A stretch of DNA of 64,000 nucleotides from Planctomycetota bacterium (GCA_016872835.1 VGYX01000001.1:1-64000); one strand, 5' to 3'; counted from the stretch's first letter, positions 1-64,000 are shown. A program made the numbers and translations. The notes: generated from the sequence alone by a model not told the origin.

Positions 1-974
1 TTCTCAAGCAGGCTGTCGTCGTTCGTGCCACTCATCTGTCCCGTGTAGCCGTGGAACGCCGTCGTTGTGCCGGCTCGGTACGCGTACTCCCACTCCGCTT
101 CCGTCGGTAGTCGCATGCCCGTCTGGCTCAGGAAGCCTTGGATCGTGTTCCAACTCACCTGCTCCACAGGTCGCTGCGGGACTTGCTCGAGGGGCACCTC
201 TGGGCTCGCGCTTTGGAAGTAACTCGGATTGTTACCCATACTCGCCTGCCACTGCGCTTGCGTGACTTCGTACCGACCCATGTAGAACGCGTTTGTCAGG
301 TTCACTTGGTGCACGGGGCTCTCAATGCTCAAGCACCCATGCGACTGCGACGCGCTGCAACCCATGTTGAATGTGCCAGGCGGGATCAGCATCATCTCGA
401 TGCCGGTGCCGTTGTCACGCACGCGCCATGGCAGGCCGGTGGCGGTGATGGCCGAGCGCAGACTTGCGTCATAGACCACCGCCGCGTCGGGGGCCTGCTC
501 CAGCACCGTGTACCAAGCAGGCGGCGCGTTGCCATAGGTGAAGCCCCCGCTGATGGTGGCCGTGCCGCCCGGAGTGGTCACCTGTACGTTCGCCGCGCCC
601 TCCGAACCTGGCGGCGTGACCGCGGTCACGGTGGTGTCGCTCACCACCACCACGCTGGTGGCCGCGTTGCCGCGCACGGTCACGGCCGTGGCGTCTGCAA
701 GTTCCGTACCCGTGATGGTGATGGTGGTGCCACCCTCGGCGGGGCCAAAGGCCGGGCTCACGCTGGTGATGGTGGGTGGGTTGACCGGGCAGGCGCCGAA
801 GTCGAGCAGCACAAGGCTGATGTCGGCGGTGTCGACGAAGCCATTGCCGTCGAGATCACTCGGGCACGGCGGGTTGGCCACTGCCAGCGCGCACAGCACG
901 CTCATGGCGGCGGCAAGCGCCATCCGGTGCAGGGTTGCGCACAGTGAGCGGACGCGGCTTCTCAGGCTGGACAT
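1..974 (-). CDS. Secreted EF-hand + IPT/TIG + FGE (SUMF1-type) domain protein, C-terminus beyond window
   Basis: The gene starts at ATG 974 and runs off the left edge with 324 residues visible. Residues 1-35 look like a signal peptide with an Ala/Leu-rich core. Residues 40-62 hold one calcium-loop motif ([20 protein letters not shown]), the dockerin-like EF-hand common in planctomycete secreted proteins. Residues 66-148 are an IPT/TIG immunoglobulin-like fold ([15 protein letters not shown]). From about residue 191 a formylglycine-generating-enzyme-type domain begins ([41 protein letters not shown]). The catalytic Cys region of true FGE would lie in the missing part, so sulfatase activation cannot be claimed. 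Many such domains are surface or binding modules. A GAGG motif lies 10 nt before the start. Domain identity is firm; the role is unknown. Confidence 0.85.
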
Positions 975-1332
975 TGGGTCTGGACCTCGGGAAAGTGTGG
1001 AATACGGCGAAATTGTGGCACCAAACCACGGCAAATCAAAATCGATCAACTTGACAACCTTGAAAATCGCTTGGTGCCCCATGATTCCCACCAGCGAGCA
1101 CCTCAGGGCGCAGCCAGGGACACCACCCGGTCCCGAGCGGCCATTGAGGCGATACGCCCCGCGGCCGAGGCGCCCACCGCCCATTTCCACCAACCCAACG
1201 CCCCAAATCCACCCCCGCAGGCAGGCGAAAAACCGCTAGAATCAGGCAGTTTCAGCGTCGAACCTCGCCCTCCGTGCCGGCCAGTTGCCGACACCGCCGG
1301 CAGGGCCCCGCGCGGCCACTCGGAGACCTCGC
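975..1332. other. Divergent intergenic region, promoters presumed
   Basis: This 358-base gap separates the leftward FGE-domain gene from the rightward sucA. It contains the only AT-rich patch nearby (about 1000-1070), as expected for promoters. On the minus strand a TTGATT/CACAAT pair with 16-base spacing is a weak sigma-70-like candidate for the FGE gene. A TTGACA on the plus strand at 1051 has no matching -10 box. No gene, RNA or repeat is recognised in the gap. Confidence 0.4.
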
Positions 1333-4212
<2,880 letters not shown>

Positions 4213-4259
4213 TCGCGAACCGCGGCCGCTGAATGCGCCGCACGCACGGAGACCCGACC

Positions 4260-5465
4260 ATGACCGACGTGACCATTCCCAGCCCCGGCGAAAGCATCAC
4301 CGAAGTGCGCATCGGCGCGTGGAAGCGCGGCGACGGCGACTGGGTGGAGAAGGACGAGCTGCTCAACGAGATCGAGAGCGACAAGGCCACGCTGGAACTG
4401 CTGGCCCCCGCCACCGGCACCCTGAAGGTGACCGCGCAGAGCGGAAGCGACCAGAAGGTCGGCGCCATCGTGGCGAAGATCGACGAGAAGGCCAAGCGAC
4501 CGGCGGGTGCCGTGGCTACCGCGCCCACCGCGAAGGCCGCCGAGGCCGTGGAACCGAAGGCCACCAGCGTGGCGAAGAAGATGGCCGCCGACAAGGGCGT
4601 GGACATCGCGAAGATCGAGGGCACTGGCCCCGGTGGCCGCGTGACGAAGGCTGATGTGGAGCACGCCGGCGCGCCTGTTTCGGCGGCGCCCTCTGGCGCC
4701 GCGGGTGCCGCCCCGGCGAAGGCGTCCGCTGCCCCCGCCTTCCAGTTCACCGGCAGCCGCGGCGTGCGTCGCGAGCGCATGACCAAGCTGCGCGCGCGCA
4801 TCGCCGAGCGCCTCGTCATGGCCAAGAACACCACGGCCATGCTCACCACCTTCAACGAGTGCGACATGACCGAGGTCATGCGCCTGCGTGCCGAGCACAA
4901 GGAGAGCTTCGAGAAGCGCCACGGTGTGGGCTTGGGCTTCATGGGCTTCTTCGTGAAGGCCGTGGTGAGTGCGCTGGAGAAGTACCCGCGCGCGAACGCC
5001 AGCATCGTGGGCGACGAGATCGAGTTCCACGACTTCGTGGACGTGTCGGTCGCCGTGGGCACCGACAAGGGCCTGATGGTGCCGGTGGTGCGCAACGCGC
5101 ATGCCATGAGCATCGCGCAGGTGGAACAGGGCATCAAGGATCTCGCGCTCAAGGCGCGTGACGGCAAGCTGATGGTCGACGACATGACCGGCGGCACCTT
5201 CACCATCACCAACGGCGGCATTTACGGCAGCCTGATGAGCACGCCCATCCTGAACCCGCCGCAGTCGGGCATTCTGGGCATGCACGCCATCAAGAACCGC
5301 GCAGTGGAGTGCCCGAAGAACCCGGGCCACGTCGTGATCCGGCCCATGATGTACCTGGCCCTCAGCTACGACCACCGCATCGTGGACGGAGCCGAGGCGG
5401 TGGGCTTCCTGGTGCAGGTGAAGAACGCGATCGAGAAGCCCGAGCGGCTGCTGCTGGGCGTCTGA
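4260..5465 (+). CDS. sucB: Dihydrolipoyllysine-residue succinyltransferase (E2 of 2-oxoglutarate dehydrogenase)
   Basis: E2 core enzyme that moves the succinyl group from the lipoyl arm to CoA. At 401 residues it is close to the usual length for SucB. Residues 1-78 are the lipoyl domain, with the modified lysine at K42 in [10 protein letters not shown]. Residues about 108-143 are the E1/E3-binding domain ([16 protein letters not shown]), flanked by Ala/Pro linkers. The C-terminal acyltransferase domain carries the catalytic [13 protein letters not shown] motif. ATG 4260 has GGAG 8 nt upstream; an earlier in-frame ATG at 4233 has none. It is co-directional with sucA and probably in the same transcript. 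Confidence 0.96.
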
Positions 5466-5691
5466 TCCGCGCGATGACCCGACTCGGAAAGTTCACGCTT
5501 GATCCACACCGTGCGTGTGAGGTCGCATGGGAGTTATCTGATCCTTGTGCTCCGCTCGATTTCCTCGACGACAGGAATCCAAAAGCGGAAACAGGCGATC
5601 GAGGAATTCGTCGCTTCGCCCGAAAAGGCGTTGCCCCGGAAAACGGAATTCCCCGCAAGAGCTCGGCGGGCGCTGAAATCGCCCACCTCTC

Positions 5692-6195
5692 ATGCGACAA
5701 ACTGATGGACAAGCGCACGGGTTTCGATACATTTTTCGAATGTCCGGGGATGGACCTGTTTTCAATGACATGACGCAGCTTGTGAACCTCGCCGCTTCCG
5801 GGGATGAGCAGGCAGCTGCACGCGTCTGGGGGGGCATGTACGAGGACCTGCGCGACACCGCGCGTCGCGTGCTGGGCCCGACCCCGCTCAACGGCGTGGG
5901 CCAGCCGGGCCCGACCACCCTTGTGCACGAGGTGTTCCTGAAGGTCTTCAAGGGATCCGGAACGCCACCCAACTTCGAGAATCGCCGGCACTTTTTTGGA
6001 TCGATGGCGCGTGCGATGGGCCAATTCCTGGTCGACTTCCGACGGCATCATCGACGCGAGAAGCGCGGCGGCCTTGTCCGCACCATTCCGCTTGGGGTGG
6101 ACGTGGAGCATCTCGCGCAGTTCGATGACGCGTTGCTGCTCACCGATAGTGGCCTTGACCCTCCCCCGCTGTTGAGTCCACCGTCTACGCAGTAG
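5692..6195 (+). CDS. Truncated ECF sigma factor (planctomycete-expanded type), region 4 missing
   Basis: The protein matches the N-terminal half of the ECF sigma group expanded in planctomycetes. It shows the region 2 layout TQLVNLAASGDEQAAARVW, PGPTTLVHEVFLKVF and RRHFFGSMARAMGQFLVDF, then the basic stretch RRHHRREKRGG. After the conserved DDALLLTDS segment the frame continues into a Pro-rich tail and stops. The region 4 helix-turn-helix that recognises the -35 element is absent. Intact members are longer by roughly a sigma-4 domain. Internal ATGs at 5740 and 5770 are equally possible starts, and none has a good ribosome site. It is probably a decaying gene or, less likely, a region-2-only protein. 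A WD40 remnant lies just downstream, consistent with a deletion through a former sigma/kinase-WD40 pair. Confidence 0.7.
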   Translation: MRQTDGQAHGFRYIFRMSGDGPVFNDMTQLVNLAASGDEQAAARVWGGMYEDLRDTARRVLGPTPLNGVGQPGPTTLVHEVFLKVFKGSGTPPNFENRRHFFGSMARAMGQFLVDFRRHHRREKRGGLVRTIPLGVDVEHLAQFDDALLLTDSGLDPPPLLSPPSTQ

Positions 6196-6217
6196 TCGTC
6201 CGATTCGGAAGCCGCTG

Positions 6218-6252
6218 CTGGACGGCCCGGAGCGAAGCGGAGGGCGGTCCAG
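6218..6252. repeat. Imperfect inverted repeat at the sigma/WD40 remnant junction
   Basis: The arms CTGGACGGCCC (6218-6228) and GGGCGGTCCAG (6242-6252) pair with a single mismatch around a 13-base purine-rich loop. No T-run follows on either strand, so an intrinsic terminator is not supported. It sits exactly between the truncated sigma factor and the WD40 fragment and may mark the deletion junction. Confidence 0.5.
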
Positions 6253-6292
6253 CCGTGATCGCCTCCGGTGCCGGCGGGCGGTATCCGAGCGC

Positions 6293-6472
6293 GCCACAGG
6301 CGAGCAGCTGATCAGCGTGCTCGGGCATCCACCAGGCCGAATGGTGCATGCGGTGGAGTTCTCGCCGAGCGCGTCGCATGTCGTGACGTTGGACGTGGGC
6401 GGTGGGCTCGCGATCTGGGACACGCGCGGGCCTCGAAACGCCGCAGGCGCGCTCAACGAGCCGGATCAGTGA
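6293..6472 (+). pseudogene. C-terminal fragment of a WD40-repeat protein (likely former kinase-WD40 partner)
   Basis: The frame has no start codon but reads as one WD40 repeat plus tail: TGEQLISVLGH, then VEFSPSASHVVTLD and GGGLAIWDTRG, ending at TGA 6470-6472. The spacing of the GH, FSP and WD elements is that of a single blade. Just upstream, in another frame, VIASGAGGR looks like part of the preceding blade, which suggests a frameshift as well as loss of the 5' part. In planctomycetes this sigma type is often followed by a Ser/Thr kinase with WD40 blades, so the fragment is probably what is left of such a gene. Its end overlaps the end of ftsI on the other strand by 7 nt. Confidence 0.65.
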
Positions 6473-8328
6473 CGATCCGGCTCGTTCCGGACGCTCGCGA
6501 GTTGCTCGGCCCTCTTGGGGTCCTGATCGGGCGTGACACCCATGTACTCCAGCGTCTCATCGATCACGTCGCGGCACACGGGGCCCGCGATGCTTCCGCC
6601 GAAGTGACCCTTGCCCTTGTCCGGATCGTCGATCACCGTCAGGCACACGATGCGTGGGTTTCGATAGGGCGCGCCGGCGATGAACGAGGCGGTGTATCGA
6701 TCGTCGTAGTAGCCCTTGCCTTGGCCCTTCGGCTTGGCCAAGTGCGCGGTGCCCGACTTGCCGAACATGCGGTAGAGCGCGCTCTGCGCCTTGCGACCGG
6801 TGCCCTCGGTGACCACACCCTCCATCGCCTCGCGCGCCTGCAGCGCGATCGCCTCGGGCAGCACCCGCTTGGCGGCCAGTGCGCTGGGGCGCTCGGCCTC
6901 CGCACTGCCAAGCATCAGTCGCGCCGGCACCATCGTGCCGTCACGGCAGAACGCGCTGAAGGCCTGCACCATCTGCACCGGCGTCACGCTGATCTCGTAA
7001 CCCATGCACACGCTGGACTGCGTGTACTTCGACCATGACTTCGACGAAGTCACACGGCCTTCGCTCTCGCCAGGAATGCCGACGTTCGTGCGCTGGCCGA
7101 AGCCGAAGCGCCGTACCGCGTCCTGCATCTGTGCGAAGGTCATGCGCTCGGCGGCCTTCACCATGCCCAGATTGAGGCTCTTCATGAGCACGGTCTTCCA
7201 CGAGACAGGGCCGTAGTACTTCACGTCCGTGATCAGGCGTCCGAAGGGCGTGCGGTAGGGACCGTGGCCCAGCGGAAGCACGGATTCTGGCTTGAACTTC
7301 CCAAGCTCGGTTGCGACGGCCCAGACGAAGGGCTTGAACGTGGAGCCCGGCTCGTAGGGATCGGTGACGTTCCGGTTGCGGCCGAGCGACGGATGGATGC
7401 CGCGTGACGGATCCGTGGTGACCTCGGTCCAGCCGCGACGCGGGGTCAGCGCGTCCGCGATCGCCAGGATGTCGCCTGTCTCGACATCCATGACCACGCA
7501 ACGACCGCCGCCCGCATGGAAACCCTTCACCGCCTCACGCAGGTTGCGTTCGGCGATCTCCTGCACCACCAGATCGATCGACAGCCGCACATCCTCGCCA
7601 TCCTTCGAAGGGCGGTAGTCGCGCTCATCGATCCACAGCGGCCGCATGCGCGCGTCTCGCAGGAACGCCAGATTGCCATCCGAGCCCTGCATGGCAGTGT
7701 CATGCGCCAGCTCCGCACCCGACTGACCCTTGCGTTCCGTACCGATGCGTCCTACCACCTGCGCGGCGATGTCGCCCGCCGGATAGGTGCGCTCGGGATA
7801 GCTCTCCACGCCGACACCCTTCAGATTCAGGCGTCGGATCTCGGCCACCTGCGCATCGCTGAGGCCCTCGGCCACGATGTGGTAGCGGTCTTCCGCACGG
7901 CGACGCAGCTCCGCTTCGATCTCGGAAGGCCGCCTTTCCAGAATGCTGCCGAGCGCCAGCGAGATGTCCTTGAACGGATCCGCCGTGGCCTGCGAGTCGG
8001 GATCCGCCCTCTGCGCCTTGCGGACACGCTCCCATCCGTGCTCCCAGATGAGCGCGGGATCCACGAACACGCGACGTGCCATCAGGCTGGTCGCAAGCAC
8101 ACGGCCCCGCCGATCCAGGATCTGGCCGCGCTCGGCGAGTTCGCGCGCGTCACTGCGATGCGTGCCTGCAGCGCGCTCGAGTTGCTCGTTCGGATTCGTC
8201 TTCAGCCACGCGATGCGGGCGGACGTTCCAAGCAGAGCCACGATCACGCAGGACACGAGCACGCGGCCGCAACTCCGGGTACGCCACGCCTGCACCTCGG
8301 AAACACTCGTGATCGACTGGCGCATCAT
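6466..8328 (-). CDS. ftsI: Peptidoglycan D,D-transpeptidase FtsI / penicillin-binding protein 3
   Basis: Class B penicillin-binding protein that cross-links septal peptidoglycan. It has an N-terminal cytoplasmic stub and membrane anchor (about residues 21-37), a pedestal domain, and the transpeptidase domain from about residue 245. All three active-site motifs are present: STFK at 329-332, SLN at 384-386, and KSG at 524-526 in MFGKSGTAH. The product is 620 residues. The start is ATG 8328 or the adjacent ATG 8325, with GGAG 8 nt upstream. It overlaps the ftsL-like stop (ATGA), which implies translational coupling. It is the last gene of the long minus-strand run. No extra C-terminal PASTA domains are seen. 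Confidence 0.92.
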   Translation of the reverse strand: MMRQSITSVSEVQAWRTRSCGRVLVSCVIVALLGTSARIAWLKTNPNEQLERAAGTHRSDARELAERGQILDRRGRVLATSLMARRVFVDPALIWEHGWERVRKAQRADPDSQATADPFKDISLALGSILERRPSEIEAELRRRAEDRYHIVAEGLSDAQVAEIRRLNLKGVGVESYPERTYPAGDIAAQVVGRIGTERKGQSGAELAHDTAMQGSDGNLAFLRDARMRPLWIDERDYRPSKDGEDVRLSIDLVVQEIAERNLREAVKGFHAGGGRCVVMDVETGDILAIADALTPRRGWTEVTTDPSRGIHPSLGRNRNVTDPYEPGSTFKPFVWAVATELGKFKPESVLPLGHGPYRTPFGRLITDVKYYGPVSWKTVLMKSLNLGMVKAAERMTFAQMQDAVRRFGFGQRTNVGIPGESEGRVTSSKSWSKYTQSSVCMGYEISVTPVQMVQAFSAFCRDGTMVPARLMLGSAEAERPSALAAKRVLPEAIALQAREAMEGVVTEGTGRKAQSALYRMFGKSGTAHLAKPKGQGKGYYDDRYTASFIAGAPYRNPRIVCLTVIDDPDKGKGHFGGSIAGPVCRDVIDETLEYMGVTPDQDPKRAEQLASVRNEPDRH

Positions 8329-8666
8329 CCGCCGAACTCCACGGTCGGCCGATCGCGCTCCTCGTCCGGCTCCTGACGAGTGGCCAGTCGGGGCTGCGTG
8401 GGCTTGTTCGGCGCATCCATACGGTACGGAATCGGCTGCCAATCCAGCTTCAACGCCGCGATCGCCTTGCGAACGGCATCGGGCTTGACGGCCGTCGCCA
8501 CCGCGGCGCGTCGCCGGCCGATGTCACGCTCCTGTTCCTGCAGCCGCCAATGACCGCGCGAGATCTCGGCCACCTGCTCGAAGCGCTGATGCCGCAACGC
8601 CAACAGCGCCGTGGCCATCAGGCCCAGCGCGAACACGATGGCGATGCTCTTACCGAACATGCGCAA
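8325..8666 (-). CDS. FtsL-like small division protein
   Basis: A 113-residue protein with one N-terminal membrane helix (FGKSIAIVFALGLMATALLAL). A short, probably coiled-coil segment follows (about residues 28-60, QVAEISRGHWRLQEQE), then a charged tail. Sequence similarity to FtsL is weak, as is normal for this family. The call rests on topology and place: it lies between rsmH and ftsI, where ftsL sits in dcw clusters. FtsL works with FtsB and FtsQ to activate septal synthesis by FtsW-FtsI. A second in-frame ATG (residue 3) could be the true start. The stop overlaps the ftsI start. Confidence 0.6.
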   Translation of the reverse strand: MRMFGKSIAIVFALGLMATALLALRHQRFEQVAEISRGHWRLQEQERDIGRRRAAVATAVKPDAVRKAIAALKLDWQPIPYRMDAPNKPTQPRLATRQEPDEERDRPTVEFGG

Positions 8667-8672
8667 TGCGAT

Positions 8673-9470
8673 TCAGCGATCAGCGCCCTTGGCGGCGACC
8701 GGCTTCTTCGTCGGCTTCTTCGCGGGCTGCTTGGGCGCGGGCTTCGCGGCGGGCTTCGTCGCGGCCTTGGCCTTGGACTCTGGCTGCGGCTTCACCTCAA
8801 GCGTCACTTCGCCGCCGATCGGTGTGCGCGAATCGATGGTCACGATGTCTGCTGCGGCCATCGCGGCCACGGGCGTCTCGGGCGCCACAGCGGGCACGCT
8901 CGCCGACTCGGTCTTGCGCGCGGCGCCGGGCTTCAGCACCTCGACGGGCGGAATGCGGATCGTCACGCCCTTGCGGATGCGGGTCGGATCCGGAACCGCC
9001 TTGCGGTTGTACTTCGCGAGCGCCGTCGACAGCGAACCATCTCCGTACTCACGCTTGCAGATCGCGTAGAGCGTCTCGCCATCGGCGATCGGGTGCATCT
9101 TCACGCCTGGCTCGCTCTCCTGCTTCGACGCCACGCGACGGGTCTCCGCTTGTGGCGTGGAACCCACCGGCTGGACGGTCGAACTGACCTGCTGGGTTGC
9201 GGGCATCGACGAGATCGGCGTGACGGCGCTGGCCTGCTGGATCCCCGTGCCGCTTGGCTCAAGCTGCTGCGGCTGCAGCGACACCGTGCCCGCCGCGGGC
9301 ATTGGCGCCAGCGAGATCGAACGTGGCGCGCGATCACTCGCGGTCGATGCCACGCCGAAGGCGACGGATTCCTGACGATGGGCCGCGCTGAAGTGATCGC
9401 TCACCAGGATTCCCACGAAGAGCAGGAGTCCGAAACCGACCACCAGCGCCAACTTGTTCTCTCGTGTCAT
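8673..9470 (-). CDS. Membrane-anchored LysM protein with Lys/Ala/Pro-rich tail
   Basis: A 265-residue protein. Residues 7-24 form a single membrane helix (LALVVGFGLLLFVGILV). A Ser/Gln/Pro-rich linker follows, then one LysM domain at about 125-173 (IADGETLYAICKREYGDGSL, ending RIRKGVTIRIPP), expected to bind peptidoglycan glycan strands. The last 45 residues are a low-complexity Lys/Ala/Pro tail (AKPAPKQPAKKPTKK). It lies between rsmH and the ftsL-like gene, where no LysM gene is standard. A role in tethering the division machinery or envelope to peptidoglycan is inference from location. Confidence 0.8.
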   Translation of the reverse strand: MTRENKLALVVGFGLLLFVGILVSDHFSAAHRQESVAFGVASTASDRAPRSISLAPMPAAGTVSLQPQQLEPSGTGIQQASAVTPISSMPATQQVSSTVQPVGSTPQAETRRVASKQESEPGVKMHPIADGETLYAICKREYGDGSLSTALAKYNRKAVPDPTRIRKGVTIRIPPVEVLKPGAARKTESASVPAVAPETPVAAMAAADIVTIDSRTPIGGEVTLEVKPQPESKAKAATKPAAKPAPKQPAKKPTKKPVAAKGADR

Positions 9471-9521
9471 GTCGCATCCTTGCGTTGCGCCCGGACGTGC
9501 TGCCGTCCGTGCATTCGTCCA

Positions 9522-10481
9522 TCACCCCGCCGCGGAAGCATCCTCCTTCCGCGACTCGATTCGGGCGGCCCTCAGCTTGGCCGACCGAGAACGGGGATTG
9601 TCTCGTTGCTCCATCTCGCTTGCCACCATGGGCTTGCGCGTGATCCGGGTGGCCCATCCTTGGCGTTCCCAGTCCGCGAAAGCTCTCTTTGTGGATCGGT
9701 CCTCGAGGCTGTGGAAGGACAGAATTGCCACGCGACCTCCCACCGCCAGCCACGAGGCGGGTCCAGATGCCGCCTCTGAGGCTGCTTTCCCAAGGTCCGA
9801 AAGGAAGTTATTCAGACTGTTCAACTCTCCATTCACCGCGATCCGGAGAGCCATGAAGGTTCGCGTTGCGGGATGGACGCGACTCTGCCGAGCGCGAGCT
9901 CCATAAGCTCTTACCACAGCCTGAGAAAGATCTTGTGTCGTTCGCAGGCCGCCCTCGTTCCGTCGATCGATGATGGCACGTGCGATTCGGCGCGCAAAGG
10001 GATCCTCGCCCAGGTTGTAGATGAGGTCCGCCAACTCCGACTCGCGCATGCGACCAAGCAACTCCGCAGCGGTGGGCCCCTGTGATCGATCCAGCCGCAT
10101 GTCCAGCGGTCCCTCGGTCTGAAACGCGAAGCCGCGCGCAGGGTCATCCATTTGCGTGCTCGCGAAGCCAAGGTCCGCCATCACCACATCGGCCCGAAGC
10201 CCCTGACTTTGCAGCACCGATGCGATGCGATCGAAATTCCCGTGCACTGGAATCACGCGCGGCGGCTGCGGGAGCGCACGGATCCGCTCCGCCGCGAACG
10301 CAAGATTGCCCGCATCCAGATCCATCAGCACCAGCGTGCCGCTCGGGCCGATCCGACGCGCCATCAATTCGGCATGACCCCCGCGCCCGGCGGTGCCATC
10401 GAAGGCCGTCTCGCCCGGAGCCGGCGCAAGCGCCTCCAGCACCTCGGCCGCGAGCACCGGGAGATGGCCGATGGACTCCAT
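9522..10481 (-). CDS. rsmH: 16S rRNA (cytosine(1402)-N(4))-methyltransferase RsmH
   Basis: SAM-dependent methyltransferase (formerly MraW) that N4-methylates C1402 of 16S rRNA in the ribosomal P site. The 319-residue product has the family length. It shows the SAM-binding loop (FDGTAGRGGHAELM) and the LMDLDAGNLAFA acidic strand. It also has the family signatures MADLGFASTQMDDPARGFAF, DLIYNLGEDPFARRIARAI and ILSFHSLEDRSTKRAF. rsmH is usually the first gene of a dcw cluster. Here it follows 9 nt after a WecA-type transferase and precedes the LysM, FtsL-like and FtsI genes. Confidence 0.95.
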   Translation of the reverse strand: MESIGHLPVLAAEVLEALAPAPGETAFDGTAGRGGHAELMARRIGPSGTLVLMDLDAGNLAFAAERIRALPQPPRVIPVHGNFDRIASVLQSQGLRADVVMADLGFASTQMDDPARGFAFQTEGPLDMRLDRSQGPTAAELLGRMRESELADLIYNLGEDPFARRIARAIIDRRNEGGLRTTQDLSQAVVRAYGARARQSRVHPATRTFMALRIAVNGELNSLNNFLSDLGKAASEAASGPASWLAVGGRVAILSFHSLEDRSTKRAFADWERQGWATRITRKPMVASEMEQRDNPRSRSAKLRAARIESRKEDASAAG

Positions 10482-10490
10482 GCGCTTGGC

Positions 10491-11786
10491 TCAGTGCAGG
10501 TCGCGCGCGGGCGTAGGCTCGGCGGTCGGTGCGATCGGAGCGGCATCTGCCGCACGCTCCGCCGTCTTCATCTGGATCTGCCAGCTGGCCTGACGAGCGG
10601 TCTTGATCGCCATGGCCGAGATGAAGGCGAAGAACGCGAACGCCAGCGACATCACCGCCAGCACGCGCGTGCCCGTCAATTGCCGCGTCGCCGCCATCGC
10701 GACCCCGAGGATCGCGAAGCACACCGTGATCGCGTACAGCGCGAACACCGCGCGCTTCACGGTTCCCAGCGAGCGCTTCAGAAGATGGTGGATGTGATTG
10801 CTATCGGCGCTGTGAAACGGCATGCCGGCCATCTTGCGACGAATGATGGCAAGCACCGTGTCCAGGATCGGAAGCGAGAACACCACCAGACCCGCGACGA
10901 CGAGCTCGGTCTGACCATTCTCGCCGAAGCTCATGATGATCACGACGCACAGGTAGCCAAGCAGCAGGCTTCCGCAGTCGCCCAGGAAGATGATCGCGGG
11001 ATTGAAATTGAACGGCAGGAATCCCAGGGTCGCCCCAAGCAACGCCAGCGAAAGCATCACGCGCATGCCGACCAGCGACATTTCAGGATCGACGACCGGA
11101 TCCGTCATGGCCATGATCAGGCTGATGCCGAGCAGGCCGATCGCCATGATCGCCGTGGTTCCCGAGAGCAGACCGTCCAGCCCATCGATCAGGTTGGCGG
11201 AGTTGCATCCTCCCAACACGAACAGCGCGACGAGTGCCGTCCCGACCCAGTAGAAAAGTTCGGAGTTCCGGATGACCAACGAGCCGACGCTGAACAACGA
11301 GAGATCCGGAGGCCCGAATATGGGCATCAGCACACCCTCGGCCAGCTTCGGTCCGACTTCCTCGATCGCGAGCGCGGCCGCCGCCACCAGCTGACCCGCC
11401 ACCTTCAGTCGTGGATCCCACTTCCAGATGTCGTCGGCCAGACCGGTGAACACGATGGCGACCATGCCGATCACCACCGAGAACGGCACCACACGAAGCA
11501 GACCTGCCTCGCCACGCGTCAGGAACGCCGCCGCGACCAGCGATGCGACGACTCCCAAGAAGACCGCCAGACCTCCAAGGTAGGCCACCGGATACGAATG
11601 CAGCTTCCGCTGTCGATCCGGCATGTCGACGATGCCGGCATTCACGGCGACCTTGCGGACGATCGGCGTGGCGAGCAGGGTCACCACAAATGCCGTGAGG
11701 AACACCGGCGCGTAGCCGTTGAGCAGTTCCAGAGGACCGAAGATCACGCCTTCAGCCTGCGCGGGCGGTGCGGTGACGGCGCTCAT
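10491..11786 (-). CDS. WecA/MraY-family polyprenyl-phosphate glycosyl-1-phosphate transferase
   Basis: An integral membrane enzyme that transfers an N-acetylhexosamine-1-phosphate (or related sugar) from a UDP-sugar to a polyprenyl phosphate, starting a surface glycan. At 431 residues it has about ten or eleven membrane helices. Catalytic motifs are present: GLADDIWKWDPRLK (paired Asp), NLIDGLDGL, FNPAIIFLGDCGSLLLGY (usually GDSG) and the His-rich loop SNHIHHLLKR. These point to the WecA/TagO branch rather than MraY. The sugar is not determinable. The start ATG 11786 overlaps the upstream epimerase stop as ATGA. The C-terminal 40 residues are a cytoplasmic Ala/Pro tail. It links the polysaccharide genes upstream to rsmH downstream. 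Confidence 0.88.
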   Translation of the reverse strand: MSAVTAPPAQAEGVIFGPLELLNGYAPVFLTAFVVTLLATPIVRKVAVNAGIVDMPDRQRKLHSYPVAYLGGLAVFLGVVASLVAAAFLTRGEAGLLRVVPFSVVIGMVAIVFTGLADDIWKWDPRLKVAGQLVAAAALAIEEVGPKLAEGVLMPIFGPPDLSLFSVGSLVIRNSELFYWVGTALVALFVLGGCNSANLIDGLDGLLSGTTAIMAIGLLGISLIMAMTDPVVDPEMSLVGMRVMLSLALLGATLGFLPFNFNPAIIFLGDCGSLLLGYLCVVIIMSFGENGQTELVVAGLVVFSLPILDTVLAIIRRKMAGMPFHSADSNHIHHLLKRSLGTVKRAVFALYAITVCFAILGVAMAATRQLTGTRVLAVMSLAFAFFAFISAMAIKTARQASWQIQMKTAERAADAAPIAPTAEPTPARDLH

Positions 11787-12781
11787 GCGGCCTCCCCGTG
11801 CGCTGCGCCCGTTCGAATGGCCTGTGCCAGATCGGCGATGGTCTGGTCCAGACCAATGCGCGGCGCGAAGCCGATGGCGCGACGAATCCGCGTCAAGTCC
11901 GGCTGGCGTGCACGAAGATCCTCGAAGCCAGGCCCGTAGGCCGTTTCGTAGGGCAGGTGCACCAACGCGGAACCGCTCTTCAATTGACGCACGACCCGCT
12001 CCGCGAGCGCGCGGATCGTGATCGGCTCGTCGGAGCCCACATTGAACACGCCGCCCGCGGCATCGGCGCTTCCAAGCAACGCGTCGAGCGCGTACGTCAC
12101 GTCGCGCACGTCGGCGAAGCATCGGCTCTGCAGCCCGTCACCGTGGATCTCGAGCGCACGTCCCACGAGCGCCGCCTCGACGAAGCGAGGCAGCACCATG
12201 CCCCAGCGGCCGATCTGCCGCGGTCCCACCGTGTTGAAGATGCGCGCGATCACCACCGGCAGCCCCTGGGCTCGCCACGCGGCCAGTCCCAGCCACTCGT
12301 CGAGCGCCTTCGCGCAGCCGTAGCTCCAGCGGACCACGCCCGTCGGTCCGTACACCACATCGTCGCCCTCGGCGAATGGAAGTTTCGCGGCCTTGCCGTA
12401 CACCTCGCTGCTGCTGGCGATCAGGATGGGCGCCTCATGTCGTCCGGCGATCCGAAGCGCCGCCGACGTCTCGATCACGTTCGTCTCGATGGACTGCACG
12501 GGCTGCTCCATCACGCGCCTGACACCGACCGCAGCCGCGAGATGGAAGATCCGGCTGGGCGCCTCGGAAAGATCGGTCCGCGCGACATCCGAGACCGTGG
12601 CTCGAATGAAATGCAGGCGATCGCCTGCTTGGATCCGGGCGTCGCGAAGGTTGGCCTCGCTTCCCGTCGACAGGTCATCCACGACGATCACCCGCTCGCC
12701 TCGGGCAAGCAGTCGATCGACGAGGTGCGAGCCGATGAAGCCGGCTCCGCCTGTCACAAGGATGGGTCCGGATGTGGACAC
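11783..12781 (-). CDS. NAD-dependent nucleotide-sugar epimerase/dehydratase (extended SDR)
   Basis: A 332-residue extended short-chain dehydrogenase acting on a nucleotide sugar. It has a Rossmann loop ILVTGGAGFIGSHLVDRLL, the IFHLAAAVGV strand, a serine cluster ASSSEVYGKA and the catalytic YGCAK (Tyr-x3-Lys). The later SDR motifs RIFNTVGPRQ and FNVGSDEP are also present. It resembles UDP-glucuronate decarboxylases and UDP-sugar 4-epimerases, but the substrate cannot be fixed by eye. I chose GTG 12781, four bases after the upstream stop, because the Rossmann motif follows within 10 residues. The location implies it supplies a sugar for the glycan initiated by the neighbouring WecA-type transferase. 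Confidence 0.85.
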   Translation of the reverse strand: MSTSGPILVTGGAGFIGSHLVDRLLARGERVIVVDDLSTGSEANLRDARIQAGDRLHFIRATVSDVARTDLSEAPSRIFHLAAAVGVRRVMEQPVQSIETNVIETSAALRIAGRHEAPILIASSSEVYGKAAKLPFAEGDDVVYGPTGVVRWSYGCAKALDEWLGLAAWRAQGLPVVIARIFNTVGPRQIGRWGMVLPRFVEAALVGRALEIHGDGLQSRCFADVRDVTYALDALLGSADAAGGVFNVGSDEPITIRALAERVVRQLKSGSALVHLPYETAYGPGFEDLRARQPDLTRIRRAIGFAPRIGLDQTIADLAQAIRTGAAHGEAA

Positions 12782-12785
12782 AGGA

Positions 12786-15032
12786 TCAGGCCGCCTTCGG
12801 CTTGCCCCTCTTCTTGCCCTTGGCGGGATCCACGTCCCTGTCCGCGCCACCGAATGCGGTGGTGTGCTCGGCGTACTCCGCCATGGCCTCGGCGTTCTTG
12901 CGGAGATACCCACCAGCGGTCATGTGCATGCGGTTCAGCACGGCGCCGAGGAACTGCGCGCGACTGTCCATGATCTGGCCTGCCAACTTCATCACCAGAC
13001 CGCGCTGGTCCTTCCACGCGCACGCGACCACCATGGCCGCATCGACCTTGTTGGCAAGCACGAGGGCCTCGCCCGCCACGATGCTTGGGGGTGCGTCCAC
13101 GATCACAAGGTCGTAGTGCTCACGCGCCCACGCCAGCAGCTGATCGGTCCGTTCCGAATTCAGACGCTCGAAGATGCGGTTGGCCGGCGCACCAGCACCC
13201 AGCATCGACAGGTTTGGGCTCACCTCGACCACGAGTTCCGCGGGGTCCTGACCCATCAACGCCTCGCCCAGACCCGGCTGGCCCTGGGGCAAACCGAGGG
13301 CTCGCGCCAGGCCGGGCCGCCGCATGTTGCCACCCACCAGCAGCACGCGACGACCGACGGCGGCCTCGCAGGCCGCGAGATTCAGCACGACCGTGGTGGT
13401 GCCCGCCTCGGGCATGGCGCTGACCACAAGCAGCGTGCGCGCACCGAATGCCTGCATGCCCTTGTAGACCTGCGAACTCAGCTGCCGGTAGTTCTCGGCG
13501 ATGATGGATCGCGGAGATTCCCGCACCACCAGCTCCGCACGCTTCGGCTTGGCCGGATCATCCTTGAGCTCCGGGATGACACCCAGGATCTTGCCGGGAA
13601 TCGTCGCGAGATCGCTCGGGTACTTCACGCGCTGATCCAGGAACTCCCGCACGAACAGGATCAGCACATACAGGCCCGTGATCAGCACGGCCGAGGCGGG
13701 AATCATCACCTTCAGCTGCGGGAAGGTGATCTCGCGGGCCTTGATCGCCTCCTGCACGATCTCGATGCGGTTGCGCTCGTCGCGCGCCAGCGCCAGGTTG
13801 ATGTCCTGGATCGTCTTGCCGATCTCCTTGCGCTGCTCCTGCAGGATATCCAGCTGGTCCTCCAGCGATCGCATCTCGGCCATGTTGGCGGTGAAGTCCT
13901 CGACCTTGCCGGTGGCCTTATCGAAGTCCTCGTTCTGCTGCTTCAGCAGCGCGGTCAGGGACTCCTCCCTGTTGAACGAGTCCTTGTAGTCCGCCGCCAG
14001 GTTGCGCGCCAGGACTTCCTCGAGCTTCCGCTCGAACGCGGCTCGCGCCGCGTCGGTCTGGGCGCGGAACTGCAGGTAGTCGGGGTGCGATGCGCCGAAC
14101 TGCTGCTTCACGGCGGCGAAGCGGCGCGCCAGGTCCTCGTTGTCACGCTGCAACTGCAGGAGAATGGGGTCTTCCTGCGCGCGGCGTCGGTCATCGTCGC
14201 TGATGCCCTGCTCGTTGCGTTGCTTTTTCTCGATCTGCGCACGTCGCGTCTGCGCCGTGTTCAGCTCAGCCGTCGTCTGCGCAATGTCGTTGCGCAGCTT
14301 CTCCAGCGTCTTCTGGTTCTCGCTGTTCGCCTCAGTCAAGCTGGTCAGCCGATTCTTCTTGATGAAGTCCTGAGTCTGCTGCTTCTTCTGCAGGATCGCG
14401 TCGTCGAGCTGCTGACGGCGATTCTCGAACTGCTTCAGCGTGGTGGAGTAGCGCGAGTCCTCGTCGTTCTGCCGCTTGGTGCGGAACGTCTTCGCGATCG
14501 CGTTCAGGATGATCGGACCGTCCTCGGGCACGTGCGTCAGCATGGAGATGTAGAAGATCTGGGTGCCACGCTGGTGACCGGAGCGCAGCTCGTCCTCCAG
14601 ATCCAGCAGCGCGTCCTCGACGATGAACACGCCCTTGTCGTCGCGGTACTCCTCGCTCCAGACGGTCTTCTGCACTTCCGGCCTCTGCAGCGCGGACTTC
14701 AGGTTGTCCTTGCTGGTGAGGCGCGCCACTTCCGTCTGCGCAAGACGCACGACCGTGTCCTCGGTGGTGATGTCCTTCGCAGACAGCGCGTTCGCGTCCT
14801 CAAGCTGGCTCTTGAGCTCGAACAGCACCTTCGAGGACCACAGCGGGTAGGCGATCGCGAAGGCGTAGTTCAATCCGACGCCGGCGACGGCTCCGATCAC
14901 GAGCACCGCAACGATCTTCAGCAGATTCTGCCGAAGCACGCGGACGGGATCGAGCACGGGACCCGACGGACGGGACCGTTGCGGACCTTGGGCGGGGCGC
15001 GGGGTGGATGGCGGGGTTGCGGCGCGAGTCAT
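12786..15032 (-). CDS. Wzc-like polysaccharide co-polymerase with degenerate tyrosine-kinase (BY-kinase) site
   Basis: A 748-residue chain-length/co-polymerase protein. It has membrane helix 1 at about 38-60, a periplasmic Wzz-type domain with long coiled coils (about 190-430), membrane helix 2 at about 441-462, and a cytoplasmic MinD/BY-kinase-like ATPase fold from about 510. The ATPase motifs are altered. Walker A reads SAMPEAGTTT (538-547), with Thr545 in place of the essential lysine. Walker A' reads VLLVGGNMRRP (563-573), without the usual two Asp. Walker B LVIVDAPP is kept. There is no C-terminal tyrosine cluster; the tail is Lys-rich. Autophosphorylation is therefore unlikely, though nucleotide binding is not excluded. 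It lies between the giant TPR gene and the epimerase gene. Confidence 0.85.
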   Translation of the reverse strand: MTRAATPPSTPRPAQGPQRSRPSGPVLDPVRVLRQNLLKIVAVLVIGAVAGVGLNYAFAIAYPLWSSKVLFELKSQLEDANALSAKDITTEDTVVRLAQTEVARLTSKDNLKSALQRPEVQKTVWSEEYRDDKGVFIVEDALLDLEDELRSGHQRGTQIFYISMLTHVPEDGPIILNAIAKTFRTKRQNDEDSRYSTTLKQFENRRQQLDDAILQKKQQTQDFIKKNRLTSLTEANSENQKTLEKLRNDIAQTTAELNTAQTRRAQIEKKQRNEQGISDDDRRRAQEDPILLQLQRDNEDLARRFAAVKQQFGASHPDYLQFRAQTDAARAAFERKLEEVLARNLAADYKDSFNREESLTALLKQQNEDFDKATGKVEDFTANMAEMRSLEDQLDILQEQRKEIGKTIQDINLALARDERNRIEIVQEAIKAREITFPQLKVMIPASAVLITGLYVLILFVREFLDQRVKYPSDLATIPGKILGVIPELKDDPAKPKRAELVVRESPRSIIAENYRQLSSQVYKGMQAFGARTLLVVSAMPEAGTTTVVLNLAACEAAVGRRVLLVGGNMRRPGLARALGLPQGQPGLGEALMGQDPAELVVEVSPNLSMLGAGAPANRIFERLNSERTDQLLAWAREHYDLVIVDAPPSIVAGEALVLANKVDAAMVVACAWKDQRGLVMKLAGQIMDSRAQFLGAVLNRMHMTAGGYLRKNAEAMAEYAEHTTAFGGADRDVDPAKGKKRGKPKAA

Positions 15033-15048
15033 GGTGGGTGGTCCTCGT

Positions 15049-18000
15049 TCACTGGAGGGACTTGATGATCCGGTCGCGGTCGGCGACCTGTTCGTCGTTC
15101 AGCTTGAGCGGGGCGAGTCTCTCGAGCGTAGACCGCGCCTCGTCCTTCCGGCCCGCGGCAGCCAGCGCCTCCGCCAGATGCAGGATGGGAGAGGCACTGG
15201 GCGCCATGGTGACCGCACGCTGCAACGGCCCAAGCGACTCCTGTGCCTTTCCTGACTTCAGCAGCACGTACCCCAGGGTGTCCTGAAGGTCGGCGACCTG
15301 AGGCGCGATCTCGACGGCCTTGGTGGCCCAGGCGATGGCCTTGTCCGGCGCGTTGCCGCACTTGGCGGTCACGAAGGCCGCGTTGTTCAGCGCCGGCGCC
15401 GAATCGGGCTGCAGCGTGATCGCCTTCTCGAAGAGAGGCAGCGAACGCTGACACTCTCCCATCACGTAAGCGATCTCACCCGCCTCGATGAACGCGGAAC
15501 TTGCGAGCTGCGCATCGTCCTTGGCGGCGGCGGCAGCCTCCTCGAGGTACTTGATCGCGGATTCGGTGCCGGTCTTGCCCTGCTGTCGCCACACCGTGGA
15601 CAAGCCGCGCAGGTGATGGAAGTCCGGTGCCTGGCCGGCGAGCGCGTTACGCGCGAAGGCTTCGCCCTCCTGCGGTCGATCCAGGAACGACTGCGCGAGC
15701 GCGCGGTACCAGAGATCCCAGGTGACCGCGGGGTAAGTGCCCTTCGCGATACCCTCGCGGATGCTGGCGTGCGCGTTGCGCAGCGCCTGCAGGCCGGCGT
15801 CTCGCTGCTTGGATTTGATGAGCGCCGCACCCAGCGCGCACTGGAGCGCGGGGCTCGTGGCCACGAGCTTGGGATTCGCGCGCAGTTGCGTCACCACGCC
15901 GGCCCAGTCCTCATCCTTTCGCTGCACGCGCGAATTGACCGCCCGCATGAGCGCCTCCTCGGTCGGGTCGGTCGCGAACGCGCGATCAAAAGCCGCCGTG
16001 GCCTCCTGCTCCTTGCCCTGCGACTGGTTGATCGTGGCGATGATCGTCGGCCACTCGGCGCTTCGTGGCTCGACCTGCGCAGCCTCCTCCGCCACCAAGA
16101 TCGCGCGGATCTGGTTCTCCGAGCGCATCAGCAGCTCGATGAGCAGTCGTCGACCTTCCTGTGACTGCGGCGCCGCCCGCACGAATTGCTCAGTCAGCAG
16201 GATCGCCGCCGGAAGGTCGTTGCGATCCAGCAAAACATCCTTCTTCACGCGGATCGCCGGCAGGTACGTACTCAGCAGCCCCAACGCGCGATCCGCCGCC
16301 TTCTCGGCGGCCTGCAGGCGCGCAGGATCGCGCGTGCGCAGGAACGCGTTTCGCTCCGCGTCGGCCAGACCAGCCCACGCCACGAAATTGTTCGGGGCGA
16401 TGTCCGCCGCGCGCCTGTATGTCTCGACCGACTTCTCGGCGGCCGTGGCGGCTGCGGCGCCGTCGCCGGCGGCCATCGCGGCCTCGGCCTGACCACCAAG
16501 AATCGCGGCGCGCAACAGCGCGACGGTGCTGTCCGAGCCACCCAGCGTCTTCTCGGCCAGATCGACGAAGCGGACGGCCGCTTCGTAGTCGCGAAGGTTC
16601 TGGCAGATCTCGGCCAGTCGCAGCGCGAGCTTCGCCTGCGCCTCGCCCGAAAGCGCCTGAACCACCGGCTCCAGCACGTCCCGCGCACGCTTCCACTGCT
16701 GGCGGTTGAACCAGAAGTCGGACACCTGGATCTCGGCGTTGCGGACCGCCGGATCCTGCAGCTTGATCGCCTCGGCAAACGGCTCCGCGGCCCGCTCGGG
16801 TTGGCCGTTCTCGGCCAGGTACGCGCCGAGGGAGAGCCAGAGTCGAAGCGCTGCCGCACCCTGCACCTTGGCGATGTCCGCGCGCAACGACGCCTCGCCC
16901 TCCTTCACCTGTCCAAAGCGCGCAAGGGCTCGGGCCTTCATGAGCGCAAGCAGCGGCTCGTCAGGCGTCTGCTTCTGCAGAAGGTCCACGATCTGCATGC
17001 CCAGATCCACGTTGGCCTGCGCGGCCTGCTGCAATTCGCGGGTGCGTGTCAGCGGCGTCATCGCCTGCAGCTTCTCCGGCGTGAACTTCCGCCGACCCTC
17101 GGCGTCCAGCATGATGGTTGGATCGCCGGGATTCTCCAGAAGCATCTGCGCCAGCGCCATCGAGTTGGCGCGGAATCCGGGCGCGTCGTTGTATAGACGG
17201 CGGCGCATCGCGCAGGCGCCCGTGCGGTCGCCGACCTGGGCCTCGATGATGAGCCACGCGTCCATGGTGTCGCGATTCGTTGGATTCGCGCGCGCCAGTT
17301 CCCGAAGAATGTCGAGCGCACGCGTGCGCTGGCCGCTTCGATCCAGCATCAAGGCATAGAGACGTGCCGTGTTGATCTCGTTGGGACGGCGGTCGTAGGC
17401 AAGACGGATCGCCTCAACGGCCTCTTCCAGCCGGCCGGAACGCTCCAGAAGGAGGCAGATCTGGCGAAGCAGCATCGGGGACTCGTCACCCGCCTTACGC
17501 GCGGCCTCCAGAAGCTGCAGCGCCTCGCTCTGCTTGTCCTGCGCCAGCAACGCACGTGCACGCAGCGTCGCACCGATGCCGCGTTCGCCGATGTCATCGG
17601 CGACCGCCGCGATGCGTTCGCATGTCTGCCAATCCTTGGCTTGAGCCGCGTCCAGCGCAGCGCGCTCCAGCAGGGCTTCGCTGCGTGGGTCGGCCTTCAA
17701 CGCCTCATCGAGCGACTTCGGCATCATCGCGCGCACGCGATCCAGCGCACCCTTCTCGATCGTACGGTCCGCCTCGGGCAGGTCGGGGATCAGCAGCGTC
17801 TCCTCGAGCTCACGCGTGAGGTCCGACAGCGCGAGGTAGCGATAGACCGACTGCACGCGCGGGTCCGGATACTGCAGGCGGACACTCTCCAGCACGCGAT
17901 CCAGCGGGTCCTTCGACGAGAGCGCCGCCTTGAACTGCAGCAGACGCTCCTCGTTCGGCTGCGCCTCCAGTCCCTTGTCGATCCATTCCTTCGCCTTCAC

Positions 18001-19818
18001 CGGATCGTTCCGAACCAGCGCGTAGAACTGCGCCAGTGCGACCAGCAGTCGCGCGTCGCGCGGATCCGTCTTGATCCCCTTGTAGCCCGCAAGCAGGTCC
18101 GCCTCGGCTCCATCCAGATCGCGCGTAAGCAACTTTCGCTCGGTACTTCCAAGCAGCGCGGCGATCGCATCGCTCTGGTTGGCCATGGCGGCACCGGCGG
18201 CCGTCATCTCCATGCCGCGCAGCCCCTCCAGCCTCGCCTTCGCGGTGGCGAGGGACGGATCGATCTCAAGCACGCGCTCGTAGGTCCGCCGCGCCTGGTC
18301 ATACCGACCTGTGGCGGACTCGATCTCGCCGCGCATCATCAGCAGCGGGGTGTAGACGGGGTATCGCTCCATACCCTCGTTCGCGACCCGCATGGCGCTA
18401 CCGGCCTCGCGACGCGCAAGATTCGCGAACGCCGCGTACAGGTACGCATCGGGGGGCGGCGTGGCCTGGCCCTTCAGGATCGTGTCGAACAGCGCCACGG
18501 CATCGGCCACGCGATTCTCGGCGATCGCCGCCTTCGCCTGGATCAGCTGCGACGTGCCGCGCTCACCGATGGACTCGAGGAACTTCACGGCCTCGTCGCG
18601 CATCGAGGCCATCTGTGGAAGCATGGCCGCGCGCTTCGCCTCGTCGGGCTCCTGACGCCACCGCTCGAACATGGTGTTGAACAGCGTGATCACCGCATAC
18701 ATGCGGGCCTCGTCCTGCACGAGTGACTCGAGCGAGACGGGCAGGTTCGGCATGCCGCGCGTCTCCTCGGCGACCTCGCTTGCAAGGTCCGGCTTCGACT
18801 GCGTGGCGGCGACCATCAGCAGGCGTCGGGCGACCATGTCCTGCGGATGACGGCGAATGCGCTCCTCCATCAGCGAGATGACTCGATCCAGCCACACGTT
18901 GCTGCGTGCGTTCAGCAATTCCGCGGCGATCTGCAGCGTCTTGGCGCGGTCGTCCAGGACCGTTTCCGCCACCTCGGAGAGCTTCTTGCGCGCGTCCTCG
19001 ACCTGTTCGCCGGTCACGCCAGGCTCGCGACGATCCACGCGCCCGCGCAACCGCCTGAGTTCCGCGATGCGCCATGCGTAGCTGTTTGGCAGCGCCTTCC
19101 GAGCGCGCGCGATGTTCGTGTCCAGCTGTTCAAAGAGGCGACGCGCGTCCCCCACGCGCTGGTCCGACAAGAGCTTTTCCGCGCCCATTTCCTGCGATTG
19201 CAGCAGGTCCAGCCACGCGTCTTCCATCGAGGGATCCACAGCCACGACCTCCTCCAGCAGCTTCTCCGAGTCCCGGCGCTCCTGCTCGGTGATCGTCTCG
19301 GACCGACGCAGCGAGCCGATGGCCTTCCAGTACTTGAGCCGGTTCTGGGCCGGGTCGGTCGCTGGAATGCGCTGCGCCACGTTCTCGGCCTCGGTCGTGA
19401 ACTCACGCCACAGCACGTCCGCGTTGAACGCGTTGTTGCGGTCGTACAGGGTTTCCATCGCGCGCAGCCACGGAGCGGGATCCTCGGGTGTCGCGCGGGC
19501 TCGCTGCAGACGCACACCGATCAGCTGGTTGTAGTAGTCGCGCGCCTCGTCGGTGGTGGCGGGCACGAACTGCGACAGCGCCTGATCCAGCGCCTCCAGA
19601 TAGCGCACCTCGGTCTGGCGCCGGTTGACGGCGCGCCCGAAGAACCCGATCGCCTTGCGGTAGTCGCCATCCTTCATGTAGCGCTCACCGGCGGCGAAGT
19701 TGCGCTCGGGTCCGGCCACGCGCTGCCAGTACAGCGCGAAACCGATCAGGCCGACGCCCACCACCAGGATCGCCAGGAAGATGCCGATGAAACGCAGGTT
19801 GAGCTTGGACTTCGCCAT
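15049..19818 (-). CDS. Giant TPR-repeat protein of the exosortase/EPS locus
   Basis: A 1589-residue protein with one N-terminal membrane helix (residues about 9-30, FIGIFLAILVVGVGLIGFAL). Tetratricopeptide-like helix pairs then fill nearly the whole length, for example ERYMKDGDYRKAIGFFGRAV near the start and AQESLGPLQRAVTMAP near the end. A periplasmic or membrane-facing scaffold is expected. In PEP-CTERM/exosortase systems a long TPR protein (PrsT type) is commonly encoded beside EpsH/EpsI and export proteins, and I infer the same role here. It starts 2 nt after epsI and is followed 16 nt later by the Wzc-like gene. No catalytic motif was seen. Confidence 0.85.
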   Translation of the reverse strand: MAKSKLNLRFIGIFLAILVVGVGLIGFALYWQRVAGPERNFAAGERYMKDGDYRKAIGFFGRAVNRRQTEVRYLEALDQALSQFVPATTDEARDYYNQLIGVRLQRARATPEDPAPWLRAMETLYDRNNAFNADVLWREFTTEAENVAQRIPATDPAQNRLKYWKAIGSLRRSETITEQERRDSEKLLEEVVAVDPSMEDAWLDLLQSQEMGAEKLLSDQRVGDARRLFEQLDTNIARARKALPNSYAWRIAELRRLRGRVDRREPGVTGEQVEDARKKLSEVAETVLDDRAKTLQIAAELLNARSNVWLDRVISLMEERIRRHPQDMVARRLLMVAATQSKPDLASEVAEETRGMPNLPVSLESLVQDEARMYAVITLFNTMFERWRQEPDEAKRAAMLPQMASMRDEAVKFLESIGERGTSQLIQAKAAIAENRVADAVALFDTILKGQATPPPDAYLYAAFANLARREAGSAMRVANEGMERYPVYTPLLMMRGEIESATGRYDQARRTYERVLEIDPSLATAKARLEGLRGMEMTAAGAAMANQSDAIAALLGSTERKLLTRDLDGAEADLLAGYKGIKTDPRDARLLVALAQFYALVRNDPVKAKEWIDKGLEAQPNEERLLQFKAALSSKDPLDRVLESVRLQYPDPRVQSVYRYLALSDLTRELEETLLIPDLPEADRTIEKGALDRVRAMMPKSLDEALKADPRSEALLERAALDAAQAKDWQTCERIAAVADDIGERGIGATLRARALLAQDKQSEALQLLEAARKAGDESPMLLRQICLLLERSGRLEEAVEAIRLAYDRRPNEINTARLYALMLDRSGQRTRALDILRELARANPTNRDTMDAWLIIEAQVGDRTGACAMRRRLYNDAPGFRANSMALAQMLLENPGDPTIMLDAEGRRKFTPEKLQAMTPLTRTRELQQAAQANVDLGMQIVDLLQKQTPDEPLLALMKARALARFGQVKEGEASLRADIAKVQGAAALRLWLSLGAYLAENGQPERAAEPFAEAIKLQDPAVRNAEIQVSDFWFNRQQWKRARDVLEPVVQALSGEAQAKLALRLAEICQNLRDYEAAVRFVDLAEKTLGGSDSTVALLRAAILGGQAEAAMAAGDGAAAATAAEKSVETYRRAADIAPNNFVAWAGLADAERNAFLRTRDPARLQAAEKAADRALGLLSTYLPAIRVKKDVLLDRNDLPAAILLTEQFVRAAPQSQEGRRLLIELLMRSENQIRAILVAEEAAQVEPRSAEWPTIIATINQSQGKEQEATAAFDRAFATDPTEEALMRAVNSRVQRKDEDWAGVVTQLRANPKLVATSPALQCALGAALIKSKQRDAGLQALRNAHASIREGIAKGTYPAVTWDLWYRALAQSFLDRPQEGEAFARNALAGQAPDFHHLRGLSTVWRQQGKTGTESAIKYLEEAAAAAKDDAQLASSAFIEAGEIAYVMGECQRSLPLFEKAITLQPDSAPALNNAAFVTAKCGNAPDKAIAWATKAVEIAPQVADLQDTLGYVLLKSGKAQESLGPLQRAVTMAPSASPILHLAEALAAAGRKDEARSTLERLAPLKLNDEQVADRDRIIKSLQ

Positions 19819-19820
19819 GT

Positions 19821-20687
19821 TCAGTTCGTCTTGGGTGAGGAGTTTGTGGACGCGGTGTCACCGCGTTCGATCGCGGGCCAGTCCGGAAGGCACCGCATGA
19901 GGTGCGGAAGAATGGTGTCAAGCAGTTCCGCGGTCATGCGGTCGAATTGAGGCAGGACATCATCCGGGCCACCCGGCAACTGCGCGGAGAACTGCAACTT
20001 GCAATAGTAGGCGTACCGATCCGAGAGCTTGAAGCTCAGGTTTCGCACCGCCATTGCCGACGGCGTCACGGCGCCGTTGGCGATGAACAGGTACCCCCCG
20101 AGGGCGGTGGCCTTCGGATTCCGTGGATCCTGGAACGCCGTGACGGTCATCTCCATCTTGCCCAACGGCATGGACACCATCTCGGTCTTGCGCGTGATGG
20201 GATCCCGGACTTCCGCCAGCGCGTAACGCTCGCCAGAGCCCGGTTGCACGGGACCGCTCGCCTCATCCCATCCGTTGCGGCTCAACTGCACCGGACGGAC
20301 CATCGGCTGTCCGGTCATCACGAGACCGTTCGCGTTCCAGCACCGTTCCGGAATGTGCGGCACGGCGTCGATCATGCCGGTGTAGTACGCCGCGTGCACC
20401 TGCATGAGTCCCTTCGCGGGGTCTCCGTCGATGGCGTAGAAACGGTCCAGGTAGTTCTGCGTGCCGAGCTCCTCGATCAGCGCGTCGGAGAACACGGAGT
20501 CCTTGCCGATCTGCTTCCACGATCCAAGGGCCGCGGGCAGCGAATCCAGCGGCTCGCGCAGCGAGACGGACTCCTTCCTCAGGTAGACCTGCAACTGACC
20601 CAGCGCCACGCGGAATCCGGCGCCGCCAAGGGCCAGCGCGGCGCATCCGGCGATGAAGGCGCTTCGCACGCCACGATCAACCTGCAT
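19821..20687 (-). CDS. epsI: EpsI-family exosortase-associated protein
   Basis: A 288-residue protein with an N-terminal membrane anchor or signal (about residues 8-28). It has the EpsI family body: a PAALGSWKQIGKDSVFSD segment, HAAYYTGMIDAVPHIPERCW around the conserved Cys, and a C-terminal half-domain ending near LPDWPAIERG. EpsI proteins accompany exosortases (fused or adjacent) in exopolysaccharide and PEP-CTERM loci; their biochemical role is not settled. The start ATG 20687 lies inside the exosortase 3' end (11-nt overlap) with AGGAGG 6 nt upstream, so expression is coupled to the exosortase. Confidence 0.88.
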   Translation of the reverse strand: MQVDRGVRSAFIAGCAALALGGAGFRVALGQLQVYLRKESVSLREPLDSLPAALGSWKQIGKDSVFSDALIEELGTQNYLDRFYAIDGDPAKGLMQVHAAYYTGMIDAVPHIPERCWNANGLVMTGQPMVRPVQLSRNGWDEASGPVQPGSGERYALAEVRDPITRKTEMVSMPLGKMEMTVTAFQDPRNPKATALGGYLFIANGAVTPSAMAVRNLSFKLSDRYAYYCKLQFSAQLPGGPDDVLPQFDRMTAELLDTILPHLMRCLPDWPAIERGDTASTNSSPKTN

Positions 20688-21612
20688 AGCCGGCCTCCTG
20701 CGGGTCCGTCACGATCAGGTTGCTCAGGATCCACAGCACGAGCAGATAGAGCAGGAATGCCGGCACCAGCCAGAGCAGTCCGATGAAATGGTGGAACTCG
20801 CCCGCAGCGAATTCGGGGTTGACCAACGTCAACATGCCCAGCGTGGCCACGCGAAGCATGTTCACGAACACGGCCACCGGCACGCCCATCAGGACCAGCG
20901 CCGCCCGCTGCCAGATCGTCGGCAGGCTCACGTACGCCATCGCCACGCCCAGTGCAAGGAAAGCGACCAGCATGCGCATGCCGCTGCACGCCTCGGCCAC
21001 GTTCAGCAGATGTGGCTTGCCCGAGTCGAACACCGTGAGTACGTTGCCCGTCAGGTCCACATCCATGCCGAACAGGCTGAGCAGCAGATACGCGCCCTTG
21101 GCGGAGATGTCCTGCAGTCGATAGGTCACCACACTGATGAAGCGCTCGCTCACGTACTGGCCGAACACGACCACATAGGCAAGTGGGAACCAGAGCCATC
21201 GCATCCAACGCCAGCCCATGACGAGCAGCACCAGACCGAAGAGCGTCATGCCCACCGCGACGCCCCGCATGTTGTGATGCTGCAGGGCCGCGGGTCCGAG
21301 CGAGCAGACCGCGTAGCCCACGAGGCCCAGGATCACGAGCGCGAGACCGGACCACGCCGGACGCACTTCGGACTTCAACAGCGCCTCGCGACGCAACCAC
21401 ACGAACCATCCGCCGATGAAGGGGATGAGCAGCGTGTGACCCCAGTCCGACGGATGACTGAGCGAGTAGCGGACCTGCTTCGAAAGCCAATCCCAGAAGA
21501 CGACTGTGAAGAGCGCCAAAGCGATCGCACCCGCCAAGATCGCCCGACGGGCATCGATCTCGATGCCGCGATCGGAGCGGACTGCCGGGATTGCGGGTTG
21601 GGCCAGGCTCAC
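20677..21612 (-). CDS. Exosortase (EpsH/XrtA-type transmembrane cysteine protease)
   Basis: A 311-residue polytopic membrane protein with about eight helices. It carries the exosortase catalytic triad: Cys209 in NVAEACSGMRML, Arg254 in NMLRVATLGML and His274/275 in AAGEFHHFIGLLW. Exosortases cleave C-terminal PEP-CTERM-like signals and hand proteins to the surface or exopolysaccharide. The N-terminal HPSDWGHTLLIPFIGGWFVW segment is also typical. Start GTG 21612 has AGGAG 8 nt upstream. No PEP-CTERM substrate was recognised in the window, so targets lie elsewhere or use a variant signal. Confidence 0.92.
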   Translation of the reverse strand: MSLAQPAIPAVRSDRGIEIDARRAILAGAIALALFTVVFWDWLSKQVRYSLSHPSDWGHTLLIPFIGGWFVWLRREALLKSEVRPAWSGLALVILGLVGYAVCSLGPAALQHHNMRGVAVGMTLFGLVLLVMGWRWMRWLWFPLAYVVVFGQYVSERFISVVTYRLQDISAKGAYLLLSLFGMDVDLTGNVLTVFDSGKPHLLNVAEACSGMRMLVAFLALGVAMAYVSLPTIWQRAALVLMGVPVAVFVNMLRVATLGMLTLVNPEFAAGEFHHFIGLLWLVPAFLLYLLVLWILSNLIVTDPQEAGYAG

Positions 21613-21694
21613 GCGCGTTCTCCTGGGTTTGTCCGCGGGAGGGGCATCCGGACGCCTACGAGGTCGTCACGGTCCCGTTCACGCGTTCTTGGGC

Positions 21695-23455
21695 TCAGTT
21701 TCCGACCACATTGACCGGCGGTGCACCGAAGATGTCGTTGCCCCAGTTCCGGTCCACAAGGAAGCCGAAGCCGTAGGTCATGCGGAAGCCGTTCCGGATC
21801 ACTGCCAGCGGTGTCGCCCAGAAGTTGGTGCCGATGTTGATGTGATCGTCGGGGCGCAGGAAGATGTCGGGTTCGGATCGATTTCGGATGGCCGCAAGGT
21901 TCACGCGGATGCAGGCTTCCTTGTCGGTACCGATGCGACGGACCAGATCCACGCGCTGCGGAATCGCGAGCTCGCCAAGACCGCCCGCGGCCGCCACCAG
22001 ACGACTCAGCGTCAACTTTCCCGAGGTGGGAAGGTTGTACACGCCCGGTCGAGCGATCAGGCCGTCGATGTAGACCACACCCACGTCGCCCGTGTCGCAG
22101 TACAGCATGTCGTCGGGTCGGATGATGACGTTCAGGTTCGCCGCGCCACGAACGAGCTGGTTGTAGTCGATCTCGATGACACGGCTCTCGAAAGCCTTCT
22201 TGGCCTGGTTCTTCGTTCGGGCACGGGCGGCTTCACCCGTCTTCAAGCCAGGCGTGGCATCGGTCGCCACAGTCGCGGGAGCGGGGGATTCGGCCGATGC
22301 CGGCGCGGCGGCGGACTGCACTTCCCCGCTGCGACCCATCTTCACCCACGCCTGCGTGGCGGGATCGAAGACGAAGCGATCACCATCTTCGGGCACCGCC
22401 GAGGTCGCGGCTCCGACGTCCTTCGCCTTGGCTGGCTCCAGTGAATCGATGTCGACCGGCGGCTCCTGACGAGCACTGTTGCCAAGCATGCCCATGCGAG
22501 CTGGCTTGGGTTCGGCCGCGGGTTCCGGTTGCCCTGCGGGTGCGGGCTCGGCTGCAGGCGCCGCCGCCGGAGCCTCGGTGGTGGCCGGCGTATCCGAAGG
22601 CTTTTCGGCGGTTGGCTGTGGCGCTGCACCGGTCGGCGCAGCCTGCGGCGCAACGGGCGCGGATCCAGGAAGCGCATTGATCAGATCATCGATTGCGGAA
22701 TCCGAAGGCGTCGATGGAGCGGCGGGCTTGCCCGCCTCGACAGGAACGGTCGCTGGAGCCGTGCCCGCCGAAGTGTCGGCAGGCGTTGAAACCGGAGCGG
22801 TTCCGCCCGTGAAGCTGTTCTCGTACTGGGACGAAGTCGCCTTGGCGCGCGTGATCAGCACCCGCGTGGTGGTCGGCGCAGCTCCGCGCGCCAGCGCGAG
22901 CGCGTCAAGCACGCGCAGATCGGGCTTGTTCAGGGCGAACAGGCCAGGCTGCTCCACCGAGCCGAGCACGCGGAACTGGTAGGCCCGCGCCTCCTCGACC
23001 GAGATGAACGCCTTCGGATTGGTGATGACGCCTGCCAGACGCTTCTTGACATCCTCTTCCAGCTGCTCAACGGTCAGTCCGGCGGCGGGAGTCTGTCCGA
23101 TGATTGGCAGCGAAATGCGACCGGACTGGTCGATCACGCGCGTGGAGATGTCGGTCTGGTCCGCGGAGATGAGCTGCGGAATGGAGACGCGGATCACGTC
23201 GCCCGGTGCCAGCTTGTACTCCAGCTGGTTCGGGATCAGGTCCTCTGACGAGGGCTGGGTGTAGACGATGCTTGTGTCCGCCGCCTGTTCGATCACGTCG
23301 ATCCGGGTCAGGATCGGGATCGCGGTCGGAGTCGTCTGGAAATAGCCCGTTCGCTGGGGATCAATGAGCCAGCCGTTCGTCTCGCACGCGGTCATGGCCG
23401 CAAGGGACGCGACAAGGGTCATGATTCGAAGCGCGAAGTGCACAGTCGGGGTCAT
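21695..23455 (-). CDS. Outer-membrane polysaccharide export lipoprotein (Wza/Poly_export-SLBB type)
   Basis: A 586-residue protein starting at ATG 23455. The lipobox LAAMTAC puts the lipidated Cys at residue 24. Residues about 75-150 are the polysaccharide export domain (YKLAPGDVIRVSIPQL, RISLPIIGQ). A first SLBB domain follows (FRVLGSVEQPGLFALNKPDL). Residues about 225-430 are an unusually long Pro/Ala/Glu-rich linker, and a second SLBB domain is near the C-terminus (VGVVYIDGLIARPGVYNLP). Wza-type proteins form the outer-membrane channel for exopolysaccharide. The long disordered insertion between the SLBB domains is unusual. The gene is first in the minus-strand run, and the exosortase gene follows after 82 nt. 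Confidence 0.88.
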   Translation of the reverse strand: MTPTVHFALRIMTLVASLAAMTACETNGWLIDPQRTGYFQTTPTAIPILTRIDVIEQAADTSIVYTQPSSEDLIPNQLEYKLAPGDVIRVSIPQLISADQTDISTRVIDQSGRISLPIIGQTPAAGLTVEQLEEDVKKRLAGVITNPKAFISVEEARAYQFRVLGSVEQPGLFALNKPDLRVLDALALARGAAPTTTRVLITRAKATSSQYENSFTGGTAPVSTPADTSAGTAPATVPVEAGKPAAPSTPSDSAIDDLINALPGSAPVAPQAAPTGAAPQPTAEKPSDTPATTEAPAAAPAAEPAPAGQPEPAAEPKPARMGMLGNSARQEPPVDIDSLEPAKAKDVGAATSAVPEDGDRFVFDPATQAWVKMGRSGEVQSAAAPASAESPAPATVATDATPGLKTGEAARARTKNQAKKAFESRVIEIDYNQLVRGAANLNVIIRPDDMLYCDTGDVGVVYIDGLIARPGVYNLPTSGKLTLSRLVAAAGGLGELAIPQRVDLVRRIGTDKEACIRVNLAAIRNRSEPDIFLRPDDHINIGTNFWATPLAVIRNGFRMTYGFGFLVDRNWGNDIFGAPPVNVVGN

Positions 23456-23616
23456 CCTGGAAGTGGTCAACTCGATCGAGAAGGAGTAGGGCCGCGTGAG
23501 TCGGGGAAGACTACCCACCACCCACGGTCGCCTTTCATCGACCAATCCAGCCCCGTTCGAGGAGTTTGGATATTTTCGGACTTTGGCCGTGCGAAACGGA
23601 AAATTCGCCCAGCCCT

Positions 23617-24534
23617 TCAGTGCGCAAGCAGCGCTTCAAGCACGGCCATGCGAGCTGCAACCCCATGCGTCACCTGACGCAGGATTCGAACACCGCCATG
23701 CTCGTCTGCGACCGAGTCATCAATCTCGATGCCCCGGTTCACCGGACCGGGGTGAAGCACCACAGCGTGGGGCTTGAGCCGGGAAGCCCTTTCAGGGGTG
23801 AGACCAAATAGAGTCCTATAATCTGATGCAATCCCAGATCCTGCGCCACGCTCGGACTGGATCCGAAGAAGCATGATCGCATCAATTTCATCGATGATCG
23901 CATCAAGATCATGCGTGATCGAAACATGTCCCGTTCCATCGTGGACGATCTGGTGCGCCGAGAGCAATGTTGGCGGACCGACCAGCAGCACCTCCGAACC
24001 CATGGTGGTCAGGCCCTGCAGCGCCGAGTGAGCCACGCGACTGTTGGCGATGTCCCCCACGATCGCGATCCGACGCCCTTCCAGCGATCCCAACGACTCC
24101 CGCAGGGTCACCATGTCAAGCAGTCCCTGAGTGGGGTGCTCGTGTCGGCCATCTCCTGCGTTGATCACCGGGATCCGGACCCGCTTGGCCACCATCGCGG
24201 GCCCACCCGAGATGCTGGTGCGAATCACGATGGCCGCCACCCCCATGGCCTCGACATTCAGCGCGGTGTCAATCAGGCCTTCGCCCTTGCTGGCGCTTGA
24301 GCCGGCTGAGGTGAGATTGAACACCTGTCCGCCAAGCCGGTGCACCGCCGTCTCGAAACTGCAGCGCGTTCGAGTGGAATCTTCGAGAAACAGGTTCGCA
24401 ATCACGCGCCCAGCGAGCAGTTCCTTGCGCGGCGCGCGCCCTTCGGCGATTGGAAGATTGGCCTCCGCGCGTTCGAGGAGCGCGGTGAGATCGGACTTGG
24501 ATAGCCCCTCGATCTGAAGGAAGTCCCGCTTCAC
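23617..24534 (-). CDS. pyrB: Aspartate carbamoyltransferase catalytic subunit
   Basis: Joins carbamoyl phosphate and aspartate to give N-carbamoyl-aspartate in pyrimidine synthesis. The 305-residue product has the usual length. The carbamoyl-phosphate site EDSTRTRCSFE, the AGDGRHEHPTQGLLDM motif and the VLHPGPVNRG aspartate loop are all present, and the AGSSASKGEGLIDTA loop is intact. Translation starts at GTG 24534 (MKRDFLQIEG). There is no pyrI or pyrC neighbour. The divergent phosphoesterase begins 36 nt away, so both promoters must share that gap. Confidence 0.95.
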   Translation of the reverse strand: MKRDFLQIEGLSKSDLTALLERAEANLPIAEGRAPRKELLAGRVIANLFLEDSTRTRCSFETAVHRLGGQVFNLTSAGSSASKGEGLIDTALNVEAMGVAAIVIRTSISGGPAMVAKRVRIPVINAGDGRHEHPTQGLLDMVTLRESLGSLEGRRIAIVGDIANSRVAHSALQGLTTMGSEVLLVGPPTLLSAHQIVHDGTGHVSITHDLDAIIDEIDAIMLLRIQSERGAGSGIASDYRTLFGLTPERASRLKPHAVVLHPGPVNRGIEIDDSVADEHGGVRILRQVTHGVAARMAVLEALLAH

Positions 24535-24570
24535 GGCGCACACGATAGCCCCTCTAGGCGCACGGCGCAG

Positions 24571-25212
24571 ATGCCCGCCAGTACGCTGCCTTCCATGCCC
24601 CGGCGCATCTGGGTGACGGCCGACACGCACTTTGGCGAAGCCGACGCCCTGACCATGTTCGGGCGTCCTTTCGCGTCGGCCGCAGAGATGGACGAGGCGC
24701 TGGTGGAGGCGATCAACGCCAGCGTGATGCGCAGCGACCTGCTGCTGCACTTGGGCGACTTCTGCGGCCCGCACCCGGAGGGTCGCAAGGCGCAGGTCGC
24801 CCATGCGCGGCGCATGCGCGAACAAATCCGCTGCAAACGGGTGGCGCTGGTGCGTGGAAATCATGACCCTGCCTCCAGCCGCTTCAAGTCGCTCTTTGAA
24901 AGGGTCGATGATCTGCGCTCTTGGCGGGAGCCATCCGACCACGTGCGCGTGAATGCATGCCACTGGCCGCTGCGACTGTGGCGAGGGCAGTTCAAGGGCG
25001 CAGTGCTGCTGCACGGTCACGCGCATGGTGGACTGCCGGTCATGCCGCGCGCGATCGACGTGGGCGTCGATTGCTGGCAGTGGAAGCCGGTGGAGCTTTC
25101 CTCGTTGCTGGCGTGGGCGCTGCGAACGCCAACCGAGCGACCCGACGGATGGCCGCGCCTGCAGCGCGATCAGGATCCCGACCGGCTGCCCGACGCTCCT
25201 CGCACGGGTTAG
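24571..25212 (+). CDS. Calcineurin-like metallophosphoesterase
   Basis: A 213-residue (or 205, if ATG 24595 is used) cytoplasmic phosphoesterase. It has the dinuclear metal-site motifs in order: DTHFGE near residue 18, LLLHLGDFCG, VRGNHDPASS and LLHGHAHGG. This compact type resembles predicted YfcE/MJ0936-like esterases; the substrate is unknown. It lies divergent from pyrB, with a lipoprotein gene 9 nt downstream. Confidence 0.82.
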   Translation: MPASTLPSMPRRIWVTADTHFGEADALTMFGRPFASAAEMDEALVEAINASVMRSDLLLHLGDFCGPHPEGRKAQVAHARRMREQIRCKRVALVRGNHDPASSRFKSLFERVDDLRSWREPSDHVRVNACHWPLRLWRGQFKGAVLLHGHAHGGLPVMPRAIDVGVDCWQWKPVELSSLLAWALRTPTERPDGWPRLQRDQDPDRLPDAPRTG

Positions 25213-25221
25213 CATGCGCCC

Positions 25222-25908
25222 ATGAAGCGAATGGCCGCATGGATCACGCTGGTCGCGCTCGCGACAGGCTGCGCGTCGAATTCCGCCTCGATGGGTTCCA
25301 AGCCCCTGGTCGCGATCGATCCCGCCGCCGTGGAGGGTACGTGGGCGCTCACCGACGAGCGCAACCAGACCTTCAACGTGATCCTGCGCGAGGACGGCTC
25401 GGCCACCAGCACCTGGAGCCGCGGCATGGACGGCGCCAAGGGCGAACAGGGTGGATGGAGTATCCGCGACGGCGTGCTGTTCGTGCGCTGGACCGACGGC
25501 TGGCTGGACACGATCCGCGTGGGACGATTCGGATTCGAGAAGTTCTCGTATGAACCGTCGGATCGTGACAGTGACACGCCGAGCAGCTTCGGGCAGGCCG
25601 TGAAGATCAACGACGATTCCGCGAAATGGGTCGGCGTCTGGCGCACCCAGAGCGTGGGCACGGTCACGAAGGATGAGGATCTCTTCGTGTGCCTGTCGAG
25701 CGACGGTGCCGCCGTGAAGAGCATCGACGCGATCAACTCCGGATGCTGGCAGCAGCAGCCGATGGGTCTGGCGATCCACTGGAGCGACGGTTGGTTCACG
25801 CTGCTCACACAGGACGGCGAAATCGTGACCGGCAAGAGCTGGGCACCGGGCGTGGATCGAGCCGGCGCGCCCACGGGAACATCGAACTGGCTGGAGGTGG
25901 TCGAGTGA
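25222..25908 (+). CDS. Lipoprotein with two tandem related domains
   Basis: A 228-residue predicted lipoprotein with lipobox ALATGC (Cys17). The mature part holds two copies of the same fold. Copy one (about 36-105) runs GTWALTDERNQTFNVILRED to LFVRWTDGWLDTIRVG. Copy two (about 135-215) runs GVWRTQSVGTVTKDEDLFVC to AIHWSDGWFTLLTQDG. Both open with G-x-W, have a DG turn and end in W-x-DGW. The family is not recognised; the pattern suggests small beta-barrels. Its last bases overlap a second lipoprotein gene (GTGA), so the two are probably translated together. Confidence 0.75.
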   Translation: MKRMAAWITLVALATGCASNSASMGSKPLVAIDPAAVEGTWALTDERNQTFNVILREDGSATSTWSRGMDGAKGEQGGWSIRDGVLFVRWTDGWLDTIRVGRFGFEKFSYEPSDRDSDTPSSFGQAVKINDDSAKWVGVWRTQSVGTVTKDEDLFVCLSSDGAAVKSIDAINSGCWQQQPMGLAIHWSDGWFTLLTQDGEIVTGKSWAPGVDRAGAPTGTSNWLEVVE

Positions 25909-26150
25909 ACGCGTCGTGCATACACGGGGCGCTGCTTTGCGCGCTTGCCTTGGCAAGCTGCCAGAGTTCGCCTTTCCCTGACTCCATGTCACCCACGCAA
26001 CTGCAGCAGCGCAGCATGGACGCGGGCGGCGAACCGCTGCCCTATTACGACCTTGACGACGGCGACAACGAGGATCCGTGCGTCGATCAGTCGAACTATC
26101 CCAATGGCGGCGAGCCCTGGTGGAACTCGCCGGGCTACATCGGCGGCTGA
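25905..26150 (+). CDS. Small hypothetical lipoprotein (81 aa)
   Basis: It starts at GTG 25905, overlapping the preceding stop, with GGAGG 7 nt upstream, which makes a real gene likely despite its size. It has a signal with lipobox ALASC (Cys19). The mature peptide is acidic and then Gly/Trp/Tyr-rich (YDLDDGDNEDPC, GGEPWWNSPGYIGG). No family is recognised. Pairing with the upstream duplicated-domain lipoprotein suggests a shared envelope function. Confidence 0.65.
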   Translation: MNASCIHGALLCALALASCQSSPFPDSMSPTQLQQRSMDAGGEPLPYYDLDDGDNEDPCVDQSNYPNGGEPWWNSPGYIGG

Positions 26151-26157
26151 CCGCGGA

Positions 26158-27372
26158 TCAATTGCCCTCGACGTCGTCGATCTTCCACAAGCTTCCCGGG
26201 CCTGACTCACCGCCATCGAAGGCGCACAGCACCAGTTCGCCGTCGTGGAGCTCACCGAAGCTGCTCCACATCTGTGTGGCCGCGCCGCGCTTCCACACGA
26301 CTACGGGCTCGCCGCAGCCACCATCGCCGCATCGAAGACCCCAGATCGTGCCGAAGGCGTAGTCCGCGTACAGGTAGACACCCTGCAGTGTGGGGAATCG
26401 TGCGCCGCGGTACACGAAGCCGCCGGTCACGCTCACGCCCTCGCCATGTCCATACTCGGCGACAGGCTCGACATAGTCCGTGTTGAGGGCTCCGGGCCGC
26501 GCCGGCGCGAACGCATGACGCCCCTCGCGAACATTCCACCCGTAGTTGCCGCCGCGCTGGATGATGTCGATCTCCTCCCAGGCGTTCTGGCCCACATCGC
26601 CACCGTAGAGTTTGCGGCTGCCACGATCGAAGCTCATGCGCCAGACATTGCGCAGCCCGTAGGCCCACACTTCAGGCGCGGCCTTGGCGTTGCCCACGAA
26701 TGGATTGTCTGCGGGAATCGCGTACGGCTTGCCATCGACGGCGCGATCCACGTCGATCCGGATCACCGTGCCAAGCAGCGTGGACGGGTTCTGACTGTGG
26801 TTGTGTGGATCGTTCGCAGCCCCACCATCGCCGATGCTCAAGTACAGCATGCCGTCAGGACCGAAGAGCACGGTACCGCCGTTGTGGTTCGAATAGGGCT
26901 GCGGGATCTCGAGCAGCACCTTCGCGCTGCGGATGTCAGGCTTGCCCGACGTGCGATCGACCGTGAACCGCGTGAGTTCGCTTCGGCGCGGGCTCGTGGC
27001 GGAGTAGTACACGAAGAACTGGCCGTTCTCGGCGAACTTCGGATGGAAAGCCAGCGAGAGCAGGCCTTCCTCGTTGCCGCGATCGTGCACCTGCTCGCGG
27101 ATGTCCATCCACGTCGGCGCCTCGGTGACCGAGGCGTCCTGGAGATCCAGCCGCACGATGCGTCCGGCCTGCTCGAGCACAAAGAGCGAGCGCGCGTCAC
27201 CCGGCGCCTGCAGCGCCTGCACCGGCCTGCGGAGCTGTAGCGACGGGAAGAGTCGCGAGACGCGGATGCGCGGGATCGGACCCTTGTTCGCGTTGGGCAA
27301 CGGCGAGGTGGGCGGCTCCGCCTGCTGAAGCAGGACGGCAAGCAACATGCTGACGATCAGGTTCGCGTTCAT
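26158..27372 (-). CDS. Secreted PQQ-type glucose/sorbosone dehydrogenase-like protein
   Basis: A 404-residue six-bladed beta-propeller of the soluble glucose/sorbosone dehydrogenase family (Asd/YliI-like), with an N-terminal signal peptide. Family features are NEEGLLSLAFHPKF, YSNHNGGTVLFGPDGMLYLS, IGDGGAANDPHNHSQN and GNYGWNVREG. PQQ-dependent oxidation of aldose sugars in the periplasm is the family reaction; cofactor and substrate are not proven by eye. The start ATG 27372 overlaps the upstream DUF72 stop (ATGA), so the two are likely co-translated. Confidence 0.88.
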   Translation of the reverse strand: MNANLIVSMLLAVLLQQAEPPTSPLPNANKGPIPRIRVSRLFPSLQLRRPVQALQAPGDARSLFVLEQAGRIVRLDLQDASVTEAPTWMDIREQVHDRGNEEGLLSLAFHPKFAENGQFFVYYSATSPRRSELTRFTVDRTSGKPDIRSAKVLLEIPQPYSNHNGGTVLFGPDGMLYLSIGDGGAANDPHNHSQNPSTLLGTVIRIDVDRAVDGKPYAIPADNPFVGNAKAAPEVWAYGLRNVWRMSFDRGSRKLYGGDVGQNAWEEIDIIQRGGNYGWNVREGRHAFAPARPGALNTDYVEPVAEYGHGEGVSVTGGFVYRGARFPTLQGVYLYADYAFGTIWGLRCGDGGCGEPVVVWKRGAATQMWSSFGELHDGELVLCAFDGGESGPGSLWKIDDVEGN

Positions 27373-28457
27373 GACGGCATGGGCTCCGGGGTGTGGTGCG
27401 CTTTCGCAAGGGCGGCCTGGATCGATTCGGCCAACGGGGGAATCGAGCGCGGGGCGCTGCCCTCGGCCTTGTTGTTCACGATCACGAAGGCCTCGCCGCC
27501 GGAACTCTGGCAAGCCGCAACAAGCGCGGCGATCTCGTGGCGCACGGCCACGTCCGGTGCGGCAAGGCGATCGAACGGTTCGTAGATGCCGCGGGCCTCC
27601 TCGTAGCCAAGGCCGTGACCCAGCAGCCAGCGCACCAGCAGCACGGGTTGACGCGACGGATCCAGGCCCGCTTCGCGCAAGGCGATGGCCTGACGCGCCG
27701 CGCTCGGCATGGACGGAATCAGCCCGATGCCCGGGATCGCGGCATGCGTGCGAAGCACCTGCACGAACTGCCCGCACGATGCACCACGCAGCATCGCGTC
27801 GTTGCGGAACTCGACGGCGTAGCGCGGACCCTTGGGCAACTTCGCCAGAAAGGCGTCGAGCCGATCAAGCAACGCGCCCTCGCTCGCGATGGCCTCGCCC
27901 TTGCCGACGGGAAGGTGCGCGAACTGAAACAGGATGGGTCCGCACACGCTGCCAAGCCCTTCGACGATCGGACCCACCACCGCATCCGTGGCCCACGCGG
28001 CATCAAGGAAGCGCGAATTGCCGGCACCATGCAGTCGCGCCGCGGCCACATCGCCCAGCGTGCTGCCATCGAGCTGCAGGAACGGGCGGGTGCAGGCCTG
28101 ATGCGCCTTCACCATGAAGCGGAAGTTGGTGGGCACCTGCGCGGCGAGCGATCGCAACGTTTCGACGGACGGTGTCTCGTAGAACGCCCGATCGAGCCCC
28201 ACCGTCGCATGCAGTGGCTGGTGTGCGTAGGCGGCAAGTCCCTGCGAGGCGATCTCGGAGGTCGGTGCCCGCTGGGCGTACACGAACCCACGCCAGCCCG
28301 GAAAGGACCAGCTGCTGGTGCCCAGACGAACGCGCGGCCCAAGTTCCGCCGCGATCCGAGCCGACGCGGGCGACACGGGCGCCGGCGCCACGATCTCCAT
28401 CGCGCGATCAAGCGGCGAATGGCCGAAGAGCGATGGTTCCTCGCGCCGCGCGGGCAT
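27369..28457 (-). CDS. DUF72 (YecE-like) TIM-barrel protein
   Basis: A 362-residue protein of the DUF72 family. It shows VRLGTSSWSFPGWRGFVY, FRFMVKAHQACTRPF, RYAVEFRNDAML and the C-terminal EAFVIVNNKAEGSAPRS. The family has a TIM-barrel fold and an unproven function. The first 35 residues are an extra N-terminal extension, so the true start may be later. It overlaps the downstream dehydrogenase gene by 4 nt. Confidence 0.88.
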   Translation of the reverse strand: MPARREEPSLFGHSPLDRAMEIVAPAPVSPASARIAAELGPRVRLGTSSWSFPGWRGFVYAQRAPTSEIASQGLAAYAHQPLHATVGLDRAFYETPSVETLRSLAAQVPTNFRFMVKAHQACTRPFLQLDGSTLGDVAAARLHGAGNSRFLDAAWATDAVVGPIVEGLGSVCGPILFQFAHLPVGKGEAIASEGALLDRLDAFLAKLPKGPRYAVEFRNDAMLRGASCGQFVQVLRTHAAIPGIGLIPSMPSAARQAIALREAGLDPSRQPVLLVRWLLGHGLGYEEARGIYEPFDRLAAPDVAVRHEIAALVAACQSSGGEAFVIVNNKAEGSAPRSIPPLAESIQAALAKAHHTPEPMPS

Positions 28458-28495
28458 GACACAACGGTAGCGCAGTCGCTCGTAGACTTCCCGTC

Positions 28496-29563
28496 ATGTC
28501 GAACGCAGGCCTTGGCAAGGGCACGCGATTCCTGGTGGCTGGCGCCTGCGCGGTCGTGGTGATCGCGGGACTGCGCATGGCGAGCGGACTGATCGTGCCC
28601 GTGCTTGCGGCGGCCTTCCTCGCGGTGATCTCGCTGCCGCCGCTCGCATGGCTGCGTCGCGTGGGTGTGCCACGCTGGGCCGCCGTCGTGGCGTTGCTGG
28701 CGCTGGTAGTGGCGGTGCTCACGATCGCCACGCTGATCGTGACGCGCAATGTGGCCCTGCTTGCCAACAATCTCCCCGGCTATCAGATGATTCTGAACGA
28801 TCGGCTGGGGCAGATCGATGTTTGGCTGAAGGAGCGCAACATCACGGCGGACCTCTCGTCGCTGGTGGATGAGGCGCGACCCGGCAATCTGATCGGCTAT
28901 GCCACGAGCGGACTCAGTGCGCTGGCCGGTCTTGCAAAGGATGGCCTCTTCGTGCTACTCACCTTCGCGTTCCTGGCGGCCGAGGCTGCGGTGATCCCGG
29001 GCAAGATCCGACAGATCACCGGACGTGCCGACGATGATCTGGATCGCTTCGAGGCGATCCTCGCCGATGTGCAGGGTTACCTCGCCGTGAAGCTCCAGAC
29101 CAACCTGCTGACCGGTGTGCTGGTCACGGTCTCCTGCTGGATGTTGTCAACGCCGTACGCGCTTCTGCTGGGACTGCTGGCGTTCCTGATGAACTTCATC
29201 CCGACCTTCGGCGCGATCATCGCGGCGGTGCCTGCGGTGCTGCTGTGCCTGGCGATGAACGACTGGGTATGGGCGCTGGGCATGGTCGCCGCGCAGGTGG
29301 TGATCAATGTCGTCATCGGCAACGTGCTGGAGCCGCGACTGTTCGGCCGACGACTCGGCCTGAGCGCGGCTGTGGTCTTCCTGAGCCTGGTGTTCTGGGG
29401 ATGGGTGCTCGGACCGATCGGCATGCTGCTGAGCGTGCCGCTCACGATGGTGGTGAAGATCCTGCTCGACAACAGCGAGGACCTTCGCTGGATGGCCGTG
29501 CTTCTTGGCCCCGGCACCACGGGCGCGACACCACCGTGCGCTGCCACCGATGCTGTCCGTTGA
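28496..29563 (+). CDS. AI-2E / PerM-family permease
   Basis: A 355-residue polytopic membrane protein of the AI-2E transporter (DUF20) family. N-terminal helices (GLRMASGLIVPVLAAAFLAV) are followed by an amphipathic middle region (about 85-145). The conserved C-terminal helices are LLGLLAFLMNFIPTFGAIIA and NVVIGNVLEPRLFGRRLGLS. Members include the quorum-signal exporter TqsA and Na+/H+ antiporters, so the substrate is open. Its last 14 bases overlap the start of the methyltransferase gene. Confidence 0.88.
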   Translation: MSNAGLGKGTRFLVAGACAVVVIAGLRMASGLIVPVLAAAFLAVISLPPLAWLRRVGVPRWAAVVALLALVVAVLTIATLIVTRNVALLANNLPGYQMILNDRLGQIDVWLKERNITADLSSLVDEARPGNLIGYATSGLSALAGLAKDGLFVLLTFAFLAAEAAVIPGKIRQITGRADDDLDRFEAILADVQGYLAVKLQTNLLTGVLVTVSCWMLSTPYALLLGLLAFLMNFIPTFGAIIAAVPAVLLCLAMNDWVWALGMVAAQVVINVVIGNVLEPRLFGRRLGLSAAVVFLSLVFWGWVLGPIGMLLSVPLTMVVKILLDNSEDLRWMAVLLGPGTTGATPPCAATDAVR

Positions 29564-30767
29564 TTCGCTGGAGCGCCTGACGCACGGCGATGGCGCACGG
29601 GCGCTCGCCGAGGCGATGACATGGGAGGCGCCCGGACCGGCGCAGGTCGAGCGATTGCGACGCACGCTGGACGCCGCGACCGCATCCGCGGCTCTTGAGG
29701 TGGCTCAGGCGCGGCGATCGCTCCGCGGCCGCGTCGACGCATGGGCCACGTACTGGTGCGATCGCGAGGGTGCCGCGCAGGCGAGCGACGACGCGAGCGC
29801 TCGCTGGAAGGCGGAACGGTTTCGCGACGCGGTGCCGATCGTCGATCTGTGCTGCGGAACGGGCGTGGACCTTGCCGCGATCGCGCGAGTCGCTTCGGTG
29901 CGCGGCGTGGATCTGCGACCCGAACGCGCATGGATGGCCGGGCGCAACGCCAACGCATCCGCCGTCGTCGGCGACGTGACCACGCTGCGTTTCGACGAAC
30001 GCGTGGCGCACCTCGACCCCGCGCGTCGTGAGGAAGGCTCCGCGCGACGATTGCACGCATGGCAGGCGATGATGCCGGACGGCGCGTTCATTCTGGCCCT
30101 GTCGAGGCGCCTCGACGGACTGATGGTGAAACTTGGGCCCGGTGTGGAGATCCCCGCCGATCAGGCACCCGCGGGCGCGGAACTCGCGGTGCTTTCACGC
30201 GGTGGCCGTCTGACGCAGGCCGTGCTCACCACGGGATCGCTCGCGCGACACGAGGGCCGGCGACTTGCGGTGCTGCTGCAGAAAGGTTTCGAGATCGCCG
30301 GCGTACCGACATGGTCGCCGGGGCGCGGGGATCCCGCGTGGGCACCGTGTGACGCGTGGCATCGATACATCGCCGAGCCCGACGCGTCGCTTGAGCGGAC
30401 CGGATTGCTTCCTGTGGCCGCGTGCGCGGAAGGACTTCACGAACGCGCCGCGGGCCTTGGACTCTGCACACGGCCGGAACCGCCGTCGGCGCCCTCGCCC
30501 TGGTTCCGGTGGTTCGAATGCGTCGAGAGCGGTCCCGCGCGCATCGATCATCTCACGCGGAGACTCACTGCGTTGAACGCAGGCGAGGTCGACGTGAAGG
30601 TGCGCGGCGGCGCCGCCGACGCGGACACATGGGCGCGCACACTGCGCGGCAACGGCACCGATCCCCTTGTGGTGTTCGTGCACCGGCTTGGTCAGGGTGC
30701 CGAGGCGGTGATCGCGCGCCGTCTCGAGGCGGCGGGGGTCGAAGTGCCGTCCGTCTACTCCATGTAG
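29550..30767 (+). CDS. Class I SAM-dependent methyltransferase with THUMP-like C-terminus
   Basis: A 405-residue protein with a Rossmann methyltransferase core. Motif I is VDLCCGTGVDLAAIARV and the substrate-site motif is AHLDPARREEGSARR. A C-terminal region (from about 320) matches the THUMP-like domain arrangement of uncharacterised methyltransferases with a DPARR motif, and ends near GTDPLVVFVHRLGQG. An RNA substrate is plausible from the THUMP-like module but unproven. I chose ATG 29550 because the conserved N-terminus begins there. Its 3' end overlaps the convergent HD-GYP gene by 13 nt. Confidence 0.75.
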   Translation: MLSVDSLERLTHGDGARALAEAMTWEAPGPAQVERLRRTLDAATASAALEVAQARRSLRGRVDAWATYWCDREGAAQASDDASARWKAERFRDAVPIVDLCCGTGVDLAAIARVASVRGVDLRPERAWMAGRNANASAVVGDVTTLRFDERVAHLDPARREEGSARRLHAWQAMMPDGAFILALSRRLDGLMVKLGPGVEIPADQAPAGAELAVLSRGGRLTQAVLTTGSLARHEGRRLAVLLQKGFEIAGVPTWSPGRGDPAWAPCDAWHRYIAEPDASLERTGLLPVAACAEGLHERAAGLGLCTRPEPPSAPSPWFRWFECVESGPARIDHLTRRLTALNAGEVDVKVRGGAADADTWARTLRGNGTDPLVVFVHRLGQGAEAVIARRLEAAGVEVPSVYSM

Positions 30768-32206
30768 GTCCGCAGTTCCGACTCGGGAATGGACATGAAC
30801 GCCTTCACCATTGCCGGGTCGAAATGCGTGCCGGAACCTTCCTCGATGATGGAGCGCGCCTTCTGCAAGGGAAATGCGTCGCGATAGGGTCGCTTGCAGG
30901 TGATCGCGTCGAACACGTCCGCCACGGCGAGCACACGACCAAGCAGCGAGATCTCCTCGCCCTTGATTCGGCGTGGATAGCCGGTGCCGTCCCACTTCTC
31001 GTGATGATCCAGCACGCCTGGCAGCACCGCCTGCATGATCGGATACGCCTGCAGCAGGTCATGACCCGCCTGCGGATGCTTTCGGATCTCGGCGAACTCG
31101 GACTCGTCAAGGCGGCCAGGTCCGTTCTTCAGCAGCACGCGGTCAGGCACCGAGATCTTGCCGATGTCATGCACACGACCGCTGTCATGGACCAGCGTGC
31201 ACATGCGCTCATCCAGTCCGGCAGCCTGCGCGACCACGCGCGCCAGCCGCGCGACTCGACGGGAATGACCACCGGTGCACGGATCGCGGCGATCGACCGC
31301 GTCAGCAATGAGCTGCACCATGTCGCGACCATGCGCAAGCTTCTCAAACTGCGAAGCCGCCATCCGGACCAGCGCGTTGGACACGCGGGCCGCTTCCTTC
31401 AGGCGCTCCCGCTCACCCAGATCGCCACGCCCAGTGCCGTTGTCGGCGTAGAGGAAGCCGAAGCGACCCTGCTCGCCCACCGGCATGCAGAAGGCCTGGT
31501 TCACCGCGACCCGCTCTAGACTTGCGACGATCGCCTCATCGCCCGCGCCGCCCTTGTCGGTGACCAGCACCATGCCATCACGGGCGTTGCGCAGCATGGT
31601 GCGACTCATGCGCAGGCGACCGGACCGATCCGTCACCTCGCCGACGCTCTCAAGCACCTCCACGCCGTCGGTCGAGTTGGAGCGGCGCACGAACGCGACG
31701 TTCGCGAACCGCGTGGCCTGATCGACGGCCTCGACCAGCTTGGCTCGCATGTCCTGCTCGGAACTCTCGCGCTGCAGCGTCTCGCTCAGGTCCAGCAGCA
31801 GCGCCAGATGCTCATGGCCAAAATCCTGATTGCGCCCCGCCAGCAGTCGCTCGAAGGCCTCTTTTGCGTCATCCGCACCGCCCACCATGGTGGCGTCATG
31901 CGCGCCGGCCATGCTGAATTCCATCGCAATCGGTCCGCAGGCAAGCACATCGCCATCGGATAGTTCGTGCGACTCATTCGCGGCAAGCCTGCGTCCGTTC
32001 AACTCGGTGCCTGCCTGACTTCCTGAATCCTGTACGCGCCAGACACCGGACACGCAATCCAGGCGCGCATGGCTACGACTGACCTTCGGATCATTCAAGA
32101 CGATCTGACAGGTTGGCAGACGACCGATCAGAAGCGGGCCCGGAGGCGTGAGCGGAAATGTCGTGGTGCCCTCCGCGCGATTCCAGATCAGGCTCGCCTC
32201 GGTCAT
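30755..32206 (-). CDS. FHA-GAF-HD-GYP signalling protein (putative cyclic-di-GMP phosphodiesterase)
   Basis: A 483-residue cytoplasmic regulator. Residues about 25-95 are an FHA phosphothreonine-binding domain (IGRLPTCQIVLNDPKVSRSH). A GAF-like sensor lies at about 130-290 (ending GRFGFLYADNGTGRG). The HD-GYP phosphodiesterase follows from about 305, with HSRRVARLARV, VHDIGKISVPDRVLL, HHEKWDGTGYP and GRVLAVADVFDAITCKRPYR. All HD-GYP signature residues appear intact, so cyclic-di-GMP hydrolysis is expected. The FHA domain suggests control by Ser/Thr kinases. ATG 32206 is preceded by no strong ribosome site. It follows the secreted phosphodiesterase gene by 22 nt. Confidence 0.9.
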   Translation of the reverse strand: MTEASLIWNRAEGTTTFPLTPPGPLLIGRLPTCQIVLNDPKVSRSHARLDCVSGVWRVQDSGSQAGTELNGRRLAANESHELSDGDVLACGPIAMEFSMAGAHDATMVGGADDAKEAFERLLAGRNQDFGHEHLALLLDLSETLQRESSEQDMRAKLVEAVDQATRFANVAFVRRSNSTDGVEVLESVGEVTDRSGRLRMSRTMLRNARDGMVLVTDKGGAGDEAIVASLERVAVNQAFCMPVGEQGRFGFLYADNGTGRGDLGERERLKEAARVSNALVRMAASQFEKLAHGRDMVQLIADAVDRRDPCTGGHSRRVARLARVVAQAAGLDERMCTLVHDSGRVHDIGKISVPDRVLLKNGPGRLDESEFAEIRKHPQAGHDLLQAYPIMQAVLPGVLDHHEKWDGTGYPRRIKGEEISLLGRVLAVADVFDAITCKRPYRDAFPLQKARSIIEEGSGTHFDPAMVKAFMSIPESELRTYME

Positions 32207-32228
32207 GCGGGGCAGCGTACCGCGACGC

Positions 32229-33326
32229 TCAAGGCGCCTTCGCGGCACCCCCAGCGGGCGTCGGTGGCGCCGTCGCGAGATCCTGCTTCGCGTTCGCCAC
32301 GCTGCCCGAGATCGCGGGCAAACCCAGAAGCGCCAGCGACAGGTTGCCGGCGTCGGCGTTGCGGATCGGAGGCGCGCCCGCGGCGGCCATGCGCTCGCCG
32401 GGTGGCGGACGGGTGCGGGTCGAAGCGTTGATCTCGTACAGATCAACAGGCTCGCTGTCGGCACCCAGCCACACCAGCAATGGAATGCGGAAGTTCAGCG
32501 GTGCGGCTGGATCGGTGTGACTCTTGAACGGCACCCCACCCCCATGATCCGTCGTGAGCACGATCGCCACGCGGCCCTTCCGGGCCGGATCCGAGTCGAT
32601 GGCCGACAGCATGTGACGCAGCGCCTCATCGATCGCCTGCACCGACTTGCGGTAGGCCGAACCTTCAGTCAGGTCCCACCCCGTGCCGTGGCCCGCAAAA
32701 TCCGCGTTCGGGAAATGCACCATCATCAGGCTGCGCTTGCCCTTGCTTGCGGCGGTGCGCATCGAGGCCAACACCAACTCCACGATGCCCACTGGTTCCG
32801 GCGTGCAGGCAAACAGATCGATCTTGTCCTTCCCGTCATCGGGTGCGATCTGATCCTGATCGGTGGCGTCTTCACCGTAACTCTGCTCGAAGAGCGCGAA
32901 CTTCCACTTGCCCGCCACGAGCACCGTGTGCAAACCATGATCATGTGCGACATCAAACATGCTTTCGATGTCGCTGCCCTTGCGAAGCGACAGTGCGCCG
33001 CCATGTCGTCGCGCAGGCGGATCCGTGTTCTCCGTCCATCCATGACCAGCTTCTCCTGCCACCGGCCGCCCCGTCACCATGGAGACGTGATTCGGAAGCG
33101 TGATCGAGCAGTCAGGATCGCAGCGCGCGTCCAGCGTGTGCGGGCCGCGCGCCAGACGCGCCAGACCCGGATAGGCCTCGGCAAGCTCCGGTCCCACGCA
33201 CTCGGGCCGCAATCCATCCACCGAAATCATCAACACATGATCGAACGTCTTGGCCGCGCCCGCATGAGCCCGGGCCACGCACGAAGCCAGAAGCGCAAGA
33301 GTCCAAGCCAGTCGGTGCATCCACAT
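32229..33326 (-). CDS. Secreted type I phosphodiesterase / nucleotide pyrophosphatase (alkaline phosphatase superfamily)
   Basis: A 365-residue exported protein with a signal peptide (LAWTLALLASCVARAHA). Alkaline-phosphatase-superfamily metal and nucleophile motifs are in order: MISVDGLRPECVG, the Thr nucleophile in DCSITLPNHVSMVTG, HFPNADFAGHGTGWD and VLTTDHGGGVPF. This fits the ENPP-like phosphodiesterase/pyrophosphatase family. The substrate could be a nucleotide or phosphodiester; sulfatase activity is less likely without a CxPxR motif. Start ATG 33326 or 33320. Confidence 0.85.
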   Translation of the reverse strand: MWMHRLAWTLALLASCVARAHAGAAKTFDHVLMISVDGLRPECVGPELAEAYPGLARLARGPHTLDARCDPDCSITLPNHVSMVTGRPVAGEAGHGWTENTDPPARRHGGALSLRKGSDIESMFDVAHDHGLHTVLVAGKWKFALFEQSYGEDATDQDQIAPDDGKDKIDLFACTPEPVGIVELVLASMRTAASKGKRSLMMVHFPNADFAGHGTGWDLTEGSAYRKSVQAIDEALRHMLSAIDSDPARKGRVAIVLTTDHGGGVPFKSHTDPAAPLNFRIPLLVWLGADSEPVDLYEINASTRTRPPPGERMAAAGAPPIRNADAGNLSLALLGLPAISGSVANAKQDLATAPPTPAGGAAKAP

Positions 33327-33523
33327 CGCGAGCAAGCCTACCCCGTCCACGCACGCCGGCGATGCCGCGCACCGTGAAGACCGTGCAAGACATGCGGGGG
33401 GCTGCGAGCAGTCGCTGGCATTCATCAACGTGAACCCGCGCATCCAACAGCAGCCGCTGGTCGGCAACGTGTAGCCGCAGGCTGACTTCTCATGGTGGGC
33501 GCGTTGCGGGCGAAGTTCGCGTT

Positions 33524-33864
33524 CTAGGGTTGCCGCGGCGCGGCAGTGGGCTTGGATTCCGGCTTGGGATCAAGCGCGACGTTCAGCACCGCGGCCAGTC
33601 GCACTCCCGCCATCTGCAGACGCTCATTCACCACGGGCATCCATGCCTGCAAGGAGGCGTCGTTCACCCCCTCCTTCGCGTCGGGTGGCTCGCGGGACAG
33701 GCGTCGGCCAATGTCTCGTCGCCGAGCAGCTCACGCATCGCCGCAGCGGCCGCGGGCGTCAGGTCCGAGGACGCGAGCGTGCCGACGATGCGGTGACCAT
33801 CACCGCCCCACGCCAGACAGTGGGTGGCGAGCAGGAGAGACAGCAGGCAGGATGCGCTTCGCAT
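33524..33864 (-). pseudogene. Collapsed S1/P1 nuclease gene: N- and C-terminal ends only, out of frame
   Basis: From ATG 33864 the first frame gives a signal peptide and the S1/P1 nuclease N-terminus (LAWGGDGHRIVGTLAS), whose mature Trp-1 would bind zinc in real enzymes. After about 50 residues it shifts and stops at 33664. A second frame, open from about 33680 to TAG 33524-33526, encodes the family C-terminus (WMPVVNERL, AGVRLAAVLN). The middle of the protein, with most zinc ligands, is missing. The simplest reading is a large internal deletion of a length that also breaks the frame. Not functional as a nuclease. Confidence 0.75.
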
Positions 33865-33954
33865 GAAGTGGAAGTACCTGTGAGCGCGGCCGACATCGCG
33901 CTGCTGCTGGACCACGGTTCGTATCTGGGAGTGGGGCGAACGAGGAGCGTCAGT

Positions 33955-33988
33955 CCAAAACGAAGAATTGCCGCCTCGGGAGCGGCAA
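33955..33988 (-). terminator. Intrinsic terminator downstream of tRNA-Ala
   Basis: On the minus strand the stem TTGCCGC / GCGGCAA (33988-33982 with 33974-33968) has a 7-base loop. It is followed by a T-rich run, TTCTTCGTTTTGG. It is the third and last hairpin after the tRNA gene and the only one with a proper T-tract. Confidence 0.6.
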
Positions 33989-34000
33989 CTCGTTCAGTCT

Positions 34001-34046
34001 CGCCGCTTTGGCGGCGACATGTCTCTTTCGCCGCCGGAGGGCGGCG
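34001..34046 (-). repeat. Two tandem GC hairpins between tRNA-Ala and its terminator
   Basis: Two perfect short palindromes lie in tandem: CGCCGCC-ggag-GGCGGCG at 34029-34046 and CGCCGC-tttg-GCGGCG at 34001-34016. Both are centred on the same GCCGCC core, and they are separated by 12 bases. They lie right after the 3' end of tRNA-Ala and before the terminator hairpin. Confidence 0.7.
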
Positions 34047-34057
34047 ACAAATTTGAG

Positions 34058-34130
34058 TGGACCTGATCGGGCTCGAACCGACTACCTCTTCCATGCCATG
34101 GAAGCGCTCTCCCAAATGAGCTACAGGCCC
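34058..34130 (-). tRNA. tRNA-Ala (anticodon GGC)
   Basis: A 73-nt cloverleaf on the minus strand. The acceptor stem pairs GGGCCTG with CAGGTCC and contains the G3:U70 wobble pair that identifies alanine tRNAs. The D-arm is GCTC/GAGC. The anticodon stem CTTCC/GGAAG holds the loop ATGGCAT, giving anticodon GGC. The T-arm is GTCGG-TTCGAGC-CCGAT. The discriminator base is A and CCA is not encoded. It reads GCC/GCU alanine codons, heavily used in this GC-rich genome. Confidence 0.96.
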
Positions 34131-34279
34131 AGGGAAGTGACTTGAATTGTGCGCCGGACCCTATGGTCCAACGGGTCGATGAGTGTACCCAAAGCCCCCG
34201 CTCACGCCAGCACACCCACCGATCGACTCTCGGACGTACCGCCGTGCGGCTTGATCGCCCGAACGCCGATTTCGGAGGA

Positions 34280-34606
34280 TCACGGGGCCGCCAGCGCCTC
34301 GGCCAACGTGCCCTTCTGGACCACGCCGACCCACTTCTTCACCATCTGGCCGTTCTTGAACAGCATGACGGTGGGAATGCTCTGGATGCCGTACTTCACG
34401 GCGATGCCCTGATGATGATCCACGTTCACCTTGCCGACCTTCGCCTTGCCGGCGGTCTCGCTGGCAAGCGCGTCGATGGTCGGGGTGAGCATGCGGCATG
34501 GCATGCACCACTCCGCCCAGAAGTCGACGAGCACCGGAACGTTGCTCTTCAGGACCTCGGACTCAAAGTTTGCGTCGGTGAACTCGAGGGTGTTCGCGCT
34601 GGCCAT
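34280..34606 (-). CDS. trxA: Thioredoxin
   Basis: A 108-residue cytoplasmic disulfide reductase of standard thioredoxin length and fold. It shows LVDFWAEWCMPCRMLTP with active-site cysteines 34 and 37, the cis-proline segment IQSIPTVMLFKNGQMV, and the KVNVDHHQ strand. The active-site dipeptide is Met-Pro (CMPC) instead of the usual Gly-Pro, which in thioredoxins tends to shift redox potential. ATG 34606 has GAGG about 8 nt upstream. It lies 64 nt after folP and upstream of tRNA-Ala. Confidence 0.93.
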   Translation of the reverse strand: MASANTLEFTDANFESEVLKSNVPVLVDFWAEWCMPCRMLTPTIDALASETAGKAKVGKVNVDHHQGIAVKYGIQSIPTVMLFKNGQMVKKWVGVVQKGTLAEALAAP

Positions 34607-34670
34607 GGAAATGCCTCGGAGGAGTTGCGTGTGAAGGCCCGCGGAACGGTTCGCGGACAGGGCACCGATC

Positions 34671-35504
34671 CTAGCAACCCCGTTCCGACCGGAACACCGC
34701 ACGAACCTGCGCGTGCGGTGCGACATCATGCACGCGCAGGATCGCCGCCCCGCCCCGAAGCGCCAGCGCCGCAGCGGCCAGCGTGGCGGGCAGCCGATCC
34801 GCCGGATCGGGCGCCCCCACCACTGCGCCCAGGAAACTCTTGCGCGAAAGACCGACCAGCACGCGTCGCCCCGACTGGGTGAATTCGCCAAGCCGACGCA
34901 ACATCTCGAAGTTCTGCGCCACGCTCTTGCCGAAGCCGAAGCCGGGATCGATCACGATGCGCTCGCTGGGGACACCCGCGCGCTCGGCGATACGCGCGTG
35001 CGCCATCAGCCATGCCCAGACCTCGCACACCACGTCGGCATACACCGGCTCATGCTCGTACTGATCACTGAAGCGATCACGATCGGGAGGCGCAAGGCGG
35101 TGCATGAGCACAAGTTCCGCCTCAGCGGCCGCCGCGACCTGGAGGATCCGCGGGTCCTCGTGGCCAGCGCTCACGTCGTTGACCATGCTGGCCCCCGCGG
35201 CCAGCGCCCGCTCCGCCACCGCCGACAGTGTGGTGTCGATGCTGATGCAATCTGCACCGGCCGCGCGCAGCCCCTCGATCACTGGCACCACGCGGCGGAT
35301 CTGCTCGTCTGCCGACACGCGCTCGGCGCCGGGCCGCGTGCTCTCGCCGCCCACGTCGATCCAGTCGGCACCTTCGTCACGCATGCGAAGGCCATGCGCG
35401 ATCGCGGCAGGCACGCTCATGGTGCGACCGCCGGCATGGAACGAGTCTGGCGTGCAGTTGAGGATGCCCATCAACTGCGGCGAGGCGATACGCGTGTCGC
35501 TCAC
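34671..35504 (-). CDS. folP: Dihydropteroate synthase
   Basis: Condenses 4-aminobenzoate with hydroxymethyl-dihydropterin pyrophosphate in folate synthesis. At 277 residues it has the expected length. DHPS motifs are MGILNCTPDSFHAGG (Val to Cys variant), WIDVGGESTRPGAERVS, ASMVNDVSAGHEDP, VIDPGFGFGKS and VLVGLSRKSFLG. Translation starts at GTG 35504, overlapping the stop of the upstream EF-hand gene (GTGA), so it depends on that gene's transcript. Thioredoxin follows. Confidence 0.94.
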   Translation of the reverse strand: MSDTRIASPQLMGILNCTPDSFHAGGRTMSVPAAIAHGLRMRDEGADWIDVGGESTRPGAERVSADEQIRRVVPVIEGLRAAGADCISIDTTLSAVAERALAAGASMVNDVSAGHEDPRILQVAAAAEAELVLMHRLAPPDRDRFSDQYEHEPVYADVVCEVWAWLMAHARIAERAGVPSERIVIDPGFGFGKSVAQNFEMLRRLGEFTQSGRRVLVGLSRKSFLGAVVGAPDPADRLPATLAAAALALRGGAAILRVHDVAPHAQVRAVFRSERGC

Positions 35505-37588
35505 GGATCCTCGTCGGGCGACGGCTTGCCTCGCGGCGCGCCGGACTTCTGGCCCTTTGGCTGCGCGGGCGCAGAATCTGGATCGGCGGGCTCGGCGTTG
35601 AAGCCGTCCTCCCCTTCGGAAACCTGCGACGCCTTGTACGCCTCGGTGATCACGCCGATCACGCCCGTCGGCACCATGGTCGAGGTCTCGACATGGCCAT
35701 CCTGCACCTCGACCGAGAAGGCGATGGGCTCGAGGCTTGGCGGCGCATCGGGCAGCTGCAGGCTCATGCCCGGGAAACTGTTCGCAGCCTGCCGCACGAC
35801 CGACAGCAGCGAACCGACTCCCACATAGCCCACGATGTCCGCGTCGGGCGCGATCCACGAGCGCAAGGCCTCGATCACGGGCTCGGTCTCGAGCGTGTCC
35901 TTGCCTTCGGCGGCGCGCATGCCGCGCTGCAGAACGTCGGGTCGCTGGCTGAAGGTGACCAGCAGGCCACCCGGCATCTCCTTCGCGAAGCCATGCGGAC
36001 CGCGCGGGCCGAAGATCATCGTGCGCGCCATGCGCTGCATGGGATCCATGCCGCGTCGACGCGCGCCGGCCGCCGGAGCCGCGGCGTCCTTCGGGGCCGC
36101 AGCCTCGGTGACGGCGTAGGCATCAGCGGTGGTTCCGTCCTTCAGCGCGCGGCCTTCCTCCCAGGTCACCTTGCGCTCCATCGCGCCGTCAATGCCGGCC
36201 TGACCCTTCATCCAGTCACGCATGAGCGTGCGCGCCTTGGCGGGATCCTGCGTGGCAAGCCACGCCATCGCCTCGTTCAGCACGCCGCCACCAGCCATGC
36301 CGAGCTTGCTGGGATAGATCGCGAACTGCATGCCCTCGAGCAGTTCGCGGTTCTCGCGGATCCACTCGGGAATCGCGGGTGCGCCAGGCACCTGCGAGGC
36401 AAGATCCAGGAACGCGCCGCCGCCACCCAGACCGCGCATGTCGGCAGCGAAGGCGACCACGAAGGGACCCTTTGGAAGCCGTGTGAGCTTGGCGGGCTGA
36501 CCACGCGCGCCGCCCTTGGTGGCTCGACCCATCGCGCTTTCAGGGGACATCACCGCGAAGGTGCGCATCGAGACGCCGAGCGGATCAAGATCGATCGCGA
36601 CCACGCCGTCCTGCACGCCATCGTTCGAGGCTGCGGGCGCGACGTCAGCTGCGGGTGCGGCCTCGGCGGCGGTCGCCGGCCCGACCTGCGCGTTCACCTT
36701 CCGCCCCATCAGGCCATCAAGCTGCACCTGATCCTTGTCGTCGACCACGCCATCGCGGTTCAGATCGGCGCGATTCTCGCCGCGCTCGCCCATCTCCAGC
36801 AGAAGCATGGCGCGATCGCCGTTGTCGACCTCGCCGTTGCCGTCAAGATCCGCGCGGGCGGCGGCCTCCTTGGAAGCCGCGGGCGCCGCAGCATCGCCGC
36901 CTTCGGCCTGCGCTCCACGCGCCCGGCCGCGCTGCATCGACTCGCCCTGCTCGCGCATCTGGCGCATCGCGTCGGAACCGCCCCACGCCGCGGCATCGCC
37001 CGAGAAGAGCACTTCGGTGCCTCGGATTCCCACGCGATCGGTGATGCGTTTCGCAAGGCCTGGCTTCTGCCCATAGGCGTCGACGAGTTGCTTGCTTCGC
37101 GACACCAAGATGTGCCGACCCAGGTCGCGCGCATGCAACCGACCGTACTGCGGATGATCGAAGCCGGGCTGGCCATCGGCGGCCGGCTTCAGGCTCGACT
37201 CCATCGCGGCCTTGCCATCCGTGACCGGAACGAGCACGCAGAACTCCGCACGCCCCTCAGTCATCTGCGACCAGAGCACCAGAGATCCGCTCTCGTCGAT
37301 GCCCGCGCCCACACCGGTCTGCGCGCGAACCAGATCGAGCGGACGCAGCGGCACCGCCGAGGCGTCCCCCTCGATGCGCGCCAGACACTCGGCCATGTCA
37401 TCGGAGGCAAGCTTCAGGTTCGGCACCACGAAGACGCCCAGCGCGGACTCCGGTGCAAGATCGATGACCGCACGGAATGCGTCGGCGCCCGGGGTGCGAC
37501 GGATCGGGGCCTCGTCGGCACGCGCGAGACCGGTCACGAGCGCAAGAAGGGAAGGAAGGACGATCCGGATGGAGAGGCAGGACGACAT
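35501..37588 (-). CDS. Secreted protein with central paired EF-hand (dockerin-like) loops, function unknown
   Basis: A 695-residue exported protein with signal peptide (VLPSLLALVTGLARA). A first domain (about 30-200) is followed by Ala-rich spacers. The central pair of calcium loops is ADLDGNGEVDNGDRAMLLLE and ADLNRDGVVDDKDQVQL, spaced as in dockerin type I. A second, larger domain (about 330-640) precedes an acidic/Pro tail. No catalytic motif is recognised. Paired DxDxDG loops usually sit at the end of planctomycete secreted proteins; here they are internal, between two domains of unknown type. It is divergent from the membrane protein at 37670 and overlaps folP. Confidence 0.75.
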   Translation of the reverse strand: MSSCLSIRIVLPSLLALVTGLARADEAPIRRTPGADAFRAVIDLAPESALGVFVVPNLKLASDDMAECLARIEGDASAVPLRPLDLVRAQTGVGAGIDESGSLVLWSQMTEGRAEFCVLVPVTDGKAAMESSLKPAADGQPGFDHPQYGRLHARDLGRHILVSRSKQLVDAYGQKPGLAKRITDRVGIRGTEVLFSGDAAAWGGSDAMRQMREQGESMQRGRARGAQAEGGDAAAPAASKEAAARADLDGNGEVDNGDRAMLLLEMGERGENRADLNRDGVVDDKDQVQLDGLMGRKVNAQVGPATAAEAAPAADVAPAASNDGVQDGVVAIDLDPLGVSMRTFAVMSPESAMGRATKGGARGQPAKLTRLPKGPFVVAFAADMRGLGGGGAFLDLASQVPGAPAIPEWIRENRELLEGMQFAIYPSKLGMAGGGVLNEAMAWLATQDPAKARTLMRDWMKGQAGIDGAMERKVTWEEGRALKDGTTADAYAVTEAAAPKDAAAPAAGARRRGMDPMQRMARTMIFGPRGPHGFAKEMPGGLLVTFSQRPDVLQRGMRAAEGKDTLETEPVIEALRSWIAPDADIVGYVGVGSLLSVVRQAANSFPGMSLQLPDAPPSLEPIAFSVEVQDGHVETSTMVPTGVIGVITEAYKASQVSEGEDGFNAEPADPDSAPAQPKGQKSGAPRGKPSPDEDP

Positions 37589-37669
37589 GTCGACGGGGCC
37601 TTGTGTGGAATTCCGCGCGCGTTGCAGGGTGTGCAAGAACCGGTGCGGGCGGCGTACTGTACGCGCCCG

Positions 37670-38854
37670 ATGCCCCCGCACGCCTCGATCGACTGTCTGG
37701 CCGGATGCGCGATCGCCGCGCTGACGGCGACATTGCTGGGCGTGCTTCTTCGAAGTTGTGGACTGCGACGGTCGTGGGTGATCGCGGGGCTGCTGACCGG
37801 CGCACTGCTGGGCGTGCAGGGGCTTGGTCGACTGGATGATCGAGCCTTCGCGCGCTTCTTCATGGGTGCGGGTGAGACGAGAAACGCCCTGTTCCAGGCC
37901 GCACGCGCGATCGAGGTGACTTCGATGGTCGCCGGCCCTCAGGGCGCGATCATGGACGAGGAGCAGCTCGCGGGGCTCGAGGCGGAGCGTGCCGCGGCGG
38001 CGACGCGGTTCGCGAACTCACGCAGGGCATTTGACGAGGATGCGGCGTGGGTGGTGGCGATGCTTGCAGCGATCGTGATGACGGTGGCATCGCCCATGGC
38101 CGGTCGCATCCCGTGGTGGAAGGATGGTGGAGGGCCGGTCGGAACGTGGTGTCTCGCTGCGCCGGCGGCGCTTCTGCTGGTGGCGCTTTCCTTCTCGCGT
38201 GATCCTGAACCGCAAGTCTGGTGGCTGAGTGGTCTGGCGATCGCCTGTCTGGGCGCGCCGGCGTTGCAGGCTCGTGACCGCTGGACCGCGGTTCGTCTGT
38301 TGGGTGCACGCGCAAGCGTGCTTGATGCCGCCCGCGGCATGAACGGCGTCTGCGCGATCACGCTGGCGTGCGTGGCTTGGGTGGTCGACGAATCACACAC
38401 CAGCGCATGGCTGCTGCCATGGGCGACCGCGCTGGCGGCATGGGGACTTGCGACGGCCCCCGCTGGACTGCTCGTGCGTCTGGCTGGACCGGCGACCGCC
38501 GCCGCCGTCGCCATCGGCGCCTCCCGAGTCGATCCCATCGCCGATTGGGAGGCCTGGTTCGCGCTCGCCGTGTTCGTGGCGGAGGACCTGAAGTGGATTG
38601 GCGCGGCGTTCGGCGTGTGGTTGTGGGGACGCGTGCCTTGGTTCGCCTCGCTGCGAGCCTGCATGCCCATGGCCGACACCGCGACACCGCAGGCGGTGCT
38701 GGGCGCGCTGGCGATTCTCACCGGGTTCGTGCCGGTGTGGCTTGGTTTCGCGCTGCTGGTCAGTGCTGCGGCCGTCGAGGCGATGGCACCATTGCGCCGC
38801 GGCACCGCCCTTCGCCTGGATCAGGCGATCCAGGAGTCGCAGCGACCGACCTGA
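37670..38854 (+). CDS. Polytopic membrane protein of unknown function
   Basis: A 394-residue protein with about ten predicted membrane helices in two groups: an N-terminal pair (LAGCAIAALTATLLGVLL, SWVIAGLLTGALLGVQG) and a larger C-terminal bundle from about residue 125. A soluble, charged, probably helical segment of about 60 residues separates them (EQLAGLEAERAAAATRF). The later helices contain acidic residues (FVAEDLKWIGAAFGVWLWG), loosely like ion antiporters, but no family signature is convincing. It is divergent from the EF-hand gene; the shared gap of 81 nt must hold both promoters. Confidence 0.65.
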   Translation: MPPHASIDCLAGCAIAALTATLLGVLLRSCGLRRSWVIAGLLTGALLGVQGLGRLDDRAFARFFMGAGETRNALFQAARAIEVTSMVAGPQGAIMDEEQLAGLEAERAAAATRFANSRRAFDEDAAWVVAMLAAIVMTVASPMAGRIPWWKDGGGPVGTWCLAAPAALLLVALSFSRDPEPQVWWLSGLAIACLGAPALQARDRWTAVRLLGARASVLDAARGMNGVCAITLACVAWVVDESHTSAWLLPWATALAAWGLATAPAGLLVRLAGPATAAAVAIGASRVDPIADWEAWFALAVFVAEDLKWIGAAFGVWLWGRVPWFASLRACMPMADTATPQAVLGALAILTGFVPVWLGFALLVSAAAVEAMAPLRRGTALRLDQAIQESQRPT

Positions 38855-38860
38855 CGCGCG

Positions 38861-39457
38861 TCACTTCGCCAGGGCCTGCTCGATGGCCTGCGCCAGTGCG
38901 GAATCTCCGGGCTTCACCGAACTGGGATAGAAGGCGACAGGCTGACCATCCTTGCCGACCAGGTACTTGCTGAAATTCCAGCCAGGCAACTTGCCGGTTC
39001 GAGTGCCGAGATACTCGAAGAGTTCGGACTGCCCCGCGCCTGCCTTCACCTGCACCTTCTCCATGACCGGGAAGGTGACCTTGTAGGTGGTCGAGCAGAA
39101 CTCGCGGATGTCTTTGGCGCTGCCTGGCTCCTGGCCACCGAAGTCGTTGCACGGGAAGGCCAGGATCACCAGGCCCTTGTCCTTGAAGCGCTGGTAGAGC
39201 GCCTCTAGATCGGTGTACTGGGGGGTGAAGCCGCAGCGGCTGGCCACGTTCACCACCAGCACGACTTTGCCCTTCAGGTCGCCCAGATTCATCGGCTGTC
39301 CCTCGAGCGTGCGGGTCTGGATCGTGTACATGGGCTTGTCCTTCCACTTTTGGAGGAGTTCGGGGGTCTGGGGCGCGGATTGGGCACAAGCGAATCCGGT
39401 CAGGGCGGCGATCCCGGACACGGCACCAAGCATCAGGCGTCGGAGGGCGTGCTTCAT
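38861..39457 (-). CDS. Exported glutathione peroxidase-family thiol peroxidase
   Basis: A 198-residue protein with a signal peptide (GAVSGIAALTGFACAQ). The GPx fold motifs are VVNVASRCGFTPQY, with the peroxidatic Cys75 (Cys, not Sec), LAFPCNDFGGQEPGS with the catalytic Gln, and LPGWNFSKYLVGKDG with the catalytic Trp. Bacterial Cys-type enzymes usually use thioredoxin as reductant. Export to the periplasm is inferred from the signal peptide. The stop lies 6 nt from the convergent membrane-protein gene. Confidence 0.9.
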   Translation of the reverse strand: MKHALRRLMLGAVSGIAALTGFACAQSAPQTPELLQKWKDKPMYTIQTRTLEGQPMNLGDLKGKVVLVVNVASRCGFTPQYTDLEALYQRFKDKGLVILAFPCNDFGGQEPGSAKDIREFCSTTYKVTFPVMEKVQVKAGAGQSELFEYLGTRTGKLPGWNFSKYLVGKDGQPVAFYPSSVKPGDSALAQAIEQALAK

Positions 39458-39527
39458 GGACAGGGAATCGCGCGCCCGGCACTTCTGGATTCGGCAGGTT
39501 CCAAGCATGCGCTTACGATCACCGTCC

Positions 39528-41363
39528 GTGAGCGATTTCGGCGAACATCAGGGCCCCCCGCCGCCAGGACCGCTGGCTCTGGTGGACCTGTCCGATCCGC
39601 GGGCCGCGGCCGTGATGCAGTCGGTGCGACAGACCGTCGCGTCACTCGCCGACGTGAACGTGGCGCTGCGCCGTGCGTGCGATGCGGCGATGCGATCGCA
39701 GCAGATCCTGAGCGCGGGCGGCATGGCCTCCGAGTTCGGTCGCGCGGGTGAAGCGGTGTGCACGCTGGCGCGACTACCCGAGACGCAGCCGCTGTGGATC
39801 GTGGGCGACGTGCGCGGCGACGCGATCGCGCTGGCGTCGGCGCTTGCGTTCATCCACGAGGCCGATCGTGCACATGCACCGGCCGCGATCGCGTTCCTGG
39901 GTGACTGGACCGGTGGCAACGCGGGTGACGCCGCATGCGCGGCACTGGTGCTGGAGCGATTCGTGTCGGCACCCGAGCGCACGCTTCTGCTGCGAGGCGA
40001 TCGTGAGTGGTGTGCGCCACTGCCTCTGGACATGCCATCTGGCATCCGGACGATGCCGCATCCGACTGCCGTGGCAGGGCTGCATGAGGAGACCTGCGAG
40101 GCGATCGAGGCGGTCGCGGCGCGTCTGCCGGCGCTTGCGTTGCTGCCCGATGAACTTGTGCTGGCGCATGGATCGCTGCCTCGACCGTCACGTCTGCGCG
40201 ACCTGAAGTCGCTGGAGGATCTTGTGGCGTCCGACGCGGCCCTGCGCGACTGCGTGATGGGTCGTCAGCATCTGCGCGAGATGCGCATCCAGGCCGGTGA
40301 GCGTGAGGGCGGAGTGATTCTTGGCGTGGAGGACTTCGAGAACGCCCTGCGCACGTTGAACCAGCTGCATGGGCGACCGATCTCGCGCATGGTGCGCGGG
40401 CAGGATGCGGCACCCGAGGGATTCCGCTGGTTCAAGGCCTACGGAACCGGTGTGTTGCTCACGCTCACCACCATGGCGGACGTGCTGCCGGAATCCGCAG
40501 GCGGCGGACGCCGATGCCCATGCGTGGCACGATTCAAGTCGGGCACGATTCGCGTGGTGCGCCTGAAGGTCCCACTGGAGGTCGCGCTGCTGGGTGATCA
40601 GCTGTTCCCGCGGCGAGAACGCGAGGCCGTGATCGCCGCGCCTCCGGCGAAGCTGACGGTTCCCGTACGCGACCCGACGCCCGAACGCCACCCGGTTCCC
40701 ACGCGCGACCCGGCGCCTAGGCGTGACCCGGTGCCTGTACGCGACCCGGTGCCTGTACGCGACCAGGTTCCCGAACGCCACCCGGATCCCGCATCCGCCG
40801 CGCGGACGGGACCGGCGGCGGCACGCATGCTGTTTGATCGTGGTGTCCGTCTGCTGCAGGCGCGCGCATGGGCGGGCGCGCGTGACGCGTTCCGCACGGC
40901 CGGTGCCGAACCGGGCATGCAGGAGGCCTGTGCACTGAACGAGGCCGTGGCCTGCATGTGGATGGGTCCCTCGGGCCATCAGGACGCGCTCGCGAAACTG
41001 CGCACGCTGCGACAACTCCACCCGCGTGATCCCGCGGTCCTGCTGAACATGGGCATCGCGTTCCTGGTGTGCGAGCGCAACCCAAGCGAAGCGATGCGCG
41101 CGCTGCGCTCCGCCGTGGATGCCTCGGCGGATCTCACGGATGCGTGGTGGGCGCTGGGTCTTGCGGCCGCGATGCGCTCGGACGCCTCGACGGCCGCAAG
41201 TGCATTCAACGTGGCAGCGGATGGTGGATGCGCGCTTCCGGTGCCCGGTTCACTGCACGGACTCATCCCCGCGCGCGAACTCGGTCCCGTCCTGGAAGCG
41301 CTGCGGGGCCTCGCTCGGCACAAGCCCAAGCCCGAGGCCCCGCCTGTTCCGATTCACGCCTGA
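39528..41363 (+). CDS. PPP-type pseudophosphatase with RDPxP repeats and TPR C-terminus
   Basis: A 611-residue soluble protein. The N-terminal half follows the order of PPP/calcineurin-like phosphatases but key residues are changed: GDVRGD (93-98) for GDxHG, GDWTGGN (125-131) for GDxxDRG, and RGDREW (156-161) for RGNHE. Only LVLAHGSLP still looks canonical. Several metal ligands are lost, so catalysis is doubtful. Residues 380-421 are seven copies of a six-residue xRDPxP unit. The C-terminal about 150 residues are TPR-like helices (FDRGVRLLQARAWAGARDAF, AVLLNMGIAFLVCERNPSEA). Start GTG 39528. Likely a binding scaffold; partners unknown. Confidence 0.7.
   Translation: MSDFGEHQGPPPPGPLALVDLSDPRAAAVMQSVRQTVASLADVNVALRRACDAAMRSQQILSAGGMASEFGRAGEAVCTLARLPETQPLWIVGDVRGDAIALASALAFIHEADRAHAPAAIAFLGDWTGGNAGDAACAALVLERFVSAPERTLLLRGDREWCAPLPLDMPSGIRTMPHPTAVAGLHEETCEAIEAVAARLPALALLPDELVLAHGSLPRPSRLRDLKSLEDLVASDAALRDCVMGRQHLREMRIQAGEREGGVILGVEDFENALRTLNQLHGRPISRMVRGQDAAPEGFRWFKAYGTGVLLTLTTMADVLPESAGGGRRCPCVARFKSGTIRVVRLKVPLEVALLGDQLFPRREREAVIAAPPAKLTVPVRDPTPERHPVPTRDPAPRRDPVPVRDPVPVRDQVPERHPDPASAARTGPAAARMLFDRGVRLLQARAWAGARDAFRTAGAEPGMQEACALNEAVACMWMGPSGHQDALAKLRTLRQLHPRDPAVLLNMGIAFLVCERNPSEAMRALRSAVDASADLTDAWWALGLAAAMRSDASTAASAFNVAADGGCALPVPGSLHGLIPARELGPVLEALRGLARHKPKPEAPPVPIHA
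40665..40790 (+). repeat. Coding tandem repeat, 7 x 18 bp
   Basis: Seven in-frame 18-bp units encode VRDPTP-ERHPVP-TRDPAP and four similar units. Two copies (VRDPVP) are nearly identical in DNA (GTACGCGACCCGGTGCCT), which points to recent slippage or unequal crossover. The array links the phosphatase-like and TPR parts of the protein, and copy number is likely to vary between strains. Confidence 0.9.
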
Positions 41364-41366
41364 CGC

Positions 41367-43061
41367 TCAGCGAGCACTCGCCACCAGCACCGAACCGGGA
41401 CGCCAGCCCTGGCCGGCGCTGGCCTTCTGCGCCCAACCACGGCGGTTGGTGCGGAAGAAGTCCACGTCACGCTGGGTCACGGTGCGATCGCCGTCCAGGT
41501 CCATCTCGGACTCCTGGCCCATGTCCAGGAGAAGCAGAGCGACATCACCCTCGGACAGCGTGCCGTCGTCGTCGAGATCCGGCCAGGTGCTGCCCTTCGA
41601 CGCCTCGGTCCAGGCGACATCGGAGCCATCCGACTTGATCGCCAGCGGCTCGCTGTCGCTCTCGAAGTACCACGCGCCCACGCCACCTTCCTCGGGAAGG
41701 ACCTCGCGGACCTCGCCACTCTTCAGGCTCACGACCACGCTGGCCACGCCAGGCGCGAAGCTGAAGCGCCAGAGGGTGCCGCCCGCCACGCGGCGGCCGG
41801 TGGTGAGCACGCGATCCTCAAGGCCGGGCAGCGTGAACCAGCGCGAGGCGCCGGCTGAACCGCTCAGGCGCGAATTCATGTCCGCCACGATCGCTGCGAG
41901 TCGAGTCTGATCCTCGGCTCGGTTCCAAAGACTGGCATTCTGATCGTTGCGCCACGCCGCCGGATTGAACATGAGAAGTGTGTCACATCCGTGCATCACC
42001 AGTTGGATCACGCTCTCGTCCCAGTACTGCGTATTGGCGATCGGTGCGCGATACGCCCCAAGGTCGCTGCCTGGTTCGCGGCCCTCTCCATTGCAGCCGA
42101 GGCTGCGGCTGGCGATCCACGGCATCAGGCGCCGGCCATTCGCAAGCGTTGCGCGCGCGCGGTGCATGTTGATCCTGAACATGTCGAACGGCGAGTCGTT
42201 CAGCGTTGCGCCGAGAAACTGCCGATTACGAATCCAAGGCAGGCTCTCGCCATAGAAACTGATGCTGGCGTGCGTGCCGAAGCCACGACCGCCATGCACG
42301 ATGCCATGCCCACTCATGTCGGGGGTCATGTGGCCTTGTGCGATCGGTGCACTCCCGTAGTTGCACACGGAGGCCTTGGGCCAGCGCGCAAGAAAGGGCT
42401 GGGCCACGACTCGCTGCAGGGCGGCATCGAAATCCGCCGACACGACCTCGTTCCAACGGTGATACTCGTTGCTGCCCCACGCAAGACGATTGAGCTTCTT
42501 GAAGCCGAGGCGCTTGGCAAGGGCGGGGAAGCGAGGATCCGCCTCGATCGCGTTCACGTTCGCCCCGTCGCTCGTGATGTAGCGGCCGGCCCAGAACGTG
42601 GTCTCGTTGTCAAGCACCAAGGCGTCGATCACCGGGACACCAGCAGCCCGAAGACCATCGAGGAAAGTCTCGACTTGACGTCGGGCCACGATGGCGCCGC
42701 TGTCGCACCAAGGGCCAGGGTACTTGGTCAGCGTCACCTTGCCGTTGGGGCCGACCTTTCGGCACGCGTCTTGAGGGTGGGAAGCGAGGATTTCCGTGAA
42801 GCCAAGCATGCAGAGGACACGCTGCCCCGCGGGCTTCGCGGCCAGCATCTTCGCCACATCGGCGGGTTTGGCGTCTGGATAGACACGGACCATGCCGGTC
42901 ATGTTGGGCGAGTTCGCGGAATCCAGCGAACTCCAACCCCAGACCTTCACCTGGGCGCCCGCACGAGCGGCGACGAGGGTCACCACCAGCGCAGCAAGGG
43001 TGCGAACAAGACGAGTGAGTTTCTGGTCTGCACGGCTGTGGGCGCGAGTGATGCTGGGCAT
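41367..43061 (-). CDS. Secreted protein with C-terminal EF-hand pair; possible glycoside-hydrolase-like barrel
   Basis: A 564-residue exported protein from ATG 43061, with GGAG 6 nt upstream and a signal peptide (LVRTLAALVVTLVAARAGA). The body (about 40-430) has a TIM-barrel flavour: VIDALVLDNETTFWAG, SISFYGESLPWIRNRQFLG and SVIQLVMHGCDTLLMFNP. No glycoside hydrolase family can be named with confidence. A beta-rich domain follows at about 430-500. The tail carries two calcium loops, PDLDDDGTLSEGDVALLLLD and MDLDGDRTVTQRDVDFF. The loop pair at the C-terminus is the usual planctomycete arrangement and may anchor the protein at the surface. Confidence 0.7.
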   Translation of the reverse strand: MPSITRAHSRADQKLTRLVRTLAALVVTLVAARAGAQVKVWGWSSLDSANSPNMTGMVRVYPDAKPADVAKMLAAKPAGQRVLCMLGFTEILASHPQDACRKVGPNGKVTLTKYPGPWCDSGAIVARRQVETFLDGLRAAGVPVIDALVLDNETTFWAGRYITSDGANVNAIEADPRFPALAKRLGFKKLNRLAWGSNEYHRWNEVVSADFDAALQRVVAQPFLARWPKASVCNYGSAPIAQGHMTPDMSGHGIVHGGRGFGTHASISFYGESLPWIRNRQFLGATLNDSPFDMFRINMHRARATLANGRRLMPWIASRSLGCNGEGREPGSDLGAYRAPIANTQYWDESVIQLVMHGCDTLLMFNPAAWRNDQNASLWNRAEDQTRLAAIVADMNSRLSGSAGASRWFTLPGLEDRVLTTGRRVAGGTLWRFSFAPGVASVVVSLKSGEVREVLPEEGGVGAWYFESDSEPLAIKSDGSDVAWTEASKGSTWPDLDDDGTLSEGDVALLLLDMGQESEMDLDGDRTVTQRDVDFFRTNRRGWAQKASAGQGWRPGSVLVASAR

Positions 43062-43265
43062 CGGCGGCTCCTGCTGTGCTGACCGGTCGCGGTCATCCGC
43101 AGGGCGCCTGTCGAACCGTTCGACCGGGAGCCCTGAGGGGGCTGCGACCGGTCTTCGGGTTGTCAAACATCACCAGAATCCGTTTCACAACGGCACAGTC
43201 AACCCGCATGGGTCGGCCCAGCCCTTTCGGAGGCCTAAATCCATGATGGGATTGGGTTTAACGAT

Positions 43266-43316
43266 CCCAAAAACTGCCGAGCCCCGGGCGGTCGGGACCA
43301 CGACCAGCCCAGGGCT
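43266..43316 (-). terminator. Strong intrinsic terminator after the aroDE-MFS-aroC-ybeD run
   Basis: On the minus strand a long stem forms from GAGCCCTGGGCTGGTCG and CGACCGCCCGGGGCTC, with a 6-base loop and only one bulge and one wobble. GGCAGTTTTTGGG follows, with five T. It starts 28 nt after the stop of the YbeD-like gene, so it ends the aromatic operon. Confidence 0.8.
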
Positions 43317-43343
43317 CCGCGAAGCACTGCCAGTTTCCGGCGA

Positions 43344-43610
43344 TCAGAGAACCAGTCGGATGCCCGCCGACTGCTTCAGGCGCTCGAAGAAACCGCGGCG
43401 CTGATCATCGTTGTCGACGGTGGTGTCGACGCTCATGCTGCACCAGCGGCCGCCTGAACTGCGTCGCACCTCACCCAGTCGAACGGGATGCTCGCCGAAC
43501 GCCTGCCGGATGGCCAGACGGATGTGGCTCTCCTGTCCCGCGATCACGCGGTAACCCCACTCGCACGGATAGTCCAGTTGCGGCCGTCCCTCGCTTGCGT
43601 CGTGGTCCAT
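43344..43610 (-). CDS. DUF493 / YbeD-like protein
   Basis: An 88-residue protein matching the DUF493 family (E. coli YbeD, 87 residues). It opens LDYPCEWGYRVIAGQ, has RWCSMSVDTTVDNDDQ in the middle and ends AGIRLVL, like the family's terminal IVRMVL. The fold resembles a small ACT-like domain with suggested allosteric or lipoyl-linked roles, unproven. It is last in the aromatic gene run, 96 nt after aroC. Confidence 0.8.
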   Translation of the reverse strand: MDHDASEGRPQLDYPCEWGYRVIAGQESHIRLAIRQAFGEHPVRLGEVRRSSGGRWCSMSVDTTVDNDDQRRGFFERLKQSAGIRLVL

Positions 43611-43706
43611 GGGTGAATGCCTCCTGCCTCGACTACTGTGGATATTGGTCCTTGCGTGTGCAAGAAAATCCTCCGTTTCGTTCAAGATTTCGTGAGAACG
43701 GCGGGC

Positions 43707-44891
43707 TCAGTCGGCCAGTGGAAGGCGCCGAGCGAGGTCCAGGAAGGCGTCGTGCGAGGCATGCAGCTGCGTCATGGAGTCGCCGCCGAACTTCGCGAGG
43801 AAGGCGGCCGCGATCTCGAACGCGACCACGTTCTCCAGCACCACGCCTGCGGCTGCGATGGCGCTGATGTCGGAGCGCTCGTAGGCGCTCGTGATCGACT
43901 GCTTGGTGTTCAGGTCCACGCTTGGCATGCCACGCAGCAGCGTGCTGATGGGCTTCATGGTGCCGGTCACCACCACGGGCATGCCATTGGTCATGCCACC
44001 TTCCAGACCGCCGGCGTTGTTCGTGGTGCGCACGAAGCCGAGATGCGGCTCGCCCCGTCGGGCGGCGTCGTAGGCGATCGGATCGTGCACCTGACTGCCG
44101 GTCCGGAACGCGCACTCGCGACCCAGCCCGATCTCGACGGCCTTGAAGGCCTGAATGCCCATCACCGCCGCGGCGAGTCGCGAATCCAGGCGTTCGTGCC
44201 ACTGCACGCAGGTGCCCAGACCGATCGGACAGCCGAAGACATGCGTCTCGACGAGGCCGCCCACCGTGTCCTTCTCGACCTTGGCCTGATGGATGCGATC
44301 GATGAGCTGCTGCGACGATGTGGCGCACGGCATGCCGACTTCACTCGCGTCACGCGCGGCGCGCAACGAAGTCCAGTTTTCGGCGGTGACTTCGGCGGCG
44401 CAGCGCACATCCAGGCTTGAGCGCACGAAGCCGAAGCATTCGATGCCGAACTCGCGCAGCAGGCAGCGGGCGAGCGCGCCGGCCGCCACGCGCGCGGCGG
44501 TCTCGCGGGCGCTGGCGCGCTCGAGTGTGGCGCGGCAGTCGGTGGTGAGCCATTTCACGCTGCCGGCAAGATCGGCGTGTCCCGGCCGCGGCTGATGGAC
44601 GGGTGGCGTCTTCGCCGCATCATCCAGTCGGCTATCGCGATTGGCCACGCGCAGCGCGACCGGACCGCCCATCGTGCGGCCCTGCATCACGCCACTCAAC
44701 ACCTCGATCGTGTCGGTCTCCATCCGCTGGCGCGCGCCGCGGCCATAACCGGCCTGACGACGGCGAAGCTCGGCGTTGATGAAGTCGGCGTCGACGGCAA
44801 GGCCCGCGGGAAGACCCTCGACCACGGCCAGCATGCCGGGGCCGTGGCTCTCGCCGGCGGTCATGTATCGAAGCGCCATGCGATCGATCAT
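43707..44891 (-). CDS. aroC: Chorismate synthase
   Basis: Converts 5-enolpyruvylshikimate-3-phosphate to chorismate using reduced FMN. At 394 residues it is within the family range. Signatures seen are TAGESHGPGMLAVVEGLPAG, RRRQAGYGRGARQRMETDT, RPGHADLAGSVKW, RASARETAARVAAGA, NNAGGLEGGMTNGMPVVV and AFKPISTLL-like GTMKPISTLL. The start ATG 44891 overlaps the MFS gene stop (ATGA), so it is translated from the aroDE-MFS-aroC message. Confidence 0.95.
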   Translation of the reverse strand: MIDRMALRYMTAGESHGPGMLAVVEGLPAGLAVDADFINAELRRRQAGYGRGARQRMETDTIEVLSGVMQGRTMGGPVALRVANRDSRLDDAAKTPPVHQPRPGHADLAGSVKWLTTDCRATLERASARETAARVAAGALARCLLREFGIECFGFVRSSLDVRCAAEVTAENWTSLRAARDASEVGMPCATSSQQLIDRIHQAKVEKDTVGGLVETHVFGCPIGLGTCVQWHERLDSRLAAAVMGIQAFKAVEIGLGRECAFRTGSQVHDPIAYDAARRGEPHLGFVRTTNNAGGLEGGMTNGMPVVVTGTMKPISTLLRGMPSVDLNTKQSITSAYERSDISAIAAAGVVLENVVAFEIAAAFLAKFGGDSMTQLHASHDAFLDLARRLPLAD

Positions 44892-46171
44892 ACGGGGCGG
44901 TCAAGCGTCGAAGGTCGATCCCGACGCGCCGCCCACGCCCACAGCGCCGCCGCGATCAGCGCGAACACCGCCAGCATGCCGAAGGCCACGTCCATGCCAC
45001 GCCAGTCGGCCACCATGCCCACCAGCGGCACGCCGGGCACGTCACCCAGCAGGTGCAACGTAAGGATCGCAAGCGCCATGCCCGTGCCGCGCTCGGAAGG
45101 ATGCAGCACGTCGACCAGCTGCGCGTTGACCGGGCCGGTGCTCATCACGAGCAGCAGACTTGCGACGGCGACGGACGACCAGACCACGGAGGGCTCCTTC
45201 GCAAGCACCACCGCGATGATGCAGGGCACCGAAAGCGCGGTGGTGATCGCGCACACCCAGAGATGCGCCGCTGGATTCGTGCGGCGCCAACGATCGCTCC
45301 ACCATCCGCCCGCCATCGTTCCCGCAAGGCCGGTGACCACGATGATCGCGCCGAACGTGGTGCCGCCCACGGCACCGCCGATGCCCTTCATCTTCTGCAG
45401 GTAAAGCGGCGTCCAGTAGCCAAGGCTGCCGAAACACGCGGTCTGCGCGGCGTAGCCCAGCGTGCAGCGTCGCCACCGTCCGTTGCCCCATGTGGTCAAA
45501 AGCGCCTTCAGCGTGGGCGGCGCGTGCGCCGACACGGCGTGATCCTCCATGCTGCCGCGTGGTGGGTCGCGAAGCATGTAGATGAGCACGGCAAGCACCA
45601 GTCCCGGACCGCCTGCGACCACGAAGGCGTGCCGCCAACCCCAGTGCTCGCCCACCGTGCTGCCGATGATGAAGCCCACCGCCGCACCGACCGGAATGGC
45701 GGCGTTGAACACGCTCATCACGCGGCTGCGCAGTCGTGGGCCGAACTCGTCGGCAAGCAGCGCAGGTGCCACGCTTGCGTAGGCCGCCTCGCCAAGACCG
45801 GTCACGGAACGCACGAACAGCAGCGCCCAGAAGCCCGCGGCCCACGCGCCCGCCGCGGTGAGCACGCTCCAGAAGGCGACCGCGACGGCGAGCATGTGCA
45901 GTCGGTTCACGCGATCGGCAAGCAGCCCGAAGATCGGCGCCGTGACGGTGTAGACCAAGATGAACGCCGAGTAGAGCCATCCGCTCTGGGTGTCATCGAG
46001 ACCAAGACCGCCCTCCGCCGCAGGCTTCTGCAGCATCGGCAGCAAGCTGCTGACCACGAATCGATCGGCGTAGTTGAGCAGGTTGAGGCCGCTGAGAACG
46101 CCGAGCGCCAGCCAGGCCTGTCGTCCCATGGCGCCGTGCGTCGATGGCGCCTGATCGTTACGGCTGGACAT
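44888..46171 (-). CDS. Major facilitator superfamily transporter (Spinster-like)
   Basis: A 427-residue, 12-helix carrier. The N-terminal helix motif LNLLNYADRFVVSSLLPML and the loop 2-3 motif FGLLADRVNRLHMLAVAV are typical of the Spns-like branch. VGAAVGFIIGSTVGEHWGWR is also typical of that branch. Substrates in this branch include lipids, sugars and organic acids; none can be assigned. It sits 3 nt after aroDE and overlaps aroC by 4 nt. This tight placement suggests, without proving, transport of an aromatic precursor or product. Confidence 0.85.
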   Translation of the reverse strand: MSSRNDQAPSTHGAMGRQAWLALGVLSGLNLLNYADRFVVSSLLPMLQKPAAEGGLGLDDTQSGWLYSAFILVYTVTAPIFGLLADRVNRLHMLAVAVAFWSVLTAAGAWAAGFWALLFVRSVTGLGEAAYASVAPALLADEFGPRLRSRVMSVFNAAIPVGAAVGFIIGSTVGEHWGWRHAFVVAGGPGLVLAVLIYMLRDPPRGSMEDHAVSAHAPPTLKALLTTWGNGRWRRCTLGYAAQTACFGSLGYWTPLYLQKMKGIGGAVGGTTFGAIIVVTGLAGTMAGGWWSDRWRRTNPAAHLWVCAITTALSVPCIIAVVLAKEPSVVWSSVAVASLLLVMSTGPVNAQLVDVLHPSERGTGMALAILTLHLLGDVPGVPLVGMVADWRGMDVAFGMLAVFALIAAALWAWAARRDRPSTLDRPV

Positions 46172-46174
46172 CGC

Positions 46175-47908
46175 TCACGCCCCGAGGGCGACCTCCAGAA
46201 GTCCCTGGAACAGGCCTGCCGGAGCCGCGCGATCGGTGAAGCGCTCGAACTGCATCTCGGCCTGACGCACAAACATGGCGCTACCGTCGATCACGCGTGC
46301 GCCACGTGACGCCGCAAGACGCAGCAGTGGCGTGCGCATCGGTCGGTACACGGTGTCCATCACCACCGAACCATCCAGCGAGACATCGTCCTCGATCGGG
46401 CTGGCCTTCGAATCCGGGCCGCCCTCCATGCCAAGGCTGGTGCAGTTCACGAAGGCATGGAAGCAACCACAGCCGAGTTCACTCGGTCGCCCGGCCACCA
46501 CGTGTGCGCGACCGCCCCCCGGCATCGGCTGATTGTGCAACTGCGACTCGAGCGCCTCGGCGCGCGACTGCGTGCGGTTGAACACGACCACCTTCGCGCC
46601 CGCCAGCGAAAGCCCCGCAGCCACCGCGCGCGCCACGCCACCCGCGCCCAGCACGGCCACACGGCGCGCCGTCCACTGTCGGCGGATGGAATCACCGTCG
46701 CGCACGCGCGCGACATCGATGCCTGCGGCCAGTTGCGCCGACGCATCCGGATCCAGGCCGAGCCCGACCGCCAGTGCGGCCACCGCGGCAGGCGCGTCGG
46801 TGTTCACGGCCTCGAGCGCGCCATCGGCACCGACCAGCAGCGTGTTGGCGGATCCGCATCGTTCGCTGAGCGGATCAAGCCGGCCTCCGTTCTCGCGCAC
46901 GAAGCGGACCAGATGTTCCTTGTGAGGCAGCGTGACACTGAGCCCGCGCAGATCCAGCGGCTTGAAATCAAGCATCGCGTGCAGGCTCGCCTTGAAGTGC
47001 TCCCATTCCGGTGGAACGGGCATCGGCAGGTACACGCCGTCGAAGTGGATGGCACCGAAACCCGCGTTATGCAGATGCGGACTCAGCGAATGCTCGATCG
47101 GCCAGCCGACCACGCCGAACACGCAGGTGCCCCGCGTGAGCGCGTCGAAACGGTAGAGCTCGCGAAGCTGCGACACCGTGGGCTGGCCGGGTGCGGTGCC
47201 GGGATCTCCCTCGGGACGCGCATAGGTGAGAAACGCGCCGAACTTCGCCGCCAGCACGCGCGATGGCATGCCGAACGCGCCCATGCACAGCGCGATCAAG
47301 GGCTTGGGCGCCTCGCGAAGCAGTTCGAACGCCTCGAGACAGTCGCGCACGCTGCGGGCCTTCCACGCGATTTTCGCGACGGCGCATGCGGGCTCAGCCC
47401 ACATGGCCGCGAGTCGTCGGGTGAGATCCGCGGGTCGGCCGTCGAAGTCGTGCGTGCTCAGGATCAGGCTGGTCTTCAGGTCGCGTGGCTGGCTCGCATG
47501 GTCGACCGCCAGCATGACCTTCTGACGCAGGTTCGCGCTGCGCGCCAGGTGGGCCATCTCGAAATCGACGTAGCGCGGCCCGAAATCAGATGCACCGATC
47601 GCCTCAAGCAGACTGACACGATCGGTGTCGTCACCGCGCCAGGCGCCGCCCTCGTCGGCATGCCGGATGGTCACGATGCAGGGCGCGGGGCTCTCGCGCA
47701 CCAGCCGCAGGATCGACTGCAGCGCCCCCGCCTCTTCCGCGAGCGCGTCGACGCGCCACTCCACCAGACCCGCGCCGTTGCCGACCTCATGACGGGCCAT
47801 CTGGAGCGCGGTGGCGATCTCGTCGGATCCCTCCACCGTGATGGCGACGGCGATGCGCGTGTGGTGACCGCGCACGCGCGGAGAATCTTCAGTCGACGGC
47901 GTCGGCAC
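46175..47908 (-). CDS. aroDE: Bifunctional 3-dehydroquinate dehydratase (type I) / shikimate dehydrogenase
   Basis: A 577-residue fusion doing two consecutive steps of the shikimate pathway. Residues about 15-240 are a type I dehydroquinase with catalytic His153 (LILSTHDFDGRP) and Schiff-base Lys179 (AVAKIAWKA). Residues about 262-577 are shikimate dehydrogenase: VVGWPIEHSLSPHLHNAGF, VTLPHKEHLV (catalytic Lys), CGSANTLL, VNTDAP and the NADP loop AVLGAGGVARAVAAGL. The same fusion order is found in plants and several planctomycetes and chlamydiae. I chose GTG 47908; an ATG at 47944 is also in frame. The divergent gene starts only 42 nt away. Confidence 0.93.
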   Translation of the reverse strand: MPTPSTEDSPRVRGHHTRIAVAITVEGSDEIATALQMARHEVGNGAGLVEWRVDALAEEAGALQSILRLVRESPAPCIVTIRHADEGGAWRGDDTDRVSLLEAIGASDFGPRYVDFEMAHLARSANLRQKVMLAVDHASQPRDLKTSLILSTHDFDGRPADLTRRLAAMWAEPACAVAKIAWKARSVRDCLEAFELLREAPKPLIALCMGAFGMPSRVLAAKFGAFLTYARPEGDPGTAPGQPTVSQLRELYRFDALTRGTCVFGVVGWPIEHSLSPHLHNAGFGAIHFDGVYLPMPVPPEWEHFKASLHAMLDFKPLDLRGLSVTLPHKEHLVRFVRENGGRLDPLSERCGSANTLLVGADGALEAVNTDAPAAVAALAVGLGLDPDASAQLAAGIDVARVRDGDSIRRQWTARRVAVLGAGGVARAVAAGLSLAGAKVVVFNRTQSRAEALESQLHNQPMPGGGRAHVVAGRPSELGCGCFHAFVNCTSLGMEGGPDSKASPIEDDVSLDGSVVMDTVYRPMRTPLLRLAASRGARVIDGSAMFVRQAEMQFERFTDRAAPAGLFQGLLEVALGA

Positions 47909-47950
47909 ACACGCAGTGTAGATGCACTTGGGTGGCCCTAGCATGCGCGC

Positions 47951-48577
47951 ATGCACGACGAAGCTGTGGATCAGACGCTCGCCTTCCTGCACGCCAACCT
48001 GCGCGGCAACATCCGGTTCGATGGCGATCGCGTTCCGATCAAGGTGATCGTGGCGCCCGACGGCCACATCGTGGCGCCGGTGATGGAGTCGATGCTGCGA
48101 TCGGTCGAGGTGGTGCTGGAGCTTCCCGACGATGGCGACGAGGGGCTGCAGGTGATGGTCACGATGGAGCGGCTCGATCCCGAAGGCGAGCACGCCGGCC
48201 TGTGCGACCGGTGGTGCGCGTACCACGGCGACCCCGAGGACGTGCGCTGGGCGCGCATGCAGATCGACGCGTCGCGGCACCTGCAGTGGTTCGTGGATGG
48301 CGAGGCGCTGATGCGGGCGAATCCGCTCGCGAAGGACGAGGCGTCGCTGCTGAAGGCCCTGAACACGCAGCCGCGATCATTCCTGAAGGCCTTCTGCACC
48401 ACCTGCAAGGTCGACTGCAAGGAGCCCGTCGCGGTGGGACTGGATCCCGGCGGCATCGACATCCGAAGGGCGCATGACACGGCGCGACTGCCCTTTCCGC
48501 TGCGGTTCGAGCGGGCGGAGCAGGTGCGGAGTTTCATCGAGGGGAACTCCGCGCCGTTCACGCCCGGCATGGCCTGA
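47951..48577 (+). CDS. DUF2470-like hypothetical protein
   Basis: A 208-residue soluble protein. The N-terminal half (AFLHANLRGNIRF, PDGHIVAPVMESML) is reminiscent of split-barrel FMN-binding (pyridoxamine-oxidase-like) proteins. The C-terminal part (VGLDPGGIDIRRAHD, ARLPFPLRFERAEQVRSF) resembles the DUF2470 half of HugZ-type proteins. Both matches are by eye and weak. A CTTCKVDC cysteine pair is present near residue 150. It lies 45 nt upstream of phhA, co-directional, and may share its transcript. Confidence 0.5.
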   Translation: MHDEAVDQTLAFLHANLRGNIRFDGDRVPIKVIVAPDGHIVAPVMESMLRSVEVVLELPDDGDEGLQVMVTMERLDPEGEHAGLCDRWCAYHGDPEDVRWARMQIDASRHLQWFVDGEALMRANPLAKDEASLLKALNTQPRSFLKAFCTTCKVDCKEPVAVGLDPGGIDIRRAHDTARLPFPLRFERAEQVRSFIEGNSAPFTPGMA

Positions 48578-48622
48578 AGGCGGGAGCCGTAGCTTAGAAT
48601 GCCCGCGAACTAGGAGGTCCAC

Positions 48623-49498
48623 ATGGCCGACGGCAGTCACCACAAGAGCGCGCAGAAGTTCGCAGGCAGCCTGAACCACGCGATGATCGACGACGCGTCG
48701 GCCGACACGGCGCAGAACTACGCGAACAACTTCGGCAAGCCCGGCTTCGACGACATCACGAACTGCTACATCGACCAGCGCTACGAGGGGTACACCGCGG
48801 AGAACCAGGAGACGTGGCAGATCCTGTTCGACCGGCAGATGGCCTTCCTGAAGGACAACGCCAGCCAGACCTACCTGACGGGCGCGGAGATCATCAACCT
48901 GCGGCGCGATCGCGTGCCGCCGCTGGCCGACATCAACGCGCGGCTGTGGCCTCTGACCAAGTGGCAGAGCCGCGCGGTGCCGGGTTACCTGCCGCCCAAG
49001 GCGTTCTTCGCGTGCCTGGCGCGGCGCGAGTTCCCCACCACCATCGTGATCCGTCCGAAGGAGTCGATCGACTACCTGCCCGAGCCGGACATCTTCCATG
49101 ACATCTTCGGCCACGTGCCGCTGCACGCCGACGCGACCTTCGCCGACTTCCTGCAGACCTACGGCAGGGCGGCGCTGACCACCAGCGATCCGGCGGAGAC
49201 CGAGCGACTCGCTCGTCTCTTCTGGTTCACCGTGGAGTTCGGACTCATCCGCGAAGGCGGGCGGCTGAAGGTCTACGGCAGCGGCCTGATCTCCAGTCCC
49301 GGTGAGAGCCGTCACTCGCTGGAGAGCGACAAGGTGGAGCGGCGGCCGTTCGACCTTGACCGCGTCTGCGACACGAGTTTCGAGATCGACCACTATCAGC
49401 CGATCCTCTACGTGCTCGACAGCTTCGAGCAGCTGCGCGACGCGATGAACACCTACGCGGAGCGGCTGCTGGCGAAGACGAAGCGCGTCGCGGCGTGA
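48623..49498 (+). CDS. phhA: Phenylalanine 4-monooxygenase (aromatic amino acid hydroxylase)
   Basis: Pterin-dependent, non-haem iron hydroxylase converting phenylalanine to tyrosine. At 291 residues it has the short bacterial form without the ACT regulatory domain. The iron ligands are His159 and His164 in DIFHDIFGHVPLH and Glu205 in FWFTVEFGLI. The substrate/pterin region LWPLTKWQSRAVPGYLP and YGSGLISSPGES are also conserved. A near-perfect ribosome site, AGGAGG, lies 6 nt upstream. It sits beside the shikimate genes, completing an aromatic amino acid neighbourhood. No pterin dehydratase (phhB) is adjacent. Confidence 0.93.
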   Translation: MADGSHHKSAQKFAGSLNHAMIDDASADTAQNYANNFGKPGFDDITNCYIDQRYEGYTAENQETWQILFDRQMAFLKDNASQTYLTGAEIINLRRDRVPPLADINARLWPLTKWQSRAVPGYLPPKAFFACLARREFPTTIVIRPKESIDYLPEPDIFHDIFGHVPLHADATFADFLQTYGRAALTTSDPAETERLARLFWFTVEFGLIREGGRLKVYGSGLISSPGESRHSLESDKVERRPFDLDRVCDTSFEIDHYQPILYVLDSFEQLRDAMNTYAERLLAKTKRVAA

Positions 49499-49555
49499 CG
49501 GGTCCGGTCGCGGGGTCTGACCCTCTTGCGCGGACGTTGGCGTAGGCTGCGTCGC

Positions 49556-50833
49556 ATGGCACGCACCAAGACCGTTCGTCGCACCGCCCGGACCCAGAAG
49601 CCCGGAGCGCTCGGCTCCGAAGCACCCCCGACCATCGACGCGCGCGAATTCGCACAGCGGCGAGATCGCGTGCTCAAGGCGCTCGACGGCTCCGTGGGAC
49701 TGGTGCTCGCCGGCGACGCGGACCCGAATCTGCACCATCCCTTCCAGGCGCACGCGCACTTCCACTACCTGACCGGCATGAGCGACGAGCCCGGCGCGGC
49801 GCTGCTGCTGGATCCGCGCAACCCGAACCCCGCCCGTCGCGTGCAGCTGTTCCTGCGTCCGCTGAACCCCGAGCGTGAGAAGTGGGACGGCTTCCGCCAC
49901 GAGATCGGCTCGGAACTCCGCGAGCGCGCCGGCATCGCGACGATCTTCCGCTCGAACATGCTCTCCATGCAGCTGCTTGACGCGGCGCGGCGCGCGCGCG
50001 CGTTGTCGCTGCTGATGCCGCTGGCCACGCACACCTCGCCCGTGAGCGGCGACCTGGAGATCTTCCGCCGCGTGTGCGAGCGTGTGCCCGGCTGCGGCAT
50101 CGTGGATCGCTCGCAGCTGCTCGCCACCATGCGCGCACGCAAGAGCGACGCCGAAGTCGCCTGCATCGAGCACGCGGGTCGCATCACCGGGCTCGGCTTC
50201 CATGTCGCGATGGCCACGCTGCGCCCTGGCATGAACGAGTTCGACCTGCAACGCAACGTCGAGGAGGCCTATCGCGAGGGAGGCGCGCGCGACCTGGCCT
50301 TCCGCACGATCGCGGGCGGCGGCTTCAACAGCACGGTGCTGCACTATCACGCGAACGATCAGCCGCTGGAGGCCGGCGAACTGGTCTGCCTGGACAGCGG
50401 CGCCAAGTGGTGCGGTTACAGCGCCGACGTGACGCGCACACTGCCCGTGAGCGGGCGATTCGACGCGCGCCAGCGAGAGATCTACGAACTGGTGCTGCGG
50501 GCACAGGAAGCCGCGATCCGCGCGTGCCGACCCGGACGCCGCCTGCACGAGATCGACGAGGCGGGCCGTGACGTGATCCGCAAGGCCGGGTTCGTCGACG
50601 CCTTCCCGCACGGCATGGGCCATCATCTGGGCCTGGAGACGCACGACGCGACCCCCGATGAGCCCGTGGCCGAGGGCGCGGTGATCACGATCGAGCCCGG
50701 CATCTACCTGCCGCTCGAGCGCATCGGCATCCGCATCGAGGACGACGTGCTGGTGACGAAGCGCGGCCCGCGCGTGCTGACCTCGCACATTCCCAAGTCG
50801 GTCTCGGACATCGAGCGACTGATGCGACGCTAG
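49556..50833 (+). CDS. pepP: Xaa-Pro aminopeptidase (aminopeptidase P, M24B)
   Basis: A 425-residue metallopeptidase removing N-terminal residues that precede proline. The N-terminal domain has PFQAHAHFHYLTGMSDEPGA. The pita-bread catalytic domain keeps all dimetal ligands: LDSGAKWCGYSADVTRTLP (two Asp), PHGMGHHLGLETHD (His), VITIEPGIYLP (Glu) and GIRIEDDVLVT (Glu). A basic 15-residue N-terminal tail precedes the family start. Its stop overlaps the stop of the convergent DUF5658-like gene. Confidence 0.92.
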   Translation: MARTKTVRRTARTQKPGALGSEAPPTIDAREFAQRRDRVLKALDGSVGLVLAGDADPNLHHPFQAHAHFHYLTGMSDEPGAALLLDPRNPNPARRVQLFLRPLNPEREKWDGFRHEIGSELRERAGIATIFRSNMLSMQLLDAARRARALSLLMPLATHTSPVSGDLEIFRRVCERVPGCGIVDRSQLLATMRARKSDAEVACIEHAGRITGLGFHVAMATLRPGMNEFDLQRNVEEAYREGGARDLAFRTIAGGGFNSTVLHYHANDQPLEAGELVCLDSGAKWCGYSADVTRTLPVSGRFDARQREIYELVLRAQEAAIRACRPGRRLHEIDEAGRDVIRKAGFVDAFPHGMGHHLGLETHDATPDEPVAEGAVITIEPGIYLPLERIGIRIEDDVLVTKRGPRVLTSHIPKSVSDIERLMRR

Positions 50834-51234
50834 AGATCGCGTGGCTCGACCGGCTTCACCAGAAAGCCGTGCATCGAGAGCAGCACCAAGCTCCACGCCA
50901 CGGGAATGGTCGCGATGCCAAGCGCCGTGCCGATCAGGGTCCGGCCCAGCCGGTCCCGCTTGCGCCCCACGATCTCGCAGCTCACGATCACGAACAGCAC
51001 CAGCGCGAACTTGAAGGCGATCGCGCCAGGGAGTTCCCAATGATCGATCACGAGCTTCGCGATCGGGTTCATCTCGGATCCGCCGCGCCGCAGGATGTGC
51101 CATGTGAACATCACGTCGATCGCCGACAGCAGCAGCAGCCACAGATACGCGCGCTGGTAGCGCATCGGTGGCACGCTCAGGAACGCCATCTCCTCGGGCG
51201 TGGGCGGATGCGGCTTCGTGGTCGATGGCTGCAC
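50830..51234 (-). CDS. Small membrane protein, DUF5658-like
   Basis: About 134 residues with three predicted helices: RAYLWLLLLSAIDVMFTW, AIAFKFALVLFVIVSC and GTALGIATIPVAWSLVLL. A loop between the first and second contains GGSEMNPIAK. The A-x-D-V-x-x-T and E-x-NP pattern matches DUF5658, a family of unknown function. The start is uncertain: GTG 51285, GTG 51234 and ATG 51189 are all in frame and none has a convincing ribosome site. It follows thiC on the same strand and may be co-transcribed. Confidence 0.65.
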   Translation of the reverse strand: MQPSTTKPHPPTPEEMAFLSVPPMRYQRAYLWLLLLSAIDVMFTWHILRRGGSEMNPIAKLVIDHWELPGAIAFKFALVLFVIVSCEIVGRKRDRLGRTLIGTALGIATIPVAWSLVLLSMHGFLVKPVEPRDL

Positions 51235-51295
51235 GGTGCCCAGTATGGCATGCGAGGGCGGGCGCACGCCGACGCGAACGCCCACCGCCCCCGCG

Positions 51296-53182
<1,887 letters not shown>

Positions 53183-53209
53183 GGGTTGGTCACTGATCCT
53201 TTGATTTGC

Positions 53210-53244
53210 AATGATCGCGCCATCTTTAGCACTTTACGATCATT
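53210..53244 (-). promoter_or_regulatory. Inverted repeat between the riboswitch aptamer and thiC (candidate expression platform)
   Basis: A perfect 8-bp inverted repeat, AATGATCG (53244-53237) and CGATCATT (53217-53210), with a 19-base AT-rich loop. It lies between the TPP aptamer and the thiC start, close to the weak ribosome site. It has no T-run, so a translational rather than terminator mechanism is more likely. The role is inferred from position only. Confidence 0.4.
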
Positions 53245-53268
53245 CCTTCCCGAAACCGCTGAACGGCG

Positions 53269-53364
53269 GAATCGATCGCGTTCCCTACGCCGGTTCGAGC
53301 CGGATCAGGTTCACGGGTGCTTCTCAGCGCGGACCCTACATGGCACGCGCGCCCCGAGCGATTC
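53269..53364 (-). promoter_or_regulatory. TPP riboswitch (THI element)
   Basis: On the minus strand the conserved TPP aptamer core is present in order: GGGTCCGCGCTGAGA, then AGCACCCGTGAACCTGATC, then CCGGCTCGAACCGG (P4/P5 region), then CGTAGGGAA. The outer arms GAATCG and CGATTC can close stem P1. It precedes thiC by about 87 nt. Binding of thiamine pyrophosphate is expected to switch off thiC. Confidence 0.93.
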
Positions 53365-53500
53365 GCACATTCTACCCATACTTTCCCGCAATCGCGACAC
53401 GACATTCCGGTTCACAGGTACCGGGATTGGAGGTTCCGGGTACCAGGGGTACGCCTGAGGAAACGTTTGCACGAGCCGAACCCCCAAGGCCGCACACACC

Positions 53501-54508
53501 ATGCCCATCATGTCGAATCCGCCGAAGGAATGTTCGCCTGATCTGCCGCCCCTTGATGAGGCCGATCGCAGGCTGATCGAGCTGCTGTGCGAGGACGGTC
53601 GCATGAGTGGCCGAGACATCGCGCAGCGATCCGGACTCTCCGAGGCGAACGTGAGTCGGCGCCTTGCGCGACTGGTCGATGAAGGGTCTGTCCGGGTCGT
53701 CGCGATGGTGCCGGCCGACCTGCTGGGCCTGCACATGCGCACCATCCTGCTGCTGCGATGCAAGGGCGATCCAGCCGAGTCGGCAGAACGCCTGGCCAAG
53801 TTCCAGCATGTCCACTGGTGCGGTTCGACCTTCGGCGAGTTCGACATCGTGGCGTACGCCGTGCTGCGCGACGCGCAGCACCTGATCGACTTCGTGGATC
53901 AGGTCTTCGCGGGCGATCCGAACCTCGAGAATCTGGTGATGTGTCCGGTGCTTGACTACTACTCGCCGAAGAATCATCACGAGGTGACGGACGGCGTGAC
54001 GGAAGCTCGCCAGCGTGGAAGGCGCGGCAAGCCACTCTCGGAATCACTGGACACCATCGATCGCCTGCTGATCCGTGCCTTGCAGGCCAACGGCCGCGCC
54101 AGCTTCGCCGAACTGGCCGAGGCAAGCGGCATCTCCGCCACCAGCGCGGCGGATCGTTTCCGACGCCTCGTGTCGGATGGTTTGGTGACGATCCTGGCGC
54201 TTCCCAGCCCTGCGCGTGTCGGAAACTTGGTCCGTGTCACGGCTTGCCTGTCCGTGAAGGGGCCGATCCGAAAGGTTCTGGAAGAGGCAGCCGCGATCCC
54301 GGGCTCGCTGTGGCCCTGCGCGACCGCGGGTCCCTTCGGCGTGGTGATGGACTTCGCCTGCCCCGACGAGTCGGCCATGAATCGCATGCGCGGGAGACTG
54401 ATGGAGATCCCGGGGGTCTCGGCCGTCTCGCTTTCACTGCACCGCCGCGTGATGCGCGATGACCTGCAGTGGGGTGCGGAAGAGGTGCAGCCCACGACCC
54501 CTTCCTGA
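53501..54508 (+). CDS. Two-module Lrp/AsnC-family transcriptional regulator
   Basis: A 335-residue fusion of two Lrp/AsnC units. Module 1 has a winged HTH at about 17-65 (RLIELLCEDGRMSGRDIAQR, SEANVSRRLARLVDEG) and an effector (RAM) domain to about 160. Module 2 has an HTH at about 183-230 (LLIRALQANGRASFAELAEA, SATSAADRFRRLVSDG) and a second effector domain ending near residue 325. Single-module Lrp proteins are about 150 residues, so this is a tandem duplication that may act as a pseudo-dimer. It lies 22 nt upstream of a threonine/serine dehydratase gene, its likely target. Confidence 0.88.
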   Translation: MPIMSNPPKECSPDLPPLDEADRRLIELLCEDGRMSGRDIAQRSGLSEANVSRRLARLVDEGSVRVVAMVPADLLGLHMRTILLLRCKGDPAESAERLAKFQHVHWCGSTFGEFDIVAYAVLRDAQHLIDFVDQVFAGDPNLENLVMCPVLDYYSPKNHHEVTDGVTEARQRGRRGKPLSESLDTIDRLLIRALQANGRASFAELAEASGISATSAADRFRRLVSDGLVTILALPSPARVGNLVRVTACLSVKGPIRKVLEEAAAIPGSLWPCATAGPFGVVMDFACPDESAMNRMRGRLMEIPGVSAVSLSLHRRVMRDDLQWGAEEVQPTTPS

Positions 54509-54530
54509 CGGGCCAGCTACCTTGGCGTCC

Positions 54531-55502
54531 ATGTCGGACGTCACCCTGGCGGGCATCGAGGAGGCCGCTTCGCGTTTGCGCGGGGTGATTCGCCACACGC
54601 CACTGATCGATGGCGGCGAACTGTCACGCGAGGCGGGCGTGGAGGTGCGCCTGAAACTCGAGAGCCTGCAACGCACGGGCAGCTTCAAGTTCCGTGGTGC
54701 ATCGAATGCGGTGGCGCGGCTGTCCGATCAGGCAGGTACATGTGGCGTGGCCACGCATTCCAGCGGCAATCATGCTGTCGCACTCGCCGTGGCAGCGCGT
54801 GCCCGTGACTTTCCATGCACCGTCGTCATGCCGCATGATGCGCCGCAGCCCAAGCGCTTGGCAGTGGAGCAGGCGGGCGCGCGAATCGTTTCATGCGAAC
54901 CGACGATGGCTGCACGCGAGGCGACGCTGGCCGAGGTGGTGGCTCGCACTGGCGCGTGCGTGGTGCCACCGTTCGACCATGCCGACGTGATCGAGGGACA
55001 GGGAACCATCGGCCTTGAGGTCGTGGATGCCTGGCCCGAGGTGGACGCGGTCATGGCACCAATCGGTGGCGGCGGACTCATCGGCGGCATCGCGGTGGCG
55101 GCGAAGGGTCGGAAGCCGCGCATGTCGGTGATCGCCGCCGAACCCGTGACAGCCGACGACGCCGCGCGCAGTGTGGCGTCGGGCATTCGACAGGGACCCA
55201 CGAACGCTTCCACGCTTGCGGATGGACTCCGGGCCGGCATCGGCGCGATCACCTTTCCGCTGGTGCAGCGGCATGTGGATCGGGTGCTCACCGTCTCCGA
55301 GACCGACATCCGCGACTGGATGCGCTTCGCATTCGAACGGCTGAAGCTGGTGATCGAGCCGAGTGCGGCCGTTGGCGTCGCGGCGATCGGATCCCGGGAA
55401 TTCCGCGAAATGGCGAAGGCCGCCGGCTGGCGCCGCGTGGCGCTGGTGATCTGCGGCGGCAACGTGGATCTGTCCCGGCTGCCTTGGCTTGCGCAGGCCT
55501 AG
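54531..55502 (+). CDS. PLP-dependent threonine/serine dehydratase (or serine racemase)
   Basis: A 323-residue fold-type II PLP enzyme without the C-terminal ACT-like regulatory domain of biosynthetic IlvA. The PLP lysine is in TGSFKFRGASNA. SSGNHAVALAVAARA and the phosphate-binding GGGGLIGG are present. Length and motifs fit catabolic threonine dehydratase or serine racemase; these cannot be separated by eye. It starts at ATG 54531 and follows the Lrp-type regulator, which probably senses an amino acid and controls it. The stop overlaps that of chaA on the other strand. Confidence 0.88.
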   Translation: MSDVTLAGIEEAASRLRGVIRHTPLIDGGELSREAGVEVRLKLESLQRTGSFKFRGASNAVARLSDQAGTCGVATHSSGNHAVALAVAARARDFPCTVVMPHDAPQPKRLAVEQAGARIVSCEPTMAAREATLAEVVARTGACVVPPFDHADVIEGQGTIGLEVVDAWPEVDAVMAPIGGGGLIGGIAVAAKGRKPRMSVIAAEPVTADDAARSVASGIRQGPTNASTLADGLRAGIGAITFPLVQRHVDRVLTVSETDIRDWMRFAFERLKLVIEPSAAVGVAAIGSREFREMAKAAGWRRVALVICGGNVDLSRLPWLAQA

Positions 55503-56632
55503 GGCAGTTCCAGCAACAGCGCGTCGTCGTAGATCGTCATCACCCATGCCAGCATGATGAGAAGGTGGATGATCCCTTGGATCATGTTCACGCGGCCACG
55601 CGCAAGGCTGACCGCCGAAACCAGGAAAGTGAGCGACAGCAGCACGATGTACGGCGCCTCGAGCCCGAGTTCGGGATCGTTGCCGGTCAGTGCCCGCACG
55701 GCCAGCACGGCGGGCACCGTGAGCCCGATCGTCGCGCCGGCGCTTCCCAGCAGCACGTTGATGCTGCGCTGCATGTCGCCACGCGCGCTTGCCTTGAGTG
55801 CGGCGAGTCCCTCGGGAAAGAGCACCATTGCGGCGACCAGCACGCCGCCGATGGCCGGCGGTGAACCCGAGGCACGAAGCAGCGAGGGAACCCGGCCCGC
55901 CATGGCGTCGGCGCAGAGCACCACCACGCCCAGCGAGGCGAGCAGCAGTGCGACCGTCGAAGGCACGTGCACCGTTCCCTGATGCTGGGCCGCCGTGGCG
56001 GCCTGTACATCCGTGGTCGCGAAGAAACCGCGGTATCGAGAGACCTGCAACCAGAGGAATCCGCCGTACACCACGATCGAGGTGGCGGCGACGAACATCT
56101 CCATCGGATCACTCATGTAACCGCCGATCGTGCTTTCGCAGAAGCGTGGCAACACCATGGTGAGCGTTCCGAGCGCGATGATCAGGGGCAGGTACGCCGA
56201 AGCGGAGTCCGGGTTGAACCGCTGCGCGCCGACTCTCCACGTCCCGACCACCATGCAGCCGCCCACCAGGCCGTTCAGGATCAGCATGATCACGGCGAAC
56301 ATGCTGTCGCGCGCCGCCGTGTCGCTGCCGCCCTCGCCCAGCATCATGGCGCACACCGAGGCCACTTCAATGGTGATCGCCGCGATCGTGAGCACGATGG
56401 TGCCGACCGGTTCGCCGAAACGCTCTGCCAGACGGTCGGCGTGGGCCATGGCGCGTACGGCACACACCATCAGGCACGCCACGATCCAGAGCGACCAGAG
56501 CACCGAGCCCGTCTCGGCGGAGGCTGCGGCCGGTCCATGACCAAGGATCGCGGCGCCTCCGGACAGCGCACCGATGAGCAGCGGGACTTCAGTCTTCCAC
56601 GTGGGTTGTCGGGGCGTGTACATCGAACTCAC
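55499..56632 (-). CDS. chaA: Ca2+/H+ antiporter (CaCA family, ChaA-like)
   Basis: A 377-residue membrane antiporter with about 11 helices. The two inverted alpha-repeats each show the CaCA signature: GEPVGTIVLTIAAITIEVAS and FPEGLAALKASARGDMQRS followed by LLGSAGATIGLTVPA. Acidic residues in these repeats bind cation. ChaA-type proteins expel Ca2+, Na+ or K+ for protons. The start is GTG 56632 (overlapping the upstream stop) or ATG 56623. Confidence 0.88.
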   Translation of the reverse strand: MSSMYTPRQPTWKTEVPLLIGALSGGAAILGHGPAAASAETGSVLWSLWIVACLMVCAVRAMAHADRLAERFGEPVGTIVLTIAAITIEVASVCAMMLGEGGSDTAARDSMFAVIMLILNGLVGGCMVVGTWRVGAQRFNPDSASAYLPLIIALGTLTMVLPRFCESTIGGYMSDPMEMFVAATSIVVYGGFLWLQVSRYRGFFATTDVQAATAAQHQGTVHVPSTVALLLASLGVVVLCADAMAGRVPSLLRASGSPPAIGGVLVAAMVLFPEGLAALKASARGDMQRSINVLLGSAGATIGLTVPAVLAVRALTGNDPELGLEAPYIVLLSLTFLVSAVSLARGRVNMIQGIIHLLIMLAWVMTIYDDALLLELP

Positions 56633-59319
56633 TTCGATACGGTATCGGATGGAGCGGCAAGACGTGCCTCGATGCGACGGGCACGCTCCGCGTGGATCGG
56701 GCGATCTGGCTCCAGCCGTTCAAGGGCGCGCACGTGCCGAAGCGCCTCGTCCAGCCGGCCCGCCTCGATCGCGATCGCGGCGGCCAGTTCACGGGTGGAA
56801 GGGTCATAGCCGTCGATGCGCGAGGCCTTGGTGGCCGACTGCAGCGCCGAAGCGGTGTCGCCCTGCTGACGCAACAGACGCGCGATCTCCAGCGCGTAGG
56901 CAGGATCGCGCTCCTCCAGCAGATCAAGCCTGCGAAGGCTTGGAAGCGCGTCGCCGGATGCCCCCTGCCCACGCTGCGCTCGGGCCAGCAGTCGGTCGGG
57001 CATCGGATCCACCGGACGGGCAAGCGCGTACGCGCGCAGCAAGGCGCGGGAGGTCTCGTTCAACTCCGGCTGATCCTCCAGTCGCCGACGGATCTTCAGC
57101 TCCAGCAGATCCGGATGCTCGGGGTGCTCGGACAGCCATCGGTCCAAAATCTCGTTGGTGATCGCGAATCGCGGCAAGTGAAGTTCGGGCCACTCGCGCG
57201 CGTCGCGGTCCCGGGGCTTGAACGGCTCCATCATCCGATCCGCGAAGGCGCGCGCCATCGCCTGCTGCCAGGCCGCACGCGCGCTTCGAACTTCCTCCAT
57301 GTGGGCAGGATCCGACGCACGCTCGATCTCGAGCAGATCCGACATGGTGGGCTGGGCCAGCAGGCCCCACGCTGCGACCTGCTCCTTCGCCCACAGCTTG
57401 AACCGGTCGAAGAATGCGTCCGCTCCGATGCCGATCGTGGCCCGCAATGCCGCGTCCTCGTCATCGCCGAGTCGGTATCGCTCGAGCAGTCGCTGCACCA
57501 CGCGGTCGCTCCACGTCGACTCCAGGAACTCGACCATCCATCGGCCCTGCGCATAGGCCAGCGGCCGGTCGTTCGGACTCTCGGGTCGCACGAACGCCCA
57601 CTTGATGCGGTCCAGCGGGAAGAGCTTGCCCGTGCGAAGCGCCTGCGCCAACTGCATGCAGGTCTCGTAGGTGCGCGGCTTGGTCTCCACACTGACCGCG
57701 AGCGCTTCGGTGAGCCAGTGCGGAATACGGTTCTCCGTCTGGCTCAGCGTGACAGTGTGCGCGTATTCGTGGCGAAGCACCTCAAGCCAGTCGAAGGTGC
57801 CGAGATGCTTGCGTGGATTGCCGCGTCGCGGGACCTCCATCGCGATGACCGGACCCGTGGATGCGGCCATCGTGTGAATGCCGGGCATGCCCGTGATCCG
57901 CACCGCGAAGAACTCGTGATCCGGCAGCACCTCGATGGTGGTCTTCCCGGTCGGCGCGTGTCCGAAGCGTGCGCACACCTCGTCGTGCATGCGTTCGAGC
58001 GCCTCCGACATGCTCTCGGCGACCACCTCGTCGATGCCGGGCTTCACGCGAATGCGGAAGTGCGGCGACTCGATCACGCGGTAGGCCGACATCTCGTCGA
58101 GCAGCCAGCGGCCGAACGCGCTGCGCTTGTCGAACGGATCGAGCTCCGCGGCCTCGGCGAGCGCCTTGCGCGCGTCGTCCTCACGGCCGGTCTGCAGCAG
58201 CAGTTGGCCGAGTTCGCCGCGCGGTTCGCTCCAGGCGGGCCGACGCTCGATCGCGGTGCGCAGCATCCGCTCGGCCCACGCGTACTGCCGATGCAGCGAG
58301 AGCAGGCGTCCCACGGTCGCCGCACCGAGCGCCTGTCCCGGGAAGCGGCGATCCAACTCGGCGAGCCGCGATTCCACCGCCTGCCGATCCCAGCGCCGAG
58401 CCGCCACGGCCGCGTTCAGCGCGAGCGCCTCGGGCATGTCGGGTTCGCGCTCCAACAGGTCGTCCAGCGTGGACTGCGCACGCTCCGAATCCTCCAGCAG
58501 CAGGAAGCGCTCGGCCGCCAGCAGATCGCCATGCACGCTGTCCGGTGCGAGCCGATAGAGCGCCTCGACGGCCCGCGCCGCGGAGTCGAAATCGAATCCC
58601 TCCAGCGCGGCTCGGCCCAGCGCGAACCAGGTCTCCGCCTGACGCGGATGCAGCGCAAGCGCCTGCTGCAGCGCGGGCACGCCCTCCTCGCGATTGTGGC
58701 GCGCCATCAGCAGGCGACCCTCGAGCAGCGGCACGCGAGGATCCAACCGATCGTGCTCGCGTGCGCGTCCGAGCCAGTCGAGCGCGCGCTTCCAGCGGTC
58801 GGGCGGCAACGGCTCCAACACGCCGCGGCGCTGCGTGGCCTGTGCGCCAAGCAGCCACGCCTCGGCGCCCGCTCCGGCGTCGGCTGCAGCGCGCTCCAGC
58901 GGATCGAGTTGCTCGATCGCCTCGTTCACGCGACCCAACAGCGCCAGCGCATCGGCTCGCATGAGCGCGCAGGCCGGTTCCTCGCATCCGGCCAGCAGCG
59001 AGAGCGCCTCTTCGGCGCGACCGCGTCGCACCAGCACCTCGGCACGAAGCGCCACGGGAACCGAGGCGTCGTCGAGCGCGGCGTCACGAAACGAACCCAT
59101 GTCCACGGCCGTGCGCGCGCGCAGCGCGGGCGTGGCAAGGTCGTCCGCAAGCCAACAGCCGTGACGAATGCGAAGCGCCTGTCGCGCCTCGGGCGAGCGT
59201 GCCGACGAATCCAGTGCAGCGTCCAGCGAGGCTGGAGCCGTCACGCGCTCCGGCACATATTGCGCCCACGCGCCGGCCGCGGTCACCAGGACCGCGATCG
59301 CCCACCTGAAGCGCCTCAC
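56629..59319 (-). CDS. Exported TPR protein with central gluzincin (HExxH) peptidase-like domain
   Basis: An 896-residue protein from GTG 59319, giving a clean signal peptide (RRFRWAIAVLVTAAGAWA). TPR-like repeats fill about 80-410 (HPRQAETWFALGRAALEGFD). Residues about 420-650 form a zinc-peptidase-like domain with VLRHEYAHTVTL (HExxH) and a downstream Glu in HWLTEALAVSVE, giving HExxH-x-E spacing. Further TPR helices follow to the end. All three zinc ligands are present, so activity is plausible; substrate unknown. It overlaps the LolA-like lipoprotein gene (GTGA) and chaA (GTGA). Confidence 0.78.
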   Translation of the reverse strand: MRRFRWAIAVLVTAAGAWAQYVPERVTAPASLDAALDSSARSPEARQALRIRHGCWLADDLATPALRARTAVDMGSFRDAALDDASVPVALRAEVLVRRGRAEEALSLLAGCEEPACALMRADALALLGRVNEAIEQLDPLERAAADAGAGAEAWLLGAQATQRRGVLEPLPPDRWKRALDWLGRAREHDRLDPRVPLLEGRLLMARHNREEGVPALQQALALHPRQAETWFALGRAALEGFDFDSAARAVEALYRLAPDSVHGDLLAAERFLLLEDSERAQSTLDDLLEREPDMPEALALNAAVAARRWDRQAVESRLAELDRRFPGQALGAATVGRLLSLHRQYAWAERMLRTAIERRPAWSEPRGELGQLLLQTGREDDARKALAEAAELDPFDKRSAFGRWLLDEMSAYRVIESPHFRIRVKPGIDEVVAESMSEALERMHDEVCARFGHAPTGKTTIEVLPDHEFFAVRITGMPGIHTMAASTGPVIAMEVPRRGNPRKHLGTFDWLEVLRHEYAHTVTLSQTENRIPHWLTEALAVSVETKPRTYETCMQLAQALRTGKLFPLDRIKWAFVRPESPNDRPLAYAQGRWMVEFLESTWSDRVVQRLLERYRLGDDEDAALRATIGIGADAFFDRFKLWAKEQVAAWGLLAQPTMSDLLEIERASDPAHMEEVRSARAAWQQAMARAFADRMMEPFKPRDRDAREWPELHLPRFAITNEILDRWLSEHPEHPDLLELKIRRRLEDQPELNETSRALLRAYALARPVDPMPDRLLARAQRGQGASGDALPSLRRLDLLEERDPAYALEIARLLRQQGDTASALQSATKASRIDGYDPSTRELAAAIAIEAGRLDEALRHVRALERLEPDRPIHAERARRIEARLAAPSDTVSK

Positions 59320-60137
59320 GGCTGCGCCTTCCGCCATGGTCGGCGGTCCTGCTGCCATCCCTCGGGAACTCGGCGCTCAAGCATGGCGCTCGACGCGGCG
59401 TCAAGCCCGCCGTTGCGGGCGACATTGCGCAGCAGCACCGTCTTCACGTCGCCGCCCTTCAGGCGCGCCACCACGCCGACGGGCACGAACGTTCGCGTGT
59501 CGTACCACACGCGGACTTCCTCAAAGTCCTCGTCCACGCCGCTTCCCCTCTTCGGGACCAGCACCACACCCTGCACGCCGGCGAGACTCTTCAGGAGCGG
59601 CGCCTCGGGAGCGGGCGCAAGCGACACGGTGAATCGTCGGCGAACCTCCTCGGCGCGCTGACCCACCGGAAGAGGCAAGGGCCCCTCACCCAACTTCAGT
59701 GGATCAAGGCGACTCCCTTCCGGGGCAAGTTGCCGTGCGATGCACTGCTTGCGCGCGTCATCGAACTCCACCAGCCAGCCCTCTCCGAACGCGAAGCGCT
59801 GCACCTGCGGCGATGCGTGCCCCGCCGAATCGATGCATCGATCGAAGATGATGCCGAAGCGACGCGTGCCATCCGGCGACTGCGCCAGCACAAGCCGGCC
59901 CATGCGGCGCTCGCGATCCTCGGTGACGGCGTCAAGCCGGTCGTAGACAACGTCGGCACGCACATCGCGAAGGTCGTCGGTGGATCGCTCCAGCGCCTCC
60001 AGCAGCGCATCCGCGGAGGCGAACGCGGGAGTGCCTTCGCTCGCCGCCGTCGCGGACACCGGCGAAGCGACCGGCTGCTGCGCGGCGGCGCACCCGGCCA
60101 GCATGCACGCAAGTGCAAGAGCCGGCGCACGATTCAT
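59316..60137 (-). CDS. LolA-like periplasmic lipoprotein
   Basis: A 273-residue predicted lipoprotein (lipobox LAGC, Cys16). The body has the open beta-barrel pattern of LolA/LolB-like proteins: RDVRADVVYDRLDAVTED, RMGRLVLAQSPDGTRRFGI, EGWLVEFDDARKQC and VRVWYDTRTFVPVGVV. It probably carries or senses a hydrophobic ligand in the periplasm; this is family-level inference. Both flanks overlap neighbours (ribB-like gene by 4 nt upstream, TPR-peptidase by 4 nt downstream), so the four genes are translationally linked. Confidence 0.7.
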   Translation of the reverse strand: MNRAPALALACMLAGCAAAQQPVASPVSATAASEGTPAFASADALLEALERSTDDLRDVRADVVYDRLDAVTEDRERRMGRLVLAQSPDGTRRFGIIFDRCIDSAGHASPQVQRFAFGEGWLVEFDDARKQCIARQLAPEGSRLDPLKLGEGPLPLPVGQRAEEVRRRFTVSLAPAPEAPLLKSLAGVQGVVLVPKRGSGVDEDFEEVRVWYDTRTFVPVGVVARLKGGDVKTVLLRNVARNGGLDAASSAMLERRVPEGWQQDRRPWRKAQP

Positions 60138-61333
60138 CGCAGCGCCACCTGCTCCACGATCTCAAGGCCGAAGCCGTGAAGGCCCGGCATCGCGGCCTTC
60201 GGATGGTTCGTGAGCAGCCGAAGACGGGTCAGGCCCAGATCGTGCAGGATCTGTCCGCCCACGCCGAACTCGCGCAAGTCCATCGGATGTGCCTTCGCTC
60301 CGATGCCATCCGGACGCGTGAGATCGGGCGCGTTCACGTCCTCACCCGCCGGCCGCTGGATGCGCTGAAGCCGACCGGGAAGATCGAATCCACTGCCCTC
60401 GCTGCGCAGGTACACGAGCGCACCGCGGCCCTCGCGCGCGATCGCGTGCAGTGCCGCGCGCACATCCTGCTGCCCGTGACTCTCGCCGCATGTCATGCCG
60501 AAGACGTCGCTGAAAATGTCGCGCCGATGCATGCGTACAAGCGTGGGCCGGGTCTCGGCACGCACCGATCCCGTGACGTTCAGCCGGCCGATGTCGCCCA
60601 TCGTGAGCGCCAGATGGGGCAGCGCGTCGACGGCCGTGCGCCACGCGAAGAGTCGGAACTCGCCCTCGGGCGTACGGATCATCTCGCCATCGCGCGGCTC
60701 CAGCCGCTGCACCATGCCCTCACTTCGCAGTCGCCACTCGATGACCTGCTCCACGCTGCACATGCGGAGGCCATGCTCGTGGCAGATCGTCTCCAGATCC
60801 GGCATGCGCGCCATCTCGCCGTCGGACTTCACGATCTCGATGATCGCGGCTGCCGGACGCAAGCCCGCCAAGCGGCAGAGGTCCACACTTCCCTCGGTCT
60901 GCCCCGTTCGCACCAACACGCCACCGTCGCGTGCGCGCAGCGGATTCACATGGCCCGGCTTGGTGAAATCCTGCGCAGTCGCCTTGGCGTCGGACAACAG
61001 GCGGATCGTGGTCGCGCGGTCCTTGGCGCTCACGCCAGTGCCGACGCCGAACCGCGGATGCGCCTCCACACTCACGGTGAAGGCCGTGCTGCGCAAGCTC
61101 GTGTTGCGCGCCACCGCCGGCTCGAGCGCGAGCCGGTCACAGGTCTCCCCGTCGAGAGCCACACACAGGTAGCCGCCACCGACGCGCGTGAGAAAGTTCA
61201 CCGTCTCCGGCGTCACGAACTCGGCCGCCACCACGAAATCCCCCTCATTCTCGCGGTTCTCGTCGTCGACCATCACCACGGCTCGGCCGGCTCGAAGGTC
61301 TGCGAGGATCTCGGGAATGGGCGCGAATGGCAT
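60134..61333 (-). CDS. RibB-type 3,4-dihydroxy-2-butanone-4-phosphate synthase with degenerate GTP cyclohydrolase II domain (RibBX-like)
   Basis: A 399-residue protein with the RibBA layout. The N-terminal RibB domain keeps VDDENRENEGDFV, STAFTVSVEA and PGHVNPLRARDGGVL. The usual GHTEA motif reads GQTEG, placing Gln145 where a metal-binding His is normal. The C-terminal domain aligns with GTP cyclohydrolase II (DVFGMTCGES, EGRGALVYLRSEGSGFDL, LLTNHPKAAMPGL), but only one of three zinc cysteines (Cys282) is seen and EGRGIGL is EGSGFDL. The second activity is therefore unlikely. The first may be kept if Gln substitutes for His. GTP cyclohydrolase must come from another gene. Confidence 0.85.
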   Translation of the reverse strand: MPFAPIPEILADLRAGRAVVMVDDENRENEGDFVVAAEFVTPETVNFLTRVGGGYLCVALDGETCDRLALEPAVARNTSLRSTAFTVSVEAHPRFGVGTGVSAKDRATTIRLLSDAKATAQDFTKPGHVNPLRARDGGVLVRTGQTEGSVDLCRLAGLRPAAAIIEIVKSDGEMARMPDLETICHEHGLRMCSVEQVIEWRLRSEGMVQRLEPRDGEMIRTPEGEFRLFAWRTAVDALPHLALTMGDIGRLNVTGSVRAETRPTLVRMHRRDIFSDVFGMTCGESHGQQDVRAALHAIAREGRGALVYLRSEGSGFDLPGRLQRIQRPAGEDVNAPDLTRPDGIGAKAHPMDLREFGVGGQILHDLGLTRLRLLTNHPKAAMPGLHGFGLEIVEQVALR

Positions 61334-61378
61334 CGGGCAAGTGTAGGTCGAGGACCTGCACGATACCCTGCCCGCCCC

Positions 61379-62533
61379 ATGGCCCTGAAGCCCCACGAAC
61401 GCGCGCTGGCCCTCACGCTCACAGGCATCCCAACCGCGGCAGGACTGGAGGACCGCGTGATCGCGTTCATCGAGGGGTGGTGTTTCGTGCGATCCGCACG
61501 CGTGGCCCTGACCCGTGATGACGGGGGCAACCTCCGCATCTCACGCAAGGACGCTCCCAGGCGTATCCGACCGCTGCTGGTGACCGCGCATCTGGACCAT
61601 CCAGCGTTCGTGGTGCGTCGGCGCGTCGACGCCCGCACGCTCGAGTTGGAGTTCCGCGGTGGCGTACACGATCCCTACTTCGTGGGCGCGCGCCTGTCGG
61701 TGATCGACGGCGCCGATCGCGAGCATGTCGCACGCATCACCGCCCTCGACGCGAAGACGAAACCCTTCAAGCGTGTCACCGCACGCCTGACGAGGCCCGC
61801 GCCCACGATCGCCGTTGGCGACATCGCGCGCTGGCACCTGCCGAAGCCGCGCATCGCGAAGGGACTGCTGCAGACCCATGCCTGCGACGATCTCGCGGCC
61901 GTCGCGGCGGCGCTGGTCGCCTTCGATCGCCTGCTTGCCGACCGAAAGGCCGCCCATGTGGGGCTGCTCTTCACGCGGGCCGAAGAGGTGGGTTTCGTGG
62001 GCGCGATCCATGCGGCACGCAACGGTTTCGTGCCCCGAAACGCGCGACTGATCTGTCTGGAGAACTCGCGCAGCTTCCCGCACGACAGTCCGATCGGGGC
62101 GGGCGCGATCCTGCGCGTCGGGGACCGCCTGAGCGTGTTCGCTCCCGGCCTCACGAACGAGCTCAGTGATCTCTTCGGCGCGACACGTACCAAGGATCCG
62201 TCGTTCCGATTCCAGCGCAAGCTCATGCCGGGCGGCGCCTGCGAGGCGACCGCATTCGCGACGCACGGCCTCGAAAGCACCTGCCTCTGCCTGCCGCTGG
62301 GCAACTATCACAACATGGTGGACATTGACGGCGTGCAGTCGGGCCGGAAGAAGGCGACGGTCGGCGGCGAGTTCGTGTCGATGGCCGACTTCGAGTCGCT
62401 CGTGCGCATGATCGAGATCGCGGCGAAGGGCCTGGGAGATCGCGACGGATGGCGACGCGGTTCCATGAAGCTGATGGACATGCTGCACCGTCGCGGTCGC
62501 ACGCTGCTGAAGCCTGGCCGCTCGCACCGTTAG
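61379..62533 (+). CDS. M42/M28-type dimetal aminopeptidase
   Basis: A 384-residue cytoplasmic peptidase. Co-catalytic metal motifs appear in order: LVTAHLDHPAF (His, Asp), HACDDLAAVAAAL (bridging Asp), FTRAEEVGFVGAI (general-base Glu-Glu), and YHNMVDID (last His). The insert between the first and second motifs (about 80-150) is a PDZ-like dimerisation domain as in M42 enzymes. No signal peptide. It lies between ribB-like (divergent, 45 nt) and argS (9 nt downstream, co-directional). Confidence 0.82.
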   Translation: MALKPHERALALTLTGIPTAAGLEDRVIAFIEGWCFVRSARVALTRDDGGNLRISRKDAPRRIRPLLVTAHLDHPAFVVRRRVDARTLELEFRGGVHDPYFVGARLSVIDGADREHVARITALDAKTKPFKRVTARLTRPAPTIAVGDIARWHLPKPRIAKGLLQTHACDDLAAVAAALVAFDRLLADRKAAHVGLLFTRAEEVGFVGAIHAARNGFVPRNARLICLENSRSFPHDSPIGAGAILRVGDRLSVFAPGLTNELSDLFGATRTKDPSFRFQRKLMPGGACEATAFATHGLESTCLCLPLGNYHNMVDIDGVQSGRKKATVGGEFVSMADFESLVRMIEIAAKGLGDRDGWRRGSMKLMDMLHRRGRTLLKPGRSHR

Positions 62534-62542
62534 ACTCGACCC

Positions 62543-64000
62543 ATGGCCTCGTGTGACCCTGTCGCCCTGCTGGAGCAGGCCTTCCGTGCCGGTATCGCCG
62601 CGGCGACCGGCACCGACGCGGCCTCAGTCGATCCGCAGGTCAAGGCCAGCGCCGATCCCAAGCACGGCGACTTCCAGTGCAACGCTGCGCTGGCGCTCGC
62701 GAAGGCCGCCAAGGCCAACCCAAGTGAACTGGCGCGGCGCATTCTGGCGGCCACGCCGCTGTCGGGACTCGCGGAGCGAACGGACATCGCGGGCCCGGGC
62801 TTCATCAATGTCTGGCTGTCGCAGGGCGCGCTTGGCCACCTGCTTGCCGGCATGGACGCACCCGAACTTGGCATCGATCCCGCCCCGCTGCCGCATGCGG
62901 TGGTGATCGACCTGTGTGGCGTGAACGTTGCCAAGCAGATGCACGTGGGGCACCTGCGTGCCACGGTGATCGGCGATGTGATGGCGCGGCTGCACGAGCG
63001 ACTGGGTCGCAAGGTCTGGCGCGAGAACCATCTGGGCGACTGGGGTCTCCCCATCGCGATGACGCTGGCGAGCCTGCGCAGGCAGAAGCGTGACTTCGCA
63101 CGACTGACGCTGGACGATCTGAACACCGCCTACCGCGCCGCCCAGGCCGAGGGGAAGAGTGACGAGGCGGGACAGGCCGCGGCGATCGCGTGCGGCGCGG
63201 GACCGCATCGACTGGCGGAGTTCGACGCACAGAATGGGCCCGCTCTCGCTGCCGAGCGCGACGCGAAGGCCACCCTGCTGAAGCTGCAATCGGGCGATCC
63301 CGCGACCGTGGCCGACTGGCAGCGGCTCATCGATGTGACCATGGCCGAGGTCTTCGCGACCACCCGCACCTTGGGCGTGAAGCTGGGCCCCGAGCACTCG
63401 CGCGGCGAGAGCTTCTACCGCGAGCGCCTGGGCCCGGTGATCGAGGCGTTCGTCTCGAAGGGACTCGCGCGCGAGGATCAGGGCGCGATCGTCGTGCATT
63501 ACGCCGACCGCGATCGACCCATGCTCATCCGAAAGGCGGATGGCGGTTTCCTGTACGCCACCACCGACCTAGCGGCGGTGCGCTTTCGCGTGCAGGAACT
63601 CGACGGCGGCCGCGTGATCTACGTGGTCGACGCTCGTCAGCGCGACCACTTCAAGGACGTGTTCGACGGAGTCCGGCTGATCGGATGGGACGCGCTGCGT
63701 GACGGAACGCGAGCCGAACTCTCGCACATGCAGTTCGGCACCGTGCTTGGCAAGGACAAGCGTCCCCTGAGGACGCGCAGCGGCGAGAACTTCACGCTGA
63801 AGGCGCTGCTGGACGAGGCGATCGAGCGCGGCATACAGCAGGTCTTCCGGCGCGCCGCCGAGACCGATGCACCCACCCATGGCCTGCGCGAGACGGACCT
63901 GCGCGCGATCGGCGCAGCCGTGGGCATCGGCGCCGTGAAGTACGCCGATCTCTCCGGCGACCCGGTGAAGGACTACGTGTTCGATCTCGATCGCATGATC
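62543..64000 (+). CDS. argS: Arginyl-tRNA synthetase, C-terminus beyond window
   Basis: The first 486 residues of a class I aminoacyl-tRNA synthetase. Residues about 1-85 are the Add-1 tRNA-binding domain (KHGDFQCNAALALAK). The HIGH motif is MHVGH in NVAKQMHVGHLRATVIGD, followed by ENHLGDWGLPIAM. ArgRS-specific segments are FLYATTDLAAVRFR and LGKDKRPLRTRSGENFTL, the KMSK-equivalent loop. The anticodon-binding domain is cut by the window edge. ATG 62543 has no strong ribosome site; it is probably co-transcribed with the peptidase gene. Confidence 0.95.
   Translation, partial: MASCDPVALLEQAFRAGIAAATGTDAASVDPQVKASADPKHGDFQCNAALALAKAAKANPSELARRILAATPLSGLAERTDIAGPGFINVWLSQGALGHLLAGMDAPELGIDPAPLPHAVVIDLCGVNVAKQMHVGHLRATVIGDVMARLHERLGRKVWRENHLGDWGLPIAMTLASLRRQKRDFARLTLDDLNTAYRAAQAEGKSDEAGQAAAIACGAGPHRLAEFDAQNGPALAAERDAKATLLKLQSGDPATVADWQRLIDVTMAEVFATTRTLGVKLGPEHSRGESFYRERLGPVIEAFVSKGLAREDQGAIVVHYADRDRPMLIRKADGGFLYATTDLAAVRFRVQELDGGRVIYVVDARQRDHFKDVFDGVRLIGWDALRDGTRAELSHMQFGTVLGKDKRPLRTRSGENFTLKALLDEAIERGIQQVFRRAAETDAPTHGLRETDLRAIGAAVGIGAVKYADLSGDPVKDYVFDLDRMI

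Follow-up and report, generated by a model that had tools for sequence, protein, structure and literature searches.

A reduced division gene block adjoins an exosortase-linked exopolysaccharide operon in Planctomycetota, probably through a single inversion

Introduction

The described systems closest to the locus analysed here are the canonical dcw cluster of division genes, the PEP-CTERM/EpsH exosortase locus (Haft et al. 2006, PMC1569441) and the CpsCD proteins of Streptococcus pneumoniae with their link to the divisome (PMC10233549, PMC4574921). The locus bears on how planctomycetes divide without FtsZ: ftsZ has been lost in all Planctomycetes, and the Phycisphaerae have conserved division genes, among them ftsW (PMC10632474). 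No paper containing both 'exosortase' and 'dcw' was found in the part of the literature that was covered.

In a 64,000-nt stretch of DNA from a Planctomycetota bacterium (the whole stretch analysed, hereafter the window) exopolysaccharide genes run directly into division genes. As in the canonical dcw cluster, rsmH, an ftsL-like gene and ftsI are arranged in that order and in one direction, and ftsL overlaps ftsI. In contrast to that cluster, the block stops after ftsI, murE-murF-mraY lie on another contig, ftsZ is absent, a LysM gene is located between rsmH and ftsL, and an exopolysaccharide operon is found directly upstream. With the PEP-CTERM/EpsH locus (PMC1569441) the window shares the association of an EpsH-type exosortase, EpsI, a PrsT-like TPR protein and Wza- and Wzc-like proteins, as well as PEP-CTERM-like tails on proteins encoded elsewhere in the genome. 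Here, however, the tails are of the VPAPG type and fall below the family cut-offs, the BY-kinase motif is degenerate and the operon continues into division genes. The pneumococcal system (PMC10233549, PMC4574921) has in common with it a Wzc/CpsD-type protein and the idea of coordinated surface polysaccharide and septal wall synthesis, but involves physical recruitment to the divisome, whereas the present case is one of gene order only, in an FtsZ-less lineage and with a degenerate kinase motif. The nearest parallel comes from sister lineages, in which the same rsmH-LysM-ftsL-ftsI block likewise forms the tail of another operon, the host there being the 2-oxoglutarate dehydrogenase genes sucAB.

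Results

The first-pass annotation of the window described eleven co-directional genes tightly spaced on the minus strand, and family searches bear out their number, order and spacing. The run extends from 23455 to 6466, from a wza-type exporter gene to ftsI, in the order wza, exosortase, epsI, tpr, wzc-like, epimerase, wecA, rsmH, LysM, ftsL-like, ftsI. The features of the run and its surroundings are as follows.

23617..24543, minus strand: pyrB-like gene (aspartate/ornithine carbamoyltransferase); Pfam OTCace_N/OTCace; start codon approximate
21695..23455, minus strand: Wza-type outer-membrane polysaccharide exporter, first gene of the run; Poly_export E 5.7e-17, SLBB; EpsE family
20677..21612, minus strand: exosortase (EpsH family); PF09721 E 2e-47, TIGR02602 above cut-off; Cys209, Arg254, His274
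19821..20687, minus strand: EpsI-like protein (DUF3485); PF11984 E 9e-6, slightly below cut-off; follows the exosortase in relatives
15049..19818, minus strand: PrsT-like TPR protein of 1589 aa; TIGR02917 E 3.5e-44, below cut-off
12786..15032, minus strand: Wzc-like chain-length protein with a degenerate BY-kinase domain; eps_fam E 2e-25
11783..12757, minus strand: NAD-dependent sugar epimerase/dehydratase; PF01370 E 8e-46; GTG start at 12757 picked from MILVTGGAGFIG
10491..11786, minus strand: WecA-type polyprenyl-phosphate sugar-1-phosphate transferase; PF00953, ECA_wecA top in NCBIfam; DDIW, NLIDGLDG, HIHH
10482..10490, minus strand: wecA-rsmH junction, 9 nt; no -10-like element within the 60 nt before the rsmH start
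9522..10481, minus strand: rsmH (mraW), first gene of the division block; PF01795 E 5e-78; single copy in the genome
8673..9470, minus strand: bitopic LysM protein between rsmH and ftsL; NCBIfam PRK11198 LysM E 1e-7
8325..8660, minus strand: FtsL-like small membrane protein (position, size, N-terminal membrane helix; kept in relatives); 4-nt overlap with the ftsI start
6466..8328, minus strand: ftsI (class B PBP); Transpeptidase E 1.5e-56, PBP_dimer; STFK, SLN, KSGT
4233..5465, plus strand: sucB (2-oxoglutarate dehydrogenase E2), Pfam; converges on ftsI
1285..4212, plus strand: sucA (2-oxoglutarate dehydrogenase E1); E1_dh, Transket_pyr, OxoGdeHyase_C

Measured from each start to the previous stop, the intergenic distances range from -11 to +82 nt: wza-exosortase 82, exosortase-epsI -11, epsI-tpr 2, tpr-wzc 16, wzc-epimerase 28 (with the epimerase start set to the GTG at 12757), epimerase-wecA -4, wecA-rsmH 9, rsmH-LysM 51, LysM-ftsL 12 and ftsL-ftsI -4 nt. 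pyrB is located 161 nt upstream of wza on the same strand, while sucB and sucA lie downstream of ftsI on the opposite strand and are convergent with it. Catalytic motifs were found in the exosortase, WecA and FtsI of the window. An assignment of 10491-11786 as MraY was ruled out, the best curated family being WecA and a separate MraY candidate adjoining murE-murF.

The genome assembly comprises 2.39 Mb in 46 contigs and is 99% complete. A search with PF00091 gave no FtsZ match in this genome and was positive in 13 of 14 control genomes. The dcw segment of the window consists of rsmH-LysM-ftsL-ftsI only: rsmH and ftsI are adjacent and co-directional, with ftsL between them, the FtsL-like protein being assigned by position, size and topology only, as family models give no match. 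Neither mur genes nor mraY or ftsW follow ftsI at this locus. They were found on other contigs: contig C13 carries murE-murF-mraY close to a PBP2-like/RodA-like pair, and contig C6 an FtsW candidate.

The upstream part of the run has features of an exosortase system, namely an EpsH exosortase carrying the Cys, Arg and His residues, for which no second copy was found in the genome, and wza, wzc-like, epimerase and wecA genes beside it. No exosortase substrate was found within the run; candidates sit on other contigs. About a dozen proteins of the genome, retrieved with a loose threshold and inspection of the tails, end in VPAPG...ARRRR, each scoring under the PF07589 cut-off. TIGR02595 at its default threshold gave no PEP-CTERM match in the genome, but was silent in the controls too. 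In the Wzc-like protein the Walker A region reads SAMPEAGTTT, with the Walker A lysine replaced, and this lysine is also absent from the Wzc-like operon homologues across the family and outgroups. Because it is missing, a kinase function of the Wzc-like protein appears doubtful.

We then compared the locus across genomes of the order, 36 from the same family and five from other families, which fall into four gene-order states. State A, that of the window, reads pyrB>wza>exo>epsI>tpr>wzc>(epimerase)>wecA>rsmH>LysM>ftsL>ftsI, followed by convergent sucB and sucA, and is present in 17 of the 36 family genomes from nine genera; wza to ftsI are co-directional in all 17, as far as the contigs extend. 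State B (nine genomes, four genera) has sucA>sucB>rsmH>LysM>ftsL>ftsI, approached from the opposite side by convergent wecA...pyrB. A and B are distinguished only by which way the block of four division genes between wecA and sucB is turned. In state C (eight genomes, one of them, G209, seen on a 5.8-kb contig only) rsmH again follows sucA>sucB, and exopolysaccharide genes are not nearby. The fourth state, with neither upstream sucAB nor a nearby exopolysaccharide operon, was found in two genomes and the outgroups. In B and C rsmH follows sucB directly, often at -11 to +30 nt. In both clade A and clade B, pyrB is conserved beside the exopolysaccharide operon; the genes beyond it vary, with GSDH near pyrB in two relatives and DUF72 in none. 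The LysM gene follows rsmH in all 41 genomes of the order and in every locus of the class with sequence past rsmH.

The gene order is thus conserved in relatives, where the first-pass annotation had suggested looking, and its remark that the modules are usually separate agrees with the rest of the order, in which the exopolysaccharide operon ends at wecA and rsmH either leads a unit or follows sucB. Since the operon stops at wecA in C and in the outgroup families, wecA is, judged by this distribution, its ancestral last gene. Among named assemblies, Planctomycetota/Phycisphaerales MAGs of which many come from lakes, rsmH is next and co-directional in 31 of 31 loci reaching past wecA (including L207), a sample that was found via similarity to the window wecA, favours clade A and shares some contigs with the first set. 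As the family's genomes are mostly metagenome-assembled, we considered whether assembly or binning had fused two loci. However, different projects recovered the junction in many genomes assembled separately, with proteins only ~50-60% identical, and an artefact is extremely improbable.

To place these states we used an rpoB tree, which is independent of the locus. Genomes of state A form one clade (bootstrap/SH-aLRT 97/94), A and B together are strongly supported (100/97), and B is the sister of A with only moderate support as a clade (82/75); clade C branches earlier. Clades B and C both have rsmH directly behind sucB; by parsimony the convergent state of B would therefore be the older one, with A derived from it when a segment of about four kilobases inverted once.

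These data are best explained by two old and independent modules that were joined through one inversion, with the division block now the tail of the exopolysaccharide operon, a reading to which we assign a probability of about 0.7. The first module would be the exosortase-linked exopolysaccharide operon wza-exosortase-epsI-TPR-wzc-epimerase-wecA, a unit across the order, and the second what remains of the dcw cluster, rsmH-LysM-ftsL-ftsI. The second module would have stood behind sucA-sucB in the ancestor of most of the family; the first would then have come to lie beside it in convergent orientation, and a single inversion of the four-gene block would have brought rsmH next to wecA. From that point on, transcription of the exopolysaccharide operon would have extended through the block, whose junctions are tight or overlap and which lacks its own -10-like element. 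Expression of the division genes is most likely achieved by read-through, with translational coupling at the overlaps.

At the wecA-rsmH junction, 16 of the 17 clade-A genomes have a spacing of -4 to 77 nt, with a start/stop overlap in about half of the genomes; in the exception (G203) 4.27 kb holding ECF-sigma-like and Ser/Thr-kinase-like genes separate wecA and rsmH. Most members of two genera (g2 and g109) have 49-77 nt at this point, which leaves room for a weak promoter. In G102 the two genes overlap by 4 nt; a wecA-rsmH fusion protein (one 1104-aa open frame) was ruled out there, because the genes overlap at ATGA and occupy different frames.

No sigma-70-type match was detected on the minus strand between 5300 and 25000, and no terminator-like site at any junction of the run. 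The two minus-strand terminator-like sites in this interval lie inside the epimerase gene (12628-12613) and upstream of wza (24840-24828), and the four on both strands are fewer than in shuffled sequences. Strong internal promoters or terminators dividing the modules, which the first-pass annotation had named as evidence against a common transcript, were not found at the junctions. As the order is also conserved in relatives, a single transcript across wecA-rsmH is likely, and we infer co-transcription and a dependence of rsmH-ftsI on upstream promoters.

Further evidence comes from a -10-like element (TA[TCA]NNT within 60 nt before rsmH), first noticed in nine outgroup leaders of the same kind and then subjected to a held-out test. 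In outgroups, whose rsmH seems to head a unit of its own, the held-out leaders carry it in 12 of 20 cases (shuffle mean 3.8, P < 1/3000); ten of these elements stand at -11 to -15 relative to the start codon. Held-out clade-A loci contain it in 2 of 24 cases (shuffle mean 5.0), both far upstream and none at -11 to -15, and in the first clade-A set a single genome of 16 has it (TACCCT 31 nt before rsmH). Such a lack of the element in clade A is as expected if rsmH-ftsI relies on upstream transcription.

The same observations bear on the alternative that two transcription units merely abut, with an undetected promoter within wecA driving rsmH-ftsI and the order kept because inversions are rare. 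Planctomycete promoters are poorly described, one clade-A genome of 16 carries the TACCCT element, and third-position identity (two members of one genus) rises from a gene mean of 0.46 to 0.60 at the 3' end of wecA. The rise is no greater than in other genes, however, and both the start/stop overlaps in about half of the genomes and the absence from clade A of the -11 to -15 elements seen in outgroups argue against separate units, which we regard as possible but unlikely.

For the joined operon itself a promoter was not found: between pyrB and wza, 8 of 16 genomes have the -10-like element, which is no enrichment over shuffled sequences (mean 11). Transcription may thus begin at another site or depend on a different sigma factor. 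GCCGAT, present in 11 of 20 pyrB-wza gaps compared to a shuffle maximum of 9 for any 6-mer, was rejected as a promoter motif because the signal is too weak.

Discussion

The first-pass annotation had proposed that the run couples surface glycan and exosortase activity to septal peptidoglycan synthesis, and the fused operon could have been kept because both outputs are needed together in FtsZ-less cells. The junction has persisted over nine genera while the genes upstream of pyrB turned over, clade B retains the same neighbours without a common transcript, and the recruitment of pneumococcal CpsCD by the divisome (PMC10233549; PMC4574921) is a precedent for a physical link. On the other hand, the convergent B genomes cannot have a common transcript at all, and the same block is found behind sucAB in B and C and alone elsewhere, which leaves the proposed coupling unsupported. 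A CpsD-like kinase switch is unlikely with a Wzc-like protein that has no Walker A lysine, and the run holds no exosortase substrate that we could find, the candidates being on other contigs. We therefore consider functional coupling quite improbable. If true, it would be a natural genetic link of surface coat and division in an FtsZ-less lineage.

Promoter sharing through chance rearrangement appears to fit better than a functional link, because the partner operon changed while the division block stayed intact. The block has had at least three contexts: the reduced set rsmH-LysM-ftsL-ftsI was retained while its host changed from an own promoter to sucAB and then to the exopolysaccharide operon. 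The four genes, including the undescribed LysM protein, are probably held together by function, and the exopolysaccharide genes probably came to lie next to them through rearrangement. The class-wide LysM gene may be the better lead on FtsZ-less division. As a variant of dcw gene order, the fused arrangement is new and has remained stable in evolution, and the two sister clades, with the same genes co-directional in one and convergent in the other, provide a natural experiment for comparing expression.

In 32 loci from outside the family, a wecA relative was not detected in the ~1.5 kb around rsmH. An exosortase gene within 20 kb of rsmH occurs in at least a few genomes of the class and order samples; two such cases are different arrangements, with 16.5 kb of mixed strands intervening in G112 and, in G201, a distance of 6 kb and location on the opposite strand.

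The division block and its neighbours

The LysM gene of the division block (rsmH, LysM, ftsL-like, ftsI) follows rsmH in all 41 genomes compared within the order and in 31 of the 31 wider rsmH loci that have sequence beyond rsmH. In the window it encodes the following protein:

8673-9470, minus strand: LysM protein, bitopic, N-terminus MTRENKLALVVGFGLLLFVGILVSDH

The proteins of relatives carry two LysM repeats, the second of which appears degenerate in the window's protein. No description of this protein was found in the literature searched.

Among loci L044-L087 of the relatives, rsmH starts -11 to +30 nt from the stop of sucB in eight genomes (G124, G164, G176, G182, G191, G127, G155 and G138), so that in these sister lineages the division block, judged from gene spacing, appears to form the end of the 2-oxoglutarate dehydrogenase operon. 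Within clade A, which shares the gene order of the window, the wecA-rsmH junction is broken only in G203 (L094), where a 4.27-kb insertion with an ECF-sigma-like and a Ser/Thr-kinase-like gene separates the two. The roughly 1-kb stretch that separates ftsI from sucB (5466-6465) gave no family match; the close relative G218 has almost no sequence there.

The exopolysaccharide and exosortase genes

Clades A and B (the latter with the division block inverted) have separate genes for exosortase and EpsI; in clade C, whose exopolysaccharide operon lies elsewhere (L189-L194), the two share a single open frame of 595-628 aa. About a dozen secreted proteins on other contigs of the same genome (L169-L182) end in VPAPGAxALxGLAGLxARRRR, a PEP-CTERM variant below the Pfam cut-off, and are probably substrates of the exosortase at 20677-21612.

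12786-15032, minus strand: Wzc-like protein, Walker A lysine absent

The window's protein has GTTT in place of the usual Walker A GKST, and the lysine is absent from all operon homologues checked, including outgroups. Most retain the Walker A' motif DANFRRP, which is lost too in the window's protein (GGNMRRP). Judged by these motifs, the Wzc-like protein looks like an order-wide pseudokinase or one with an altered mechanism.

GCCGAT is present in 11 of 20 pyrB-wza gaps of relatives (at most 9 in shuffles), in several of them in the form CCGATAAG, and is possibly a regulatory site there; it was not found in the window's own gap (23456-23616).

Elsewhere in the window, a riboswitch lies upstream of a minus-strand open frame (51296-53182):

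53264-53366, minus strand: TPP riboswitch, above its Rfam cut-off
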